Part shown: piece after piece, positions 1 through 64,000 of the stretch
Position numbering within the stretch: position 1 is the stretch's first letter
How the letters are laid out: each line of letters begins with the position of its first letter
From: Asterias amurensis
Taxonomy: Eukaryota; Echinodermata; Asteroidea; Forcipulatida; Asteriidae
Length of the DNA: 64,000 bases
NCBI RefSeq assembly: GCF_032118995.1
Contig: NC_092667.1
Span: forward strand, 5,448,931-5,512,930
Direction of reading: 5' to 3'
Notes under the pieces: model-generated
What the model saw: the letters and a program-made list of their open reading frames with translations, nothing else
The model's database searches: none
What the model was told of the DNA's origin: nothing
Translations under genes and position numbers: made by a program

Positions 1-53
1 CATGTGTCTTTGGGTCTCTTATATGTGAGTCATCATAACTTGTGAGTCACTGC

Positions 54-3000
54 TCACGAGTCAACGCTTGTTTCCAGGTGTTCCACCTCTTTAGAGATAT
101 CTTGTAAAGCTCGATCTAGCTCGTCTCTCTCCGACATGATGGAGTGGCTGTACAAGCCCATGTCGAATCCACCAATGGATGACGAAGCCTCGCTGTTGGT
201 GCGTCTTGAACGTTGCGGACTCGTGTAGTAGTAGCTGTTGGCTGCGACGTCTTGGACACCCATTCGCTCCAAGACGTTTTCAAAATAGTCGATATCCTTC
301 TCGGGGATGTAGGGTCTCATCCCTGAGATAATTTGAAAGTAAAAGATAGAATAATCAGGCTTTACATTACGTGTGTCACCAATTAAAGACACTGGACACC
401 TTTGGTAATTTTCAAAGACCAGTATTTTCACTTGGTGTATCCCAACATGTGCATAAAATAACAAATCTGTGAAACTTTTGACCCAATTGGTCATCAAAGT
501 TCCAAGAGGATAATGAAAGAAAAAACACCCTTGTTGCACAAATTTGTGTGCTTTCAGATGCCTAAAGAAGGCTTCAGGCCTGAAGTCTTTTAATATTTGA
601 GTGAGAAATTACCTCTTACTCAAAAGCTACACACTTTACAGGGAGCCGATTCTCACAATGTTTTGTACTGTCAACAGCTCTCCGAGGTTTTCCTCCCACA
701 TTTACAGCCCTTTTTAAACTACTCTTTTTCCTGAGGGCAACCACAATAAAAAAATAAAAATAACGAAGGAATAAATGAACAAATATGTTCGATATAGAAG
801 AGTTTGCGGTAACACCATGTAATAACAATCTCTAAATGAGTTGGGGGTTTAGAGATTGTTATTACATGGTGTTACCGCAAACTCTTCTATATCTTATCTC
901 CACCATGCAAAGTTTCAAATCCTACTTAAATATGTTCGAGTTTTTACCTGGGAAGAGGAGCTTCCGTTCCGGTCCATAGAGGGTCTGGAGCTTTTTACAG
1001 AAGTCCTTGATGGACCCCGTCTGTCTGTAGTCACGCAGAATCAATGCGAATTGTTGCAGCTCATCGGATGTTAGTTTACTTCGAAGCTGAGCAACGAGAA
1101 CATTAAATTCAACAAACATTTCAGTATAAACTATAGATGGATGGTTCCATAATAATAATATTCAAAATTTTTACTCAGGCCTAATACTTCACTGAGGCAT
1201 CGATATCAACCTCAACCTAAATCATGGAGGTATTGCCGCGAGCCTCATGGTGAAGAGACTTTGGTAAAAAGCTGTTTGCATTACTACTTTTACGAAGCAA
1301 TCATGGTTAAGTGTCTTGCTTAACGACACTGGACACTACTGGTAATTGTCAAAGACCAGTCTTCTCACTTCTTGGTGTATCTCAACGCATAAAATAACAA
1401 ACCTGTGAAAATTTGAGCTTAATTGGTCGCCGAACAGAAAAAACACCCTTTCTCACGAAATTGTATGCTTTCAGATGCTTGATTACAAGACCTCAAATTC
1501 TAAATCTGAGGTCTCAAAATCAAATTCGTTAAAAATTACTTCTTTCTCTAAAACTACTTCACTTCAGAGGGAGCCGTTTCTCACAATGCTTTATACTATC
1601 AACCTCCCCCCATAGCATGTACCAAGTAAGGTTTACCGTTTTATGATAATAGTTATTATGAGTGATTACCAATAGTGTCCACTGCCTTTAAGGAGACAAG
1701 TGTCACAACCGAGACCGAGAGCTTGAGTCCGATGCTCTTAACCGCTGGGCCATGACACACCACAATCTTTCCGGAGGACTGGAGGCATGGGGTTGGACTG
1801 GGGATGGTTTTATTGACTCTTACCACTTCTATATACTCCTGTAGTAGGAACTTGGCTGTCACACTGAGATCATCCATGCTATTGCTTTGCCTCATTGCGG
1901 GTGAGCTTGGGTCAGGCCTGTAATAAATGCACATCAAATCAAACAGTTGATAAATGAATCTCAAAAAATGGTTTATTGTATTTATAATGATAATATTGAC
2001 TGCCTCATGCTATCGGGCAATCTCGATGGTCTAGTTGGTATGACATTGCTTTAGAATTGAAAAGGTTGTGGGTTTGAATCCCACCCGAGAAATATGCCTG
2101 TGATTTTTTTTTTCCACAGATACAGTGCTAACACACATTGGTGTATTTGGGTAAAACCAAAAGAATACATATATTAAATGATAATATATGATAATATTAA
2201 TAACAGAAGGTTCTTACATAGTGCCTTATCACACCCCTAGGGATGTGTCTAAGCAATCCGTATTTTTTTTCCTGCAAGTTTTGTGGAGCTATGTTTTTGA
2301 AGTATGAGACCTATTCCTTCATAGCAATATGTAATGGTTTACAAGGTGCTGTGGTGCAATATGCAGCCAATCAAACCAGGAACTCAAGGCGAGCCGTTTC
2401 CCTTTAAGTTTACACAGAACACAGGACCTATGGAGTTATGGCCCATCCAAGAAAGACTCTGCTAAGGTTCAAATGTCAGGCCATTAACTACTTGTTCTTC
2501 TTATATACCATAGGTCCTTTTGGTTGGTAAGCACTTTACACCAGCTAATTCTATTTCCCCCAAAAAAACAAACAAAAGTAATTGATTTGTAAACTTACGA
2601 TGGAGGTTGGAAGACATCTAGATCTAGCGGTGTTCTACTTACAACACTTCTTGACACTGTTGACAAAAACATCAAAATACATTAGGGCAAACACATATTC
2701 AATATAATAAAAATAATGATCGTTTTTTATAATCACAGTTTACACACCCGAAGGGCATCTAAAAGCGCTTCCAACATTATTACCACTGGTCAATGGGCCA
2801 TTTAACTCATTCCTTAAACCATCTTAGCTCCCTAGGGAGTATACACCCTGTGCAACAAATATGAGCACACTGAGCTAAATCAATCACACAAACCATCTCT
2901 GCCCTCACAGGTACCCATTTACCCCTGGGTAGAGAGAAGCAATTATAGTAAAGTGTCTTGCTCAGGGATAAAAGTGTCACGATCGGGACTCGAACCCACA

Positions 3001-6000
3001 CTATGCTGAACAGAAACACAAGAGCTTGAATCTGGTGAACGCAACCACTTGGCCACGACACACTGCGTAGCAGTCTGTCGTTGGCCACGACACACTGCGT
3101 AGTAGTGTGTCGTGGCCAAGTAGTGTGTACAGTATTGTATACAGTCCCAGGCTACCATGGTGATGTAAAGGCTTTTTCAAACACAGTATCAACCTCTACC
3201 CTCGCAGGTATCTATTTATACCCCTGGGTGATGAGAAGCAATTATGGTGAATGACTTACCACTGCCTAGAGATGTGTTCCTCGCTGCCCTTATGATACTT
3301 TGATCAAAGTATTTCATTGTGAGTTCAGTGTAAACTAGGTAGAAGATTTGTTGTGACAGCGCGCATACTCCATCTGCACCTTCCTGTTACGACAATCACA
3401 GAAATATTTAAAGGGTTTGGCTACTTTTTGTACGACACAAACACAAACGTCCACAGATTTAACTTACATTACACAGTTAAAAGAAATATTATAGAATTGG
3501 TAAGAAAAAAACTTGTGTAAGATCGCATATTTACATCAAACTTACACGTTCTAATGATGATGATAGTAGAAAAAATCCCTTGAAATATTTCTGTCCGGAA
3601 TGTCATATTTGATGAGAAATAAATAATCTAATTTCACATTTGGAGTGTATTGTTCAGTGAGCGTTTTGTTAACAGAGTGCTAAAAAGTTACTTTTTTTAT
3701 AAATACCACGTACCTTCGAGTGGCACTCACACACAACCAGCTTACATTCCTCCTGCTGGCTGTCGCTTGCTGTGAGAATAAAAATGAATTTTAATACAGT
3801 AATTATTTCACAACTCATATCTCTATCTCGAGTTCCCCAAGCTTAGTGGTTTGCAGGGCACTGCTATCGCCACCCTGAGCTTCCAAGCAAGCAAGCTTGT
3901 CCTCTGAGAGCCTAAGCATGGCTGAGCTTAAAGAGGTCAAAGGGCACCACACTTATGTTAATCTACTAAGAAGGGACACTGGGTTTGTGACAGCTGGAGA
4001 AATATCTATATGCATGACTTTTGTCAAGTGATGAACTGAGGAGGAGAGTCGGAGTGGAGGAGAGTCGGAGTGGAGGGGATCCGCACCGTATTGAGGAGGC
4101 ACAGGCTTAGGTGGTTTGGGTCATGTGATGGAGAGAAAGGCAAATGCCATCTGGGTCAAGACGTGTACCAACATTCTGGCTGACCGCGCAAGACCTGGCA
4201 GAGCTCAGTGTCAAATGACATACACAGCTTGGAGTCGATGCAAAGGAAGCGATGGACAGGGCAAGGTGGAGGAGAGCCATAGGGAGAAAGCAGGCCGACC
4301 CGGATAGACTGGACAATGGCCTCAAAACCGACATGATAATGATGATAAGGGAGAGAGAGATCTGGGTCGAGTCTTCCGAATTTTAGATCAAGACTCACCG
4401 ATTTTGAAAACGACGAGGTGCTGACCGTCGTCTCTGATGTAACTCACTGCAGCAATGTCATGGATAGGAAGCCTCACTAACGTCTCCTAAAGGGTGGTTA
4501 ACAAAACTTTATTAGTGTCAAGTTCCTGGACTGTGAGAGCAATCTTGAAAACTGATTTGCATCGAGGCGTATCATGGCTAAGCGGTTAAGAGCACCAGAC
4601 GGAAGCTCTGATGTTTCTGATCAGCAGGGTGTGGCTTTGAGTCCAAGCCGAGACACCTTGAGCAATACACTTAACCATAATGCTCCGTCCTTCGAATAGG
4701 ACATAAAGCGGCTAGTCCTGTATTTTGTGCACTGCATGTAAAAGAACAACCCTCTGCACTTATTAAAAAGAGAAAGGGGTTCGCGCTGATTTTTCTTGAT
4801 TGATTGGCAGCATAATGCGCCACATCACCTTGTAAAGCGTTACATTGTGCTATGTAAAAGGAGTATATCTCATAATTCAAATGTAGTCTGTCATACCTTG
4901 CAGGAAAGTACTGTATGTTACAGTGCCTTGAGAGCGTCAATATGAATCCACGATATAAGAAGCCACTATTATTATATGGCATTTACTTAGTAGTATGACC
5001 AACTGCTACAAGTGCTTACCTCACCATCTCTCCTGACTATTTTCATCTGTCTGGCTGATACGGATAAGATTGCATCATACTTGGTCTCTCTGGTGCTCCA
5101 TGGAAGCAAGCCTTGTTTCTTCATACAAAAGAGAAAAAGACAAAAATATGTGAGGGGTAAGAGGATTGTGGTTTTGAGGTTAGGGGTGGGTTTGGGGTTG
5201 TCGTACAGAATTTAAAAGAACCCAGTGCACTTATTGTTAGAACGGCTGCATATTGCACCACAGCACTTTGTAAACCATTACATGGTGCTTTAAAGGAGTA
5301 GGTCTCATACTTCAAAAACGTAGCTCCACAAAACTTGCAGGACAGAATACTGAGCGATTTGATATGCCCTTAGGGATGTGATAAAGCGCTTTATCTTCAA
5401 GTACGCGCTAATCCTCCAATCAGATTCGCAGAATGGAGTGGTGATAAAAACCTATACTGCACGGCTAATATCACTACCATGCGTCTTGTGTGTTCTATGT
5501 CACGCGCCAAGTTTACTTGAAGATAAATACGTTATCACACGCGCGCTCGTGGAAATACGGAAACTAAACCGCATCTGCGTCCCATATCCAACTCGGCCTT
5601 GGACGCAGAAGCGCTATATTTTTCCGTATTCCACTCACGCTTGTGTGATAACTTATAGTATCAGAACACAGTATTATTATTATTATTACCTTGGCTTTAT
5701 CAACGATTCGAAGCAGCTCAGTTCTCTTTGTTGGATCCAGACCATAGGACACCTTGGGTATAATGCCTAGAAACTGAAGAGACAAATTAATGAAAAATAG
5801 AATTAGCTGTTGCAAACAACTTACCAACTGATGGTATTTATGCATCAAATAGTTAAAGGGAAGGTACACATTTGGTAATTGTCAAAGACCAGTGTCCTCA
5901 CTTGGTGTATCCCATCATCACAAGCATAAAATAACAAGCCTGTGAAAATTTGAGCTCAATTCGTCATTGGAGTTGCGAGAAAATGATGGGGGAATTTTTT

Positions 6001-7181
6001 TTTTAAAGTGTTAACTTTGTTTAATAGAAATACCTTGATTGCAATTTCGATGAAGCTATCGATAAGTAGCTGTGGATCAACCTTGTACTCAGGGGGAGTG
6101 AGCTCGGCAGTCTTTAAAGCTCGCCGATTTTCCGGCATGCTGTGATGCTGCAACTGCACAGGATTTTCCTGGGAGCCTCGATTGGGAGCACGACCCTTGT
6201 CTTTGTCTTTGTTGAAAAGACCCTTTAGCCCTCCTTGCTGATGATGACAAAACATAAAGTACGACAATGTTATGATCGTCAAGACTATTGACTGCGTAGT
6301 CGAGTCGATCGTGTCAACCATGACTACAAACAAAATAGTCGCGCCGTGACTACTTAAAGAAAAGTTGCAACTCCCTGTTTGGTGAACCAATGTGTCGCTC
6401 ATAACAACATAAATTACTTATGAAACACATCAAGCATCAGTGACACAACCTTTTAATCGTTTTCAGCACAAATTTTACTATTTTGTGCCTGCGCCGCGGC
6501 AAACAATATGCCGCAAAAAATGCAATGCATCTTGGGAGTTAAAAATAAGTTGTGACAAGTGTCAAATTCGCAACTATTTGAGGCGTAACCTACTCCACTA
6601 ATCACCAAGGCTTAACAAGTTACGAATAAACGACAACTTAACAAGTGAATTTGACAAACAGTAAAGTTTGTTGATCTGAAAAATCGGGAAAACAATTATT
6701 TTTTGCTAACCCAACTACCAAACCTTTCAACAAAGCACAACCATTATATGGTAACAGCATTGCTAAAACCCCATTGTCATAATCCTTCAAAACATTCTCG
6801 TCAAGGTCTCATTTCAGATGTCAAATATTTTTTCACGAAACAGATGCAGTCTGAGCAACGGTAACTGTTGATAAAGCAGTTGGGTGTGGTCGCTTTGTTC
6901 GTTAACTTAAATGGCCAACCCGTAATATCTGACACATACCGTGCCTAGCTTTGTTATTTAACTTCCGAATGCAGATATTTTCTAGTCTCCAAATACTACA
7001 CAAAAGTGATACGCGTTGAACTTGTGAATGTTGTTTTACACTTACGGGCTTCAATGTAAAGCGGCCATTTTGTTTTTATATCGAATAATCGTCGAGAGTC
7101 GAGGCTGAAAACACACCAAAATAATATTTTCCTCACCTTTTTCGACGAAGCTTTTGGAACAATTTCTTCTTCCATACCCAT
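54..7181 (-). CDS. CCM2: CCM2 (malcavernin) scaffold protein, 11 coding exons
   Basis: Cytoplasmic adaptor of the cerebral cavernous malformation complex; in vertebrates its PTB domain binds KRIT1 and its C-terminal harmonin-homology domain binds MEKK3. Coding exons in transcript order: 7181-7137, 6237-6034, 5773-5690, 5118-5020, 4486-4399, 3769-3714, 3383-3260, 2656-2599, 1917-1824, 1086-948, 322-54. All junctions keep frame with GT/AG and give 419 residues (human about 444). The PTB region is about residues 84-235, with [17 protein letters not shown] and [20 protein letters not shown]. The harmonin-homology region is about 265-355, with [17 protein letters not shown] and [20 protein letters not shown]. 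The start is an ATG at 7181; the next in-frame ATG (7175) gives MEEE, as in human, and is equally plausible. An acidic Ser-rich tail ends at the TGA at 54. The introns are loaded with SINEs and MITEs. Poly(A) site and promoter are not resolved. Confidence 0.93.
383..690 (+). mobile_element. TTAA-type MITE, 3' truncated
   Basis: Member of the window's commonest repeat family, whose full copies run from TTAAAGGCAGTGGACACTAT to its inverted complement. This copy begins at TTAA (383-386) and loses homology near 690. It lies in CCM2 intron 10 and is a diverged, older copy. Confidence 0.7.
791..893. repeat. Perfect 46-bp inverted repeat (hairpin), 11-nt loop
   Basis: Positions 791-836 are exactly complementary to 848-893, separated by an 11-base T/G-rich loop. 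It sits in CCM2 intron 10, 55 bases downstream of the exon 10 donor in transcript terms. Sequence following the hairpin (CACCATGCAAAGTTTC) recurs near 9650 and 9850 and in their duplicates, so it is part of a dispersed repeat. Confidence 0.9.
1320..1691 (+). mobile_element. TTAA-type MITE, full length
   Basis: About 372 bp in CCM2 intron 9, with TTAA at both ends (1320-1323 and 1688-1691). The ends carry the family's GGACACTA-type inverted repeats. The target sequence is that of piggyBac-like elements; no coding capacity. Confidence 0.8.
1692..1760 (-). mobile_element. tRNA-like SINE head fragment
   Basis: Read on the minus strand this resembles a degraded tRNA-Leu-type head, with TGGCCCAGCGGTTAAGAGC as a box A-like segment. 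It directly abuts the preceding MITE. Box B is poor, so a functional tRNA is unlikely. Confidence 0.45.
2021..2165 (+). mobile_element. tRNA-derived SINE with recognisable tRNA head
   Basis: The first 70 bases fold like a tRNA: TCTCG pairs with CGAGA at the acceptor ends, and the T arm is GTGGG-TTTGAAT-CCCAC. A non-tRNA tail follows (TACAGTGCTAACACACATTG). The same tail occurs in reverse at about 12600-12645, in the intron of X1, which marks it as a dispersed SINE rather than a tRNA gene. It lies in CCM2 intron 8. Confidence 0.7.
2275..2425 (-). mobile_element. SINE body fragment, reverse
   Basis: Matches in reverse the body of the SINE at 4565-4978 (TTTACAAGGTGCTGTGGTGC and a GAAGTATGAGACCTATTCCTT-like stretch). 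It lies in CCM2 intron 8. Confidence 0.55.
2880..3115 (-). mobile_element. tRNA-derived SINE, reverse
   Basis: On the minus strand it starts with a Leu-type tRNA-like head (TCGTGGCCAAGTGGTTGCGT as box A region, GGGTTCGAGTCCC as box B). A body follows that includes the complement of CAGGTACCCATTTACCCCTG. A short direct duplication of the head flanks it (CACGACACACTGCGTAGYAG, twice at 3055-3105). CCM2 intron 7. Confidence 0.6.
4565..4978 (+). mobile_element. tRNA-derived SINE, near full length
   Basis: The head has a box A-like ATGGCTAAGCGGTTAAGAGC and a degenerate box B (TTTGAGTCC). The body has AAGAGAAAGGGGTTCGCGC and the tail ends in ATT repeats. Related copies: 5213-5350, 2275-2425 (reverse) and 63523-63925. 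CCM2 intron 4. Confidence 0.7.
5213..5350 (+). mobile_element. SINE body fragment
   Basis: Carries AACCCAGTGCACTTATTG, CATATTGCACCACAGCACTT and AGGAGTAGGTCTCATACTTC, matching the body of the 4565-4978 SINE. No tRNA head is present. CCM2 intron 3. Confidence 0.6.
5853..6012 (+). mobile_element. TTAA-type MITE, truncated
   Basis: Begins at TTAA (5853) and carries GTCAAAGACCAGTGTCCTCA, then loses homology at an A/T run near 6000. CCM2 intron 2. Confidence 0.6.
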
Positions 7182-7528
7182 GGCATGTAATTTCGACTTC
7201 AAGGAGTACTTGAGTGTGTGTTTTCCCTTCTAAAATACATAATTTATCTGGAAAATTGTGGCCCACAGTTGCCCTACCGATGTCGCGCGTCGTCTGCTGT
7301 AAATGTTGTTATAAGCCCTTTTCGAAACCACGGCTTTGGCTTTGGGTTCGGCCCCGCGGTTGTTTCGAATTATTTGCATGTACGCACTCAAGAATCCAAA
7401 ACAGAAGCCGTAATTTCGTAAAGGCTTTATAAACACACATACACACACTACTGTGTTAACTGGTACTTGAAGGGTACGGGACCAGTGAATTTCCCAATGT
7501 TTATTTTTGTGTGTAGATCAGAGGCTCG
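7182..7528. other. Region upstream of CCM2, no gene seen
   Basis: Presumed CCM2 promoter and 5' UTR, although I cannot place a TSS. At about 7310-7430 lies a hairpin-type repeat (CTTTTCGAAACCACGGCTTT and a partial inverted partner). It is related to the block at about 58328-58495 in R4 intron 5. Confidence 0.5.
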
Positions 7529-7617
7529 AAGTACGTGTCAAAATGAATCACTTTTAGTTTATTTTGTTAAAAGTTAAACCGAACAATAAGCAAAACGAAG
7601 CAAAACGATGAATGAAT
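7529..7617. repeat. Left arm of ~89-bp direct repeat flanking the 2.8-kb copied block
   Basis: Nearly identical in direct orientation to 10424-10512. The two arms bracket the block copied from upstream of X2. Confidence 0.85.
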
Positions 7618-8920
7618 CGGGGTATCGGGGGGGGGGGGGGGGGGGGGCTGACCAATACCTTGATACATTGAAGGTTCAGGTTGACTCGGTAACTGTGCCC
7701 AACTTCACAGAGCTGTTTAAAACAGAAAAAGTTGCGTAAAAAACTTGTGCTAATCAACAAAAAGCAGGATAGGCCTACCACTCACAGGCGCTATAAAAAA
7801 AGCCGTTACCTTCATACATGTTGTACTAAGCTAATTGTTGCATTTAAGCAGCTCTACAAAGTTGGGCCCTTAAGTTTGTTAAAAAGTCTGGATTTTTGTT
7901 TGTAACTTTCAGGATTGAACTGGGTGCCAGAGGGCCTGACTCATTTCTAGGTCAGCTCTGACCCACCTTGGTCAGGCTGACTCAGCAACTGGTCAAAATG
8001 CACAACAACCTAGCCTGGCACCCTGTGTTCTCCATACGTTTTGGGGACACAGAACGGCTTCTAATTGCAAGTTACATGTTTATACCTCTCTCTGGGGGAG
8101 GGGGGGGGGGCTGGGATAGCGTCATATGTTATAAACACTGTGCACTCATTGATTTCCGGAAGGAAAACACAAAAACAATTCACAGATATTTTTGTGGTTA
8201 GGATTCGAACCCACGACCCAGCGTTTGCTTTAAAAACAATCCGTAGATTACTTTATTAGTATTATATTCTTTATCATTGCTTGATATTATGCAACATTAT
8301 TATTCTATAGTACCAGTCATAATTACTGGCCAAACAATTTTAGAAATGATTTTCTATAATCGTAATATTTCTGTTATACACTTATGGAGAAATTTATTAA
8401 AGCAAAACAAAATCATGAAACGATGGTTCACTTGTTGTCATCATTTGTATGTGTAGATTAACCGTTTTAAATTTTAAGGGAATATCTAGGTCGGTTTTCC
8501 CGTGACAAAACAAAAGGAACAAGTGAAAAAATAACGAACGAAACAAGACAATGAATAATCATGTTGGGTTATTTTCTTAATTGGGTCTTTTTCAAGTACG
8601 AGAAGTTAATACTGGGAAGGACAAACAATAATTTACCCAACAAAAGGATAAACTCTGACGTACCAACGAAAAGATCTCACTGAACGTGTACTCTATCTAC
8701 ATAAGAACAAATTACTTGTTGTTGCAAGACGTGTTGCAACGAAGCCAAAGTATGCACCGCACCAAAAAAGTCAAGGGCGAAATAAATACAAACTAGGAGA
8801 AAACTGTTTTGAGTGTAAATATATTGACTTTCTCCAGAAAACGATCAGAGCATACTAGTACTACTGGTCGAAACGTGTAATTGAAACGAACAGTTCTTTT
8901 TAGCACTACTCCCAACTCAA

Positions 8921-9632
8921 TTAGAGTACTGGACACTATTGGTAATTACTCAAAATAACTGTTGGCAAAAAACATTGCTTGGTAACGAGCAATGGAGAGA
9001 GCTGTTGATGGCATAAAACATTGTGAGATACTGCTCCCTCTGAAGTAACGTAGTTTTTGATAAGGAGGAATTTATCACTGAAATATTTGAATTAAATTTG
9101 AGACCTCGATCAGCTAAGCTCTATAAAAGCCCTTAACTTGTGCGAAAAGAGCATTTTTTCTTGTATTATTCTTTCGCGACGTTGACGATCAACAGACGAT
9201 GTGACCTGTGACATCACAGTTTACAAAAGAGCCACAGAGCCTGTACTTCATGCAGGCGTGATTTGTACACAGCCAAATGGAATTAGAAAACATGAAATCT
9301 TATATTCTATGGAGATTGCACTGTCCAATTCTCATCAAATTTTGATATGACGAAAGGGGGCACATCTCAAAACTTGACCAGATTTACTGTCATACCTCTT
9401 GGTTTTATGTGGAAATTATGATACAAACTTTCAACTTTCCCATATAGGACCAGTGTAGTATCTTGCCTGCCAGAATACTGAAAGAATGTACAAGGCCACA
9501 CTTATTGTAAACAAGGTTCACATGGTCTATTGAGCTCAAATGTTCACTGGTTTGTTTTTTATGCATATGTTGAGATACTCCAAGTGAGAAGACTGGTCTG
9601 AGACAATTACCAAAGGTGTCCAGTGCCTTTAA
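8921..9632 (-). mobile_element. Long (~710 bp) MITE of the TTAA family
   Basis: Ends carry the inverted GGACACTATTGGTAATTACT and AGGTGTCCAGTGCCTTTAAC. It is nearly twice the length of ordinary ~390-bp copies because of extra internal sequence (ATGACGAAAGGGGGCACATC). Its duplicate is 15934-16644. It could be an older or longer parent form. Confidence 0.7.
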
Positions 9633-10181
9633 CTATACCGTATTTCTACCATGCAAAGTTTGAAATTCTACTTATTATTAAATAAATTTAACCCAATGGT
9701 TCAGTGAATGTGTTTGGACACGATTTGAGCAGAAAGGCCAAGGGGTGCAAGCTTGGGTATCGCCCGGTACCAGTCCACGGAGTGGAACGTCGTCGGTACG
9801 GAGTGCGGAAAATACATCACTCCATGTTACCGCAAACCTTACTATCACCATGCAAAGTTGCAATTCTTATTTTTTAATAATTTAATTTACCCTGCTCTGG
9901 TGATATCAACTTACGAGTGAACGTGTTTGGACACGATTTGAGCAGAAGGTCATTGGGGGGAGGGGGGGGGCAAGCAGTGGTATCACCCGGTACCAGTCCA
10001 CGGAGTGGAACGTCGTGGTACGGAGCAAAATACATTTACTTCGTGATGCCTTTTCCGTATAAATGTCCGCAAGGGAGTTTGGAATACGAAGGGTGGGAAA
10101 GGGCCTTGACAGTAATTCTCACATTCACCTATAGGTCGACGTACCCATTGTTTAATACCAAGGCAAGAAGAGATTGCCCCT

Positions 10182-10260
10182 GATTGGCTTACAGTGTGCG
10201 TGTTGCGTCTTAAATACGCACATTTATGTTAATTAGCCCCGCGCTTGTCCTGGAATAAAA
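10182..10260 (+). promoter_or_regulatory. Orphan copy of X2 core promoter
   Basis: Has an inverted CCAAT box (GATTGG, 10182), a CATTTATGTTAATTAG segment and an AATAAAA TATA-like box (10254). Identical or nearly so to 17186-17264. Confidence 0.5.
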
Positions 10261-10412
10261 TGTGAGGGGCGGGCGGGGAGCCCCGATTTACTTGCAAGGT
10301 TCCATCATCCACAACACTGTTGAGGGGGAAAACGTGAGAGTGCAGATGAAAATAAGTTTGTGGGAGCTTTCTTTTCAGTTTTACACGATAAATCTGGAGA
10401 TTTTCCAGCGAT

Positions 10413-10450
10413 ATGGAGCGATTGAAGTATGTGTCAAAATGAATCACTTT
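10413..10450 (+). pseudogene. Truncated first exon of an X-family gene
   Basis: Contains the start ATG and next 8 bases of X2 (10413-10423), then passes into unrelated sequence and meets an in-frame TGA after nine codons. The promoter above it is complete, so transcription is possible but no X protein can result. Confidence 0.75.
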
Positions 10451-10512
10451 TAGTTTATTTTGTTAAAAGTTAAACCGAACAATAAGCAAAACGAAGCAAA
10501 ACGATGAATGAA
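10424..10512. repeat. Right arm of ~89-bp direct repeat
   Basis: Partner of 7529-7617, immediately after the truncated X exon. Confidence 0.85.
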
Positions 10513-10799
10513 TTAGATGTGCAATGAATGTCTAACAGTGAAACTATAAATTAAATCACGGGGAAAGAAAACTAAATAATGAAAATTATTTTGCGGACCT
10601 TAAAAATGTCGTTTTTTGTTTATTGATGTGCTCCTGCTTTTTTTCTTCTGAGTTGTTGCTGACGGTAGAAATGTCGCGAGAAAGTGAGAACACAAATAAT
10701 GAATAACATAATGGTAGACCATGAAATGAAAAGAAAAAAAACAACAACAGTGGGTGGGCGTGGCTTAGAGTTTAAATGGAGGAAGGGGCGGTGTCAATG

Positions 10800-11240
10800 T
10801 CCTCTATGCAATACTATCCGGAGAACATGATTGCATATGCAATAATGTTCGCCGGACGGTTTTGCATAAGCAATCGTGTCCGCCCGGACGCTGCTGCTTA
10901 ATGCAATTGTGTCCGCCCGGACACATTTGCACATGTTGTGTCCGCCCCCGTGCAATTAAACGCCCATGGTCGACGGAACTCGTTCGCCATTTTTTTACAA
11001 GCTAAGTGCATGTCATGAATGACATGGGAAATGTTCGGCCGTTGGGTATTCGCTGCAATCATAAAATACGTGTGAATATTCACGCGCTCACATGTACAGC
11101 CATGTACACGTCTGCCGATTGCATATGCAAAAGTGTCCGGAGCGGACAGTATTGCATGGCGGACACAATTGCATCTGACACCAGCACCGCCCTTTACTGA
11201 CGTCGTGTACATCATATACATCATCGATGGCAATAACAAT
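10800..11240. repeat. Cluster of TGTCCG/CGGACA palindromes
   Basis: Repeated short units built from GCAATTGTGTCCGCCCGGAC and inverted variants, interleaved with TTGCATATGCAA. A homologous block lies in reverse at about 30697-30768 near the ODC-like gene. Probably a foldback element; no coding potential. Confidence 0.55.
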
Positions 11241-11538
11241 GTTAGATTAATAAATTTAAAGCATTTTTGCGAGCAAATAATTACCTAAATCTATGCAATC
11301 ATAACCTGGGATTGTTAACAACACACTCAGACAAACAAAAAGACGTCGACAAAAAAAAAATTCTTGCTCTTAACTTTGGGGGAAAAACAACCTTCTTAAA
11401 CAGGTGCTAAACAATGGCCACATGGGCCTTGCAACCAAAGAAGCCCCCTCGCTGCGCAGGGGCAGTGCCGTGCTTGGCACGAAACGTCACGGCGTTCTCC
11501 AGAGGAAAAACTGGAAAGCTACAAGGGCGGTTCAATAC

Positions 11539-11923
11539 TTAAAGACACTGGACACTTGGTATAATTGTCAAAGACCAGTCTCCTCACTTGGTGTATCTCA
11601 ACATATGAATAAAATAACAAACCTGTGAAAATTTGAGCTCAATCGGACATCGAAGTTGCAAGAAACCATGAAAGAAAAAACATTCTTGTCACACGAAGTT
11701 GTGTGCTTTTTTGATTGTTGATTTCGAGACCTCAAATTCTAAACTTGAGGTCTCGAAATCAAATTCGTGGAAAATTACTTCTATCTGAAAACTACGTTAC
11801 TTCAGAGGGAGCAGTTTCTCCATTGTTTGATACTATCAACCTCTTTCCCCATTACTTGTTACCAAGTAAGGTTTTATGCTATAATTATTTTGAGTAATTA
11901 CCAATAGTGTCCACTGCCTTTAA
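11539..11923 (+). mobile_element. TTAA-type MITE, full length
   Basis: 385 bp with TTAA at both ends (11539-11542, 11920-11923), GGACACTT-type termini and an internal GAGACCTCAAATTCTAAACT palindrome. Lies between the orphan promoter and X1. Confidence 0.85.
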
Positions 11924-12086
11924 GATTAAATATGACTCTAAGGTATGAAATCACATGTTCGTGGATACTTTTCTGTAGTTCACACAAAACAAGTGCCAAG
12001 GTAATTTGAATTCACAAGGTTGAAAAACAGGACCTTGACAGTTTTCAGTGATCTCTAGGGCTGCTAAGTCAAGGAGGGATGCCTTT

Positions 12087-12165
12087 GATTGGCTAACAGT
12101 ACGCCGGTGCGTTTTAAAACGCCCATTTATATGTCAATTAGCCACCGCTTGTCCATGAATAAAAA
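12087..12165 (+). promoter_or_regulatory. X1 core promoter block conserved with X2
   Basis: Shares with 17186-17264 the order GATTGGCT (inverted CCAAT), GCGT[CT]TTAAA-[AT]ACGCCCATTTAT, CAATTAGCC, GCGCTTGTCC-like and AATAAAA. It is retained although the surrounding sequence has diverged, which suggests constraint. TSS not located. Confidence 0.5.
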
Positions 12166-12298
12166 CTGTGGACAAGGTGCTCCGAACTGTTCTTTTGCAG
12201 AGTTCTACACTCCATTCTGTGATTGTCGTCCAAATCGGAAGAGGTGGAAAACTTGAGTTGTTTTTCCCCAGTTTGTTACGAGTTTTTTTCCAGCGAAC

Positions 12299-14018
12299 AT
12301 GGAGCGATTCGTGGGTATTGTGCTGTTGGTAGTTGCCGGTGTTTTGTCGACTAGCGGGACAGCGGTTTCGACTGGGTCTAACATGGTGTGCATGAGCAAC
12401 ATCACGAGAGATGAGATCCAGGTAGCCGTTAATGGAATCAAAGATGATCTTCAAGGTTTGGAGACAATCAAAGAAAGTATGACGACACGTTTGGACACTT
12501 TAATGACGGCACTGCGCACTAACAACGAGGACGGTGAGATTGTGTTTATTGTTGTTGGGTAACAATATTATTGATAATCTTTATGAATATTAATTTTGTT
12601 TTTTACCCATACACCGATGTGTGTTAGCACTGTATACTCAGTACTTAATATAACATTAATATTCTTTATCCCCGATGCAAATTTAACATCTATTAAATCT
12701 TTATGAAGAGGGTGGGTCAAGCCAATGATGAGGGCTAGCCTTTTAACTAACGCAGTCTATTATGATGAAAAGTAGGAAACAGCTCTTGTAACATTTCTGT
12801 CTGAAATGTAGTGTTTTGATGATAATTAGAATTTTTTCCGTTTGGAGTGGTTTTATCGCTCAGTAAGCGTTCATTCATATCGATGGGTGTCATGCAAAAA
12901 TTGTGTACGTTTACTATTTTCTCGTGATCCAGCCAGATGGCCGATCGATCTCAAACTTCTACAGGTTTGTCAGTTTATGTATATGGTGGGTTACATAAAG
13001 TGTCGACATTGTCAGTAACTGTTTTGATGAGAAATAAACCCTGTAATGTTCCTTTAAGAATCATACATCGGTATTGTTTTAATAACAATAAGAGCTCTTT
13101 GTATGCCAATTGCCTATTTGGTGTGATGGAATCTTTACTGAAACCAAAAAAAAGAAGTAAATTTGTCATATCCCCTGCTTTGTTTCAGATGATGTCGCCA
13201 ATACCATCAGTGTTTTGCTGGAGTACATACCGGGTGTGGGATCGCTGTATAAAGCATCGCGAACCTTCATCAATTCCCTGGAGCAAGAAGGTCTAGGTCT
13301 GAACGTCATCGGCGGTAACATCAAAGACTTTCTTTACATCGACAACTTCGACAACCCACGTGTGGTGACAGTCCACTCTGTGTTTGAGGACCTTTCCGAT
13401 GATGCCTTCCGTAGCGTCCTGAACTCGCTCATGGGATGCGGGTCGAACAAGGTGAGGGTCGAGGCAGCCGTGAAACGTCATCTTGCTGATGTCGACTTCA
13501 ATAAGAAAGGCTTTCTGTTGGTTCACCATCTAAAGGCAAATGATCCATTCCACAACAGATTCCTAAGCAATAGAGTCGCCATTGCAAAGTATGCCCTCAC
13601 AAAGGGTGCTGTTTATCTGGGCCTTATTTCATACGAAGTTTACGTAACCAAGTCTGCATTCTCGGTTTTTATTCCAAATGGGTTTATAGAGGGCGCCCCA
13701 GTAAAGGTCACGTTTAAGTTTGACTATACTGCTGATGGTGGACGAGACCATATTGTCAAGGCACCGGGGACATTTGGGAAGAGTGAAATTGACGCTTCAA
13801 ATCCAGACCAGTTTGCGATTGAAATGTTAAGGGATGAGATTTATTATTGGTTTACCGGTACGGTGTTCATTGGGGACCTTGAAATATTGGGTGGTGAAGA
13901 AAAAGAAGAGTATCGACTCATCAATGGTTACATGGATTTGACTATGTATTCTCTAAATCCAAACTTACCCCTAGGTGATGTTACAAGGCTTGTGGCATTG
14001 CGAGATCCAGTGAATTAA
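12299..14018 (+). CDS. X1: unrecognised secreted protein, two exons
   Basis: I do not recognise this family. Exons 12299-12533 and 13189-14018 (GTGAG donor, TTTCAG acceptor, phase 1) give 354 residues. Residues 1-20 form a signal peptide (MERFVGIVLLVVAGVLSTSG). A Cys follows at about 31, then a helix-prone stretch (VAVNGIKDDLQGLETIKESM) that could oligomerise. Exon 2 encodes one continuous domain of about 275 residues, starting with NTISVLLEYIPGVGSLYKAS and including HLADVDFNKKGFLLVHHLKA and FIGDLEILGG. No transmembrane helix is obvious. X2 is the paralogue, with strong conservation throughout exon 2, which indicates selection on protein. The nearest AATAAA is at 14558, beyond the (TTTG)n tract. 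Function unknown. Confidence 0.85.
12598..12650 (-). mobile_element. SINE tail fragment, reverse
   Basis: Reverse match to the tail of the SINE at 2021-2165 (ACCGATGTGTGTTAGCACTG). Inside the X1 intron. Confidence 0.55.
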
Positions 14019-14171
14019 ACCAAGCAGTACCCCCTTGAAACATTGAAAAAATGCTTTCAAATACTTTTTCGAAACAGGACCAAAACATTTGAATTATTCC
14101 AATCTATTATATATACCTCGCATAACAACGAGCATTTGTATTAATAGGCTCAATCTCCAGTTGTTCTTTCG

Positions 14172-14505
14172 GTTTGTTTGTTTGTTTGTTTGTTTGTTTG
14201 TTTGTTTGTTTGTTTGTTTGTTTGTTTGTTTGTTTGTTTGTTTGTTTGTTTGTTTGTTTGTTTGTTTGTTTGTTTGTTTGTTTGTTTGTTTGTTTGTTTG
14301 TTTGTTTGTTTGTTTGTTTGTTTGTTTGTTTGTTTGTTTGTTTGTTTGTTTGTTTGTTTGTTTGTTTGTTTGTTTGTTTGTTTGTTTGTTTGTTTGTTTG
14401 TTTGTTTGTTTGTTTGTTTGTTTGTTTGTTTGTTTGTTTGTTTGTTTGTTTGTTTGTTTGTTTGTTTGTTTGTTTGTTTGTTTGTTTGTTTGTTTGTTTG
14501 TTTGT
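14172..14505. repeat. (TTTG)n microsatellite, about 83 units
   Basis: An uninterrupted tetranucleotide tract of about 334 bp. It lies 154 bp beyond the X1 stop and about 140 bp before the start of segmental copy B. Open in several frames only because of periodicity. Confidence 0.97.
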
Positions 14506-15933
14506 CCTTTGTCAATTTTGCTTGTGCATTTTTTCTCCCCTTTGTTTCTGTTTTGCAAATAAAAAAATGGGAAAGAAAATGAAAAAAGACAGCATTGTTT
14601 TACTTCATCACTCCCTTAAACTCCCGGATCACCGGGAGTATCGGGGGGGGGGGGGAGTGGGGCTGACCCATACCTTGACACATTGAAGGGTCAGGTTGAC
14701 TCGGTAACTGTGCCCAATTTCACAGAGCTGTTTAAAACAGAAAAAGTTGCGTAAAAAACTTGTGCTAATCAACAAAAAGCAGGATAGGCCTACCACTCAC
14801 AGGCGCTATAAAAAAAGCCGTTACCTTCATACATGTTGTACTAAGCTAATTGTTGCATTTAAGCAGCTCTACAAAGTTGGGCCCTTAAGTTTGTTAAAAA
14901 GTCTGGATTTTTGTTTGTAACTTTCAGGATTGAACTGGGTGCCAGAGGGCCTGACTCATTTCTAGGTCAGCTCTGACCCACCTTGGTCAGGCTGACTCAG
15001 CAACTGGTCAAAATGCACAACAACCTAGCCTGGCACCCTGTGTTCTCCATATACGTTTTGGGGACACAGAACGGCTTGTAATTGCAAGTTACATGTTTAT
15101 ACCGCTCTCTGGGGGGGGGGGGGGCTGGGGATAGTGTTATATGTTATAAACACTGTGCACTCATTGATTTCCGGAAGGAAAAAACAAAAACAATTCACAG
15201 ATATTTTTGTGGTTAGGATTCGAACCCACGACCCAGCGTTTGCTTTATAAACAATCCGTAGATTACTTTATAAGTATTATATTCTTTATCATTGCTTGAT
15301 ATTATGCAACATTATTATTCTATAGTACCAGTCATAATTACTGGCCAAACAATTTTAGAAATGATTTTCTATAATCGTAATATTTCTGTTATACACTTAT
15401 GGAGAAATTTATTAAAGCAAAACAAAGTCATAAAACGATGGTTTATTTGTTGTCATCATTTGTATGTGTAGATTAACCGTTTTAAATTTTAAGGGAATAT
15501 CTAGGTGGGTTTTCCCGTGACAAAACAAAAGGAACAAGTGAAAAAATAACGAACGAAACAAGACAATGAATAATCATGTTGGGTTATTTTCTTAATTGGG
15601 TCTTTTTCAAGTACGAGAAGTTAATACTGGGAAGGACAAACAATAATTTACCTAACAAAAGGATAAAATCTGACGTACCAACGAAAAGATCTCACTGAAC
15701 GTGTGCTCTATCTACATAAGAACAAATTACTTGTTGTTGCAAAACGTGTTGCAACGAAGCCAAAGTATGCACCGCACCAAAGTCAAGGGCGAAATAAATA
15801 CAAACTAGGAGAAAAACTGTTTTGAGTGTAAATATATTGACTTTCTCCAGAAAACGATCAGAGCATACTAGTACTACTGGTCGAAACGTGTAATTGAAAC
15901 GAACAGTTCTCTTTAGCACTACTCCCAACTCAA

Positions 15934-16644
15934 TTAGAGTACTGGACACTATTGGTAATTACTCAAAATAACTGTTGGCAAAAAACATTGCTTGGTATCG
16001 AGCAATGGAGAGCTGTTGATGGCATAAAACATTGTGAGATACTGCTCCCTCTGAAGTAACGTAGTTTTTGATAAAGAGGAATTTATCACTGAAATATTTG
16101 AATTAAATTCGAGACCTCGATCAGCTAAGCTCTATAAAAGCCCTTAACTTGTGCGAAAAGAGCATTTTTTCTTGTATTATTCTTTCGCGACGTTGACGAT
16201 CAACAGACGATGTGACCTGTGACATCACACGTTTACAAAAGAGCCACAGAGCCTGTACTTCATGCAGGCGTGATTTGTACACAGCCAAATGGAATTAGAA
16301 AACATAAAATCTTATATTCTATGGAGATTGCACTGTCCAATTCTCATCAAATTTTGATATGACGAAAGGGGGCACATCTCAAAACTTGACCAGATTTACT
16401 GTCATACCTCTTGGTTTTATGTGGAAATTATGACACAAACTTTCAACTTTCCCATATAGGACCAGTGTAGTATCTTGCCTGCCAGAATACTGAAAGAATG
16501 TACAAGGCCACACTTATTGTAAACAAGGTTCACATGGTCTATTGAGCTCAAATGTTCACTGGTTTGTTTTTTATGCATATGTTGAGATACTCCAAGTGAG
16601 AAGACTGGTCTGAGACAATTACCAAAGGTGTCCAGTGCCTTTAA
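15934..16644 (-). mobile_element. Long MITE, duplicate copy
   Basis: Copy B counterpart of 8921-9632. Confidence 0.7.
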
Positions 16645-17185
16645 CTATACCGTATTTCTACCATGCAAAGTTTGAAATTCTACTTACTATTAAATAAATT
16701 TAACCCAATGGTTCAGTGAATGTGTTTGGATTTGAGCAGAAAGGCCAAGGGGTGCAAGCTTGGGTATCGCCCGGTACCAGTCCACGGAGTGGAACGTCGT
16801 CGGTACGGAGTGCGGAAAATACATCACTCCATGTTACCGCAAACCTTACTATCACCATGCAAAGTTTCAATTCTTATTTTTTAATAATTTAATTTACCCT
16901 GCTCTGGTGATATCAACTTACGAGTGAACGTGTTTGGACACGATTTGAGCAGAAGGTCATGGGGGGGGGGGGGGCAAGCAGTGGTATCACCCGGTACCAG
17001 TCCACGGAGTGGAACGTCGTGGTACGGAGCAAAATACATTTACTTCGTGATGCCTTTTCCGTATAAATGTCCGCAAGGGAGTTTGGAATACGAAGGGTGG
17101 GAAAGGGCCTTGACAGTAATTCTCACATTCACCTATAGGTCGACGTACCCATTGTTTAATACCAAGGCAAGAAGAGATTGCCCCT

Positions 17186-17264
17186 GATTGGCTTACAGTG
17201 TGCGTGTTGCGTCTTAAATACGCCCATTTATGTTAATTAGCCCCGCGCTTGTCCTGGAATAAAA
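17186..17264 (+). promoter_or_regulatory. X2 core promoter block
   Basis: GATTGG at 17186, CATTTATGTTAATTAG, and AATAAAA at 17258, about 155 bp before the ATG. Same order as upstream of X1. Confidence 0.5.
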
Positions 17265-17416
17265 TGTGAGGGGCGGGCGGGGAGCCCCGATTTACTTGCA
17301 AGGTTCCATCATCCACAACACTGTTGAGGGGGAAAACGTGAGAGTGCAGATGAAAATAAGTTTGTGGGAGCTTTCTTTTCAGTTTTACACGATAAATCTG
17401 GAGATTTTCCAGCGAT

Positions 17417-20134
17417 ATGGAGCGATTTGTTGGTATTTTGTTTTTGGTAGTTGCCGGTGTGTTGTCGGTAGCCAGAGGGGCTGCTATCTCGACTGATTCC
17501 AACCCGGTGTGCGTGAGCAACACCAGAGATGTCCAGGTGGCCATTAATGGAATCGAAGATGATCTTCAAGGCTTGGAGACAATCAAAGAAAGTATTACGA
17601 CCCGTTTGAACAATCTGATGTCGGCACTGCGTACAGACAACGTGGACGGTGAGAAAAAATAAAATAAAATAATTTTCTATTTTCTTGTGGTTCACTAACA
17701 ATTGTGTTGAAGATGGGTTAAATACACTGGACACCAATAGTGATTGTAAAAGACCAGTCTTCCCAATTGGTGTATCTCAACATATGCAAAAAAAAATAAC
17801 AAACCTGTGAACATTTGAGCTCAATGGTCGTTGAAGTTGCGAGATAACAATGAAAGAAAAAACACCTTTGTCACACGAATTTTTGTGCTTTCAGATGCTT
17901 GATTTCGAGACCTCAAAATCCAAATCCGAGGGCCAGCCCCAAGAGCCCCACTTGTGGATTGGGTCACTTGGGGCTGGCTTTTCTAGTTCGAAGACGAACG
18001 TGTGGTAATTGTGTGCCCACGTTCGTCCTGGAAAATAAAAATAAAATACGCAACATCGGGGTCGACCCAGGGAAGCTAAGCGAACGGACCCAGTGTAAGA
18101 TACGCTTTCTAGCTGGCTGCCAATTTACAAAAACACAAAGGTTTTGCCCAGCGGTATGCGTGCGAATCATGTTATGGTTTTCGTGTGAAGTCAGAGGTCA
18201 CATCGTCTATAGAAAAATCAGAGGATGGAATACAGATCTCAGTGGTGAGAAAGGGGTTTTCTACAATTTGCCCAGGTAGTACGTTAAAAAGCAGGACAGG
18301 TCTTTTCAGAACTGAGAAGTCTCCGGAAATCCGAAAATATACTTCGCGGTAGTAGAATATATCATTCAGTTCTCTAAAAACAACTAAATCTACCTGACGA
18401 GTAGATATACACACACAATTAACAGTGCACATGTTTTTCTCCGACCCAAATACGCACCCCATGAGACCTACGTGCCGAGTTGAGAGTTTCCCTTTGGTGA
18501 TTAAATCTTTGCCTTGGCATTTTTCTATATTCAACTTTCAACTTACTTTTGCTTTTAGTCTCCATTTTCAAGCAACACTGTCACTTTTTCTATTTAGTTT
18601 TATCTGAGCTAAGTCGAAAAATAACAGAGTTTTTATATACAGTTATGGTACGTGTACAGATTTAATTGCACTAAAATGACTGTCGCGTCAACTGAATTAT
18701 TTATAGCCTTTTTACGAAGGACCCAAATTTACGCATATTGTGATATCAATTTACAATTTTTCGACTATGGGGAAAATTAGTTTAAAACTGGTCAAGACAG
18801 CGTCCAGCAATGTACACGACATCGATTCTTGTTTACACGTACACCTTTAAAGGGTCAGTGTACAGTGGGCCGGCATTTACTCAAATTATGGATGAATACA
18901 AGATTACTTGAAGACGCACAGCAGCCTCTGATAGTATACAGCATTCTGAGACAAATTTCACTTTGTAGTGGTTATGAAAAGAATAAATCAGTTATAAAAA
19001 AAAGTCAAAAAAATCTGAGAAGCGTTTATGTCAGAAACGCTTCTCAAATTGTGTATTTAAATTGCAGATTATTCTTTCTGCGTGGACATAACTATCACAG
19101 ATAGTCACCTTTTGAAATGAAATCTTAACGGGTTGTTTTATGGTATTATAACAACTTAATATTATTAAAACAAACAGTGGGTTCCAACTACCAAACGTAT
19201 ACAATCGCTTTAAATTCTCACTTCTTCCTTTAAGGCACATTGTTGGTGGGCAACGGGTTAAAACCTTATCAATAATTTGTCTTCCCATTCTTTTTCTTTC
19301 AATGTTTCAGATGATATCGCCAATACCATCAGTGTTTTGCTGGAGTACATACCGGGTGTGGGATCGCTGTATAAAGCATCGCAAACCTTCATCAATTCCC
19401 TGGAGCAAGAAGGTCTAGGTCTGAACCTCATCAACGGTGACATCAAAGACTTTCTCTACTTCGACAACTTCGACCATCCAAGTGTGGTGACAGTCCACTC
19501 AGTATTTGAGAACCTTTCTATTGGTGCCTTCCGTAGCGTCATGAACTCACTTAGGAAACGGGGGAACGAGGAGATTGTCGAGGCAGCCGTGAAACGTCAT
19601 CTTGCCGAGGTCGACTTCAATAAGAAAGGCTTTCTTTTGGTTCACCATCTGAAGGCAAATGACCCATTCCATGAGAAATTCTTAAGCAATAGAGTCACCA
19701 TTGCAAAGTATGCCCTCACCAATCAAGCAGTTTACCTCGGCCTTATCTCATACGCTCATTACGTAGATAAGTCGGTAATTGCGTTCATCGTTCCACGTGG
19801 GTTTCAAGAGGGCGCCCCAGCAAAGATCACACATAAATTCGACGTACTTGCGGATGGTACACCAGACGTTATTTCCAAGTCAATTGGGACCTTTGGGGAA
19901 TGCGAAGTTGACGCTTCAGGGCCAGCTCATCTGACGATTGAAGTGTTAAGAAATGAGATTTACTATTGGTTTAAGGGTACAGTGTACATTGGGGACCTTG
20001 AAATATTGGATGAAGGAAAAGACGAGTACCGACTTATTAATGGTTACGTGGACTTGACTATGTTTTCCACAAATCCAAACTTGCCCCTTGGTTATATTAC
20101 AAGGCTTGAGCTCCTGGTAGAACCACAGGAGTAA
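17417..20134 (+). CDS. X2: unrecognised secreted protein, paralogue of X1
   Basis: Exons 17417-17648 and 19311-20134, phase 1 intron with GTGAG and TTTCAG, 351 residues. Signal peptide MERFVGILFLVVAGVLSVAR, a Cys in SNPVCVSN, the helix VAINGIEDDLQGLETIKESI, then the long conserved domain (NTISVLLEYIPGVGSLYKAS through GDLEILDEGKDEYRLINGY). Exon 2 keeps the X1 reading frame with small length-neutral changes, while the introns are unrelated in length (1662 versus 655 bp). An AATAAA 137 bp after the stop (20271) is a plausible poly(A) signal. Function unknown; I see no catalytic motif or known fold. Confidence 0.85.
17716..17935 (+). mobile_element. TTAA-family MITE, truncated
   Basis: Starts with ACACTGGACACCAATAGTGA and ends after GAGACCTCAAAATCC. 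Inside X2 intron 1. Confidence 0.6.
18098..18220 (+). repeat. Dispersed repeat half, homologous to 32740-32862
   Basis: Contains TTTCTAGCTGGCTGCCAA, AGGTTTTGCCCAGCGGTATG and AGAGGTCACATCGTCTATAG, as in the more complete inverted-repeat element at 32639-32862. X2 intron. Confidence 0.65.
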
Positions 20135-20954
20135 AAGGCAACTAATATAATCCACGTGGCCCTGACCCACTCCGGGGTCAGTTTGACCCAAAATGTGTCA
20201 ACATGAACTCGGCACGGGTCATATTGGTGCGGAATCTGAGTTTAAATCCCATTTTTAACCACTGACCAGAAATAAAATGAGGCCCCCAAAAAATCAGATT
20301 TAATTTTTTTTTGACACAGCTTCTTGGTCAACTTGACCCCCGAAAATGGATTAATTCATGGTTTGTAGATAATATAGCCCGACTCGGAATCCGAATAAAA
20401 ATCAATTTCTTAAAATTTGGAAGAAAAACAGCTTTGACGCTCAAGTTTTGTGCCTAGAGATGTTGAATTCGAGACCTCAGCTGAGGTATCGAATTCATAA
20501 ATACTTTCTAAAAACTACTTTATTTCAGAGGGAGCCTAATTTTCTCACAATGTGTTATACTGTCAACAGCTCTCCATTGCTTGTTACCAAGTAAGTTTTT
20601 ATGCTAACTACTTTGAGTAATTACCAATAGTGTCCTTTGCCTTCAAAGTATACTCTCATTATGTGCTTTACATTTTCCTTACAATATAATCTACTCTTGC
20701 ATTATAACTTACTATAGAGACAGTATTGTAAAGAACGGTTGTTGTAAGTGATATAAAGAGCAAAAATAAAAGCATTAAAATGAGATGGTGTTCTGATTGG
20801 AGTCATTTCAATGTGTCGAATAAAGGGCGTCATGGCCGAGAAGTTTTGAGCATCAAATTCGAGTTCTTGTGACCGGGCGAGGGTTCGAATCCCGGTCACA
20901 ACCCTTCACATAGGAGTATAGCATAATAGTATGTTCAAGCAATGAGCGTCACTA
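20135..20954. other. X2 3' flank with repeat remnants
   Basis: No gene. AATAAA at 20271 may end X2. A truncated TTAA-family MITE occupies about 20455-20650. A degraded tRNA-Leu-like SINE head lies at 20826-20905 (CATGGCCGAGAAGTTTTGAG and GGGTTCGAATCCC). Confidence 0.55.
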
Positions 20955-23900
20955 CACTCTAAATTACAGAGATTTAAATTTAAATCTTTTATAGGATTAA
21001 AATTAAAATAAATACTAAAGATTTATTTTTAGTCCAAATCGATTTAATAAATCAACAATTATCCGCAGAGTCTATTTTTTTTTTCAATCCTCCGAACGAT
21101 TAAAAAAGGACGCCAACTTTATGGACAGTGGACCAATCAGCGATTTCGTGACGTATTGCACGAACGTACAACTCAAAACTTTGTCGGCAGCCATTAAAAT
21201 AAACCGACTGTGTGTGCGCTGCTAGCTACTAGTACTACTGCTGTCTGCTGCATGCTAAACGCGCACGTTCAATTACAAATGTAAACGTACATGAACGATG
21301 ATCAGTCATTCATAGTCACACAAGTTTCTTCGGTCAGAACAGTCGGCAGTAAGGAGGCAAAACTTCAATATTATTTCCTGAGGTAGGTGAATCCAATCGT
21401 ATGTAGGACGTAGTATATCGGATAGGATATGGATAGGTTTTTGCAATGATTGTTTACAGTTTACACGACGATCATGACCTGTGGTAAAAATTATATCTCG
21501 ACGAAATTATGTTAATGTTATACATTTTATACAACGTCCACGTATATTTTGGTGTTGTATTAAAGTCAGTGTGAACATCGTTGTTTTAACTAAATAAACC
21601 AAACATTAACCGTTCCATGGAGAAACGTTATCATGTCCATGGCCATGACCATACTCCGCATAGACAGAGACAACGAACTTGAAGAGTAAAAGAGTAAATT
21701 TAAGACCGATTTTCACTCAGTTTCCCCCACCAAGTTCATTTTTTCCCAGCGACGACGGCGGACCAGATTTCGGCTCCCCGTTGCATAGGCCCTATACTTT
21801 CATTACAGTTCACGAACGGAAGTGTTTTACTGTTTGGTGTTGCTTTTGAGTTTTGTTGGTCACCCAACATGATAATTAATATATGTAGATAGGGCAATAT
21901 TTTACAACAGAAACGTGTCTAATTTATAGACTCTGTGCTCTAAAAATGAAGAAAGAACGATTTCGATAGGCTAGCAAATTTAAATTAGTAAGAGAATCAT
22001 GTTTCTTTTTAATAACATATCTTGAGTGAACCCATAGTGGTATTGTTTTGCAGAATAAATAATTTAAGAAAATTTAGTCTTAAATCCTGGAAAATATAAT
22101 GCACAGATTTTTTGCGAGTCGAAAAAAACAAAACATGACACAATTTTGTTAGACCAAATTGTCTCTGGTTAAAGCTTTGTTTGAAGTTCCATAGGCTACT
22201 ACTAAAACTCTTTCTAATAATGTGAGGTTTTTCTTAATTGTTATCGTCTGAATGTTTCCATTTTTCAGGTGACCTGTCTTCCTTCTGATCGCTGTTTACA
22301 GTTTTCTTCGTTCAGGCAAAGTCAAGAGATTTCAATTGTATCTGATGCAAATTCCAACGTTAATAATAGTCAGATCAAGCTGGTAAGCATGTCTTGTGTT
22401 TTTTCGTTGATATATTATTCCCATGTAATACAATTAAGATACAATTAAGATACAATTAAAATTTTGCATTTGTTGGCATGGTTGCTAAGGAAAGTAATAC
22501 TTTTTACGATATGGTGGGAGATATAACTTAATACAAAACTGTTTTTAAAAACGAGTGGTTTGTTTGCATATGGCCACCTGAGCCCTATTGCAAGAGCCTT
22601 AATAACATAAACTAGAAAATAGAGACTGACATGTTTTTTTATTTTCAACGATTGTGTGCTGGTCAACAGAAAAACAACCGTAAATTACAGTGACATATAC
22701 TTTACATTTAGTTAATGCTACCATTTTCCATGGTAATGATGTGGAGGGTTTGTTAACACTAACAGTCGTCTGGATGTTTTCATGTTTCAGGTGACCTTTG
22801 TTCCTTAGTGTTTGCTGTTTACAGTTTCCTTCATCCAGTGTATAAGTCAAGAGGTTTCAATTGTAGCTGTTGAGGTTCAGAACATTATTCAGAACAAGCT
22901 GGTAAGTACTATTTCCCCTAGATGGAGGTTGTTTAAAATTATGTTTCCTTTACTGAAATGTAACAGTGGTCCATTTCACTAAGCAATAACATTCATTGCA
23001 AGGCAAATTGTCAGTATTACCATGCTAATTTGTATTGTGACATCACACTTTACTTAGCTACTGCGATTGATTTGCAGCTAAAATCAAACTTAGCTCTTTG
23101 TGAAACCTGAGCCTACTAATTCCACTTTAAGCCACAATGTTATTTAAATCAACTATATCAGAAAGAACTCACATTTATTTAGAACTTGATTTATTTGATG
23201 CAATTGCTTTTGCTATAAACAAGGAGTGAGTTTATAATAATATCATTTGAAAAACAATCACATATCCACGTTTGAGGGGCCCCTATAATAGCTGAGTAAT
23301 TTGAAAGTATTTAATCTTGCACATAAACATGCGGATTCACCTATATCAAGGTCACATTCACATACAGGTCAAGGGTCACTTTTGTGTTTGTTGTATTATA
23401 CATACATGTTTTTGATCATGGTTATGTCGACCAGGGACAGAATTCTTCAAAGACGTTTCTTTGGGACTTAAACAGCCCCCCCCCCCCCCCCTTTTTCCAA
23501 ACCGGTCAAGAAAAAACTCTGCATTTCATTATCACGAGCATGTTTTTTTTTTCAAATACAGAATGGGAGTAGCACACACATCGATGAAGCAATTACAAAC
23601 TTGACATCTATAGAGATACAGCAACCTGAACAACTTCCCTGAGAGAAAGCTGAAGCAGTTTGTCTTTTGTATGGATTGCATTCCAGTTAGTGGGGGGGGG
23701 GGGGGACGTCAGTAGTTGAAACTTTTGATAAGTTCTTAAAATCCGTTATTTTGAGTGTGGGTCAGACTATTCTAAAAAACCAACAACTTTGGAGATCCTT
23801 GCTGCAATGAAATCCGGTTGGCCAACTGATATCAAACCTAATTCACAAACCTAATTTGAAGTGGCATTCCCTTAGATACAGCATACAGTTTTGCTTAAAA

Positions 23901-24636
23901 TAAATAATTTGTCGGAGAAAGGTAGTGCATCAGTTAATTCAAAAGCATTTAACAAATTGTTTGTGGCAATATCTTTTTTTTAAACAAGTTATTCGAAATA
24001 AAGCTAGTGTCGTAACTAGACTGTCCATGTTCACCCTATCTAGGAAACAAACAAATTGTTTTGTTTTAAAATAAATCTCTCAAATGTGCCAAGAGGCTGT
24101 AAACAACTGGTTAACAACCACTCGAATCTTCTTAGAATATTTGAATGAAATTACAGATTTAAACCTTGAGTGATAAACATGTAGCTACAAAATAGAACTT
24201 TTCATGTTTATGGACAACATAGGTCAAATGTATGTCGAGGTTTATTGTCGAAACTATGTGTATTATTTAACTTGTATATTTGAAAATAAAAATTTGAAGG
24301 CAAATATTTTAAAACTGTTGTTTTTACTTTGTTTTGTTTTTCCTGCTGGTTCAGAAATCGTGTTTAATGTTTTAATCCCAAGGCAGATTAGAAATGAATC
24401 CAAAAATATTGCTAGCATCTAGGTTTAAATCATTCAACGGGTGAAGGTTAAATCTGTAAAGATTTGAAAAAATAAATCCACTGGGATTGATTTAATTAAT
24501 CCTCCAAAGACTTAATTGTTTTAATCTTTTGAAAGATGAATTTTAAATCCACGGTGATTGGTCCCTAACGACAATCCTTGAAAGATTTAAAATTTAATCC
24601 TGTGGATTTAAATTTAAATCCTTGTAATTTAGAGTG
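20955..24636 (+). mobile_element. 3.7-kb inverted-repeat element with exon-like segments
   Basis: Left end CACTCTAAATTACAGAG plus TTTAAATTTAAATC. The right end is its inverse (GATTTAAATTTAAATCC then TGTAATTTAGAGTG). Subterminal AT-rich TTTAAT/ATTAATCC repeats follow at both ends. Inside are a possible first exon ending CCTGAG before GTAGGTG (about 21382) and two homologous exon-like units, 22269-22382 and 22791-22901. Both of these have TTTCAG/GTGACC acceptors and AAGCTG/GTAAG donors. A terminal segment starts at 23562. No transposase is seen. Target duplication not clear. It may be a non-autonomous DNA transposon that captured a host gene piece. Confidence 0.5.
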
Positions 24637-25511
24637 ATACGTGACGGATATGTGCGCTCATAATAAGCCACTATTATTATTACTAACGTTGAGAATTCTC
24701 GAGTTCATCTTGTCATTGATGTTATGTCTAGTATTACAATGGGAACGCTTCCTCCAGGACAGATCTACAGAATAAAAAAGATAAACAAAAGATATAACAA
24801 CAAACAAACTCAACAAATCAAAATGGTTATTGAATTTCAGTTATTTAAAATCCATATGCATTATGATTAACTAGTAACAAGCAACATTTCTTAGAGGGGA
24901 AGTATTTATTAGTGGGAGCTTTAGCTATATAGGGGTTACAAAATTAGAATTCTTGATGTTACATGTACCAAGTACGTAAAACTAAAATAACATTAAGTAG
25001 CAGTAAGCAGGATAAAAATAGGGTATGGGGTCGTTTTGATCAGCAGAAGTTTGTAAAACACAGCCAGACACAGATTAAACAAAACAACCAGACAGACATG
25101 CAGATAAAAGAGTAGACAAACATATGACAGGAAAACTACTCTAACACAAGATAGATCAGAGAAAATAAAACGAGTTCAAAATTAGCGACAAGATGGCAGA
25201 ACAGAGGTCTCGAATTCAACTAAAATACTTAGTATGAAATTACTGCTTTCTAAAAACTACGTTATTTCAGAGGGAGTCTAATTTTCTCACAATGTGTCAT
25301 ACTATCAACAGATCTCCATTGATTGTTTCCAAGTAAGTTTGTATGCTAACTACTTTGTGTAATTACCAATATGATCAAGCAGAAGCGATCCGATCGAGAA
25401 GTGTATGTGGTTGAATTACTTTAGGAGGGGAAGTTAAGACACATATTCGGAGAGAGGACCACGTTTGAAAGTATTCGTTATTTTGTTCTTGAGATTTGGG
25501 GAACGAGTGAG
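24637..25511. other. ODC-like 3' flank
   Basis: No gene. A truncated TTAA-family MITE lies at about 25195-25375. A TTTATT (AATAAA on minus) at 24905 is a weak candidate poly(A) signal for the ODC-like gene. Confidence 0.4.
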
Positions 25512-28500
25512 TTAAACAAACAACCTTGTTTCCTGGGGTGCGATGTAACACGTCTTGGGTATGCAGAAACCGTTGAATGTGGTTGCACACGTGGTAGTGT
25601 AGCCTCCAGCATCTAAACGAAGGGACAGTATTAAAAGAGCTGCCAATAATATTGTTAAAGATACTGGACACTATTGGTAAATGTCAAAGACTATAGTCTT
25701 CACAGTTGGTGTATCTCAATATATTATACATAAAATAACAAACCTGTGAAAATTTGAGCTCAATCGGTCGTCGAAGTTGCAAGATAATAATGAATGAAAA
25801 AAAAACCACCCTTGTCGCAGCATGGTCACACGAAGTTGTGTGCTTTCAGATGCTTGATTTCGAGACCTCAAATTCTAAATCTGAGGTCTCGAAATCAAAT
25901 TCGTGGAAAATTACTTCTTTCTCGAAAACTACGTCACTTCAGAGGGAGCTGTTTCTCACAATGTTTTATACCATCAACCTCTCCCCATTACTCATAATCA
26001 AGAAAGGTTTAGTGATAATAGTTATTTTGAGTAATTACCAATAGTGTCCACTGCCTTTAAGTGGATTATACAAGCATGCAACTGGCAGATCACGAATCTG
26101 CAAATAAATTTATTCAACTAATATAATAATGTATGAAATAAAAAAGTGCTTACCGGAGATGATTAAGAAATCTCCTGCGTCCATGTCAGGCAACATACAG
26201 CGGGTGACTATGACGTCATCGCCATCACCAGTTGGGCCCCAAAGACGGGACAATTTGAGGTCAGCGTCCTTTCTTGAAGTCTTTAAAATGTGACAAAAAT
26301 CAGAACAATGGAGGATGATATTATGGTATTGAGAACAAGGAATTCTAATTATCATTTTTTTTTTTTTTTAATAGAAATAAAATTAAAAAACATCTGCAAA
26401 TCAAGAACTCAAGAACATACGTTTGACAAGAGTATAATTTTGTTTACTGAAATGTTGTTTTACCTTTAGCGGCTCCGGAATGTCGAAGTAAGTTTGGTCC
26501 AGAAATGACATCAACAATGAATTGTAAATGCCAACATTCAGGTAGTACATCATAACTGGATATTCTGATAATAGAAATATTGAAATTAAAAACGGTATTG
26601 AGTCACGTGAAGGCATTGGACACGTTTGGTAATTCGAAAGACCAGTATTCTTACTTGGTGCATCCTAACATTTACATTAAATAACAAATATGAGGACGTT
26701 TTGACTCAATATTGGTCATCGAAGTTGCAAGAGAATAACGACAGAAAAATACTATGGTTGCCCAAGTTTGTGTGCTCTCATGATGCCAATAAAGGGCTTT
26801 AAAGCACTGCACATGTTTGGTAATTGTCAAAGACCAGTGTTCTCACTTGATGTATCCCAACATAACCATTAAACAACAAGCCTGTGAAAATTTGGGCTCA
26901 GTTGGTCATCGAAGTTGCTAGAAAATGATGAAAGAAAAAAAACCCTTGTTGGACGAATTTGTGTGCTTTCAGATAGGAATAAAAGACTTCTAGATAGAAG
27001 TCCTTTAATATTTTAGTGAGAAATTACTTCTTTCTCAAAAAATACGTTACTTCAGAGGGAGCCGTTTCTCACAATGTTTTATACTATCAACAGCTCTCCA
27101 ATGCTCGTTACCAAGTCAGTTTTTAAGTTAATATTTGTTTTGAGTAATTACCAAACGTGTACATGTACCTTCCCTTTATATTAAGCCCCAATGCTTTTAG
27201 AGTGTGAACTTTACCTCATTCTCAAAAACTACGTTAATCTTCAAGCCCATACTGGGGATATAGTAACTTAGGTTTCACATACCTTCAACATTTTTGACAT
27301 CCCCTTCACTGTTTTGGACACCCTGGGGTCCTTTGTAGAAACGTTTGGCCATTATATTAGCCAGGAGCCATCCCGCTGATCGTGTGTAGAACGTGCCTGG
27401 CTCAGCGACGACTCGAACACCACGGCTTGGTGGGAAATGCTTTGCCAAAGACATCTTTATACTATCTGCAAACTAAATGGGGATCAAATTTATTTATGCA
27501 TAACTATTTGTGTATACATAGCGGTTTCTCAACAGATAGCCAAATAAACAAGACGAGGTTATTCTTGTGAAGAGCAAGTGAATGAAGTGCCTTACCTCCT
27601 CGAAGGGTGTCTTCGGGCGCAACCTTCCGGGGAACCCACCCCCAAGATCCAATAGATTCATGCTAAGCCCCAGAGAACGCCCCAATTTAAACATTGGGCT
27701 CACATACTGTATAACTCCTTCAAAAATATCCTTGTCTTGAAGCTCAGATCCAATATAGAAACTATGAACAAGAGTAATAATGAGACAAGTGTCACTTACG
27801 CAAATAAAAAACATCAAGATTTAATTCTCACAAAACGAAGAAACCCTTTCTGGTTGATGTTCATACAGCTCTGTGTTGCAAACACAGCCCTTTGTTGGAT
27901 TTCATAAAGAGTGAAGACTTGAGACAGGACGAGTTACTAGACCTAACTAGGACCATAACTACTCAACCTAACTTAGGATCTAACTTAACTTTTAAATAGC
28001 TCCTACACTGCAAAACCTTGGGTGTTAAATTGATTCTTTTGGTATATCTATATTATGTGACAACACCGACACGGTGTTAATTTCACCAAAGATATAGTAA
28101 TGGGAATAAATAACACCATGTTGGTGTTGTCACATAATATAGATACCAGGAAGAACTCCAGTTTTTGCAGTGTTTTCAAAGAGTCCTAGGACGAGTCCTA
28201 GTTTCTTTGTGAAAGAAGAAGAAAAACCTGGTGTGGATGTGTGCAAGTCCACAGAGTGTCTCGAGGTTCAGATCCACACTACATACATAATAAACACTAT
28301 ACCCCACTCCACATAATAAACAGTACCCCCTACTCCAAAGTGTCGACGTGCTTTTGACAAAAAAGGAAATTCTCACCTGATCCCCACGACATCCAACTCA
28401 AGTTTCTTAGCCAGTGTTAGAAGAGGGAGTACGTCTTCCTCATGGCAGCCAAACTTAACTCCAGTTACAAACATGGCCGTCTTGCTGTCGTATATTATCC

Positions 28501-30082
28501 GTAGAACAAGCCTGAACAAATAATGACATTTATAACATTGCTTAGAGGCACTGGACACAGTTGGTAATTGTTAAAAACCAGCATTTTTACTCAGTATCCT
28601 AAAATTATGCACCCAGTAACCAATGTGTGAAAATTTAGACTCAATTGGTCATCGAAGTTGCAAGATATATTCTCATGTTTGAAACTTACTCCGCACCCGG
28701 ATATATCCGTTTGACCTTGTAAAGTTCCTCTTCCGTGTCAAAGGTCATCTTCCGCACCCCTTTCTCCCGGACAAATCGAATATGCGATTCTTGCTTGTAA
28801 GGATGAGCAAAAATGACATTTTCAGGACTTGCCCCAAGATCCAACACCATCTGAATCTCATTCTGCACCGGATTAAAACAAATCAAAGAATCTTGAATTC
28901 ATGAATGAGACTGGTGGAAGAGCCTTACGGCCACAAACAAACACGCACAAAAAACACCATAGTCCCCAACAAACAAACAAACTAGCAAACAAAATAACAA
29001 ACACACCTTCACCCCAACAAAACCACAGCAAAATAAAATAAATTGTTTTTAATAAATAAACAAAATCACACACAAGCCGCTTACCTTACTAGCGCATTCA
29101 AAGCCTCTCCCAAGTGCTATCATCAGCTTCACGATCACTGGGTCTGGGTTGCTCTTAACAGCTGATGTGAAAGAATATACAAAAATTGAAATATCATAAG
29201 ATGAACTTAAAGCCATTGGACAGTTTCGGTAAACAGTAATGTCCAAGGCCCACACTTCGTGTATCACAACTTCTATTATAAAATAACAAACCTGTGAAAA
29301 TTTAGGCTCAATCGGTCATCGGAGTCGGGAGAAAATAACGGGAAAACCCACCCTTGTTTTTGCACGTTTCGCCGTGTCATGACATGTGTTTAAAATAAAT
29401 CCGTAATTCTCGATATCGAAAATTGATATTGTTTTAATGTTTTCTCAAAAAGTAAAGCATTTCATGGAATAATATTTCAAGAGAAGTCTTTCACCATTAC
29501 CTTCTGTAAACCCTGTAGGTTATTTGTAAATCTGTGAACTTTTTTTTTCTGTACCGAAAGGGTCCAATGGCTTTAACTAAATATTAATATTTTAAATTTC
29601 ATGATATAGCTGTACGTCTTACCATAGAATGTTTCCACAGATGGTAGTAAATCCCTCCATTGCCTGTCTTTAGCGATGACGTCACCGATGTCGAATATAA
29701 AAAATGGTTCATCCAATTCCTTCAAGCAAAATCAAGAATTGTGTTTACAAAACACGGTTTTTATGTTTGGAGTTGTTTTTATCGTGTTTTATTGTTTATG
29801 CTTGACTATCTTTCCGAAAGAGAATCCAATTTCGAAAAATGCATTTATTTACTTCTTTTATAACGTTAATTTATATAACTATTCTTAATTAACAGTGGTC
29901 ATCCACCACTGACAAAAATAATCAAAATAAGAAAAGAAGAAAAACAAATTGTTTGTCACCTAATTTCTCACCTCTCTTTCTGGGTCGGTTTGCACTTTGA
30001 CTTTGTCAGCAGCAATTTCTCTGATTGTCGTCCCCTTATCGTAAAGGGAGACTTTAAGATTTTTTGCTTCGAACAGCTCCAT
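25512..30082 (-). CDS. Ornithine decarboxylase-fold protein, probably antizyme-inhibitor-like
   Basis: Ten coding exons in transcript order: 30082-29972, 29719-29623, 29161-29085, 28862-28690, 28511-28377, 27761-27596, 27472-27283, 26564-26464, 26280-26154, 25612-25512; 425 residues, all phases consistent. Clear group IV decarboxylase: FYAVKSNPDP (PLP lysine K72), GFECASK, LDLGGGFPG, VRVVAEPGTFY, RLWGPTGDGDD, GGYTTTCATTFNGF. Mammalian ODC active-site residues are changed: His197 is Tyr, Arg277 is Thr (T280), Asp332 is Val (V327), Cys360 is Gly (G368), Asp88 is Glu. Asp361 and Tyr389 equivalents remain. The protein stops right after the barrel/sheet core, so the long C-terminal degron of mammalian ODC is absent. 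The start exon opens at about 30101 after a TTTTAG acceptor; a non-coding 5' exon may end at the CAAG/GTAAGT donor at 30883. Catalysis is doubtful; antizyme binding is an inference. Confidence 0.9.
25655..26060 (+). mobile_element. TTAA-type MITE, full length
   Basis: 406 bp, TTAA at 25655-25658 and 26057-26060, with both GGACACTATTGG-type ends. It lies in the last intron of the ODC-like gene, 42 bases from the last exon. Confidence 0.85.
26620..27180 (+). mobile_element. Two adjacent diverged MITE copies
   Basis: A partial copy (about 26620-26790) is followed by a near-complete diverged one (about 26799-27179) carrying GTCAAAGACCAGTGTTCTCA and ending ACCAAACGTGT. Intron 7 of the ODC-like gene. 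Confidence 0.6.
28004..28174. mobile_element. MITE with CACTGCAAAA termini
   Basis: Begins ACACTGCAAAACC and ends TTTTTGCAGTG. Its interior holds an inverted repeat (TATTATGTGACAACACC and its complement). It lies in intron 5 of the ODC-like gene. Different family from the TTAA MITEs. Confidence 0.65.
28540..28680 (+). mobile_element. TTAA-family MITE fragment
   Basis: AGGCACTGGACACAGTTGGT through TCATCGAAGTTGCAAGATAT, truncated 10 bases short of exon 4 of the ODC-like gene. Confidence 0.6.
29207..29576 (+). mobile_element. Diverged TTAA-type MITE, full length
   Basis: TTAA at 29207 and 29573. Its ends (AAAGCCATTGGACAGTTTCG and GGGTCCAATGGCTTTAA) differ from the common subfamily, so it is probably older. 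Intron 2 of the ODC-like gene. Confidence 0.7.
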
Positions 30083-30454
30083 GTCAAACCAGTCAGCCGC
30101 ACTAAAACAAAGAATGAAAGGCTCAGCCGGTATACACCTTTTCACAACTACATGTGTATGCACCTCATTCCACGCCTAAAGCGCGTATACCGGGTATTGC
30201 GATAAGGTTTACGAAAGTCAATATTTGTTGTTGATAACCGTTTAATACTGAGATAATGCCGAATATTATTCAATTGAGAACATCAAGCAGCTTTATAATG
30301 TGTGTGGCATTTAATACTGACTGATGCTGATCTAGAGCTGAAATCAATGACCTCGGTGAACACTGTACAACAATGGTTTGTTTCTTAGAATATCTTTTTG
30401 TGTACATATTGTGGTAGCCTTGTCCAAGGCTCTTTACACAACATGTTACGCAAG

Positions 30455-30768
30455 CACCGGCCCGCTCTGAATTCACGAACTGCATAGTCACTATGATGCT
30501 GCACGGTACTTAACAGTACTTAATACCGTGGGGTCGAATGCTGGCTTTTCGAGGTATCAACGAGGTTACAACGAGGTAGGAAGACAGCCTTGTTTCCATT
30601 GATACCTCGAAAAACCAAGCTTCGACCCCCACGGTATTAAGTACTGTTAAGTACCGTTCAGTATAGTATCTATGCAGTTCGTGAATTCAGAGCGGCCGGT
30701 GTCAGATGCAACTGTGTCCGCCATGCAATACTGTCCGCTCCGGACTCCCCTGCATATGCAATCGTGTA
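30455..30768. mobile_element. Large foldback element upstream of ODC-like gene
   Basis: 30455-30701 is an imperfect palindrome with ~110-bp arms (CTCTGAATTCACGAACTGCA and its complement at 30672-30691). It is followed by 30697-30768, a reverse relative of the TGTCCG block at 10.8-11.2 kb. It lies between the first coding exon and a possible 5' non-coding exon. Confidence 0.65.
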
Positions 30769-30889
30769 ACGGCCTCTTTGTTTTAAATATAAAATACCAC
30801 TTAACACCATTGTATTCTAATACTTGTATTAATTGCCGAACGTTCGCATCAAAATGAAACATACAATTTGTTGGTTACTTACCTTGCCT

Positions 30890-31990
30890 GTGTCTGCAGC
30901 TCAATTCCCTGTTAACCAACGCCTACAATGCAAAAGGCTTATTTGTATCCGTGGACGCAGTGAAATGATTGAATTCACGATGTGTGTAACCAGAAATCGC
31001 TCAACCGAAAACAGACAGCAGATTTAATACCGAACTACTTGTGTTTTCTATACAGGTGCGTTTTGTGCATTATGTTGACTGTTTTCATGGTTGGCTTGAC
31101 AAAAGTTATCCATTCCAAACGACTTTGTGTAGACCCAACGACCCCAAGCTACCATATGGCCTACCCTATGATGCATGCGTGCAGACCATCATTATAGTGT
31201 AGCACGAATACCGATAAGATGAGGCAATTAAACCACATTTACTGCTGCTATTTGACTTTCTTTCACATACATTTCACAATCAAGGTGTCTATGACAAAAG
31301 TATAACCGACGCAACTTTTTTCGTTCAATGACATAGACACAACGTCAATTAAATATAATTCAAATGCACATTTATTTCCCTACTTCTTTGTTATACAGTA
31401 CACAAATTTGACAAGAACGTCATGTAATTATGGAGAAAAGCAAAACAAAAATGCCTTGGACTGGAAGGTGATCAAGAGAGACATTTTGTGTCCCGATTAT
31501 GGGAAACTTATAATGGGGTGGAGGACGATTCAAAGGAGGGTGCTATTAAACAGGAGAAGTTTGTACACAGTCAGCCCATAGAGGGATAGTACTCCGTGGC
31601 CAGCCGTACGAGGGACAGAATCATCAGGGGGACGGAATCTCAACACCGGGCATCTTATTATAATAAACAGGGTTTGGATCGAAGCTAAAGCCATCTACCC
31701 TACCCATTATAATTATACCAAAAATGTAATTACTGTTGCTTACCTTGCAGTATCCCGGTTATATTCAGTCTATTGAATCAGTACAGTGATGTAACAAGCG
31801 GCTTTTATTTTTGCCATTGTCTGAAAGACAAATATGACAGACATAGGTTGAAAGATAACGTAATGAAAGATAAGGTATTATAAAAGATTTACAAATAATG
31901 CGGCTTAAAAGATAACGCATGAACGATAAAGTATGAAAGATATAGCATACAAGATTTTGTGTGAAAATCTATAGTTTCTGAAAAATAAGC
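30890..31990. other. Possible ODC-like 5' region, otherwise no gene
   Basis: Minus-strand donors CAAG/GTAAGT at 30883 and GCAAG/GTAAGC near 31742 are candidates for non-coding first exons. At about 31850-31950 a short motif (AAAGATAA-like) recurs irregularly. I see no coding sequence. Confidence 0.35.
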
Positions 31991-32013
31991 AGAACAAATT
32001 GGTGACTTTTGGG

Positions 32014-32028
32014 ACACTAGGTGGCAGC
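32014..32028 (+). promoter_or_regulatory. CTCF-like motif, forward
   Basis: ACACTAGGTGGCAGC fits the bilaterian CTCF core CCASYAGRKGGCRSY at 14 of 15 positions. It lies in the gap between the ODC-like gene and the receptor array. Confidence 0.45.
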
Positions 32029-32111
32029 AGACTTATCAGGTAAATCTATTGTTTTCGGAAATAACTCAACATCAGAATTACACAAACAATATCATTTTAC
32101 CTGGGAAGTCT

Positions 32112-32126
32112 GCTGCCACCTAGTGT
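32112..32126 (-). promoter_or_regulatory. CTCF-like motif, reverse
   Basis: The same 15-mer on the opposite strand, 84 bp from the first. The two form the ends of a ~125-bp inverted repeat (about 32005-32135), so they were probably delivered together by one element. Confidence 0.45.
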
Positions 32127-32638
32127 TTCAAAGTCCCCCATTTAATACAAAGTTAATAGACTTTTCTTTTGCAACGTCACATCCCGAGATTATGCCAACC
32201 CAGATTGGGAAAATTATGGAAAGCCATAAGTGCAAATAAAGAAAAGATTGCTATTTTTGGTAACAATGTAACACAATTTGTTGATTTTGTTTAAAAACAA
32301 AACAACTTATTATGAGAGGTATTTTATTGAAACGAAAGTTTGCAGAAAATGTTGATAACTGTTAAAACATGAATGCTTTTACGATTTAGTGTCTTACTAA
32401 CATTCGGCCGACCATGCCAAGGCGGTTTGTTTATCAACAACAGAAAGGTCTATGAGCAAGTTTGGTAAGCAACTACACCGACTAGGCTAACCAGAGACCA
32501 TAGAACATAGGACGATTGAGCATATCGAACCAAGCACTGCAGCATGATCGATATGATCAACTCGAGAGCTACGTCACAGTTTCTGGTCAGTCTAGTCTGT
32601 CCTAGTCACTCACTCAAACTTGCTCAATGTTGCACATA

Positions 32639-32862
32639 TTATAGACGATGTGACCTATGTTTACATTCCAACCGCCTTCTGTTGAAAAAAAACACACTGT
32701 ATAAGTCATGTTTCGCCGGGCAAAAAGACACGTAGTCATGCTAAGATTGCATACACTTTCTAGCTGGCTGCCAAAACACAAAGGTTTTGCCCGGCGGTAT
32801 GCGTGGGAATCATGTTATGGTTTTCGTGTGACGTCAGAGGTCACATCGTCTATAGACTTGAA
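32639..32862. mobile_element. Short element with ATAGACGATGTGACCT inverted ends
   Basis: Begins ATAGACGATGTGACCTATG and ends AGAGGTCACATCGTCTAT. Half of it is shared with 18098-18220. No coding capacity. Confidence 0.6.
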
Positions 32863-33263
32863 GTGTACAACGTATTCATTGGTTTCTAGACACACAGAAT
32901 CTGTTAAATGCCACCCCTCTTTTTTAACCAACAATTCGACCACGTGGTATCTTTTTGCATCAACATTATTGGTCTGCCTGGTTGCATAAACGAGGTTTGT
33001 TTCATATAACTTGTTTTGTACCGGTCATGAGTGTTAGGTTCGGAGGTTTGTAGCTTCTTTTTGACCCGGAAAGGTCTGTATTACAACTGCATGAAAATTG
33101 TTTTCTTGTTGATGCATGGACGATGACTTCCTTCCTCTTAGGGCTGTGCTGGATGCCATGTGACAATGACTGTAGTTTGACTATTGTCAAGGTTCACCCC
33201 GATTCACTATGTGTGAATGTCCTTCCACGCCTTATTATGCACGTATTAATATAATACAAGATA

Positions 33264-33519
33264 TATTAGGGAGGTTTAGATGCACGTTTCCGCAAGCAAA
33301 AACGTCAACGTGAACGTCAACAGTTTGTGTTGTAAAACTTTCACGTTTTAAGCATACGTGAAGTTACCGTTTCTCACGTCAGGTACGTACGTGCAGATGT
33401 CATACATGAGCATGAAATAAGCACAGAGTGGTGACGTCATCTATAAACGACATAATTGTCTGACATTCACGTTCACGTTTTTGCTTGCGTAACGTGCGTC
33501 GACTAATACCTCCCTAATA
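33264..33519. mobile_element. MITE with TTAGGGAGGT termini
   Basis: About 255 bp, with inverted ends TTAGGGAGGTTTAGATGCAC and its partner, plus GCAAGCAAAAACGT subterminal repeats. A second element with GGGAGG ends is at 59066-59253. Confidence 0.65.
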
Positions 33520-34148
33520 TTGAACAAAATAGACTTTAGTTATTAAACTGCATGGGACAGTATAAACATTTAACAGTATTGAGGCTGAATTGATAACCCA
33601 ATGCTCATATTAGGCCTATCAGTTTGATGTTTGACAGACAAAGACAAGACAACCGGACAATCAGAGACAAGACAAAGCAGCTCTATGAAATTGGGCACAG
33701 GAGGAAACAACTGGCGGATGATGAAAAGAGGATGCAGTTCCATAAGGCAACCGCTACTGATATGAGAGTTTGTGAATTGTGCATTACAGCAGACTACCGG
33801 ATGTGTTTCGGCAAAGGCTCGTATGAGAGGCTGATCGGAGTTAATTTATTCTTCTACCACCACACCAGCACCAGGAAGAAGCCGTGCGTGATATTTCCCC
33901 TGTGTGGGCAGCGAGTGTCAGCCACAGTTCATGGTCAAAAGATTGATAGTTTTATGTAAAATTACCACCTCGAAAACAGGAAGAAAAACACACATTATTC
34001 GACGACAGTCACAAAGGCCTTTGTGATCTGAATTAATGAAACAAAGTGGTTGATACCTTGGTCATACGCCTGAAAGTGGTTGTATACTTGGTCTTGCGCC
34101 TGTTAGTTGCCTGCAATCTATATAAAAGCTACTCGTCAGAGGGAAAAG
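33520..34148. other. Upstream region of R1
   Basis: Contains an open frame of 111 codons (33624-33959), Lys/Arg-rich then Cys-containing (MRVCELCITA). I see no paralogue, splice context or known domain for it, so I leave it uncalled. The R1 promoter should lie here. Confidence 0.3.
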
Positions 34149-37100
34149 ATGAAAGAATTTCGGTTCCAGACATTGAAATCCCATAAAGGTGGATGCAGAT
34201 TGCGGTGTGGTGCTTGGATTATAATCTGCCTAGTAGTGGTATCAGCGCTCGCACAAACTAACGGTTTGTCAACTCGTATTTCTCTTTTAACCTTTGAATT
34301 TTTGACAAACTTTGTACCACAAAAGTCAAATCTCTAAAAACTTATCTTTTTATGTCACGGGTTTTCAAGGACTATAATAAATTTTGTTGTAGTGTGTTTT
34401 CCTTTACACCCGGGCAGGTTGGATATTTTGTGTGCACAACAAGTCTTTATCAACGGTTTAAACACCCCCACGTGACGCGCTCTCCACCAATAGGAATAGC
34501 GAAACTGTCTGAGGTATTTATGAATAATAATTATTGATGAACTTCCGGGTTTTAATTTGTTTCTTCTTTTTGGATCTTTATCAGCACCAGGTCATCTCGG
34601 ATGTTTTGTGGATGAGAGAAATCGCGCTCTCAAAGGTGGCTCCAGAACCTTCGACCCTCTTTCCGTTCAGCGATGTTTCAAACATTGCCAAGACGATTTA
34701 CATGTCGACTACACGTACGCTGGTTTGGAATATGCAGAAGAATGTTACTGCGGTAATAATGAGAACTATGGACGACACGGTCGAGGAAAGGAGTCGGACT
34801 GCGAGAAGTACACGTGCACGGGGGACTCTGACCAGTTTTGCGGCGGCAGTTGGCGAATAGCAATCTACAAAAGTAAGCCAATCACACTTCAATTTTGGGA
34901 ATAAAAGGGTAGCGACTGGTTAAAACCATCAGGGTCGAGGCCGTGCGATTAAGGGCCGAGCCAAAGCGAGGGCCTTCACTTTCGGTCGTCACGTCACGTC
35001 TGCAGCATGTAGCGTTCATAATGTTTGTGTGCACGTAGTACATTACATATCATGCAATTATGTTTTTATAATGGTTGATTACATGTACGAGGGATTTGAG
35101 TGCGAATCTCCATGTAAAATGAAGCGAGGTCACGAACGCTCATGGTGGACGGGGATTGACGTAGGCTCAAGAGTCATGGTCTCTAAACGTAATTCACGAG
35201 CCTGGAAGTGTAAAGTCAGATGTTCAGGATATCAGTTGTGACGAGTCGTGATAAAGATTAATCAACAAGAGGGCGCTATTTTATCCCCCTGTAGACATAA
35301 ACATCTGCTTTACTAAAAACTGAAATCGATCCCTGTTGTGGATTAAAGAATAAAACATTGCTATTTGTATTTTGTCAGTTTCACAAGGAGTATGCAGCAA
35401 TGCAATAGGCCCACCTGCCCATGGAACCAACTCGATCACCAACCCGAGTGGTCTGTCTTATAATTTAGACAACTACAAGTTCCTCGGGACAGAGGTGAAT
35501 TTCTTCTGCGATGCTGGTTATGTTCTCGATGGGTCTTCTACCATTATGTGCCTCGTACAGGAGAACACCGTTGGCTGGAGTGACACTGTACCAACGTGTA
35601 GAGGTAATACGCCTGTATATGTAGTATTATTTGATGAAAAATTGTATTATTATTTTCCCTGAAAGCTTTCCAAATTGGAATACTGCCACGTGCAAGATTT
35701 GTTATCTGTGATCCATATTTGGCAAAAGCGATCAAAGCAGATAACAAACAATAAAAGACTATTTCAGAGTAACCGACTATTTTTCTACGAAATATTTTGA
35801 CCAACCCAATATATTGATCCGTCCGTCTTATCGAATGACCCAAAATATCGACCCGTCCGTCTTATCGACTGACTCACTTACTCCAATTTTCGATTTTAAT
35901 AATGTGACCGACTATTCAATAATATCTCTTTGAGAATAGGCCAAATGTGGTCCTCAAATAAAGTTTATTTTGCACACCACTCTCAGAGCTCAGAACTTCC
36001 TAAGAACATGCTGGTATATATGCCAGTATCCACACTTTGTGTGACCCAAGATGACATCACAAACTTTTGAAACTTAAAACTCAATCGGTCGTCAATTTAT
36101 TGGAAATGGATTACCCTCTCTGACCAGTCCAGCGTCAAAGGGAAACCTTAACTGATACACCTATTTTGTTTCTCCTCGTCTAAGCTGTTATACCATCGAC
36201 GATTCCAACGACCACTGTGCCCACAACAACCACGACTGCGCCCTCAACCGGTAAGATAACAACCACAAACGCGAGTCGTGCGCCACCATCGAGCACCGAG
36301 GCAGCGTCGACAAAATCCCAGCAAACACTCACTTTAGACAAAGGTATGAATCAAGGAGATCTTTAAAAAATTGAAACCGGCTGGTTTTATCATTAAAATA
36401 CATCAGAACATGGTCACAATAATAGCTTACGTCACAGCACGTTTATCCAATGAAATCATTGTATCAAATGAACGCACTGGCCGGGCCTGATAAGACCAGT
36501 GGTTGGAGGATAAAAAGACAGGGAACAGTCTAAGTCAAACTTATAGCCTGAACATCTGACGTCACACTTCGAGGCTCGTGAAACACGCCAGAGACCTGCT
36601 TCCAAACCGGCGTGTATTTTCACCTTTCACCTCATTCCATTCACATAGAGATACGCAGTCAAAATCTATTGCGGACGTGACAGCAGTGTTCTGTTTAGGC
36701 ATGTAAAGCTCATGTCACTGCACTTATCCAATTATATCATTGTATCCAATGCAATCACTGGATCATGAGCAGGATAAAGACAGGGGCCCAGTCTAAGTCA
36801 AACATTACCCTTTTGGGGACGCTAGGTGGCAGCAACACCAACAGGTCAATTCAACCGTTTCAGTAAACAGTGTGTACACATAGAATGGCTGCTGCCTCAA
36901 ATGCCTTGCGTTTCCAACTGCGCTTTAAATTGACACAACATTCCTATATATTATCCTTACTTATAACTTAAAAATATGTTTGTTAAACAACAATCTTCTT
37001 TTATTGTATAGGCAGCCTCATTGGAATTGTTATTGGAGTACTATTAGCAGTTATCATTGGCCTCGCCTTCATCATTTTTATCTGCAGAAAAAGGTAAGTT

Positions 37101-37670
37101 CAAACAACAAACATAAACAAACAGAAAGTTGCAACCCGGCCTTGGACGGTAAAAACAAAAAAGGGTATTTGCAAAAAGGTCTATGTAACAAAAATAGCGA
37201 CCTCTGTCGTCCTCACTTTTCAACTTTGCAACTTTCTAGACGCAAATCTCACTATTTTCTATACATTTTTTTTATTCAAAAGAAGAAGCAAGAGGAAGGC
37301 GTCACCCTCTGCTGTTGCCACGGATACGATGGGGATGAGTTTCTCAAACAATATGTACGAAATCACAGTTCAAACGACGGAGAGGGACCCTCAAGAACCA
37401 AACCAAAACCCACAAGCACAGCTCTACAGTGAGGTTATTCGGAAACAGTCCAGGAGTGGCGAGAGTAATTACGTCAACGCAGTCATTCAGCCATCTTCGG
37501 GGGCCCATGAGAATGCTGGAACTGGATTGGTTGACAATGTTCTGTACGAGAGTTCCTCGTTCAGAGACGAGCCAGATATGGCGGGAAATGATTCAGAAAT
37601 GGCGGGAAACGATTCAAATGGACGGTACGAGTCATTCACAACTGCGAAAGAAAATCCAGGATGGGTTTAA
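34149..37670 (+). CDS. R1: WSC-CCP-mucin stalk-TM receptor, tail class 1
   Basis: Exons 34149-34263, 34585-34872, 35379-35603, 36185-36343, 37012-37093, 37283-37670; 418 residues. Modules map to exons: signal peptide (GAWIIICLVVVSALAQTN); WSC domain with 8 Cys (LGCF...RCFKHC...ECYCGN...CEKYTC...FCGG); CCP/sushi with 4 Cys (VCSN, FFCDAGY, IMC, VPTC); Thr/Pro-rich stalk; TM helix (LIGIVIGVLLAVIIGLAFII, GxxxG) followed by RKR; cytoplasmic tail with NMYEIT, QLYSEVI, SNYVNAV, NVLYESS, GRYESF. The extracellular junctions are phase 1 (shuffling type); TM-to-tail is phase 2. The donor of exon 1 (GTTTGT) is weak but phase-consistent. AATAAA 50 bp after the stop (37720). Type I membrane protein; WSC domains bind carbohydrate in several families, so a recognition receptor is inferred. 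An acceptor 3 bases downstream (exon 6 from 37286) is also possible. Confidence 0.85.
36819..36833 (+). promoter_or_regulatory. CTCF-like motif in R1 intron 4
   Basis: ACGCTAGGTGGCAGC, 13 of 15 to the CTCF core. A degenerate inverted partner (GGCTGCTGCC) follows near 36890. Confidence 0.35.
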
Positions 37671-38670
37671 AATATCATTTATGAATGAATCCCTTTCGAT
37701 AATAATGGTACAGAAAGAGAATAAAGCCAACAAGCAAATACATTTCCTGGCTGTGGTTGTTGATTTAGAAAGTGAAATACAACCAATAGCCGACGACTCC
37801 TTGTTGACACGCCCTTGGCTCGTTTGGACAAACGGGCGGGAACGATTTTTGGGAACGATGCCTCGGAGTGTCCGATAACTATCCATATTGGACTCCAATA
37901 TTGGAGCACCATGTCAGTAAAACATAGCAAAATAATAGATAATGACGCACGATTCACCAATCAAATGCGAAGGATCTGTTCCTAGTGAACAGTCACGTGG
38001 TCATAGTTAGCCTTTAGAGGATTTGTCTCGCTATATTATTTCATTATTATATAAGCTTGATACTAAGACGTGCTATGCCGAAAAGGACCCGAAAAAGGAT
38101 CCGAAAAAGGATCCGAAAAAGGAATTTTGTGTGATCTCTAGATTAGCAGCAAGGAGCTTTGTGATGACTAATAGCTCATACAATTTAAAATCAAGGCCCA
38201 GAGGTATAGTTTCAGGCAAATAATATAATTGATTTGATTTTTTAAATATTTTGTTGAGTATTTATTTAATACCTAAGCTGTTAGCATTTTTATGTTGACC
38301 CTATAATGTGGAGTGTGGTTGACAACCATCTGCATACCACGGGACGTTTTTTTTTATACATGTATAAAGCAACACGAATGCCTCAACATTAAAGGCACTG
38401 CATAGAACCTTACTTGGTAACGAGCAACGGAGAGCTCTTGATAATATAAAACTTTGTGAAAAACGACTCCCTAAAATAATAGAAGACTTCTGGCCGGATA
38501 CCTTTTCCTATCAAAAAGCACACTATTTTATACAACAAAGGTGTTTTTCCATCATTTTGTCGCAACTTCAATGCCCAATTGAGTCCAAATTTGTACAGGT
38601 TTGTTATTTTATGCATTTATGTCTTACTTATTGTATGTAGATTCTATAAAACATAGCAACCAAAATGTTC
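37671..38670. other. R1 3' flank
   Basis: Poly(A) signal at 37720-37725. A 12-base tandem repeat (GGATCCGAAAAA-type, three to four units) at about 38083-38122. A reverse TTAA-family MITE fragment at about 38390-38630. No gene. Confidence 0.5.
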
Positions 38671-39837
38671 AATTTTAACAACAATAAACTTGCCATGTAA
38701 AACTGAAAGAGCAGTATCTGACTATAATTTATAGAAAGAGATTTTAAATTTGCATCGAGGAATAATGAGACGAGAACACTAGATAAGCCTGTTGGTGCTT
38801 GATGAAGCATCCACTCTCATAGAACCTGAATGAATGAATAAGATGGCTGGATGAATAAGATGCTGTGTCTTGTGGAGGTAGAGTTTATGGTTACTTAAAT
38901 TAAGAGCTAAAGCAACTAATGAAAATTACCATTTCTAATGACCCTCGAACACAATAACTTTAAACTCGTATTAAACAAAGGAGGATATAATATTTGCCAT
39001 GGCAGGCATTCTAATGTACTCAAATAAAAAAAGGCCAAAGTGTACAATAATATGCCAAACACGGATTTGAACTAGCGAGGGCTCTTTAGGCTCTGTTATT
39101 CATTATCACCCACCCAAAACCTATGTATACCGTGGTTTTACACCATGGAATGCGAAATATATCCTGTACGTTTTTCAATAAAGCCTAAACCTTATACATT
39201 ATGAACTTAAAATGAAAACAACATCCTCCGAACATTGCACTGTGACTGTACTTCTGATCACTGACTGGAACGAACGCACAAAGCTGGTTTTGCAAAGTAC
39301 ACAGACTGCATTGTATGATATTTTCGCTAAAACGAAGTGGTGTAGGCCTACCGTATGAAGGGAACCATGTTCTTCTTTTCTAACTCTTACTGATTGGTAG
39401 CAGTTGTGGCCTGTACTTGAATCCCGTGCATATAGAACTACTCTTTATAAAGGTAAGCATTTCTTGTACAATATTAATAGCTTATTTATGACAAATAACA
39501 TCAAAAGACTGAAAGGAAAAGTAAAAGTGAAACAGATTTGAAAATAACGGGTGAATGCATGAGGAATTGTTACATTGATAAGTGTCTATACTAAAAAGGT
39601 TTTATACACAACCCAGACGTGGATATTGATCGAAACAGAATCATGGGTTTGAGTATAGTGTCGAATAGGGACATAATCTGGCGATGGAGGCACTATAGCC
39701 AGTCCAGACTATAGCCAGTCACAATTGGAAATAGTGGTCCGACACAAGGAGGTAAATGTCAACCAGCAGAACAAAACTCTCTACTCGTAATTCAAATATT
39801 CAAAAAAGTTTTAAAATTGAACAGTATTTGATTTCAG

Positions 39838-39900
39838 GCATTTGGAACCCAAACAATGCTTAAAATTCATACAAATAAACAGAATGCCTTCCTGAAAAAT
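39838..39900 (+). pseudogene. Decayed copy of receptor exon 1
   Basis: GATTTCAGGCATTTGGAACC then CAAACAATGCTT matches the acceptor, leader and start of R2 exon 1 (40647 onward). It continues into an unrelated A-rich sequence and a stop after 17 codons. Same in the R4 spacer at about 54108-54170. Confidence 0.7.
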
Positions 39901-39968
39901 ACTGCCTGAATAAAAATGCATTTAAATATACATGTTTATACAGTGTCATCATGGGAGATGCAATGATT

Positions 39969-40120
39969 CCAGGGTGGATTTCACAAAGAGTTAGGACTAG
40001 TCTTATCTCGAGTTAGGACGAGTTTAGTCCTAACTTAGGACTAGCTGTACGTTTTTGATATCTCTTAGGACTAGTCCTAAGTTAGGACTAGTCCTAACTC
40101 TTTGTGAAATCGACCCCTGG
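39969..40120. mobile_element. Foldback MITE, TTAGGACTAGTCC type
   Basis: Palindromic, from CCAGGGTGGATTTCACAAAG to its complement, with internal AGTTAGGACTAGTCC repeats. Duplicated at about 54239-54391. A related diverged sequence is at about 27895-28210. Confidence 0.7.
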
Positions 40121-40189
40121 GAAAAATAATGCCCCGCTAAATAGGATATGATTTTGAGTTGAGTGTTGACTAGGGACAGAATTTGTTGA

Positions 40190-40513
40190 ACTTGGTAACG
40201 AGTAATGGGGAAATGCTGATAGTATAAAGCATTGTGAGAAACGGCTCCCTCTGAAGTAACGTAGTTTCGAGAAAGAAGTAATTTTCCACGAATTTGATTT
40301 CGAGACCTCAGAATTAGATTTTGAGGTCAATAAATCAAACATCTGGAAGCACACAACTTCGTGTGACAAGGGTGTTTTTTCTTTCAATATTATCTCGCAA
40401 CTTCGACGACCAATTGAGCTCAAATTTTCACAGGTTTGTTACTAATTATGTTAAGATACAGCAAGTGAGAAGACTGGTCTTTCACAATTACCAATAGTGT
40501 CCAGAGTCCTTAA
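40190..40513 (-). mobile_element. TTAA-family MITE in the R2 spacer
   Basis: Reverse copy ending ACCAATAGTGTCCAGAGTCC at TTAA (40510). Duplicated upstream of R4 (about 54461-54784) and truncated upstream of R3 (about 46950-47113). Being 150 bp from the R2 ATG, it may lie in the promoter or 5' UTR intron. Confidence 0.7.
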
Positions 40514-40664
40514 TGGCAGTACTTATAATACAATGGAAACTTTGAAAGTGTAGTCCGACACAAGGAAGTAAAACACACCCAGTTAGTACAACACAAACTC
40601 ATATTCTTATACAAAATATTTAGTTACTTGTACAATTTGATTTCAGGCATTTGGAACCAAAACA

Positions 40665-43600
40665 ATGCTTCATACATCGTACGGAGCTGCACTAATTTGG
40701 ACGGCGTTGGTTTATCAACTAATGACGTCATCAAATGCGCAGGCTACCGGTAAGAAACTCTCTCTCTCTATTACACAGTTTCAAGATCACTGCTTTAGGT
40801 TCTTGTCTTCGATGCCCACAACTCGTGCCTTTTATAAATACACTGAAAACAACTTGTGTGTGGTATAAAGTAAATATGTTTAAATTAAACTGCTTTTTAG
40901 TATAATGTAAATCCGTATTATTTGTTAACAAAAATAAAACGACGCTCGGTCTTGTGCTATGTAAGTTTAAAACCGAGAGAGCACCAGGAAACAATGTCGT
41001 TTTTCAAAAATAAAGCACCCCCATCACCCTCAAACGCATGATTGAGTGAAATAGTTATAACGGCTAATCTCCTTTTGGAAACATGTCATTTGGTGACCAC
41101 TATTAGAATTGCTATAACCTACGTTTGTATCGTTTTATAGGACCTGGATATTTGGGGTGCTTTAAAGATGGGTCATGGGGACCTCGGGTTTTGAGAGGGG
41201 ATTCAAAAACCTCAGACAGGTTGTCCGTGGAGTGGTGTTTCAATTACTGTGGCAGTAGATCCTATAAATATGCTGGTGTGGAATCTGAGACGGAGTGTTA
41301 CTGCGGAAACGACGAGGATTATGACAGACATGGGATAGCAGTAGACTCAGAGTGCCGTAATATTTGTCCAGGCAACTCATACCAATACTGCGGTGGTCAT
41401 TGGCGAATATCAATCTACAAAAGTAAGCTAAGAAACTATACTTGCCCCCCCCCCCAAACAAAATAAATAAATAAATAAATAAATAAATTATTTGCCCCCC
41501 CCCCCCCCAATTTGTAAAAATAAATGTGATAGTTCTTGGCTTAAAAACTCAACCAGCAGCTGTTTTTTTGGTAATTCCGCCCGATTGAGCGTTGGTTGAT
41601 AATTCAAGAACCTAGAAAAGGTACAGGGAAATGAGACATATTCCTAAAATCAATGCAAGTTTTATATCACACAACACTTTGCAGAAATTTTCTGCTATAA
41701 ATGAAGTCTTCTTGACTGCAGCTTGTTTAAATGATTCAACTTGTTTTTGAAAAGCAGAGGTGAACTTATACATTGTCACATAACATTACTCCGAAACGCC
41801 CGTTTCACACTAGGTAAAAATATAACATTATATTAAAGGCAGTGGACACTATTGGTAATAATTGTCAAAGACTAGTCTTCACAGTTGGTGTATCTCAACA
41901 TATGCATAAAATAACAAACCTGTGGAAAATTACTTCTTTCTCAAAAACTGAGGCACTTCAGAGGGAGCCGTTTCTCACAATGTTTAATACCATCAACCTC
42001 TCCCCATTACTCGTCACCAAGAAAGGTTTTATGCTAATAATTATTTGAGTAATTACCAATAGTGTCCACTGCATTTAAGTATACGTTTTAGGATGTGCAA
42101 ACTAAACCACATATGACTCCCAATCAAAGAATATTTTGTGTTTGACTTTCAGTTTCCGAAGGAGTTTGCAATAATGAAATTGGCCCACCAGTCCACGGGA
42201 GCCATGAAGTCACAAATCCTACCCACGTTTCTTATAGTTTATCAAACTCCAAGTTCTCCGGTACGCGAGTAACCTTCAAGTGTGACACTGGATACGATAT
42301 TCAAGGAGCCGAGACTATCGAATGCATAAAGAGGGCAAACATTGCAGAATGGAGCAACTCTGTACCAACATGTACAGCAGGTAAAGTCTCAATAACATGA
42401 CACTCTCACTTCCATTACTTTAACTTCACTGCGACTACTTTCATTGAGGTTTTATAAACTTTTTACACAGATGTTTAGGAAATTCAACGGGGCATACTTA
42501 ATCGCTCTTAGTAAAACACGGGCCTGTATCCTTGGTTTTTGAAAGGGCAGGGGCACCAAGGCATTTTTCCCTTGGTAAAGGGCACCCTATTATATGAGGA
42601 AATTGTAATTTTCTACTGGAGCATTTCAAGGGCACCAATGAAGGCAATGACCAGGGGGGCATGAGGCAATCGCCTTCGTTGGCGCCGTGAAGTATGGGCC
42701 TGAAAACAAAAACAATCAAATCCTATTGATAAATATGTGACATTAAGTATCCGTCCTTTTCCATATAGTTGTACCGCCGACAACTTTTGTATACACAGCA
42801 TCGCCCCCGACAACGACCCAGACTAATAACACACCCATGGCAATGACAACTGTTTCACACACAGTTACAAGTGTAGTGCCCCCGACTACGAACCAGACTA
42901 ACAACATGATAGTGACCGCCTCGTCGGGAGGGCCATCGAGTAACCCTGGTAACACCACTGATGATCGAGAGATGCCCAACCCACAAACATCCAAAACAGG
43001 TTTGTCTATCTAAAATTCATACCAGTTCAAATCGTCCACAGAAATAATATTTTCTCCCGAACTATGCTATTAAAGAACCTAATAGAAGATAATTATTGTG
43101 CTGTGATGACCCCAATGTCGCCAAGTATCTTAAACTTACTCATAATGTGTACAAAAGTCACCCCAAAACAATTATTATTGTTTTCAACAAAAAACCATAA
43201 TAGCGCCTCTGGATTTGGAAGCTTATTCATATCAGATCACAGTGTATATTCAGTGAACTACTGAGTAGGTACATCAAAGAGAACCGGAAGGAGTTTGGAG
43301 TTGCTATGAGTACTAGAAACCATGTCTCAAATCCGCTATTCTGGATAATGTTTATGTTTGTTAATCCAACCAGGGGCTTTCATTGGAATAGCAGTTGGAG
43401 TAATCGTATCCTTGATGATTCTCATTGTGATTGTCATTATTACCTTCAGAAAGAGGTAAGATGCAAACTGTCTTCAGATCACGTTTTTTAGTTTTCACGG
43501 GTTAGGTCAAAGATGCCCAACCTGAAGCATAAACTTAACTATGGATAGGGTCAATGTGACCAACACGGGTCACGCTGCTGACCATTTATCATTTATAGTT

Positions 43601-44336
43601 CAAATGAAATGCATTATAACTCCAAGACACATGTCTCAAATTACATCAAGTTTGACAGACTTGCATAAAAAGGACGCTCGGTGGCAGCAGACTCAACAGG
43701 ACAACAGGTAGATGAACTTTCCTTGGCAATAAAGCATATGAGGAACTTCATCAGGGAAAATAACCAGTTATGCTTGATGCAACCTGCCCTTTAAATTACG
43801 TCCACGACGTGTGCAAATGATTGCCTATAACAAGTAGGCCCTACTGTCGGGCAGTCGAAAAACTTACTAACCACATTGTTAATGAAACTATGTTGTCCTA
43901 TAAAATATACAGGCAAAAAAGAAGAGACGGGGGAATAGATGGTGCCAATGGTACAGTCAACACGAACCAAGCTGACGTCACTCCAGGGTTAGCCTACGAA
44001 ATTCCAAGCCGTCTGGGTACAGTTAACTCAAACCCACCAGAATATGACGTCATTAAAGACTCAACGTACGAAACTTCAAGTCCTAAGGGCGCAATTAATC
44101 CCAATTCGCCGGAATATGACGTCATTACAGACTCAACGTATGAAACTCCAAGCCCTGCAGCTGCAGTCAATCCGAATTCGAAAGAATCTGATGTCACTAC
44201 AAATGCGATGTCAGCGTACGAGATTCCCAATCCGCCTCCAACAAATAAAAACCACAAATTCACTCAAGAGCAGTCCAGTAATGACATTGTTCACGAGTAT
44301 GCAGATATCAAGTTGACGTCACTGAGTCAGAATTAG
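40665..44336 (+). CDS. R2: WSC-CCP-mucin stalk-TM receptor, tail class 2
   Basis: Exons 40665-40749, 41141-41422, 42153-42380, 42769-42999, 43374-43455, 43913-44336; 443 residues. Signal peptide of 28 residues (MLHTSYGAALIWTALVYQLM); WSC with 8 Cys (YLGCFKDG, EWCFNYC, ECYCGN, SECRNIC, YQYCGG); CCP (VCNNEIGPP, FKCDTGY, IECIK, VPTC); Thr/Asn-rich stalk; TM AFIGIAVGVIVSLMILIVIV with GxxxG, then FRKR. The tail holds LAYEIP, EYDVI, STYETS, EYDVI, STYETP, SAYEIP and HEYADIKL in loosely repeated units. YxxP sites fit Crk/Nck-type SH2 ligands once phosphorylated; YxxI sites fit sorting or ITIM-like use (inference). Exon 1 acceptor-like TTTCAG at 40646 implies an upstream leader exon. AATAAA at 44356. 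Confidence 0.88.
41833..42078 (+). mobile_element. Internally deleted TTAA MITE in R2 intron 2
   Basis: 246 bp with TTAA at both ends. Lacks about 140 internal bases present in the R3 counterpart (48396-48783), from after CCTGTG to GGAAAATTAC. R4 carries the same deletion (56106-56351). Confidence 0.9.
43674..43688 (+). promoter_or_regulatory. CTCF-like motif in R2 intron 5
   Basis: ACGCTCGGTGGCAGC, 12 of 15 to the CTCF core. Also in R3 intron 5 at 50474-50488. Confidence 0.25.
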
Positions 44337-44954
44337 ACCAGGCTGATGACATCGTAATAAATCATAGCTCTATCATCTATCATCCAACGACTAAAACTTA
44401 TATAAAAACAGGGCACAGTGGCATAGTTTTCAGCAAATATGGTTGATTTAATTTCAGGGGGAGCGATTTGCAAATATTTTGCCGAGTGTTTTTTTTAGTA
44501 TTCAACATTTTTGGAATTTGTTGATAGATCCATGAGGAACGTGTTTCGATTTTGAATCGATAGAGGGCGTATAAGTCACTGGTTTATGCGATCTTTGGAC
44601 AATATGCAGCAAGGAGCTTTGCAACATTCAATGGCTAAACCTTTTACAAATAGAAAACAGGTCCCACGGGTATCCAGCAAAAATAAAACTTGATTTATTT
44701 CAAGGGGCTGAAAGATCAGCAAATATTTTTTTAAAAATAATGTTGAATGTTATTGCATAAAGCATTGGTATGCGTTTAATAATGTATTGCTAATCTGAGG
44801 AACTCTTAGTGATACTTGAAACATTATGTATATCACTGGATTGATTCATCTTCTAAAGCAACGAATGCCTCATTATTAAAACATATATCTACGAAAGAAC
44901 AGTTCATAACGAAATGTCTTACAAATTTACGAAGATTCGAGATAAAAAGTGTTC
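44337..44954. other. R2 3' flank
   Basis: AATAAA at 44356-44361. The rest is AT-rich and partly homologous to the R3 3' flank (CAAATAGAAAACAGG, TTGATTTATTTCAAGGGGCT). No gene. Confidence 0.6.
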
Positions 44955-45979
44955 CATGTTAACAACAATAAAATAAAACTTGCCATGTAAAACTGAAAGA
45001 GCAGTATCTGACTTTTATTTATAGAAAGAGATTTTAAATTTGCATCGGGATAAATAACGAGACGAGAACACGAGAGCACCCTTGATGAAACATCCACTCT
45101 CAGTATAAGAACGGAAATAATTTGTGCATGGTTACTTAAATCAAGAGCTGAAGCAACTCGTGAAAATCACCAGTTCTAATTATCCTCCTTTAAACTCGTT
45201 ACAAAGGAGGATATAATATTTGCCGTGGAAGGCATTCTAATGTACTCAAATAAAAAAGGCCAAAGTGTACAATAATATGCCAAACACGGATTTGAACTAG
45301 CGAGGGCTCTTTAGGCTCTGTTATTCATTATCACCCACCCAAAACCTATATGTATACCGTGGTTTTACACCATAGAATGCGGAACTAAAGAAAATATATC
45401 CTGTACGTTTTGCAATATAGCCTAAACCTTATACATGATGAACTAAAAACGAAAGCAACATCCTCCGAACATTGCACTGTGACTGTACTTCTGATCACTG
45501 ACTGGAACGAACGCACAAAGCTGGTTTTGCAAAGTACACAGACTGCATTTGGATGATATTTTCGCTAAAACGAAGTGGTGTAGGCCTACCGTATGAAGGG
45601 AACCATGTTCTTCTTTTCTAACTCTTACTGATTGGTAGTGGTTGTGGCCTGTACTTGAATCCCGTGCGTATAGAACTACTGTTTAAAGGTAAGCATTTCT
45701 TGTACAAATTATAATAGGCTATTTATGACAATAACATCAAAAGACTAGAAAGGAAAAGTAAAAGTGAAAACAGATATGAAAATAACGGGTGAATGCTTGA
45801 GGAATTGTTACATTGATAAGTGTCTATACTAAAAAGGTTTTAAACACAACTCATACGTGGATATTGGTCGAAAAATAACCATGGGTTTTGAGTATAGTGT
45901 CGAATAGGGACATAATCTGGCGATGGAGACACTTTTTAGCTAGTCCACTGGCAACAATTGGAAATAGTGGTCCTACACA

Positions 45980-46705
45980 TAGCCTTGCTCAAGGCAGTCG
46001 AATTATTCACTCCGAAAAAAGACCGCTGCTGTATAAAAACCCACCCGTATTCACTTAGCGTAAAACCCACCCGTATTCACTGTGCGTAACATCGCACGAC
46101 ACGATGCCCCCGTACACTATCCGCATGCGGAGGCCGTCAGGCCGACAGCCTTGTAGGATCTGTGTTGAAGCCACTGACCTCATTACTATAAGCGAAGAGT
46201 TCCCACGGTCAGCTCATTACCATAATGCCCGCGAAAGACGAGGCATGTTTACCTCACACACCACCACCACGGACGCATGATAGGGTCCAAAGGTCGTGAT
46301 AAGGGAAGTGCGTGATTGGACGTCAAAATGAATAATTCATTTGCCTCACATCCTGTGTTGTCTGATAGGTCTGACGAACGATATACATATTCATGAGCTG
46401 CATACTAGCATATCCTCGAGCCCCCCCCCCCCCAATTTCGTCCACTATTGGAATTTTTTCAATACAACACATTAAAACGGGAAGATACAGACCCGACAAG
46501 GCTGTTGTCGACCTGACGGCCTCCGCATGCGGTTAGTGGTGTACGAGTGCGATGACTTGTGTGAACAGTATTCGTGCGATGTGACAGTGTGTATACGGGT
46601 TGGTCATTCGGTGTGATAGCACACACCATGCACAGGGTATACGGCGGGTGGGTTTACAGCTGCGTCTTTTCGGAGCGAATAATGCGACTGCCTTGAGCAA
46701 GGCTA
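45980..46705. mobile_element. 726-bp long-TIR insertion with 9-bp target duplication
   Basis: Ends TAGCCTTGCTCAAGGCAGTC and its inverse. Inverted similarity extends about 180 bp inward (CCGCATGCGGAGGCCGTCAG at 46121 pairs with about 46513-46532). TCCTACACA flanks both sides (45971-45979, 46706-46714). The spacers of R2 and R4 carry the unoccupied site (TGGTCCGACACAAGG). Long TIRs and a 9-bp duplication suggest a Mutator-like non-autonomous element. No transposase. Confidence 0.85.
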
Positions 46706-46756
46706 TCCTACACAAGGAAGTAAATGTCACCCATGCAGAAATACAAAACTCTCTAT

Positions 46757-46947
46757 TCACGAGACTCTGGAACTCACTTCCGGATTACCTCAGACAAATA
46801 CACAACATTACTCTCGTCCAGCAGAAACTCAAAACACACTTATTCTTGCTTGCTTTCCAACATCTTGACAAAACTTGACCGGCGCCTTTGAATGTTTCTC
46901 CTTTTCAGTAAAGTGCGCCATATAAATGCTGTAGTTTGTTTATTATT
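46757..46947 (+). mobile_element. 3' end of a non-LTR retrotransposon (LINE)
   Basis: Encodes RLWNSLPDYLRQIHN and LKTHLFLLAFQHL, the usual C-terminal end of LINE reverse transcriptase ORFs. After that come a stop and GCGCCATATAAATGCTGTAG with an ATT-rich tail. 5' truncated. Confidence 0.75.
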
Positions 46948-47263
46948 ATAATTTGATTCGAGACCTCAGAATTAGATTTTGAGGTCAAGAAAGCAAACAT
47001 TTGGAAGCACACAGCTTCGTGTGACAAGGGTGTTTTTCTTTCAATATTATCTCGCAACTCCGACGACCAATTGAGCTCAAATTTTCACAGGTTTAGTGTC
47101 CAGAGTCCTTAATGGCAGTACTTATAATACAATGGAAACTTTGAAAGTGTAGTCCGACACAAGGAAGTAAAACACACCCAGTTAGTACAACACAAACTCA
47201 TATTCTTATACAAAATATTTAGTTACTTGTACAATTTGATTTCAGGCATTTGGAACCAAAACA

Positions 47264-50200
47264 ATGCTTCATACATCGTACGGAGCTGCACTAATTTGGA
47301 CGGCGTTGGTTTATCAACTAGTGACGTCATCAAATGCGCAGGCTACCGGTAAGAAAATCTCTCTTTATTACAGTTTCAAGATCAGTGCTTTATAGGTTCT
47401 TGTCTTCGATGCCCACAACTCTTGCCTTTTATAAATACATTGAAAACAACTTGTGTGTGTGGTCTTAAGTAAATATGTTTAAATTAAACTGCTTTCAGTA
47501 TAATATCCGTATTATTTTGTTAACAAAAATAAAACGTCTCTCGGTCTTGTGCTATGTAAGTTTAAAACAGAGAGAGCACCGGGGGACAATGTCGTAAAAA
47601 AAAAAAAAAATAAAGCATCCCCCATCACTCTCGGCTAATCTCCCTTTGGACAAATCTCTTTTGGTGACCATTATTAGAGTTGCTATATAACCTACGTTTG
47701 TATCGTTTTATAGGACCTGGATATTTGGGGTGCTTTGAAGATTGGCAGATTGGAGGCCGGGATTTGAGAGGGGATTCAAGAACCTCCGAAAGCTTGTCCG
47801 TGGAGTGGTGTTTCAGTTACTGTGCCAGTAGATCTTATAAATATGCTGGTGTGGAATCTGAGACGGAGTGTTACTGCGGAAACAACGAGGATTATGGAAG
47901 ACGTGGGAGAGCAGCACACTCAGAGTGCCGTAATATTTGTCCAGGCAACTCCAACCAATACTGCGGTGGTCATTGGCGAATAGCAATCTACAAAAGTAAG
48001 CTAAGAAACTTACTTGCCCCCCCCAAAAAAAAAAAAAAACACCCCAAAAAACAACTATTTGCCCCCCCCCCCCCCCAATTTGTAAATTTTTTTTTTGATA
48101 ATTCTAGGCTTAAAAAACTCATCCAGCAGCTGTTTTTTGTAATTCCGCCCGATTAAGCGTTGGTTGATAATTCAAGTACCAGGAAAAGGTACAGGGAAAT
48201 GGGACATATTTATAATCAATGCAAGTATATCACACAACACTTTGAAGTAATTATCTGCTATAAATGAAGTCTTCTTGACTGCAGCTTGTTTAAATGATTC
48301 AACTTGTTTTTGAAAAGCAGAGGTAAACTTATACATAGTCACATAACATTACTCCGAAACGCCCGTTTCACACTAGGTAAAAATATAACATTATATTAAA
48401 GGCAGTGGACACTATTGGTAATTGTCAAAGACTAGCCTTCACAGTTGGTGTATCTCAACATATGCATAAAATAACAAACCTGTGAAAATTTGAGCTCAAT
48501 CGGTCATCGAAGTTGCGAGATAAAAATGAAAGAAAAAAAAACACCCTTGTCACACGAAGTTGTGTGCGTTCAGATGGTTGATTTCGAGACCTTAAATTCT
48601 AAACTTTAGGTCTCGAATCAAATTCGTGGAAAATTATTTCTTTCTCAAAAACTGAGGCACTTCAGAGGGAGCCGATTCTCACAATGTTTAATACCATCAA
48701 CCTCTCCCCATTACTCGTCACCAAGAAAGGTTTTATGCTAATAATTATTTTGAGTAATTACCAATAGCGTCCACTGCCTTTAAGTATACGTTTTAGGATG
48801 TGCAAACTAAACCACATATGACTCCCAATCAAAGAACATTTTGTGTTTGACTTTCAGTTTCCGAAGGAGTTTGCAATAATGAAATTGGCCCACCAGCCAA
48901 CGGGATGCGCAAGGTCACAAATCCTACCCACGTCTATTATAGTTCAGCCAACTCCAAGTTCTTCGGTACTCGTGTAAGCTTCGAGTGTGACCCTGGATAC
49001 ATTATTCAAGGTGAAGGTTCTATCGAATGCACACGGAGTGATAACACTGCAGAATGGAGCAACTCTGTACCAACATGTACAGCAGGTAAAGTTCAAAATA
49101 GCATGAAACAGTCACATACATTACACTTAACTTCGCTGCGACTACTTTCATTGAGGTTTACAAAACCAAAGACTTACAGTATGGATGTTAGCAAATTCAA
49201 TGGGGGTATATACTTAATCGCTAATAGTAAAACACGGGCCTGTATGCTTTATTTTTGAAAGAGCAAGGGCACCAAGGCATTTTTTCCTTGGTAAAGGGCA
49301 CCCTTATGATAAGGAAGTTGTAATTTTCTCTTGGAGCATTTCAAGGGCACCAAGGCAATGACCAGGGGGCATGAGGCAATCGCCTTCGTTGGTTCCGTGA
49401 AGTGTAGGGCTTAAAAATAAAAACAATCAAATCCTATATTAATAATATGTGACATTAAGTATCCGTCCTTTTCCATACAGTTGTACCGCCGACAACTTTT
49501 TCATACACAGCATCGCCCCCGACAACGACCCAGACAAACACACCCATGTCAATGACAACTTCACACACAATTACAAGTGTAGTGCCCCCGACTACGAACC
49601 AGACTAACATCACACCCATGGCAATGACAACTTCACACACAGCTACAAGTGTAGTGCCCCCGACTATGAACCAGACTAACAACATGATAGTGACCGCCTC
49701 GTCGGGATGGCCATCGAGTAACCCTGGTGGCACCACTGATGAGCGAGAGATACCCAACCCACAAACATCCAAAACAGGTTTGTCTATCTAAAATTCATAC
49801 CAGTTCAAATCGTCCAGAGATAAAATGTTTTCTCCCGAACTATACTATTAAAGAACCTAATAGAAGATAATTATTGTGCTGCGATGTCATTGCTTCATTT
49901 GAAATAAAGCAAGTATATTAAACTTACTCATAATGTGTACAAAAGTCACCCCAAAAAAATTATTATTGTTTTCAAAAAAAAAAAAAAAAAAAACATAATA
50001 GCGCCTCTGGATTTGGAAGCTTATTCATATCAGATCACAGTGTATATTCAGTGAACTACTGAGTAGGTACATCAAAGAGAACCGGAAAGAGTTTGAAGTT
50101 GCTTTGAGTACTAGAAACCATGTCTCAAATCCGCTATTCTGGATTATTTATGTTTTTTGTTAATCCAACCAGGGGCTTTCATTGGAATAGCAGTTGGAGT

Positions 50201-51130
50201 AATCGTATCCTTGATGATTCTGATTGTGATTGTCATTATTACCTTCAGAAAGAGGTAAGATGCAAACTGTCTTCAGATCACGTTTTTTAGTTTTCACGGG
50301 TTAGGTCAAAGAGGCCCAATCTGAAGCATAAACTTAACTATGGATAGGGTCAATGTGACCAACACGGGTCACGCTGCTGACCATTTATCATTTAAAGTTC
50401 AAATGAAATGCATTGTAACTACCAAGACACATGTCTCAAATTACATCAAGTTTGACAGACTTGCATAAAAAGGACGCTCGGTGGCAGCAGACTCAACAGG
50501 ACAACAGGTAGATGCACTTTCCTTGGCAATAAAGCACATGAGGAATTTCATCAGGGAAAATAACCAGTTATGCTTGATGCAACCTGCCCTTTAAATTACG
50601 TCCACGACGTGTGAAAATGATTGCCTATATAACAAGTACTGTCACGGGCAGTTGAAAAACCTAACCACATTGTTAAGTAAACTATGTTGTCCTACAAAAT
50701 ATACAGGCAAAAAAGAAGAGACGGGGGAATAGATGGTGCCAATGGTACAGTCAACACGAAACAAGCTGACGTCACTCCAGGGTTAGCCTACGAAATTCCA
50801 AGCCGTCTGGGTACAGTTAACTCAAACCCACCAGAATATGACGTCATTAAAGACTCAACGTACGAAACTTCAAGTCCTAAGGGCGCAATTAATCCCAATT
50901 CGCTGGAATATGACGTCATTACAGACTCAATGTATGAAACTCCAAGCCCTGCAGCTGCAGTCAATCCGAATTCGAAAGAATCTGATGTCACTACAAATGC
51001 GATGTCAGCGTACGAGATTCCTAATCCGCCTCCAACAAATAAAAACCACAAATTCACTCAAGAGCAGTCCAGTAATGACATTGTTCACGAGTATGCAGAT
51101 ATCAAGTTGACGTCACTGAGTCAGAATTAG
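47264..51130 (+). CDS. R3: WSC-CCP-mucin stalk-TM receptor, tail class 2
   Basis: Exons 47264-47348, 47714-47995, 48858-49085, 49481-49777, 50173-50254, 50707-51130; 465 residues. Same plan and intron phases as R2. The WSC differs moderately (YLGCFEDWQIGGRDLRG; WCFSYC; ECYCGNN; SECRNIC; NQYCGG), and so does the CCP (ANGMRKVTNPTHVYYSS; FECDPGY). The stalk exon is 66 bp longer than in R2 because a 22-residue unit (TSHTxTSVVPPTxNQTN) is present once more. TM and tail are almost identical to R2, with a few changes such as STYETP to SMYETP. AATAAA near 51212. The ectodomain is thus more diverged than the tail, consistent with relaxed or positive selection outside or conversion inside; a dN/dS test would tell. 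Confidence 0.88.
48396..48783 (+). mobile_element. TTAA MITE, full length, in R3 intron 2
   Basis: 388 bp with TTAA ends. Same insertion site as 41833 and 56106, so it predates the receptor duplications. Confidence 0.9.
49544..49690 (+). repeat. In-frame 66-bp minisatellite in R3 stalk
   Basis: Units of 22 codons (ACTTCACACACA...CCGACTACGAACCAGACTAA-type). R2 and R4 have one unit fewer. Adds Ser/Thr-rich, probably O-glycosylated stalk length. Confidence 0.8.
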
Positions 51131-52344
51131 ACCAGGCTGATGACATCATGACTTGATCCGGAGTCATAGCGACACACCCTTTTCAGGTGTTGAGGTGGAA
51201 TATTTAACAATAATAAAGGTCAATTCGGATCAGAGAGTTTGTAAAAAGCAAGAAAATGACAATTTGAGAAATAATTCTAGCAACATTGCTTGTTTAAAAT
51301 GCCCTGTCGAGTACACTTTAAATGGAAATGCCATGTAGAAAGATCATAATAGCTTTTTAAAAAGGGGGACATCTTTACTAATGTTTTTCTCGCATTAGCC
51401 TCATTTCAAAAACCTTGTGATGATGTCACAAGTCAACGGTTTGAAAACGTTCTCTGCGTAAGCATGTTGTAAGTTTGGAGAAGGGAAAAGGTTTTTAAAG
51501 GATGGAAATTTTCTTTATAATCCGGGTTGGTCTGGAAAAGGGCCGTGTTTTTTTTTTTGGGGGGGGGGGGGGTACATAAAACAAATTCTGACTTCAACAA
51601 ATAACACCTGATCCAGAGTTGTTGCTTAATGGCGGTTTCAAGTACTTGACCTATGTTTATGACTTTAAAGACCTGTATCTGTTTCGATTTTAAGTCGATA
51701 CAGGGGGCACACTAATCATAGTTTGTTTGATCCCTAGTATATGCAGCAAGGATCTTCGTAATAAATCATAGCTCTATCATTCAACCGTTACGACTAAACT
51801 TATATAAATACAAGGCCCAGTGGTATAGTTTTCAGCAAATAAGTTTGATCTGATTTCAGGGGAAGACAAATTTGCAAACACTGTTGAGCATTTTTCGAAT
51901 ATTCAGCATTAGATGCATTTTTAGTTATGTGTTGCTAATTACGAGGAACTTAATTGATAGAGGGCGTACTGTCATAATTTGTGTGATCACTAGATATGAC
52001 GCATAGCTCTATGACATACAATGGTTAACCCTTTTACAAATAGAAAACAGGCCCCACGGGTATCCAGCAAATATAAAACTTGATTTATTTCAAGGGGCTG
52101 AAAGATTAGCAAATATTTTTTTTAATAATATTTTTGAATATTATTGCATAAAGCATTGGTATGCGTTCAATAATGTACTGCTATAATATGAGGAATTCTT
52201 AGTGATACTTTATGACAACATTCTGCTAACTGGATTGATTCATCTTCTAAAGCAACACGAATGCCTCATTATTAAAACATATATCTACGAAAGAACAGTT
52301 TATAACGAAATGTCTTACAAATTTACGAAGATTCGAGATAAAAA
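51131..52344. other. R3 3' flank
   Basis: No gene. Homologous through most of its length to 61869-63150 (GATCCGGAGTCATAGCGACA onward). AATAAA at 51212. Contains a poly-T/poly-G stretch near 51550. Confidence 0.7.
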
Positions 52345-54937
52345 GTGTTCCATGTTAACAACAATAAAATAAAACTTGCCATGTAAAACTGAAAGAGCAG
52401 TATCTGACTTTTATTTATAGAAAGAGATTTTAAATTTGCATCGGGATAAATAACGAGACGAGAACACGAGAGCACCCTTGATGAAACATCCACTCTCAGT
52501 ATAAGAACCTAAATGAATGAATAAGATGGCTGGATGAACAAGGTGCTACTGTCTTGTGGAGGTAGAGTTTATATTTCATATTTTCGGGAATAATTTGTGC
52601 ATGGTTACTTAAAGTCACCTGGAAATAGAATTTTTTTTTCTTTCAAACATAAGAGTATATGCTTACGAACAATAAAACAATTTTTTTAGTAATTGTTTGT
52701 CACGATTTATATGTTTAAAAAATATATAAAGTTGTTTGGGGGGCTGACTCCGCCTACCCCTTTTGTGACGTCAATCGAGGCAGACTTTGCCTGCAATGCG
52801 CATAGTAAACACAGGTGCAAAGTACATGTACGTCCAAGTCGTGAGTTGGTACATTTCAAAAAGTGTTTTTTTCTGCATTCAGCAGCAATACACCTGGTCG
52901 GCATTACCGGAAAAAAAACATTTTTTTTTAAACGTACAAACTCACGACTTGGTTCGTACATGTACTTTGCAATTGTGTTGACTCTACGCATTACAGGCAA
53001 AGTCTGCCTCGATTGACGTCACGAACAGCGCCCTCTCGGGTCGGGGTCTACTCTTCAATTTGTAAATAACATAAGAAATGATTTTTTAAAACCTTAGTTA
53101 ACTGTTTATTCACATTCCACTCATCAAAACACATATATTAGTGACAAAAGCTTTATTTTGAAAAAATACCACTTCCAGGTGACTTTAAATTAAGAGCTGA
53201 AGCAACTCGTGAAAATCACCAGTTCTAATTATCCTCCTTTAAACTCGTTACAAAGGAGGATATAATATTTGCCATGGCAGGCATTCTAATGTACTCAAAT
53301 AAAAAAGGCCAAAGTGTACAATAATATGCCAAACACGGATTTGAACTAGCGAGGGCTCTTTGGGCTCTGTTATTCATTATCACCCACTCAAAACCTATGT
53401 ATACCGTGGTTTTACACAATGGAATGCGGAACTAAAGAAAATATATCCTGTACGTTTTGCAATATAGGCTAAACCTTATACATGAACTAAAAATGAAAGC
53501 AACATCCTCCGAGCATTGCACTGTGACTGTACTTCTGATCACTGACTGGAACGAACGCAAGCTGGTTTGTACACAGACTGCAGTGTATGATATTTTCGCT
53601 AAAAAGAAGTGGTGTAGGCCTACCGTATGAAGGGAATCATGTTCTTCTTTTTTAACTCTTACTGATTGGTAGCGGTTGTGGCCTGTACTTGAATCCCGTG
53701 CATATAAAACTACTGTTTAAAGGTAAGCATTTCTTGTACAAATTATAATAGGCTATTTATGACAATAACATCAAAAGACTGAAAGGAAAACTAAAAGTGA
53801 AACAGATTTGAAAATAACGGGTGAATGCTTGAGGAATTGTTACATTGATAAGTGTCTATACTAAAAAGGTTTTATACACAACCCAGACGAAATTGAATTG
53901 ATCGAAACAGAATCATGGGTTTGAGTATAGTGTCGAATAGGGACATAATCTGGCGATGGAGGCACTATAGCCAGTCCAGACTATAGCCAGTCACAATTGG
54001 AAATAGTGGTCCGACACAAGGAGGTAAATGTCAACCAGCAGAACAAAACTCTCTACTCGTAATTCAAATATTCAAAAAAGTTTTAAAATTGAACAGTATT
54101 TGATTTCAGGCATTTGGAACCCAAACAATGCTTAAAATTCATACAAATAAACAGAATGCCTTCCTGAAAAATACTGCCTGAATAAAAATGCATTTAAATA
54201 TACATGTTTATACAGTGTCATCATGGGAGATGCAATGATTCCAGGGTGGATTTCACAAAGAGTTAGGACTAGTCTTATCTCGAGTTAGGACGAGTTTAGT
54301 CCTAACTTAGGACTAGCTGTACGTTTTTGATATCTCTTAGGACTAGTCCTAAGTTAGGACTAGTCCTAACTCTTTGTGAAATCGACCCCTGGGAAAAATA
54401 ATGCCTCGCTAAATAGGATATGATTTTGAGTTGAGTGTTGACTAGGGACAGAATTTGTTGAACTTGGTAACGAGTAATGGGGAAATGCTGATAGTATAAA
54501 GCATTGTGAGAAACGGCTCCCTCTGAAGTAACGTAGTTTTCGACAAAGGAGTAATTGTCCACGAATTTGATTTCGAGACCTCAGAATTAGATTTTGAGGT
54601 CAATAAATCAAACATCTGGAAGCACACAACTTCGTGTGACAAGGGTGTTTTTTCTTTCAATATTATCTCGCAACTTCGACGACCAATTGAGCTCAAATTT
54701 TCACAGGTTTTTTACTAATTATGTTAAGATACAGCAAGTGAGAAGACTGGTCTTGCACAATTACCAATAGTGTCCAGAGTCCTTAATGGCAACACTTATA
54801 ATACAATGGAAACTTTGAAAGTGTAGTCCGACGCAAGGAATTAAAACACACCCAGTTAGTACAACACGAACTCATATTCTTATACAAAATATTTAGTTAC
54901 TTGTACAATTTGATTTCAGGCATTTGGAACCAAAACA
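52345..54937 (+). repeat. Receptor spacer, copy 3 (R3-R4), interrupted
   Basis: From about 53260 it is nearly identical to the R1-R2 spacer, including foldback (54239-54391), decayed exon 1 (about 54108) and reverse MITE. It is interrupted by the 52613-53184 insertion. Confidence 0.88.
52613..53184. mobile_element. 572-bp foldback element with TTAA duplication
   Basis: Ends AGTCACCTGGAA and TTCCAGGTGACT. TTAA on each side (52609-52612, 53185-53188). Inner inverted repeats of ~110 bp (GACGTCAATCGAGGCAGACT near 52767 and its complement near 53003-53022). The R1-R2 and R2-R3 spacers show the empty site (GTTACTTAAAT). piggyBac-type target choice; non-coding. Confidence 0.88.
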
Positions 54938-57900
54938 ATGCTTCATACATCGTACGGAGCTGCACTAATTTGGACGGCGTTGGTTTATCAACTAATGACG
55001 TCATCAAATGCGCAGGCTACCGGTAAGAAACTCTCTCTCTCTATTACACAGTTTCAAGATCACTGCTTTAGGTTCTTGTCTTCGATGCCCACAACTCGTG
55101 CCTTTTATAAATACACTGAAAACAACTTGTGTGTGGTATAAAGTAAATATGTTTAAATTAAACTGCTTTTTAGTATAATGTAAATCCGTATTATTTGTTA
55201 ACAAAAATAAAACGACGCTCGGTCTTGTGCTATGTAAGTTTAAAACCGAGAGAGCACCAGGAAACAATGTCATTTTTCAAAAATAAAGCACCCCCATCAC
55301 CCTCAAACGCATGATTGAGTGAAATAGTTATAACGGCTAATGTCCTTTTGGAAACATCTCATTTGGTGACCACTATTAGAATTGCTATAACCTACGTTTG
55401 TATCGTTTTATAGGACCTGGATATTTGGGGTGCTTTAAAGATGGGTCATGGGGACGTCGGGTTTTGAGAGGGGATTCAAAAACCTCAGACAGGTTGTCCG
55501 TGGAGTGGTGTTTCAATTACTGTGGCAGTAGATCCTATAAATATGCTGGTGTGGAATCTGAGACGGAGTGTTACTGCGGAAACGACGAGGATTATGACAG
55601 ACAAGGGATAGCAGTAGACTCAGAGTGCCGTAATATTTGTCCAGGCAACTTATACCAATACTGCGGTGGTCATTGGCGAATATCAATCTACAAAAGTAAG
55701 CTAAGAAACTATACTTGCCCCCCCCCCCCAAACAAAATAAATAAATAAATAAATAAATAAATTATTTGCCCCCCCCCCCCAATTTGTAAAGAAAAAATGT
55801 GATAGTTCTTGGCTTAAAAACTCAACCAGCAGCTGTTTTTTGGGTAATTCCGCCCGATTGAGCGTTGGTTGATAATTCAAGTACCAGGAAAAGGTACAGG
55901 GAAATGAGACATATTCCTAAAATCAATGCAAGTTTTATATCACACAACACTTTGCAGAAATTTTCTGCTATAAATGAAGTCTTCTTGACTGCAGCTTGTT
56001 TAAATGATTCAACTTGTTTTTGAAAAGCAGAGGTGAACTTATACATTGTCACATAACATTACTCCGAAACGCCCGTTTCACACTAGGTAAAAATATAACA
56101 TTATATTAAAGGCAGTGGACACTATTGGTAGTAATTGTCAAAGACTAGTCTTCACAGTTGGTGTATCTCAACATATGCATAAAATAACAAACCTGTGGAA
56201 AATTACTTCTTTCTCAAAAACTGAGGCACTTCAGAGGGAGCCGTTTCTCACAATGTTTAATACCATCAACCTCTCCCCATTACTCGTCACCAAGAAAGGT
56301 TTTATGCTAATAATTATTTGAGTAATTACCAATAGTGTCCACTGCATTTAAGTATACGTTTTAGGATGTGCAAACTAAACCACATATGACTCCCAATCAA
56401 AGAATATTTTGTGTTTGACTTTCAGTTTCCGAAGGAGTTTGCAATAATGAAATTGGCCCACCAGTCCACGGGAGCCATGAAGTCACAAATCCTACCCACG
56501 TTTCTTATAGTTTATCAAACTCCAAGTTCTCCGGTACGCGAGTAACCTTCAAGTGTGACACTGGATACGATATTCAAGGAGCCGAGACTATCGAATGCAT
56601 AAAGAGGGCAAACATTGCAGAATGGAGCAACTCTGTACCAACATGTACAGCAGGTAAAGTCTCAATAACATGACACTCTCACTTCCATTACTTTAACTTC
56701 ACTGCGACTACTTTCATTGAGGTTTTATAAACTTTTTACACAGATGTTTAGAAAATTCAACGGGGCATACTTAATCGCTCTTAGTAAAACACGGGCCTGT
56801 ATCCTTGGTTTTTGAAAGGGCAGGGGCACCAAGGAATTTTTTCCCTTGGTAAAGGGCACCCTATTATATGAGGAAATTGTAATTTTCTACTGGAGCATTT
56901 CAAGGGCACCAATGAAGGCAATGACCAGGGGGGCATGAGGCAATCGCCTTCGTTGGCGCCGTGAAGTATGGGCCTGAAAACAAAAACAATCAAATCCTAT
57001 TGATAAATATGTGACATTAAGTATCCGTCCTTTTCCATATAGTTGTACCGCCGACAACTTTTGTATACACAGAATCGCCCCCGACAACGACCCAGACTAA
57101 TAACACACCCATGGCAATGACAACTGTTTCACACACAGTTACAAGTGTAGTGCCCCCGACTACGAACCAGACTAACAACATGATAGTGACCGCCTCGTCG
57201 GGAGGGCCATCGAGTAACCCTGGTGACACCACTGAAGGGCGAGAGATGCCAAACCCACAAGCATCTCAGACAGGTATATGTTTACTAAATTCCACACACC
57301 GCAGCTGGTCCAAAATCGCAGAGAAAATATTAGTCTTGGCCAAGACGTTTCTCCTTTCCCTTTCACGCACACCGCGGCCAAATCACCAACAGCGCCCGCA
57401 ACGACTCACCTGACTTAGTCCACTCACCGTCCCGTGGACTAAGTCAGGTGAGTCGGTGCGGGCGCTATCGGTGAATTGGCCGCGGTGTGCGTGAAAGGGA
57501 CACGAGAAACGTCTTGCACCAAGACTAAGAAAATATATACCCTCTAGCAATCGATGTACATGTAAATCATCTTATCAATGTTCCATGACCACCATGGCCC
57601 AATCACAAGTAGCTAAGCACAATAAAATATTGCTAACCAGAATATGGTTTCTGGCCAATCTTATACATGTATATCACATGTACAATTTACGACTGGTATC
57701 CGGCTCATTCCTGCGTAGCAGAAAATGGTTAAGCAATGTTTTTTGTTTAAGCAGCTCTATGAACTTGGACCCAGTAGTCCTGCTTTCTCCTGAAGACGAG
57801 CAGAGATACTGTTCGAAACGTCGAGACCACATGTTCTTTTCAAAGTCAATTCTTATACTAAAAGGATTTCATATGTTGTACCCACAAGTTACCTATTTAT

Positions 57901-59762
57901 TTATAGTTTCTTGGGTAAAAACAAAATGAATATTCTTTATCCCCGATGCAAATTAAACATCTAATAGAACAAGATTACCGATTATTTTCATTAAAATCCT
58001 GAGGATGGGAATGAATTTACTCAATGGCAAGTTTAAGGAGAAGCAAAACAAAATAACAACGATGTCTATATCTTTCAAAATAAAATAAAATAAACAATTT
58101 CGAAAGAAAGAAATGAGTTTAGGAAAGTGTTGATTTGGGATTTCAAAGAGTTGCATCGGTACGTTTGAATGTTTCTTCTATACTATCCCACAGGGACTAT
58201 TATAGGAACAAGTGTTGGAGTGATCTCAGCTTTGGTTATTCTTCTGGTAGTTGTCATAATTCTTTTACGAAGGAGGTAAATAGAACACTCAATATCTGAG
58301 GAAACGTAACATGTAACCACATCTTGGTTAAGGGCCTTCAAGATAGGTCCTTTTTGAAACTACGGCTTCGGTTTGAGGTTCCGTTCTCGCGTCTGAAGCC
58401 CTCTGGGCGCGTACGCACTTCAGAACAACCTGCGGGAGCAAGCCTGAGCCGAATCCAAAGACGAAGCCGTCGTTTCGAAAAAGCCATGATTCTGCCAGGT
58501 TCGAAACGTCTAACCACTAACTAGTTTTGTATTTATACCATCCTTTGGGCTGGTTAGCAGTTTACAACAACTAATTCTAATTTCAAATTTGTTTTACTTG
58601 TATTGTTAGAGAAACTTCAATTATACATAAATGAATACGTTCATGTATATAAACAATGTAGGCCTACATCAATAAATCAATTTATTAACACAATTAATAA
58701 AAACTGCAGAAGATTTAACATAAAGGGTGATTGGTACACTTCCTCGAAAGGGTTAAAGGACGCGAATAACTTCCTATATGAGTGGTTATTTCCGTGTGTG
58801 TTTGACATTGTCATATAGCAAGCTAAATGTCATGACATATCAACCAATGCTCCTAAATATTAACAGGGACGCCAGGTAAAACACTTTGTTTCGTTTTTAA
58901 ATCGAAACCTTCCATTATCTCAACCCGTAACCTTCGAAAGCTTTAGTATGGGTAATTTGTGAGTTTCAAATATGGCTCAATGCACTGTATTTCCTTTTAG
59001 TGAAAGAGATGTCAAGTATAGGCGATTCTAATTTACTTTCTACTAATGGTGTTGAGCTTCGAATCAGGGAGGCTTCGCATGCGAACGGATATGGTTAGTG
59101 CGTCAGATACGTTATCATTATGACGTCATACGCTACTCGCTATCTGCTATACGTGCATGTAGACGACACTGATATCCTGCTTGCTACACGTAAGTAGGTT
59201 ACGGAGTAAACGTATGCGTATGCGTACTATCCGTTCGCGTGCGAAACCTCCCTATTATGCCACCTGCCACGTATATACGGGGCTAGAAGTGCTCCAACAT
59301 GAACCTGTAAAACGCACTTATAACTGTGTGCATTTTTGTTTATCTGTCAGAGACAACAAGAGGAACGCAAGCTCTGACGTGGCAATGGCTGAAGTTACAT
59401 CCACCATCAACCAGACCCAAAGAGACTCTGACGTCGTCAGCACAGAACCAAACTCAGCCTCAACTATACCAGTATACAGTCAAGTTATCAAGAACCGGAC
59501 TAAAAACGAAAACGTGTACGCGAATGCCGATGACGTCACTAATTTAGCAGCGGAGTCGGCGTATGAAGTTAACTTAGATATCCAGCCTTCTTCAAATAAA
59601 GACGAAAATGAAACCGGAATGGTTGACAATATCCTGTATGATAGTTCAGCATTGAAAGACGAGTCAGAGATGAGGAACAATGGTCTAAACGAAGAGCATG
59701 TTGAGGCCTTAACAACCATGGAAGAACAGCCAGGATGGGTTGAAAATATTATTTACGAATAA
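54938..59762 (+). CDS. R4: chimeric receptor, R2-like ectodomain with tail class 1
   Basis: Exons 54938-55022, 55414-55695, 56426-56653, 57043-57273, 58194-58275, 59351-59762; 439 residues, intact. Signal peptide, WSC and CCP are almost identical to R2; I see three residue changes in the WSC exon (P to R, H to Q, S to L). From about 57225 in the stalk exon the match drops. TM (TIIGTSVGVISALVILLVVV, GxxxG, then RRR) and tail belong with R1: VYSQVIK (R1 LYSEVIR), NVYANA (R1 NYVNA), GMVDNILYDSSALKDE (R1 GLVDNVLYESSSFRDE), PGWV near the end, plus a C-terminal NIIYE absent from R1. All junctions are phase-compatible, so the product should be functional. AATAAA at 60417. Alternative: the two halves are not spliced together, but exons 1-4 have no other nearby partner. 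Confidence 0.85.
56106..56351 (+). mobile_element. Internally deleted TTAA MITE in R4 intron 2
   Basis: 246 bp, same deletion as in R2 (41833-42078), full length in R3. Confidence 0.9.
57331..57527. mobile_element. 197-bp palindromic MITE in R4 intron 4
   Basis: Arms of ~92 bp, from TAGTCTTGGCCAAGACGTTT to its imperfect complement, with a short centre near 57421-57435. AGAAAATAT flanks both sides (57322-57330, 57528-57536), a 9-bp target duplication. Termini (TAGTCTTG) resemble those of 45980-46705 (TAGCCTTG), so probably the same superfamily. Confidence 0.85.
57640..57975 (+). other. Possible retroelement tail in R4 intron 4
   Basis: CTCCTGAAGACGAGCAGAG then CTGTTCGAAACGTCGAGACC resembles the end region of Penelope-like or similar retroelements. 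GAATATTCTTTATCCCCGAT also occurs at about 12657 in the X1 intron. Truncated and non-coding. Confidence 0.35.
58328..58495. repeat. Hairpin repeat in R4 intron 5
   Basis: TTTTTGAAACTACGGCTTCG pairs imperfectly with GAAGCCGTCGTTTCGAAAAA. Related to 7310-7430 upstream of CCM2. Confidence 0.6.
59066..59253. mobile_element. MITE with GGGAGG termini, R4 intron 5
   Basis: Ends CAGGGAGGCTTCGCATGCGA and TCGCGTGCGAAACCTCCCTA, about 188 bp, ending 97 bp before the tail exon. Compare 33264-33519. Confidence 0.65.
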
Positions 59763-61570
59763 TATGCAATACTTATATAGCTATATATCAAAATATTATG
59801 GGCATTGGATTTAAATCCTGCGGTAAATTTCACTAAAAGCTGGGATTGATCTATAGACGAGTCGGCAAATGAGTTTACCATAATTCCAAAACAAGAACAA
59901 CAAAAACATTGACACTTACATCGACAACGACAACAACAGCGACAATGCAATCGACAACGACATCGACAATGAAAACGACAGCAACCACAACATCGACAGC
60001 AACAACATCGACATAACAACATCGACAGCGACAACATCGACAGCGACAACGACAGCAACAACATCGACAGCAACATCAACAGCGACAGCAACAACATCAA
60101 CAGCGACAACAACAGCGACAGAGACACCGACAACGACATTGACAACGACATCAACAACGACATCAACAATGAACAATAAGGACAGTGAATGCTTTAGAGT
60201 ACAAGGCAATGGCGTGCCTGTTACAACACTAGTGTGGGTCTGTGTAAGAGAAATAATTATGTTTGAACAAAATCATATTTGTTTACCCTTGAGTCTATGC
60301 GGGCTTCAGTTTTAATCAATATTTTTGTTGTAACTATTGTATCTGCAAGCTTACCTCAATTCTTCTGTCGGATGCGTTCAGAGAGTTCAACATCTGTAAT
60401 CATCATATCCTTTGTAAATAAAGTCAAAGAGAGTGAAACCGAGAGTGAAACATGTAACCATAAAATACTGTATTAAATAACTGAAAGGTTTGACATCACA
60501 CACACACTTTTCAAGCACTGAGTATCAGTGCTTAGTCGGTGTAAAGGTTGAAATAGATTATAACACTTCATGCGTTTGTACTTCAATTTGACAAACTTCG
60601 ATTTGGAAATACAAAATTAGGATTGGGGTACATTTAATTGTCAGTCACCTTCTTAAAAAAGGGTACATTAAACAACAATGCAGTTGTACTTAAAATAAAA
60701 AAGTGTACATTATAAGGGATTGGGGGGGGGGGGGGTGAGATTTAACAAAGAGTTGAACTGATAAATTATTTTACCCGTCGTCGTGTATACATTGTACAAC
60801 AGCATTTCAATATTAAAGCTGTTGGAACTGAAAGTATGCCTGCCAAATTTTATCTGAGTTTCAAATTATGTCTTCAGGAAAATGCTTGTTGTTTTGAATT
60901 GGTATTACTGCTTAATTTCTGCTTCATTATCGAATTATAATGAGGTCTATAATGGAATGGCGCTATATAAAAAGCCCATTGTATAATCACAGCATATTTA
61001 TATGACTTGATTTTTGTTTGCATAGTATTGCTTTAAACAAATTGCATAATACTGCTTTAAACAAATCGCATAAGCCACTACGACGACAATGAATTTGATC
61101 TTGGTTTTTTTCTTTGAGTTTTATTGTAAAGAACAAGCTGGTTATTTTATACACGTAACACGTTGTTATTTTTTGTATGTACTCTGCACTTTGTGTCAAC
61201 GCAAGTATACAAGGGAAACGCTTCATACTAAAATAAAGCTCATGCTTTTACTAACATAATTAACTTAATGGACAACAAAGTTTGTATTATTATTAGGGAA
61301 TAATTAAGCCACTTTCAAATGAAAATGTGTTTAAACTGATTCTTGTCTGTAACTGCCGAGAGAGGGGGGCCAACTAATGTAACCTATAGAGTTGATTATC
61401 TGAGAGGGACTGAATAAGTCTACAAAATTGGGTCAATACCCGGGCCAAATTTCATAGAGCTGCTTAAATAATTGCTTGAATCAATTCTGCTTAGCAGAAT
61501 TTAGCATGATACCAGTCACAAATGTTTACATGTAACATAGTAGTTTGGCTGGTAGCCTTATTCTGGTAAG
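59763..61570. other. R4 3' flank
   Basis: An imperfect GACAAC/ATCGACA minisatellite at about 59905-60170 leaves long but spurious open frames on both strands. AATAAA at 60417-60422. A poly-G run at about 60721-60736. No gene seen between 60480 and 61570. Confidence 0.6.
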
Positions 61571-61868
61571 CTTTTGCTATGACGTCATTAAAGACTCAAC
61601 GTACGAAACTTCAAGTCCTAAGGGCGCAATTAATCCCAATTCGCCGGAATATGACGTCATTACAGACTCAACGTATGAAACTCCAAGCCCTGCAGCTGCA
61701 GTCAATCCGAATTCGAAAGAATCTGATGTCACTACAAGTGCGATGTCAGCGTACGAGATTCCTAATCCGCCTCCAACAAATAAAAACCACAAATTCACTC
61801 AAGAGCAGTCCAGTAATGACATTGTTCATGAGTATGCAGATATCAAGTTGACGTCACTGAGTCAGAAT
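61571..61868 (+). pseudogene. Orphan 3' part of a class 2 receptor tail exon
   Basis: From EYDVI-equivalent TATGACGTCATTAAAGACTC to the TAG it is almost identical to R3 (50837-51130) and R2. It lacks the first 43 or so codons and the splice acceptor of that exon. There is no TM exon of this class between it and R4. The following 1.3 kb also matches the R3 3' flank. Probably the surviving end of a class 2 gene displaced by the recombination that made R4. Confidence 0.88.
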
Positions 61869-63150
61869 TAGACCAGGCTGATGACATCATGACTTGATCC
61901 GGAGTCATAGCGACACACCCTTTTCAGGTGTTGAGGTGTAATATTTAATAGTAATAAAGGTAAATTCGGATCAGAGAGTTTGTAAAAAGCAAGAAAATGA
62001 CAATTTGAGAAATAATTCTAGCAACATTGCTTGTATAAAATGCCCTGTCGAGTACACTTTAAATGTAAATGCCATGTAGAAAGATCATAATAGCTTTTTA
62101 AAAAAAAGGGGGCCATCTTTACTAATGTTTTTCTCGCATTAGCCTCAAACTTTTTGATGATGTCACAAGTCAATGGTTTGAAAACGTTCTCTGCATAAGC
62201 ATGTTGTAAGTTTGGAGAAGGGAAAAGGTTTTTAAAGGATGGAAGTTTTCTTTATAATCCGGGTTGGTCTGGAAAAGGGCCGTGTTTCTCCCTCCGACAA
62301 AACTAATAGGAACTCGTCCAGCACGTCAAACTTATTAAACTTTTTTTTTTTTAGGGGGGGGGGTACATAAAAAAAAATTCTGACTTCAACAAATAACACC
62401 TGATCCAGAGTTGTTGCTTAATGGTGGTTTCAAGTACTTGACCTATGTTTATGACTTTAAAGACCTGTATCTGTTTCGATTTTAAGTCGATAGAGGGGGC
62501 ACACTAATCATAGTTTGTTTGATCCCTAGTATATGCAGCAAGGATCTTCGTAATAAATCATAGCTCTATCATTCAACCGTTACGACTAAACTTATATAAA
62601 TACAAGGCCCAGTGGTATAGTTTTCAGCAAATAAGTTTGATCTGATTTCAGGGGAAGACAAATTTGCAAACACTGTTGAGCATTTTTCGAATATTCAGCA
62701 TTAGATGCATTTTTAGTTATGTGTTGATAATTACGAGGAACTTAATTGATAGAGGGCGTACTGTCATAATTTGTGTCATCACTAGATATGACGCATAGCT
62801 CTATGACATACAATGGTTAACCCTTTTACAAATAGAAAACAGGCCCCACGGGTATCCAGCAAAAATAAAACTTGATTTATTTCAAGGGGCTGAAAGATTA
62901 GCAAATATTTGTTTAAATAATATTTTTGAATATTATTGCATAAAGCATTGGTATGCGTTTAATAATGTATTGCTGATATGAGGAACTCTTAGTGATACTT
63001 TATGACAACATTCTGTATATCACTGGATTGATTCATCTTCTAAAGCAACGAATGCCTCATTATTAAAACATATATCTACGAACGAACAGCTTATAACGAA
63101 ATGTCTTAGAAATTCACGAAGATTCGAGATAAAATATAGCAAAATTGTTC
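61869..63150 (+). repeat. Copy of the R3 3' flank
   Basis: Parallels 51131-52344 closely, with small indels and a length-changed poly-T/poly-G region near 62340. Confidence 0.85.
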
Positions 63151-64000
63151 CATGTTAACAACAAGAAAATAAAACCTGCCATGTATATATTAAAAACAGA
63201 AAGAGCAGTATCTTAATTTTATTTATAGGAAGAGATGTTAAATTCGCATCGGCGATAAAATAATGAGATGAGAACACTAGATAAGCCTGGTGGTGCTTGA
63301 TGAAGCATCCACTCGGTATAATAACCTGAATGAATGAATAAGATGGCTGGATGAATAAGATGCTGTGGGAGAATTTATATTTTCATATAAGGGAATAGTT
63401 TGTGGCTACGTAAATTAAGAGCAGAAGCAACTCATGAAAAGCAACATAATGGGTTAAGATCCTCAAACATTACTTTAAATTCGTAACAAAGGAAGATATA
63501 TTATTTGCCATGGAAGGCATTCCATGAATAAGAGCACCGAATTCAAACTCTGGTGTTTCTGATCAGCAGAGTGTGTCCCCAGCCGTGACACTATTGTCCT
63601 AAGCAAGACACTTAACCATTGCTTCGTCCTTTGGATGGGACGTAAAGCCGTTGGTCCCGTGTGTTGTAACGCACGTAAAAGAACCCAGTGCACTTGATCG
63701 AAAAGAGAAGGGGTTGGCCCCGGTGTTCCTGGCTGGATTGGCGGCATATTGCGCCACACCACCTTGTAAACCATTACACGGTGCTATGTAAAAGGAGTAG
63801 ATCATAACTCAAAAACCTAGTCCCACATACCTTGCAGGAAATACTGTATGTTTCAGCACTTTGAGACGCCCTTCGGGTGTATAAAGCGCTATATAAATAT
63901 CGACTATTATAATTATTATTATATTATTCTAATATACTCAACTAAAAAAGGCCAAAGTGTACAACAATGTTAATTTATACCAAACACGGATTTGAATTAG
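63151..64000 (+). repeat. Receptor spacer, copy 4, runs off the window
   Basis: Spacer sequence (GCCATGTATAT, GAGATGAGAACACTAGATAAG) resumes after a SINE as CTAATATACTCAACTAAAAA and GGCCAAAGTGTACAACAATG at the last bases. In the other copies this spacer leads to a receptor promoter, so another gene may follow. Confidence 0.8.
63523..63925 (+). mobile_element. tRNA-derived SINE inserted in spacer copy 4
   Basis: Body AAGAACCCAGTGCACTTGAT and GGAGTAGATCATAACTC, ATT-repeat tail. Interrupts GGCATTC/TAATGTACTC, which is continuous in the other spacers. Same family as 4565-4978 with a shortened head. Confidence 0.75.

Follow-up and report, generated by a model that had tools for sequence, protein, structure and literature searches.

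Units 2 to 5 of a receptor-like gene cluster in Asterias amurensis form a two-by-two set, in which two ectodomain lineages are each combined with two lineages of transmembrane segment plus tail, an arrangement that is new here. The change of lineage falls within the exon encoding a Ser/Thr-rich stalk or immediately upstream of it. The explanation that we favour, and to which we give an even chance as a whole, is that six single-pass type I receptor genes stand in tandem at this locus, four of them within the window, the 64,000-nucleotide stretch of DNA that was analysed.

Results

Four intact genes of six exons each, modelled manually with canonical AG/GT splice sites, occupy positions 34149-59762 of the window on the forward strand. 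In these genomic exon models all four genes give uninterrupted predicted proteins with common exit phases (1, 1, 1, 1, 2), and the exons encode in order a signal peptide, a WSC domain, a sushi (CCP) domain, a Ser/Thr-rich stalk, a transmembrane (TM) helix and a tyrosine tail. Gene 1 (34149-37670) comprises the signal (34149-34263), WSC (34585-34872), CCP (35379-35603), stalk (36185-36343), TM (37012-37093) and type A tail (37283-37670) exons. In gene 2 (40665-44336), which carries ectodomain lineage I, the corresponding exons lie at 40665-40749, 41141-41422, 42153-42380, 42769-42999 and 43374-43455, followed by a type B tail at 43913-44336. Gene 3 (47264-51130) combines ectodomain lineage II (signal 47264-47348, WSC 47714-47995, CCP 48858-49085), stalk 49481-49777 and TM 50173-50254 with a type B tail (50707-51130). 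Gene 4 (54938-59762) has ectodomain lineage I (signal 54938-55022, WSC 55414-55695, CCP 56426-56653), stalk 57043-57273, TM 58194-58275 and a type A tail (59351-59762). These assignments draw on the exon models and Pfam matches, for genes 1 and 2 also on spliced proteins, and for the gene 1 tail on tail comparison.

The four genes span 25.6 kb, from the start of gene 1 at 34149 to the end of gene 4 at 59762, in agreement with the first-pass annotation, which had counted four intact genes in 26 kb from the same start and had correctly described one module per exon with phase 1 extracellular junctions. Its count missed a type B tail remnant behind gene 4 and two further genes past the window edge, where the array runs on: gene 5, with an out-of-phase first exon, and gene 6, which is intact. 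A dispersed copy on C13 was rejected as a seventh working gene, its tail being in two pieces, one of them with a stop. The distant pairs 1/2 and 1/6 agree in exon order and in phases; dN in their WSC and CCP is 0.35-0.38, and dS is near or past saturation. A chance origin of the gene structure is therefore unlikely.

A Pfam scan, together with residue composition, bore out the combination of WSC, sushi, Ser/Thr-rich stalk and GxxxG helix. Across the four window units, Pfam WSC matched with E-values of 2e-16 to 3e-20 and Pfam Sushi with 6e-8 to 9e-10, and all eight WSC and sushi exons of genes 1-4 exceeded the curated cut-off. The stalks of these genes contain 36-46% Ser plus Thr and no Cys; GxxxG is present in every TM, and no charged residue occurs in the TM strings ahead of the juxtamembrane end. 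In the spliced proteins, weak Pfam similarities to Podoplanin, TMEM154, Glycophorin A, TMEM51, RCR, RIFIN, MGC-24 and Adeno_E3_CR2 all stayed under the cut-offs, and we take them to reflect mucin-stalk or TM composition. A WSC structure predicted from the four window sequences (pLDDT 55) was set aside, and that of a neighbour gene (pLDDT 34) was useless.

The sushi domain raises the question of complement. Among solved structures, the gene 2 CCP scores best against the complement receptors and regulators CR1, CR2, factor H and CD55. The array proteins could be complement or opsonin receptors, in which the CCP would recognise targets tagged with C3 fragments or thioester proteins and the tail would drive phagocytosis. 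CR1, CR2, CD55 and factor H share the sushi module with the array, but they have many CCPs whereas the array proteins have one (a single Sushi stretch in the proteins of genes 1, 2 and 6, and one CCP exon per model), and to our knowledge none of them contains WSC. Long multi-CCP chains also score high partly through repetition, and CCPs are used far outside complement, with E-selectin, MASP-1 and beta-2-glycoprotein likewise among the gene 2 CCP relatives. We consider this alternative rather unlikely.

Two tail designs, unrelated in sequence, were found. Type A tails carry YS[EQ]V sites, with YxN and a terminal YE in most genes; type B tails carry YxxP and YDVI/YADI. The tails of genes 1-4 contain 5, 7, 7 and 5 tyrosines, in line with the five to seven tyrosine motifs noted earlier. 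Genes 4, 5 and 6 have their last tyrosine in a segment that in the type A tail of gene 1 lies beyond an in-frame stop. Compared with shuffled tails of genes 1-4, tyrosine followed by E, D or S was in excess (p 0.001-0.034), and YxxPhi was not clearly so (p 0.06-0.69); YxxP, absent from genes 1 and 4, was enriched in the other two (p about 0.02). The statistical signal of single tyrosine motif classes is thus weak. Judged by eye, the strict ITIM [SIVL]xYxx[ILV] occurs only in gene 3 (LEYDVI), the YxxV/I sites of genes 1, 2, 4, 5 and 6 lacking the required -2 residue, and no canonical ITAM (YxxI/L-x(6-12)-YxxI/L) was seen in the six tail sequences. The type B remnant behind gene 4 (61578-61871, forward strand) is a truncated 3' part of the tail exon. 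It can be read in phase 2 without a stop from the AGs at 61539, 61542, 61554 and 61569, and is thus possibly an alternative last exon.

Informative sites separated the two halves of units 2-5 almost completely. From intron 1 to intron 3, 103/103 sites grouped units 2 and 4 against 3 and 5, and from the stalk exon onward 601/602 grouped 2 and 3 against 4 and 5. Intact genes supply three of the four ectodomain/tail combinations; the remaining one is that of gene 5, with its out-of-phase first exon, which counts against the favoured explanation. Units 2 and 4 have in common a 97% identical forward-strand segment (38895-43001 and 53185-57275) that includes upstream DNA and the ectodomain exons. 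Introns 1-3 of genes 2 and 4 are 98.6-99.2% identical, their signal and CCP peptides are identical, and their WSC exons differ at 3 nonsynonymous and 0 synonymous positions, whereas introns 4-5 and the tails are unrelated. In the gene 4 stalk exon, unit 2 gives way to unit 5 as the more similar sequence at 57058-57073 (forward strand), an interval defined with three single-site exceptions elsewhere. Repeat, substitution and informative-site comparisons thus agree with the earlier description of clustered, locally duplicating receptors and add exchange to it. The exchangeability of modules that had been claimed holds for ectodomain versus TM plus tail; no free shuffling of single modules was seen.

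Such a mosaic could arise as an assembly artefact, through two haplotypes joined in tandem: units 2 and 4 differ by about 0.8% in introns 1-3, a plausible allelic distance. Units 2, 3 and 5, however, differ by 5-8% across introns 1-3, and tails A and B are unrelated. The published A. amurensis assembly, as far as its description was consulted, used HiFi reads, hifiasm and purge_dups (PMC10625585). We hold such an artefact to be very improbable.

In the ectodomains, unit 3 showed an excess of nonsynonymous differences from units 2 and 4 in WSC and CCP, relative to flanking introns and synonymous sites (OR 1.6-2.0, p 0.008-0.07), as did the WSC of pair 3/5 (OR 2.0, p 0.04), the tests being uncorrected and non-independent. 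No excess was found for the CCP of pair 3/5 (p 0.86) or for pair 2/4 (p 0.4-0.6), and none that was significant for pairs 2/5 and 4/5 (p 0.06-0.63). In the CCP, synonymous rates were as high as nonsynonymous ones. dN/dS above 1 was not established on its own; just the flanking-intron comparison is suggestive, in some pairs. By eye, the WSC differences among units 2-5 lie in a few stretches, with YAGVESETECYCGN unchanged. Tails in common barely differ (3 nonsynonymous and 1 synonymous differences for 2/3; 6 and 1 for 4/5).

Divergent ectodomains in locally exchanging genes would also suit receptors that act between gametes or in allorecognition and are driven to diversify by sexual or self/non-self selection. 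WSC domains are reported, in the part of the source consulted, from sea-urchin SpREJ6, 7 and 10 (PMC1934368). The SpREJ proteins, however, are PKD1-type and have another architecture, and we hold this alternative to be quite improbable. As to a possible sex-linked location of the array, a candidate sex region of A. amurensis has been placed on chromosome 10 in the portion consulted of another study (PMC11757944), from whose numbering that of the contig here may differ.

The best solved-structure relative of the gene 2 WSC was Kremen-1 (E 7e-23), a type I membrane protein and developmental (Wnt) receptor with the domain order kringle-WSC-CUB-TM. The array might accordingly be a Kremen-derived family of duplicated co-receptors that modulate Wnt or some other developmental ligand and have no immune role. 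WSC-CUB neighbours occur on the same chromosome (CUB above cut-off in L024 and below it in L023). The genome has at least 26 kringle matches, the nearest about 0.4 Mb from any WSC match among the matches listed, and the array could for this reason replace a lost Kremen. However, the spliced proteins of genes 1, 2 and 6 contained neither kringle nor CUB, the WSC and CCP exons of genes 3 and 4 showed no kringle, and sushi holds the CUB position in all four genes. Since kringle and CUB are absent from the exons and proteins scanned, we reject Kremen orthology, Kremens containing kringle, WSC and CUB in the account consulted (PMC3927612). The tyrosine-rich tails and the recent duplication with tail exchange are likewise not known of Kremen, and we regard a Kremen-derived developmental family as unlikely.

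Among the WSC matches listed for the genome, 19/35 lie on the array's own chromosome. The first-pass annotation had named as an argument against its reading an architecture that is widespread and has a known non-immune function. WSC-sushi pairs do recur along this chromosome, several WSC matches having an adjoining sushi exon, and we know of no function for them.

Discussion

We consider the chances evenly balanced that the array genes encode phosphotyrosine-signalling recognition receptors, probably immune ones, and the family looks young. A putative immune or self/non-self role is suggested by the architecture, by ectodomain tests that are suggestive and in part negative, and by a precedent in amphioxus. 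Against it, six units are few for an immune multigene family, the nearest WSC is that of developmental Kremen-1, and a strict ITIM was found in gene 3 only and an ITAM in none. The ectodomains of units 2 and 4 are moreover so alike that they could stem from allelic duplication in the assembly.

In the mechanism that we propose, the outer part, a Kremen-kind WSC and one complement-control domain atop a mucin-like stalk, would stand at the cell surface and bind a ligand, the likeliest being a glycan or surface protein carried by microbes, by foreign cells or by other coelomocytes. Tyrosines of the tail would then be phosphorylated, supposedly by Src-family kinases, and recruit SH2 proteins. Unequal recombination or gene conversion in or beside the stalk exon may have joined the two ectodomain lineages to the two tails, and one recognition surface could therefore drive two signalling outputs.

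Our literature searches found no description of a WSC-CCP-stalk-TM-tyrosine tail architecture. The amphioxus LRR-WSC-TM receptor BbLcLRR carries ITIM-like YATV and YSEV and serves in T cells as a substrate of Lck and a partner of SHIP1, according to the part of the report consulted (PMC8211107). It resembles the array proteins in an ectodomain WSC, one TM and YxxV tail motifs including YSEV, but has LRR where the array has sushi, and the same part of that report mentions neither an array nor tail exchange (PMC8211107).

More tentatively, the locus may be a paired-receptor system outside the vertebrates, built on a WSC-CCP scaffold and belonging to a WSC receptor family that extends along the chromosome. 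Recombination in or beside the mucin-stalk exon would work as a joint that puts either of two recognition ectodomains on either tyrosine tail, with outputs that differ and may oppose each other; this seems to us possible but doubtful. If it holds, recognition would be added to the Kremen and polycystin contexts of the WSC domain, and the switch interval is an exact place to compare across individuals and species. Paired receptors are best known from vertebrate immune clusters (KIR, LILR, SIRP, PIR), in which near-identical ectodomains, of Ig or lectin type, have been recombined onto different signalling ends, and the activating ones depend on an adaptor and on a charged residue in the TM. The array too joins near-identical ectodomains to different signalling ends within one cluster, as seen in genes 2 and 4 and in the two-by-two set. 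It differs in that both tails bear tyrosines, the TM has no charged residue ahead of its juxtamembrane end and the ectodomain is neither Ig nor lectin. A clean echinoderm two-by-two case built without Ig or lectin domains would, if true, represent the same evolutionary solution assembled from other parts.

Gene models and domains of the array

The first-pass annotation described four intact receptor genes, and we confirmed and extended that observation. Splice sites were set by hand at canonical AG/GT positions, and genes 1-4 (34149-59762) are predicted models with exons in the order signal, WSC, CCP (sushi), stalk, transmembrane (TM) and tail. A WSC exon and a Sushi exon were found by Pfam in each of the four units within the window, all above the curated cut-off. 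The proposed arrangement of one module per exon with phase 1 junctions was borne out by the open proteins of genes 1-4, whose exit phases are 1, 1, 1, 1 and 2. Eight cysteines were counted in WSC and four in CCP; the stalk is Ser/Thr-rich as claimed (36-46% Ser+Thr) and lacks Cys. The expected GxxxG motif is present in the TM of genes 1-5 and absent from that of gene 6.

Two more genes lie past the window edge (same numbering): gene 6 (72906-77777), an intact predicted model, and gene 5 (65560-70409), which has the same exons but an exon 1 end out of phase with exon 2, so that it may be dead or have another start. Over WSC and CCP, gene 1 differs from genes 2 or 6 with dN of 0.35-0.38 and dS near or past saturation, and at the sequence level they are old paralogues. 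Conservation of exon order and phases between such old paralogues supports the exons being real coding exons.

Exchange of ectodomain and tail among units 2-5

The mosaic structure was surveyed by blastn of the array region against itself. Within unit 2, positions 38895-43001 matched unit 4 (97%), and positions 42803-44353, covering the stalk through TM and tail, matched unit 3 (94%); unit 4 matched unit 5 over 56092-61576 (93%). Genes 2 and 4 showed zero synonymous differences in signal, WSC and CCP and 98.6-99.2% identity in introns 1-3, whereas their introns 4-5 did not match and their TM and tail differ in kind. Module-by-module comparison of genes 2/3 and 4/5 gave the opposite pattern.

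Informative sites, counted without gap columns, divided accordingly. Units 2 and 4 were grouped against units 3 and 5 by 24 sites of intron 1, 11 each of WSC and intron 2, 23 of CCP and 34 of intron 3; no site in these segments favoured any other split of units 2-5, and the signal exon contained no informative site. From the stalk exon onward, 5+146+26+205+219 sites grouped unit 2 with 3 and unit 4 with 5, against one for another split; much of this support arises because tails of two unrelated lineages had to be aligned with each other. Two ectodomain lineages (I, units 2 and 4; II, units 3 and 5) and two tail types (A and B) thus exist, and all four combinations are present as units, which requires at least one recombination. 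Intact genes hold three of the four, and gene 5 carries the remaining one, which joins lineage II to tail A. This two-by-two exchange is the strongest result, and in units 2-5 it substantiates, for ectodomain versus tail, the earlier suggestion that modules are exchangeable.

The switch in unit 4 falls inside the stalk exon, between 57058 and 57073; elsewhere, three single sites depart from the pattern. That in unit 3, mapped from runs of at least three sites, falls at about 49438-49447, just upstream of the stalk exon. A similarity map counting gap columns showed unit-2-like stretches in introns 1 and 2 of unit 3, but these contained no conflicting site once gap columns were omitted, and we therefore take them as sequence lost or replaced in unit 5. 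From 61578 onward, behind unit 4, there remains a 3' fragment of a type-B tail exon together with its flanking sequence, which suggests that unit 4 once had tail B and was later given a tail-A segment. Read in phase 2 from any of four AGs upstream of it, this remnant stays open, so gene 4 may possess a second tail, joined by splicing.

Divergence of the ectodomains

Between genes 3 and 4, nonsynonymous differences per site were 0.115 in WSC and 0.145 in CCP, compared with 0.064 and 0.074 in the flanking introns. With introns and synonymous sites as reference, this excess gave p values of 0.02 (WSC) and 0.008 (CCP). Corresponding values were 0.07 and 0.02 for 2/3, and 0.04 and 0.86 for 3/5; no significant excess was seen for 2/5 and 4/5 (p 0.06-0.63) or 2/4 (p 0.4-0.6). 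In CCP, synonymous rates were as high as nonsynonymous ones. As the pairs have a common history and the p values are uncorrected, the divergence is a hint, not proof, of diversifying selection on the ectodomains.

Cytoplasmic tails

Type-A tails (genes 1, 4, 5 and 6) carry YS[EQ]V, with YxN in genes 1, 4 and 5. Those of genes 4, 5 and 6 finish in WVxNxIYE, ahead of which gene 1 stops. Type-B tails (genes 2 and 3) carry YEIP, YDVI, YETS/P and YADI, with internal repeats seen by eye. Tails of genes 1-5 contained more Y followed by E, D or S than shuffled sequences (p 0.001-0.034), and those of genes 2, 3 and 6 more YxxP (p about 0.02); the first enrichment did not extend to gene 6 (p 0.11), nor the second to gene 5 (p 0.17). 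For YxxΦ, no array gene showed clear enrichment (p 0.06-0.70). No ITAM was found in the array tails, and a strict ITIM occurs in gene 3 only. The tails fit general SH2 docking better than any named motif class.

Searched against its own genome, the gene 4 tail gave three matches (genes 4, 5 and 1). At E 0.001 gene 6 was not matched; it is labelled type A because of the motifs it shares and because 35 residues in 101 are identical with gene 1. Of the five matches of tail B, two are pieces of one broken copy on contig C13; the others are the remnant and genes 2 and 3.

The wider WSC family

The genome searched, in which the window lies at C20:5448931-5512930, comprises 491,506,623 bases in 23 contigs; as the search scores best candidates only, its counts are lower bounds. 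At least 35 WSC hits were found, at least 19 of them on the array's own 15.2-Mb contig C20 (six in the array and at least 13 elsewhere). Ten of these 13 loci were retrieved, and the neighbour exon was Pfam-scanned in nine of them (all but L028). Sushi exceeded the cut-off beside WSC in six of the nine (L017, L018, L019, L021, L025 and L032) and fell below it in L020; CUB exceeded it in L024 and fell below it in L023. Loci L019 (8.18 Mb) and L021 (9.52 Mb) have WSC, CCP, TM and tyrosine-tail exons with array-like entry phases of 1, 1, 1 and 2, assigned by eye, the stalk exon not being placed. WSC, CCP and a tail with GWVENTVYE were also identified at 6.00 Mb, where no TM was securely placed. 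The gene 2 CCP matched 13 places: six in the array, one in the C13 copy and the rest elsewhere. Given these WSC-CCP loci, the array looks like a recent local expansion within an older family.

Further features of WSC loci were observed in passing. At C13:15023000-15030400 (L027, L029), a dispersed type-B copy has open signal, WSC and CCP exons and a broken tail. Two WSC-CCP loci at C20:8153000-8182999 (L018, L019, L030) have very tyrosine-rich downstream frames, with 15 and 14 Tyr. At C20:11.10 Mb (L024), a WSC exon is followed by a CUB exon, a Kremen-like pair with no kringle seen nearby, and then by a tyrosine-rich open frame.

Other features of the window

Positions 12257-14018 and 17396-20134 on the plus strand hold tandem gene copies, 73% identical and apparently secreted, each with a short first and a long second frame. 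No Pfam family exceeded the cut-off in the long frames, and the predicted structure, with a pLDDT of 34, was too poor to be of use. A long simple-sequence tract at 14100-14560 is open in several frames (VCLF or KQTN repeats). Ornithine/arginine decarboxylase-type exons lie at 27494-28898 on the minus strand, Orn_Arg_deC_N exceeding the cut-off in two of three frames.

Comparison with known systems

Among papers listed by full-text searches of the open literature, none mentioned the array's architecture in its title or abstract opening. Among solved structures, the closest WSC is that of Kremen-1, but neither the kringle nor the CUB of Kremen was found in those array exons and proteins that were scanned. 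The nearest of at least 26 kringle hits in the genome lies about 0.4 Mb from any WSC hit, both lists being lower bounds, and canonical Kremen may therefore be missing. Candidates at a Daphnia resistance locus include a WSC-domain gene (PMC9894429), which is a lead only. The nearest functional precedent is amphioxus BbLcLRR, which combines LRR, WSC, TM and ITIM-like tyrosines, and in T cells is phosphorylated by Lck and associates with SHIP1 (PMC8211107). Our best inference is that the array encodes phosphotyrosine-signalling recognition receptors, which may have an immune role.
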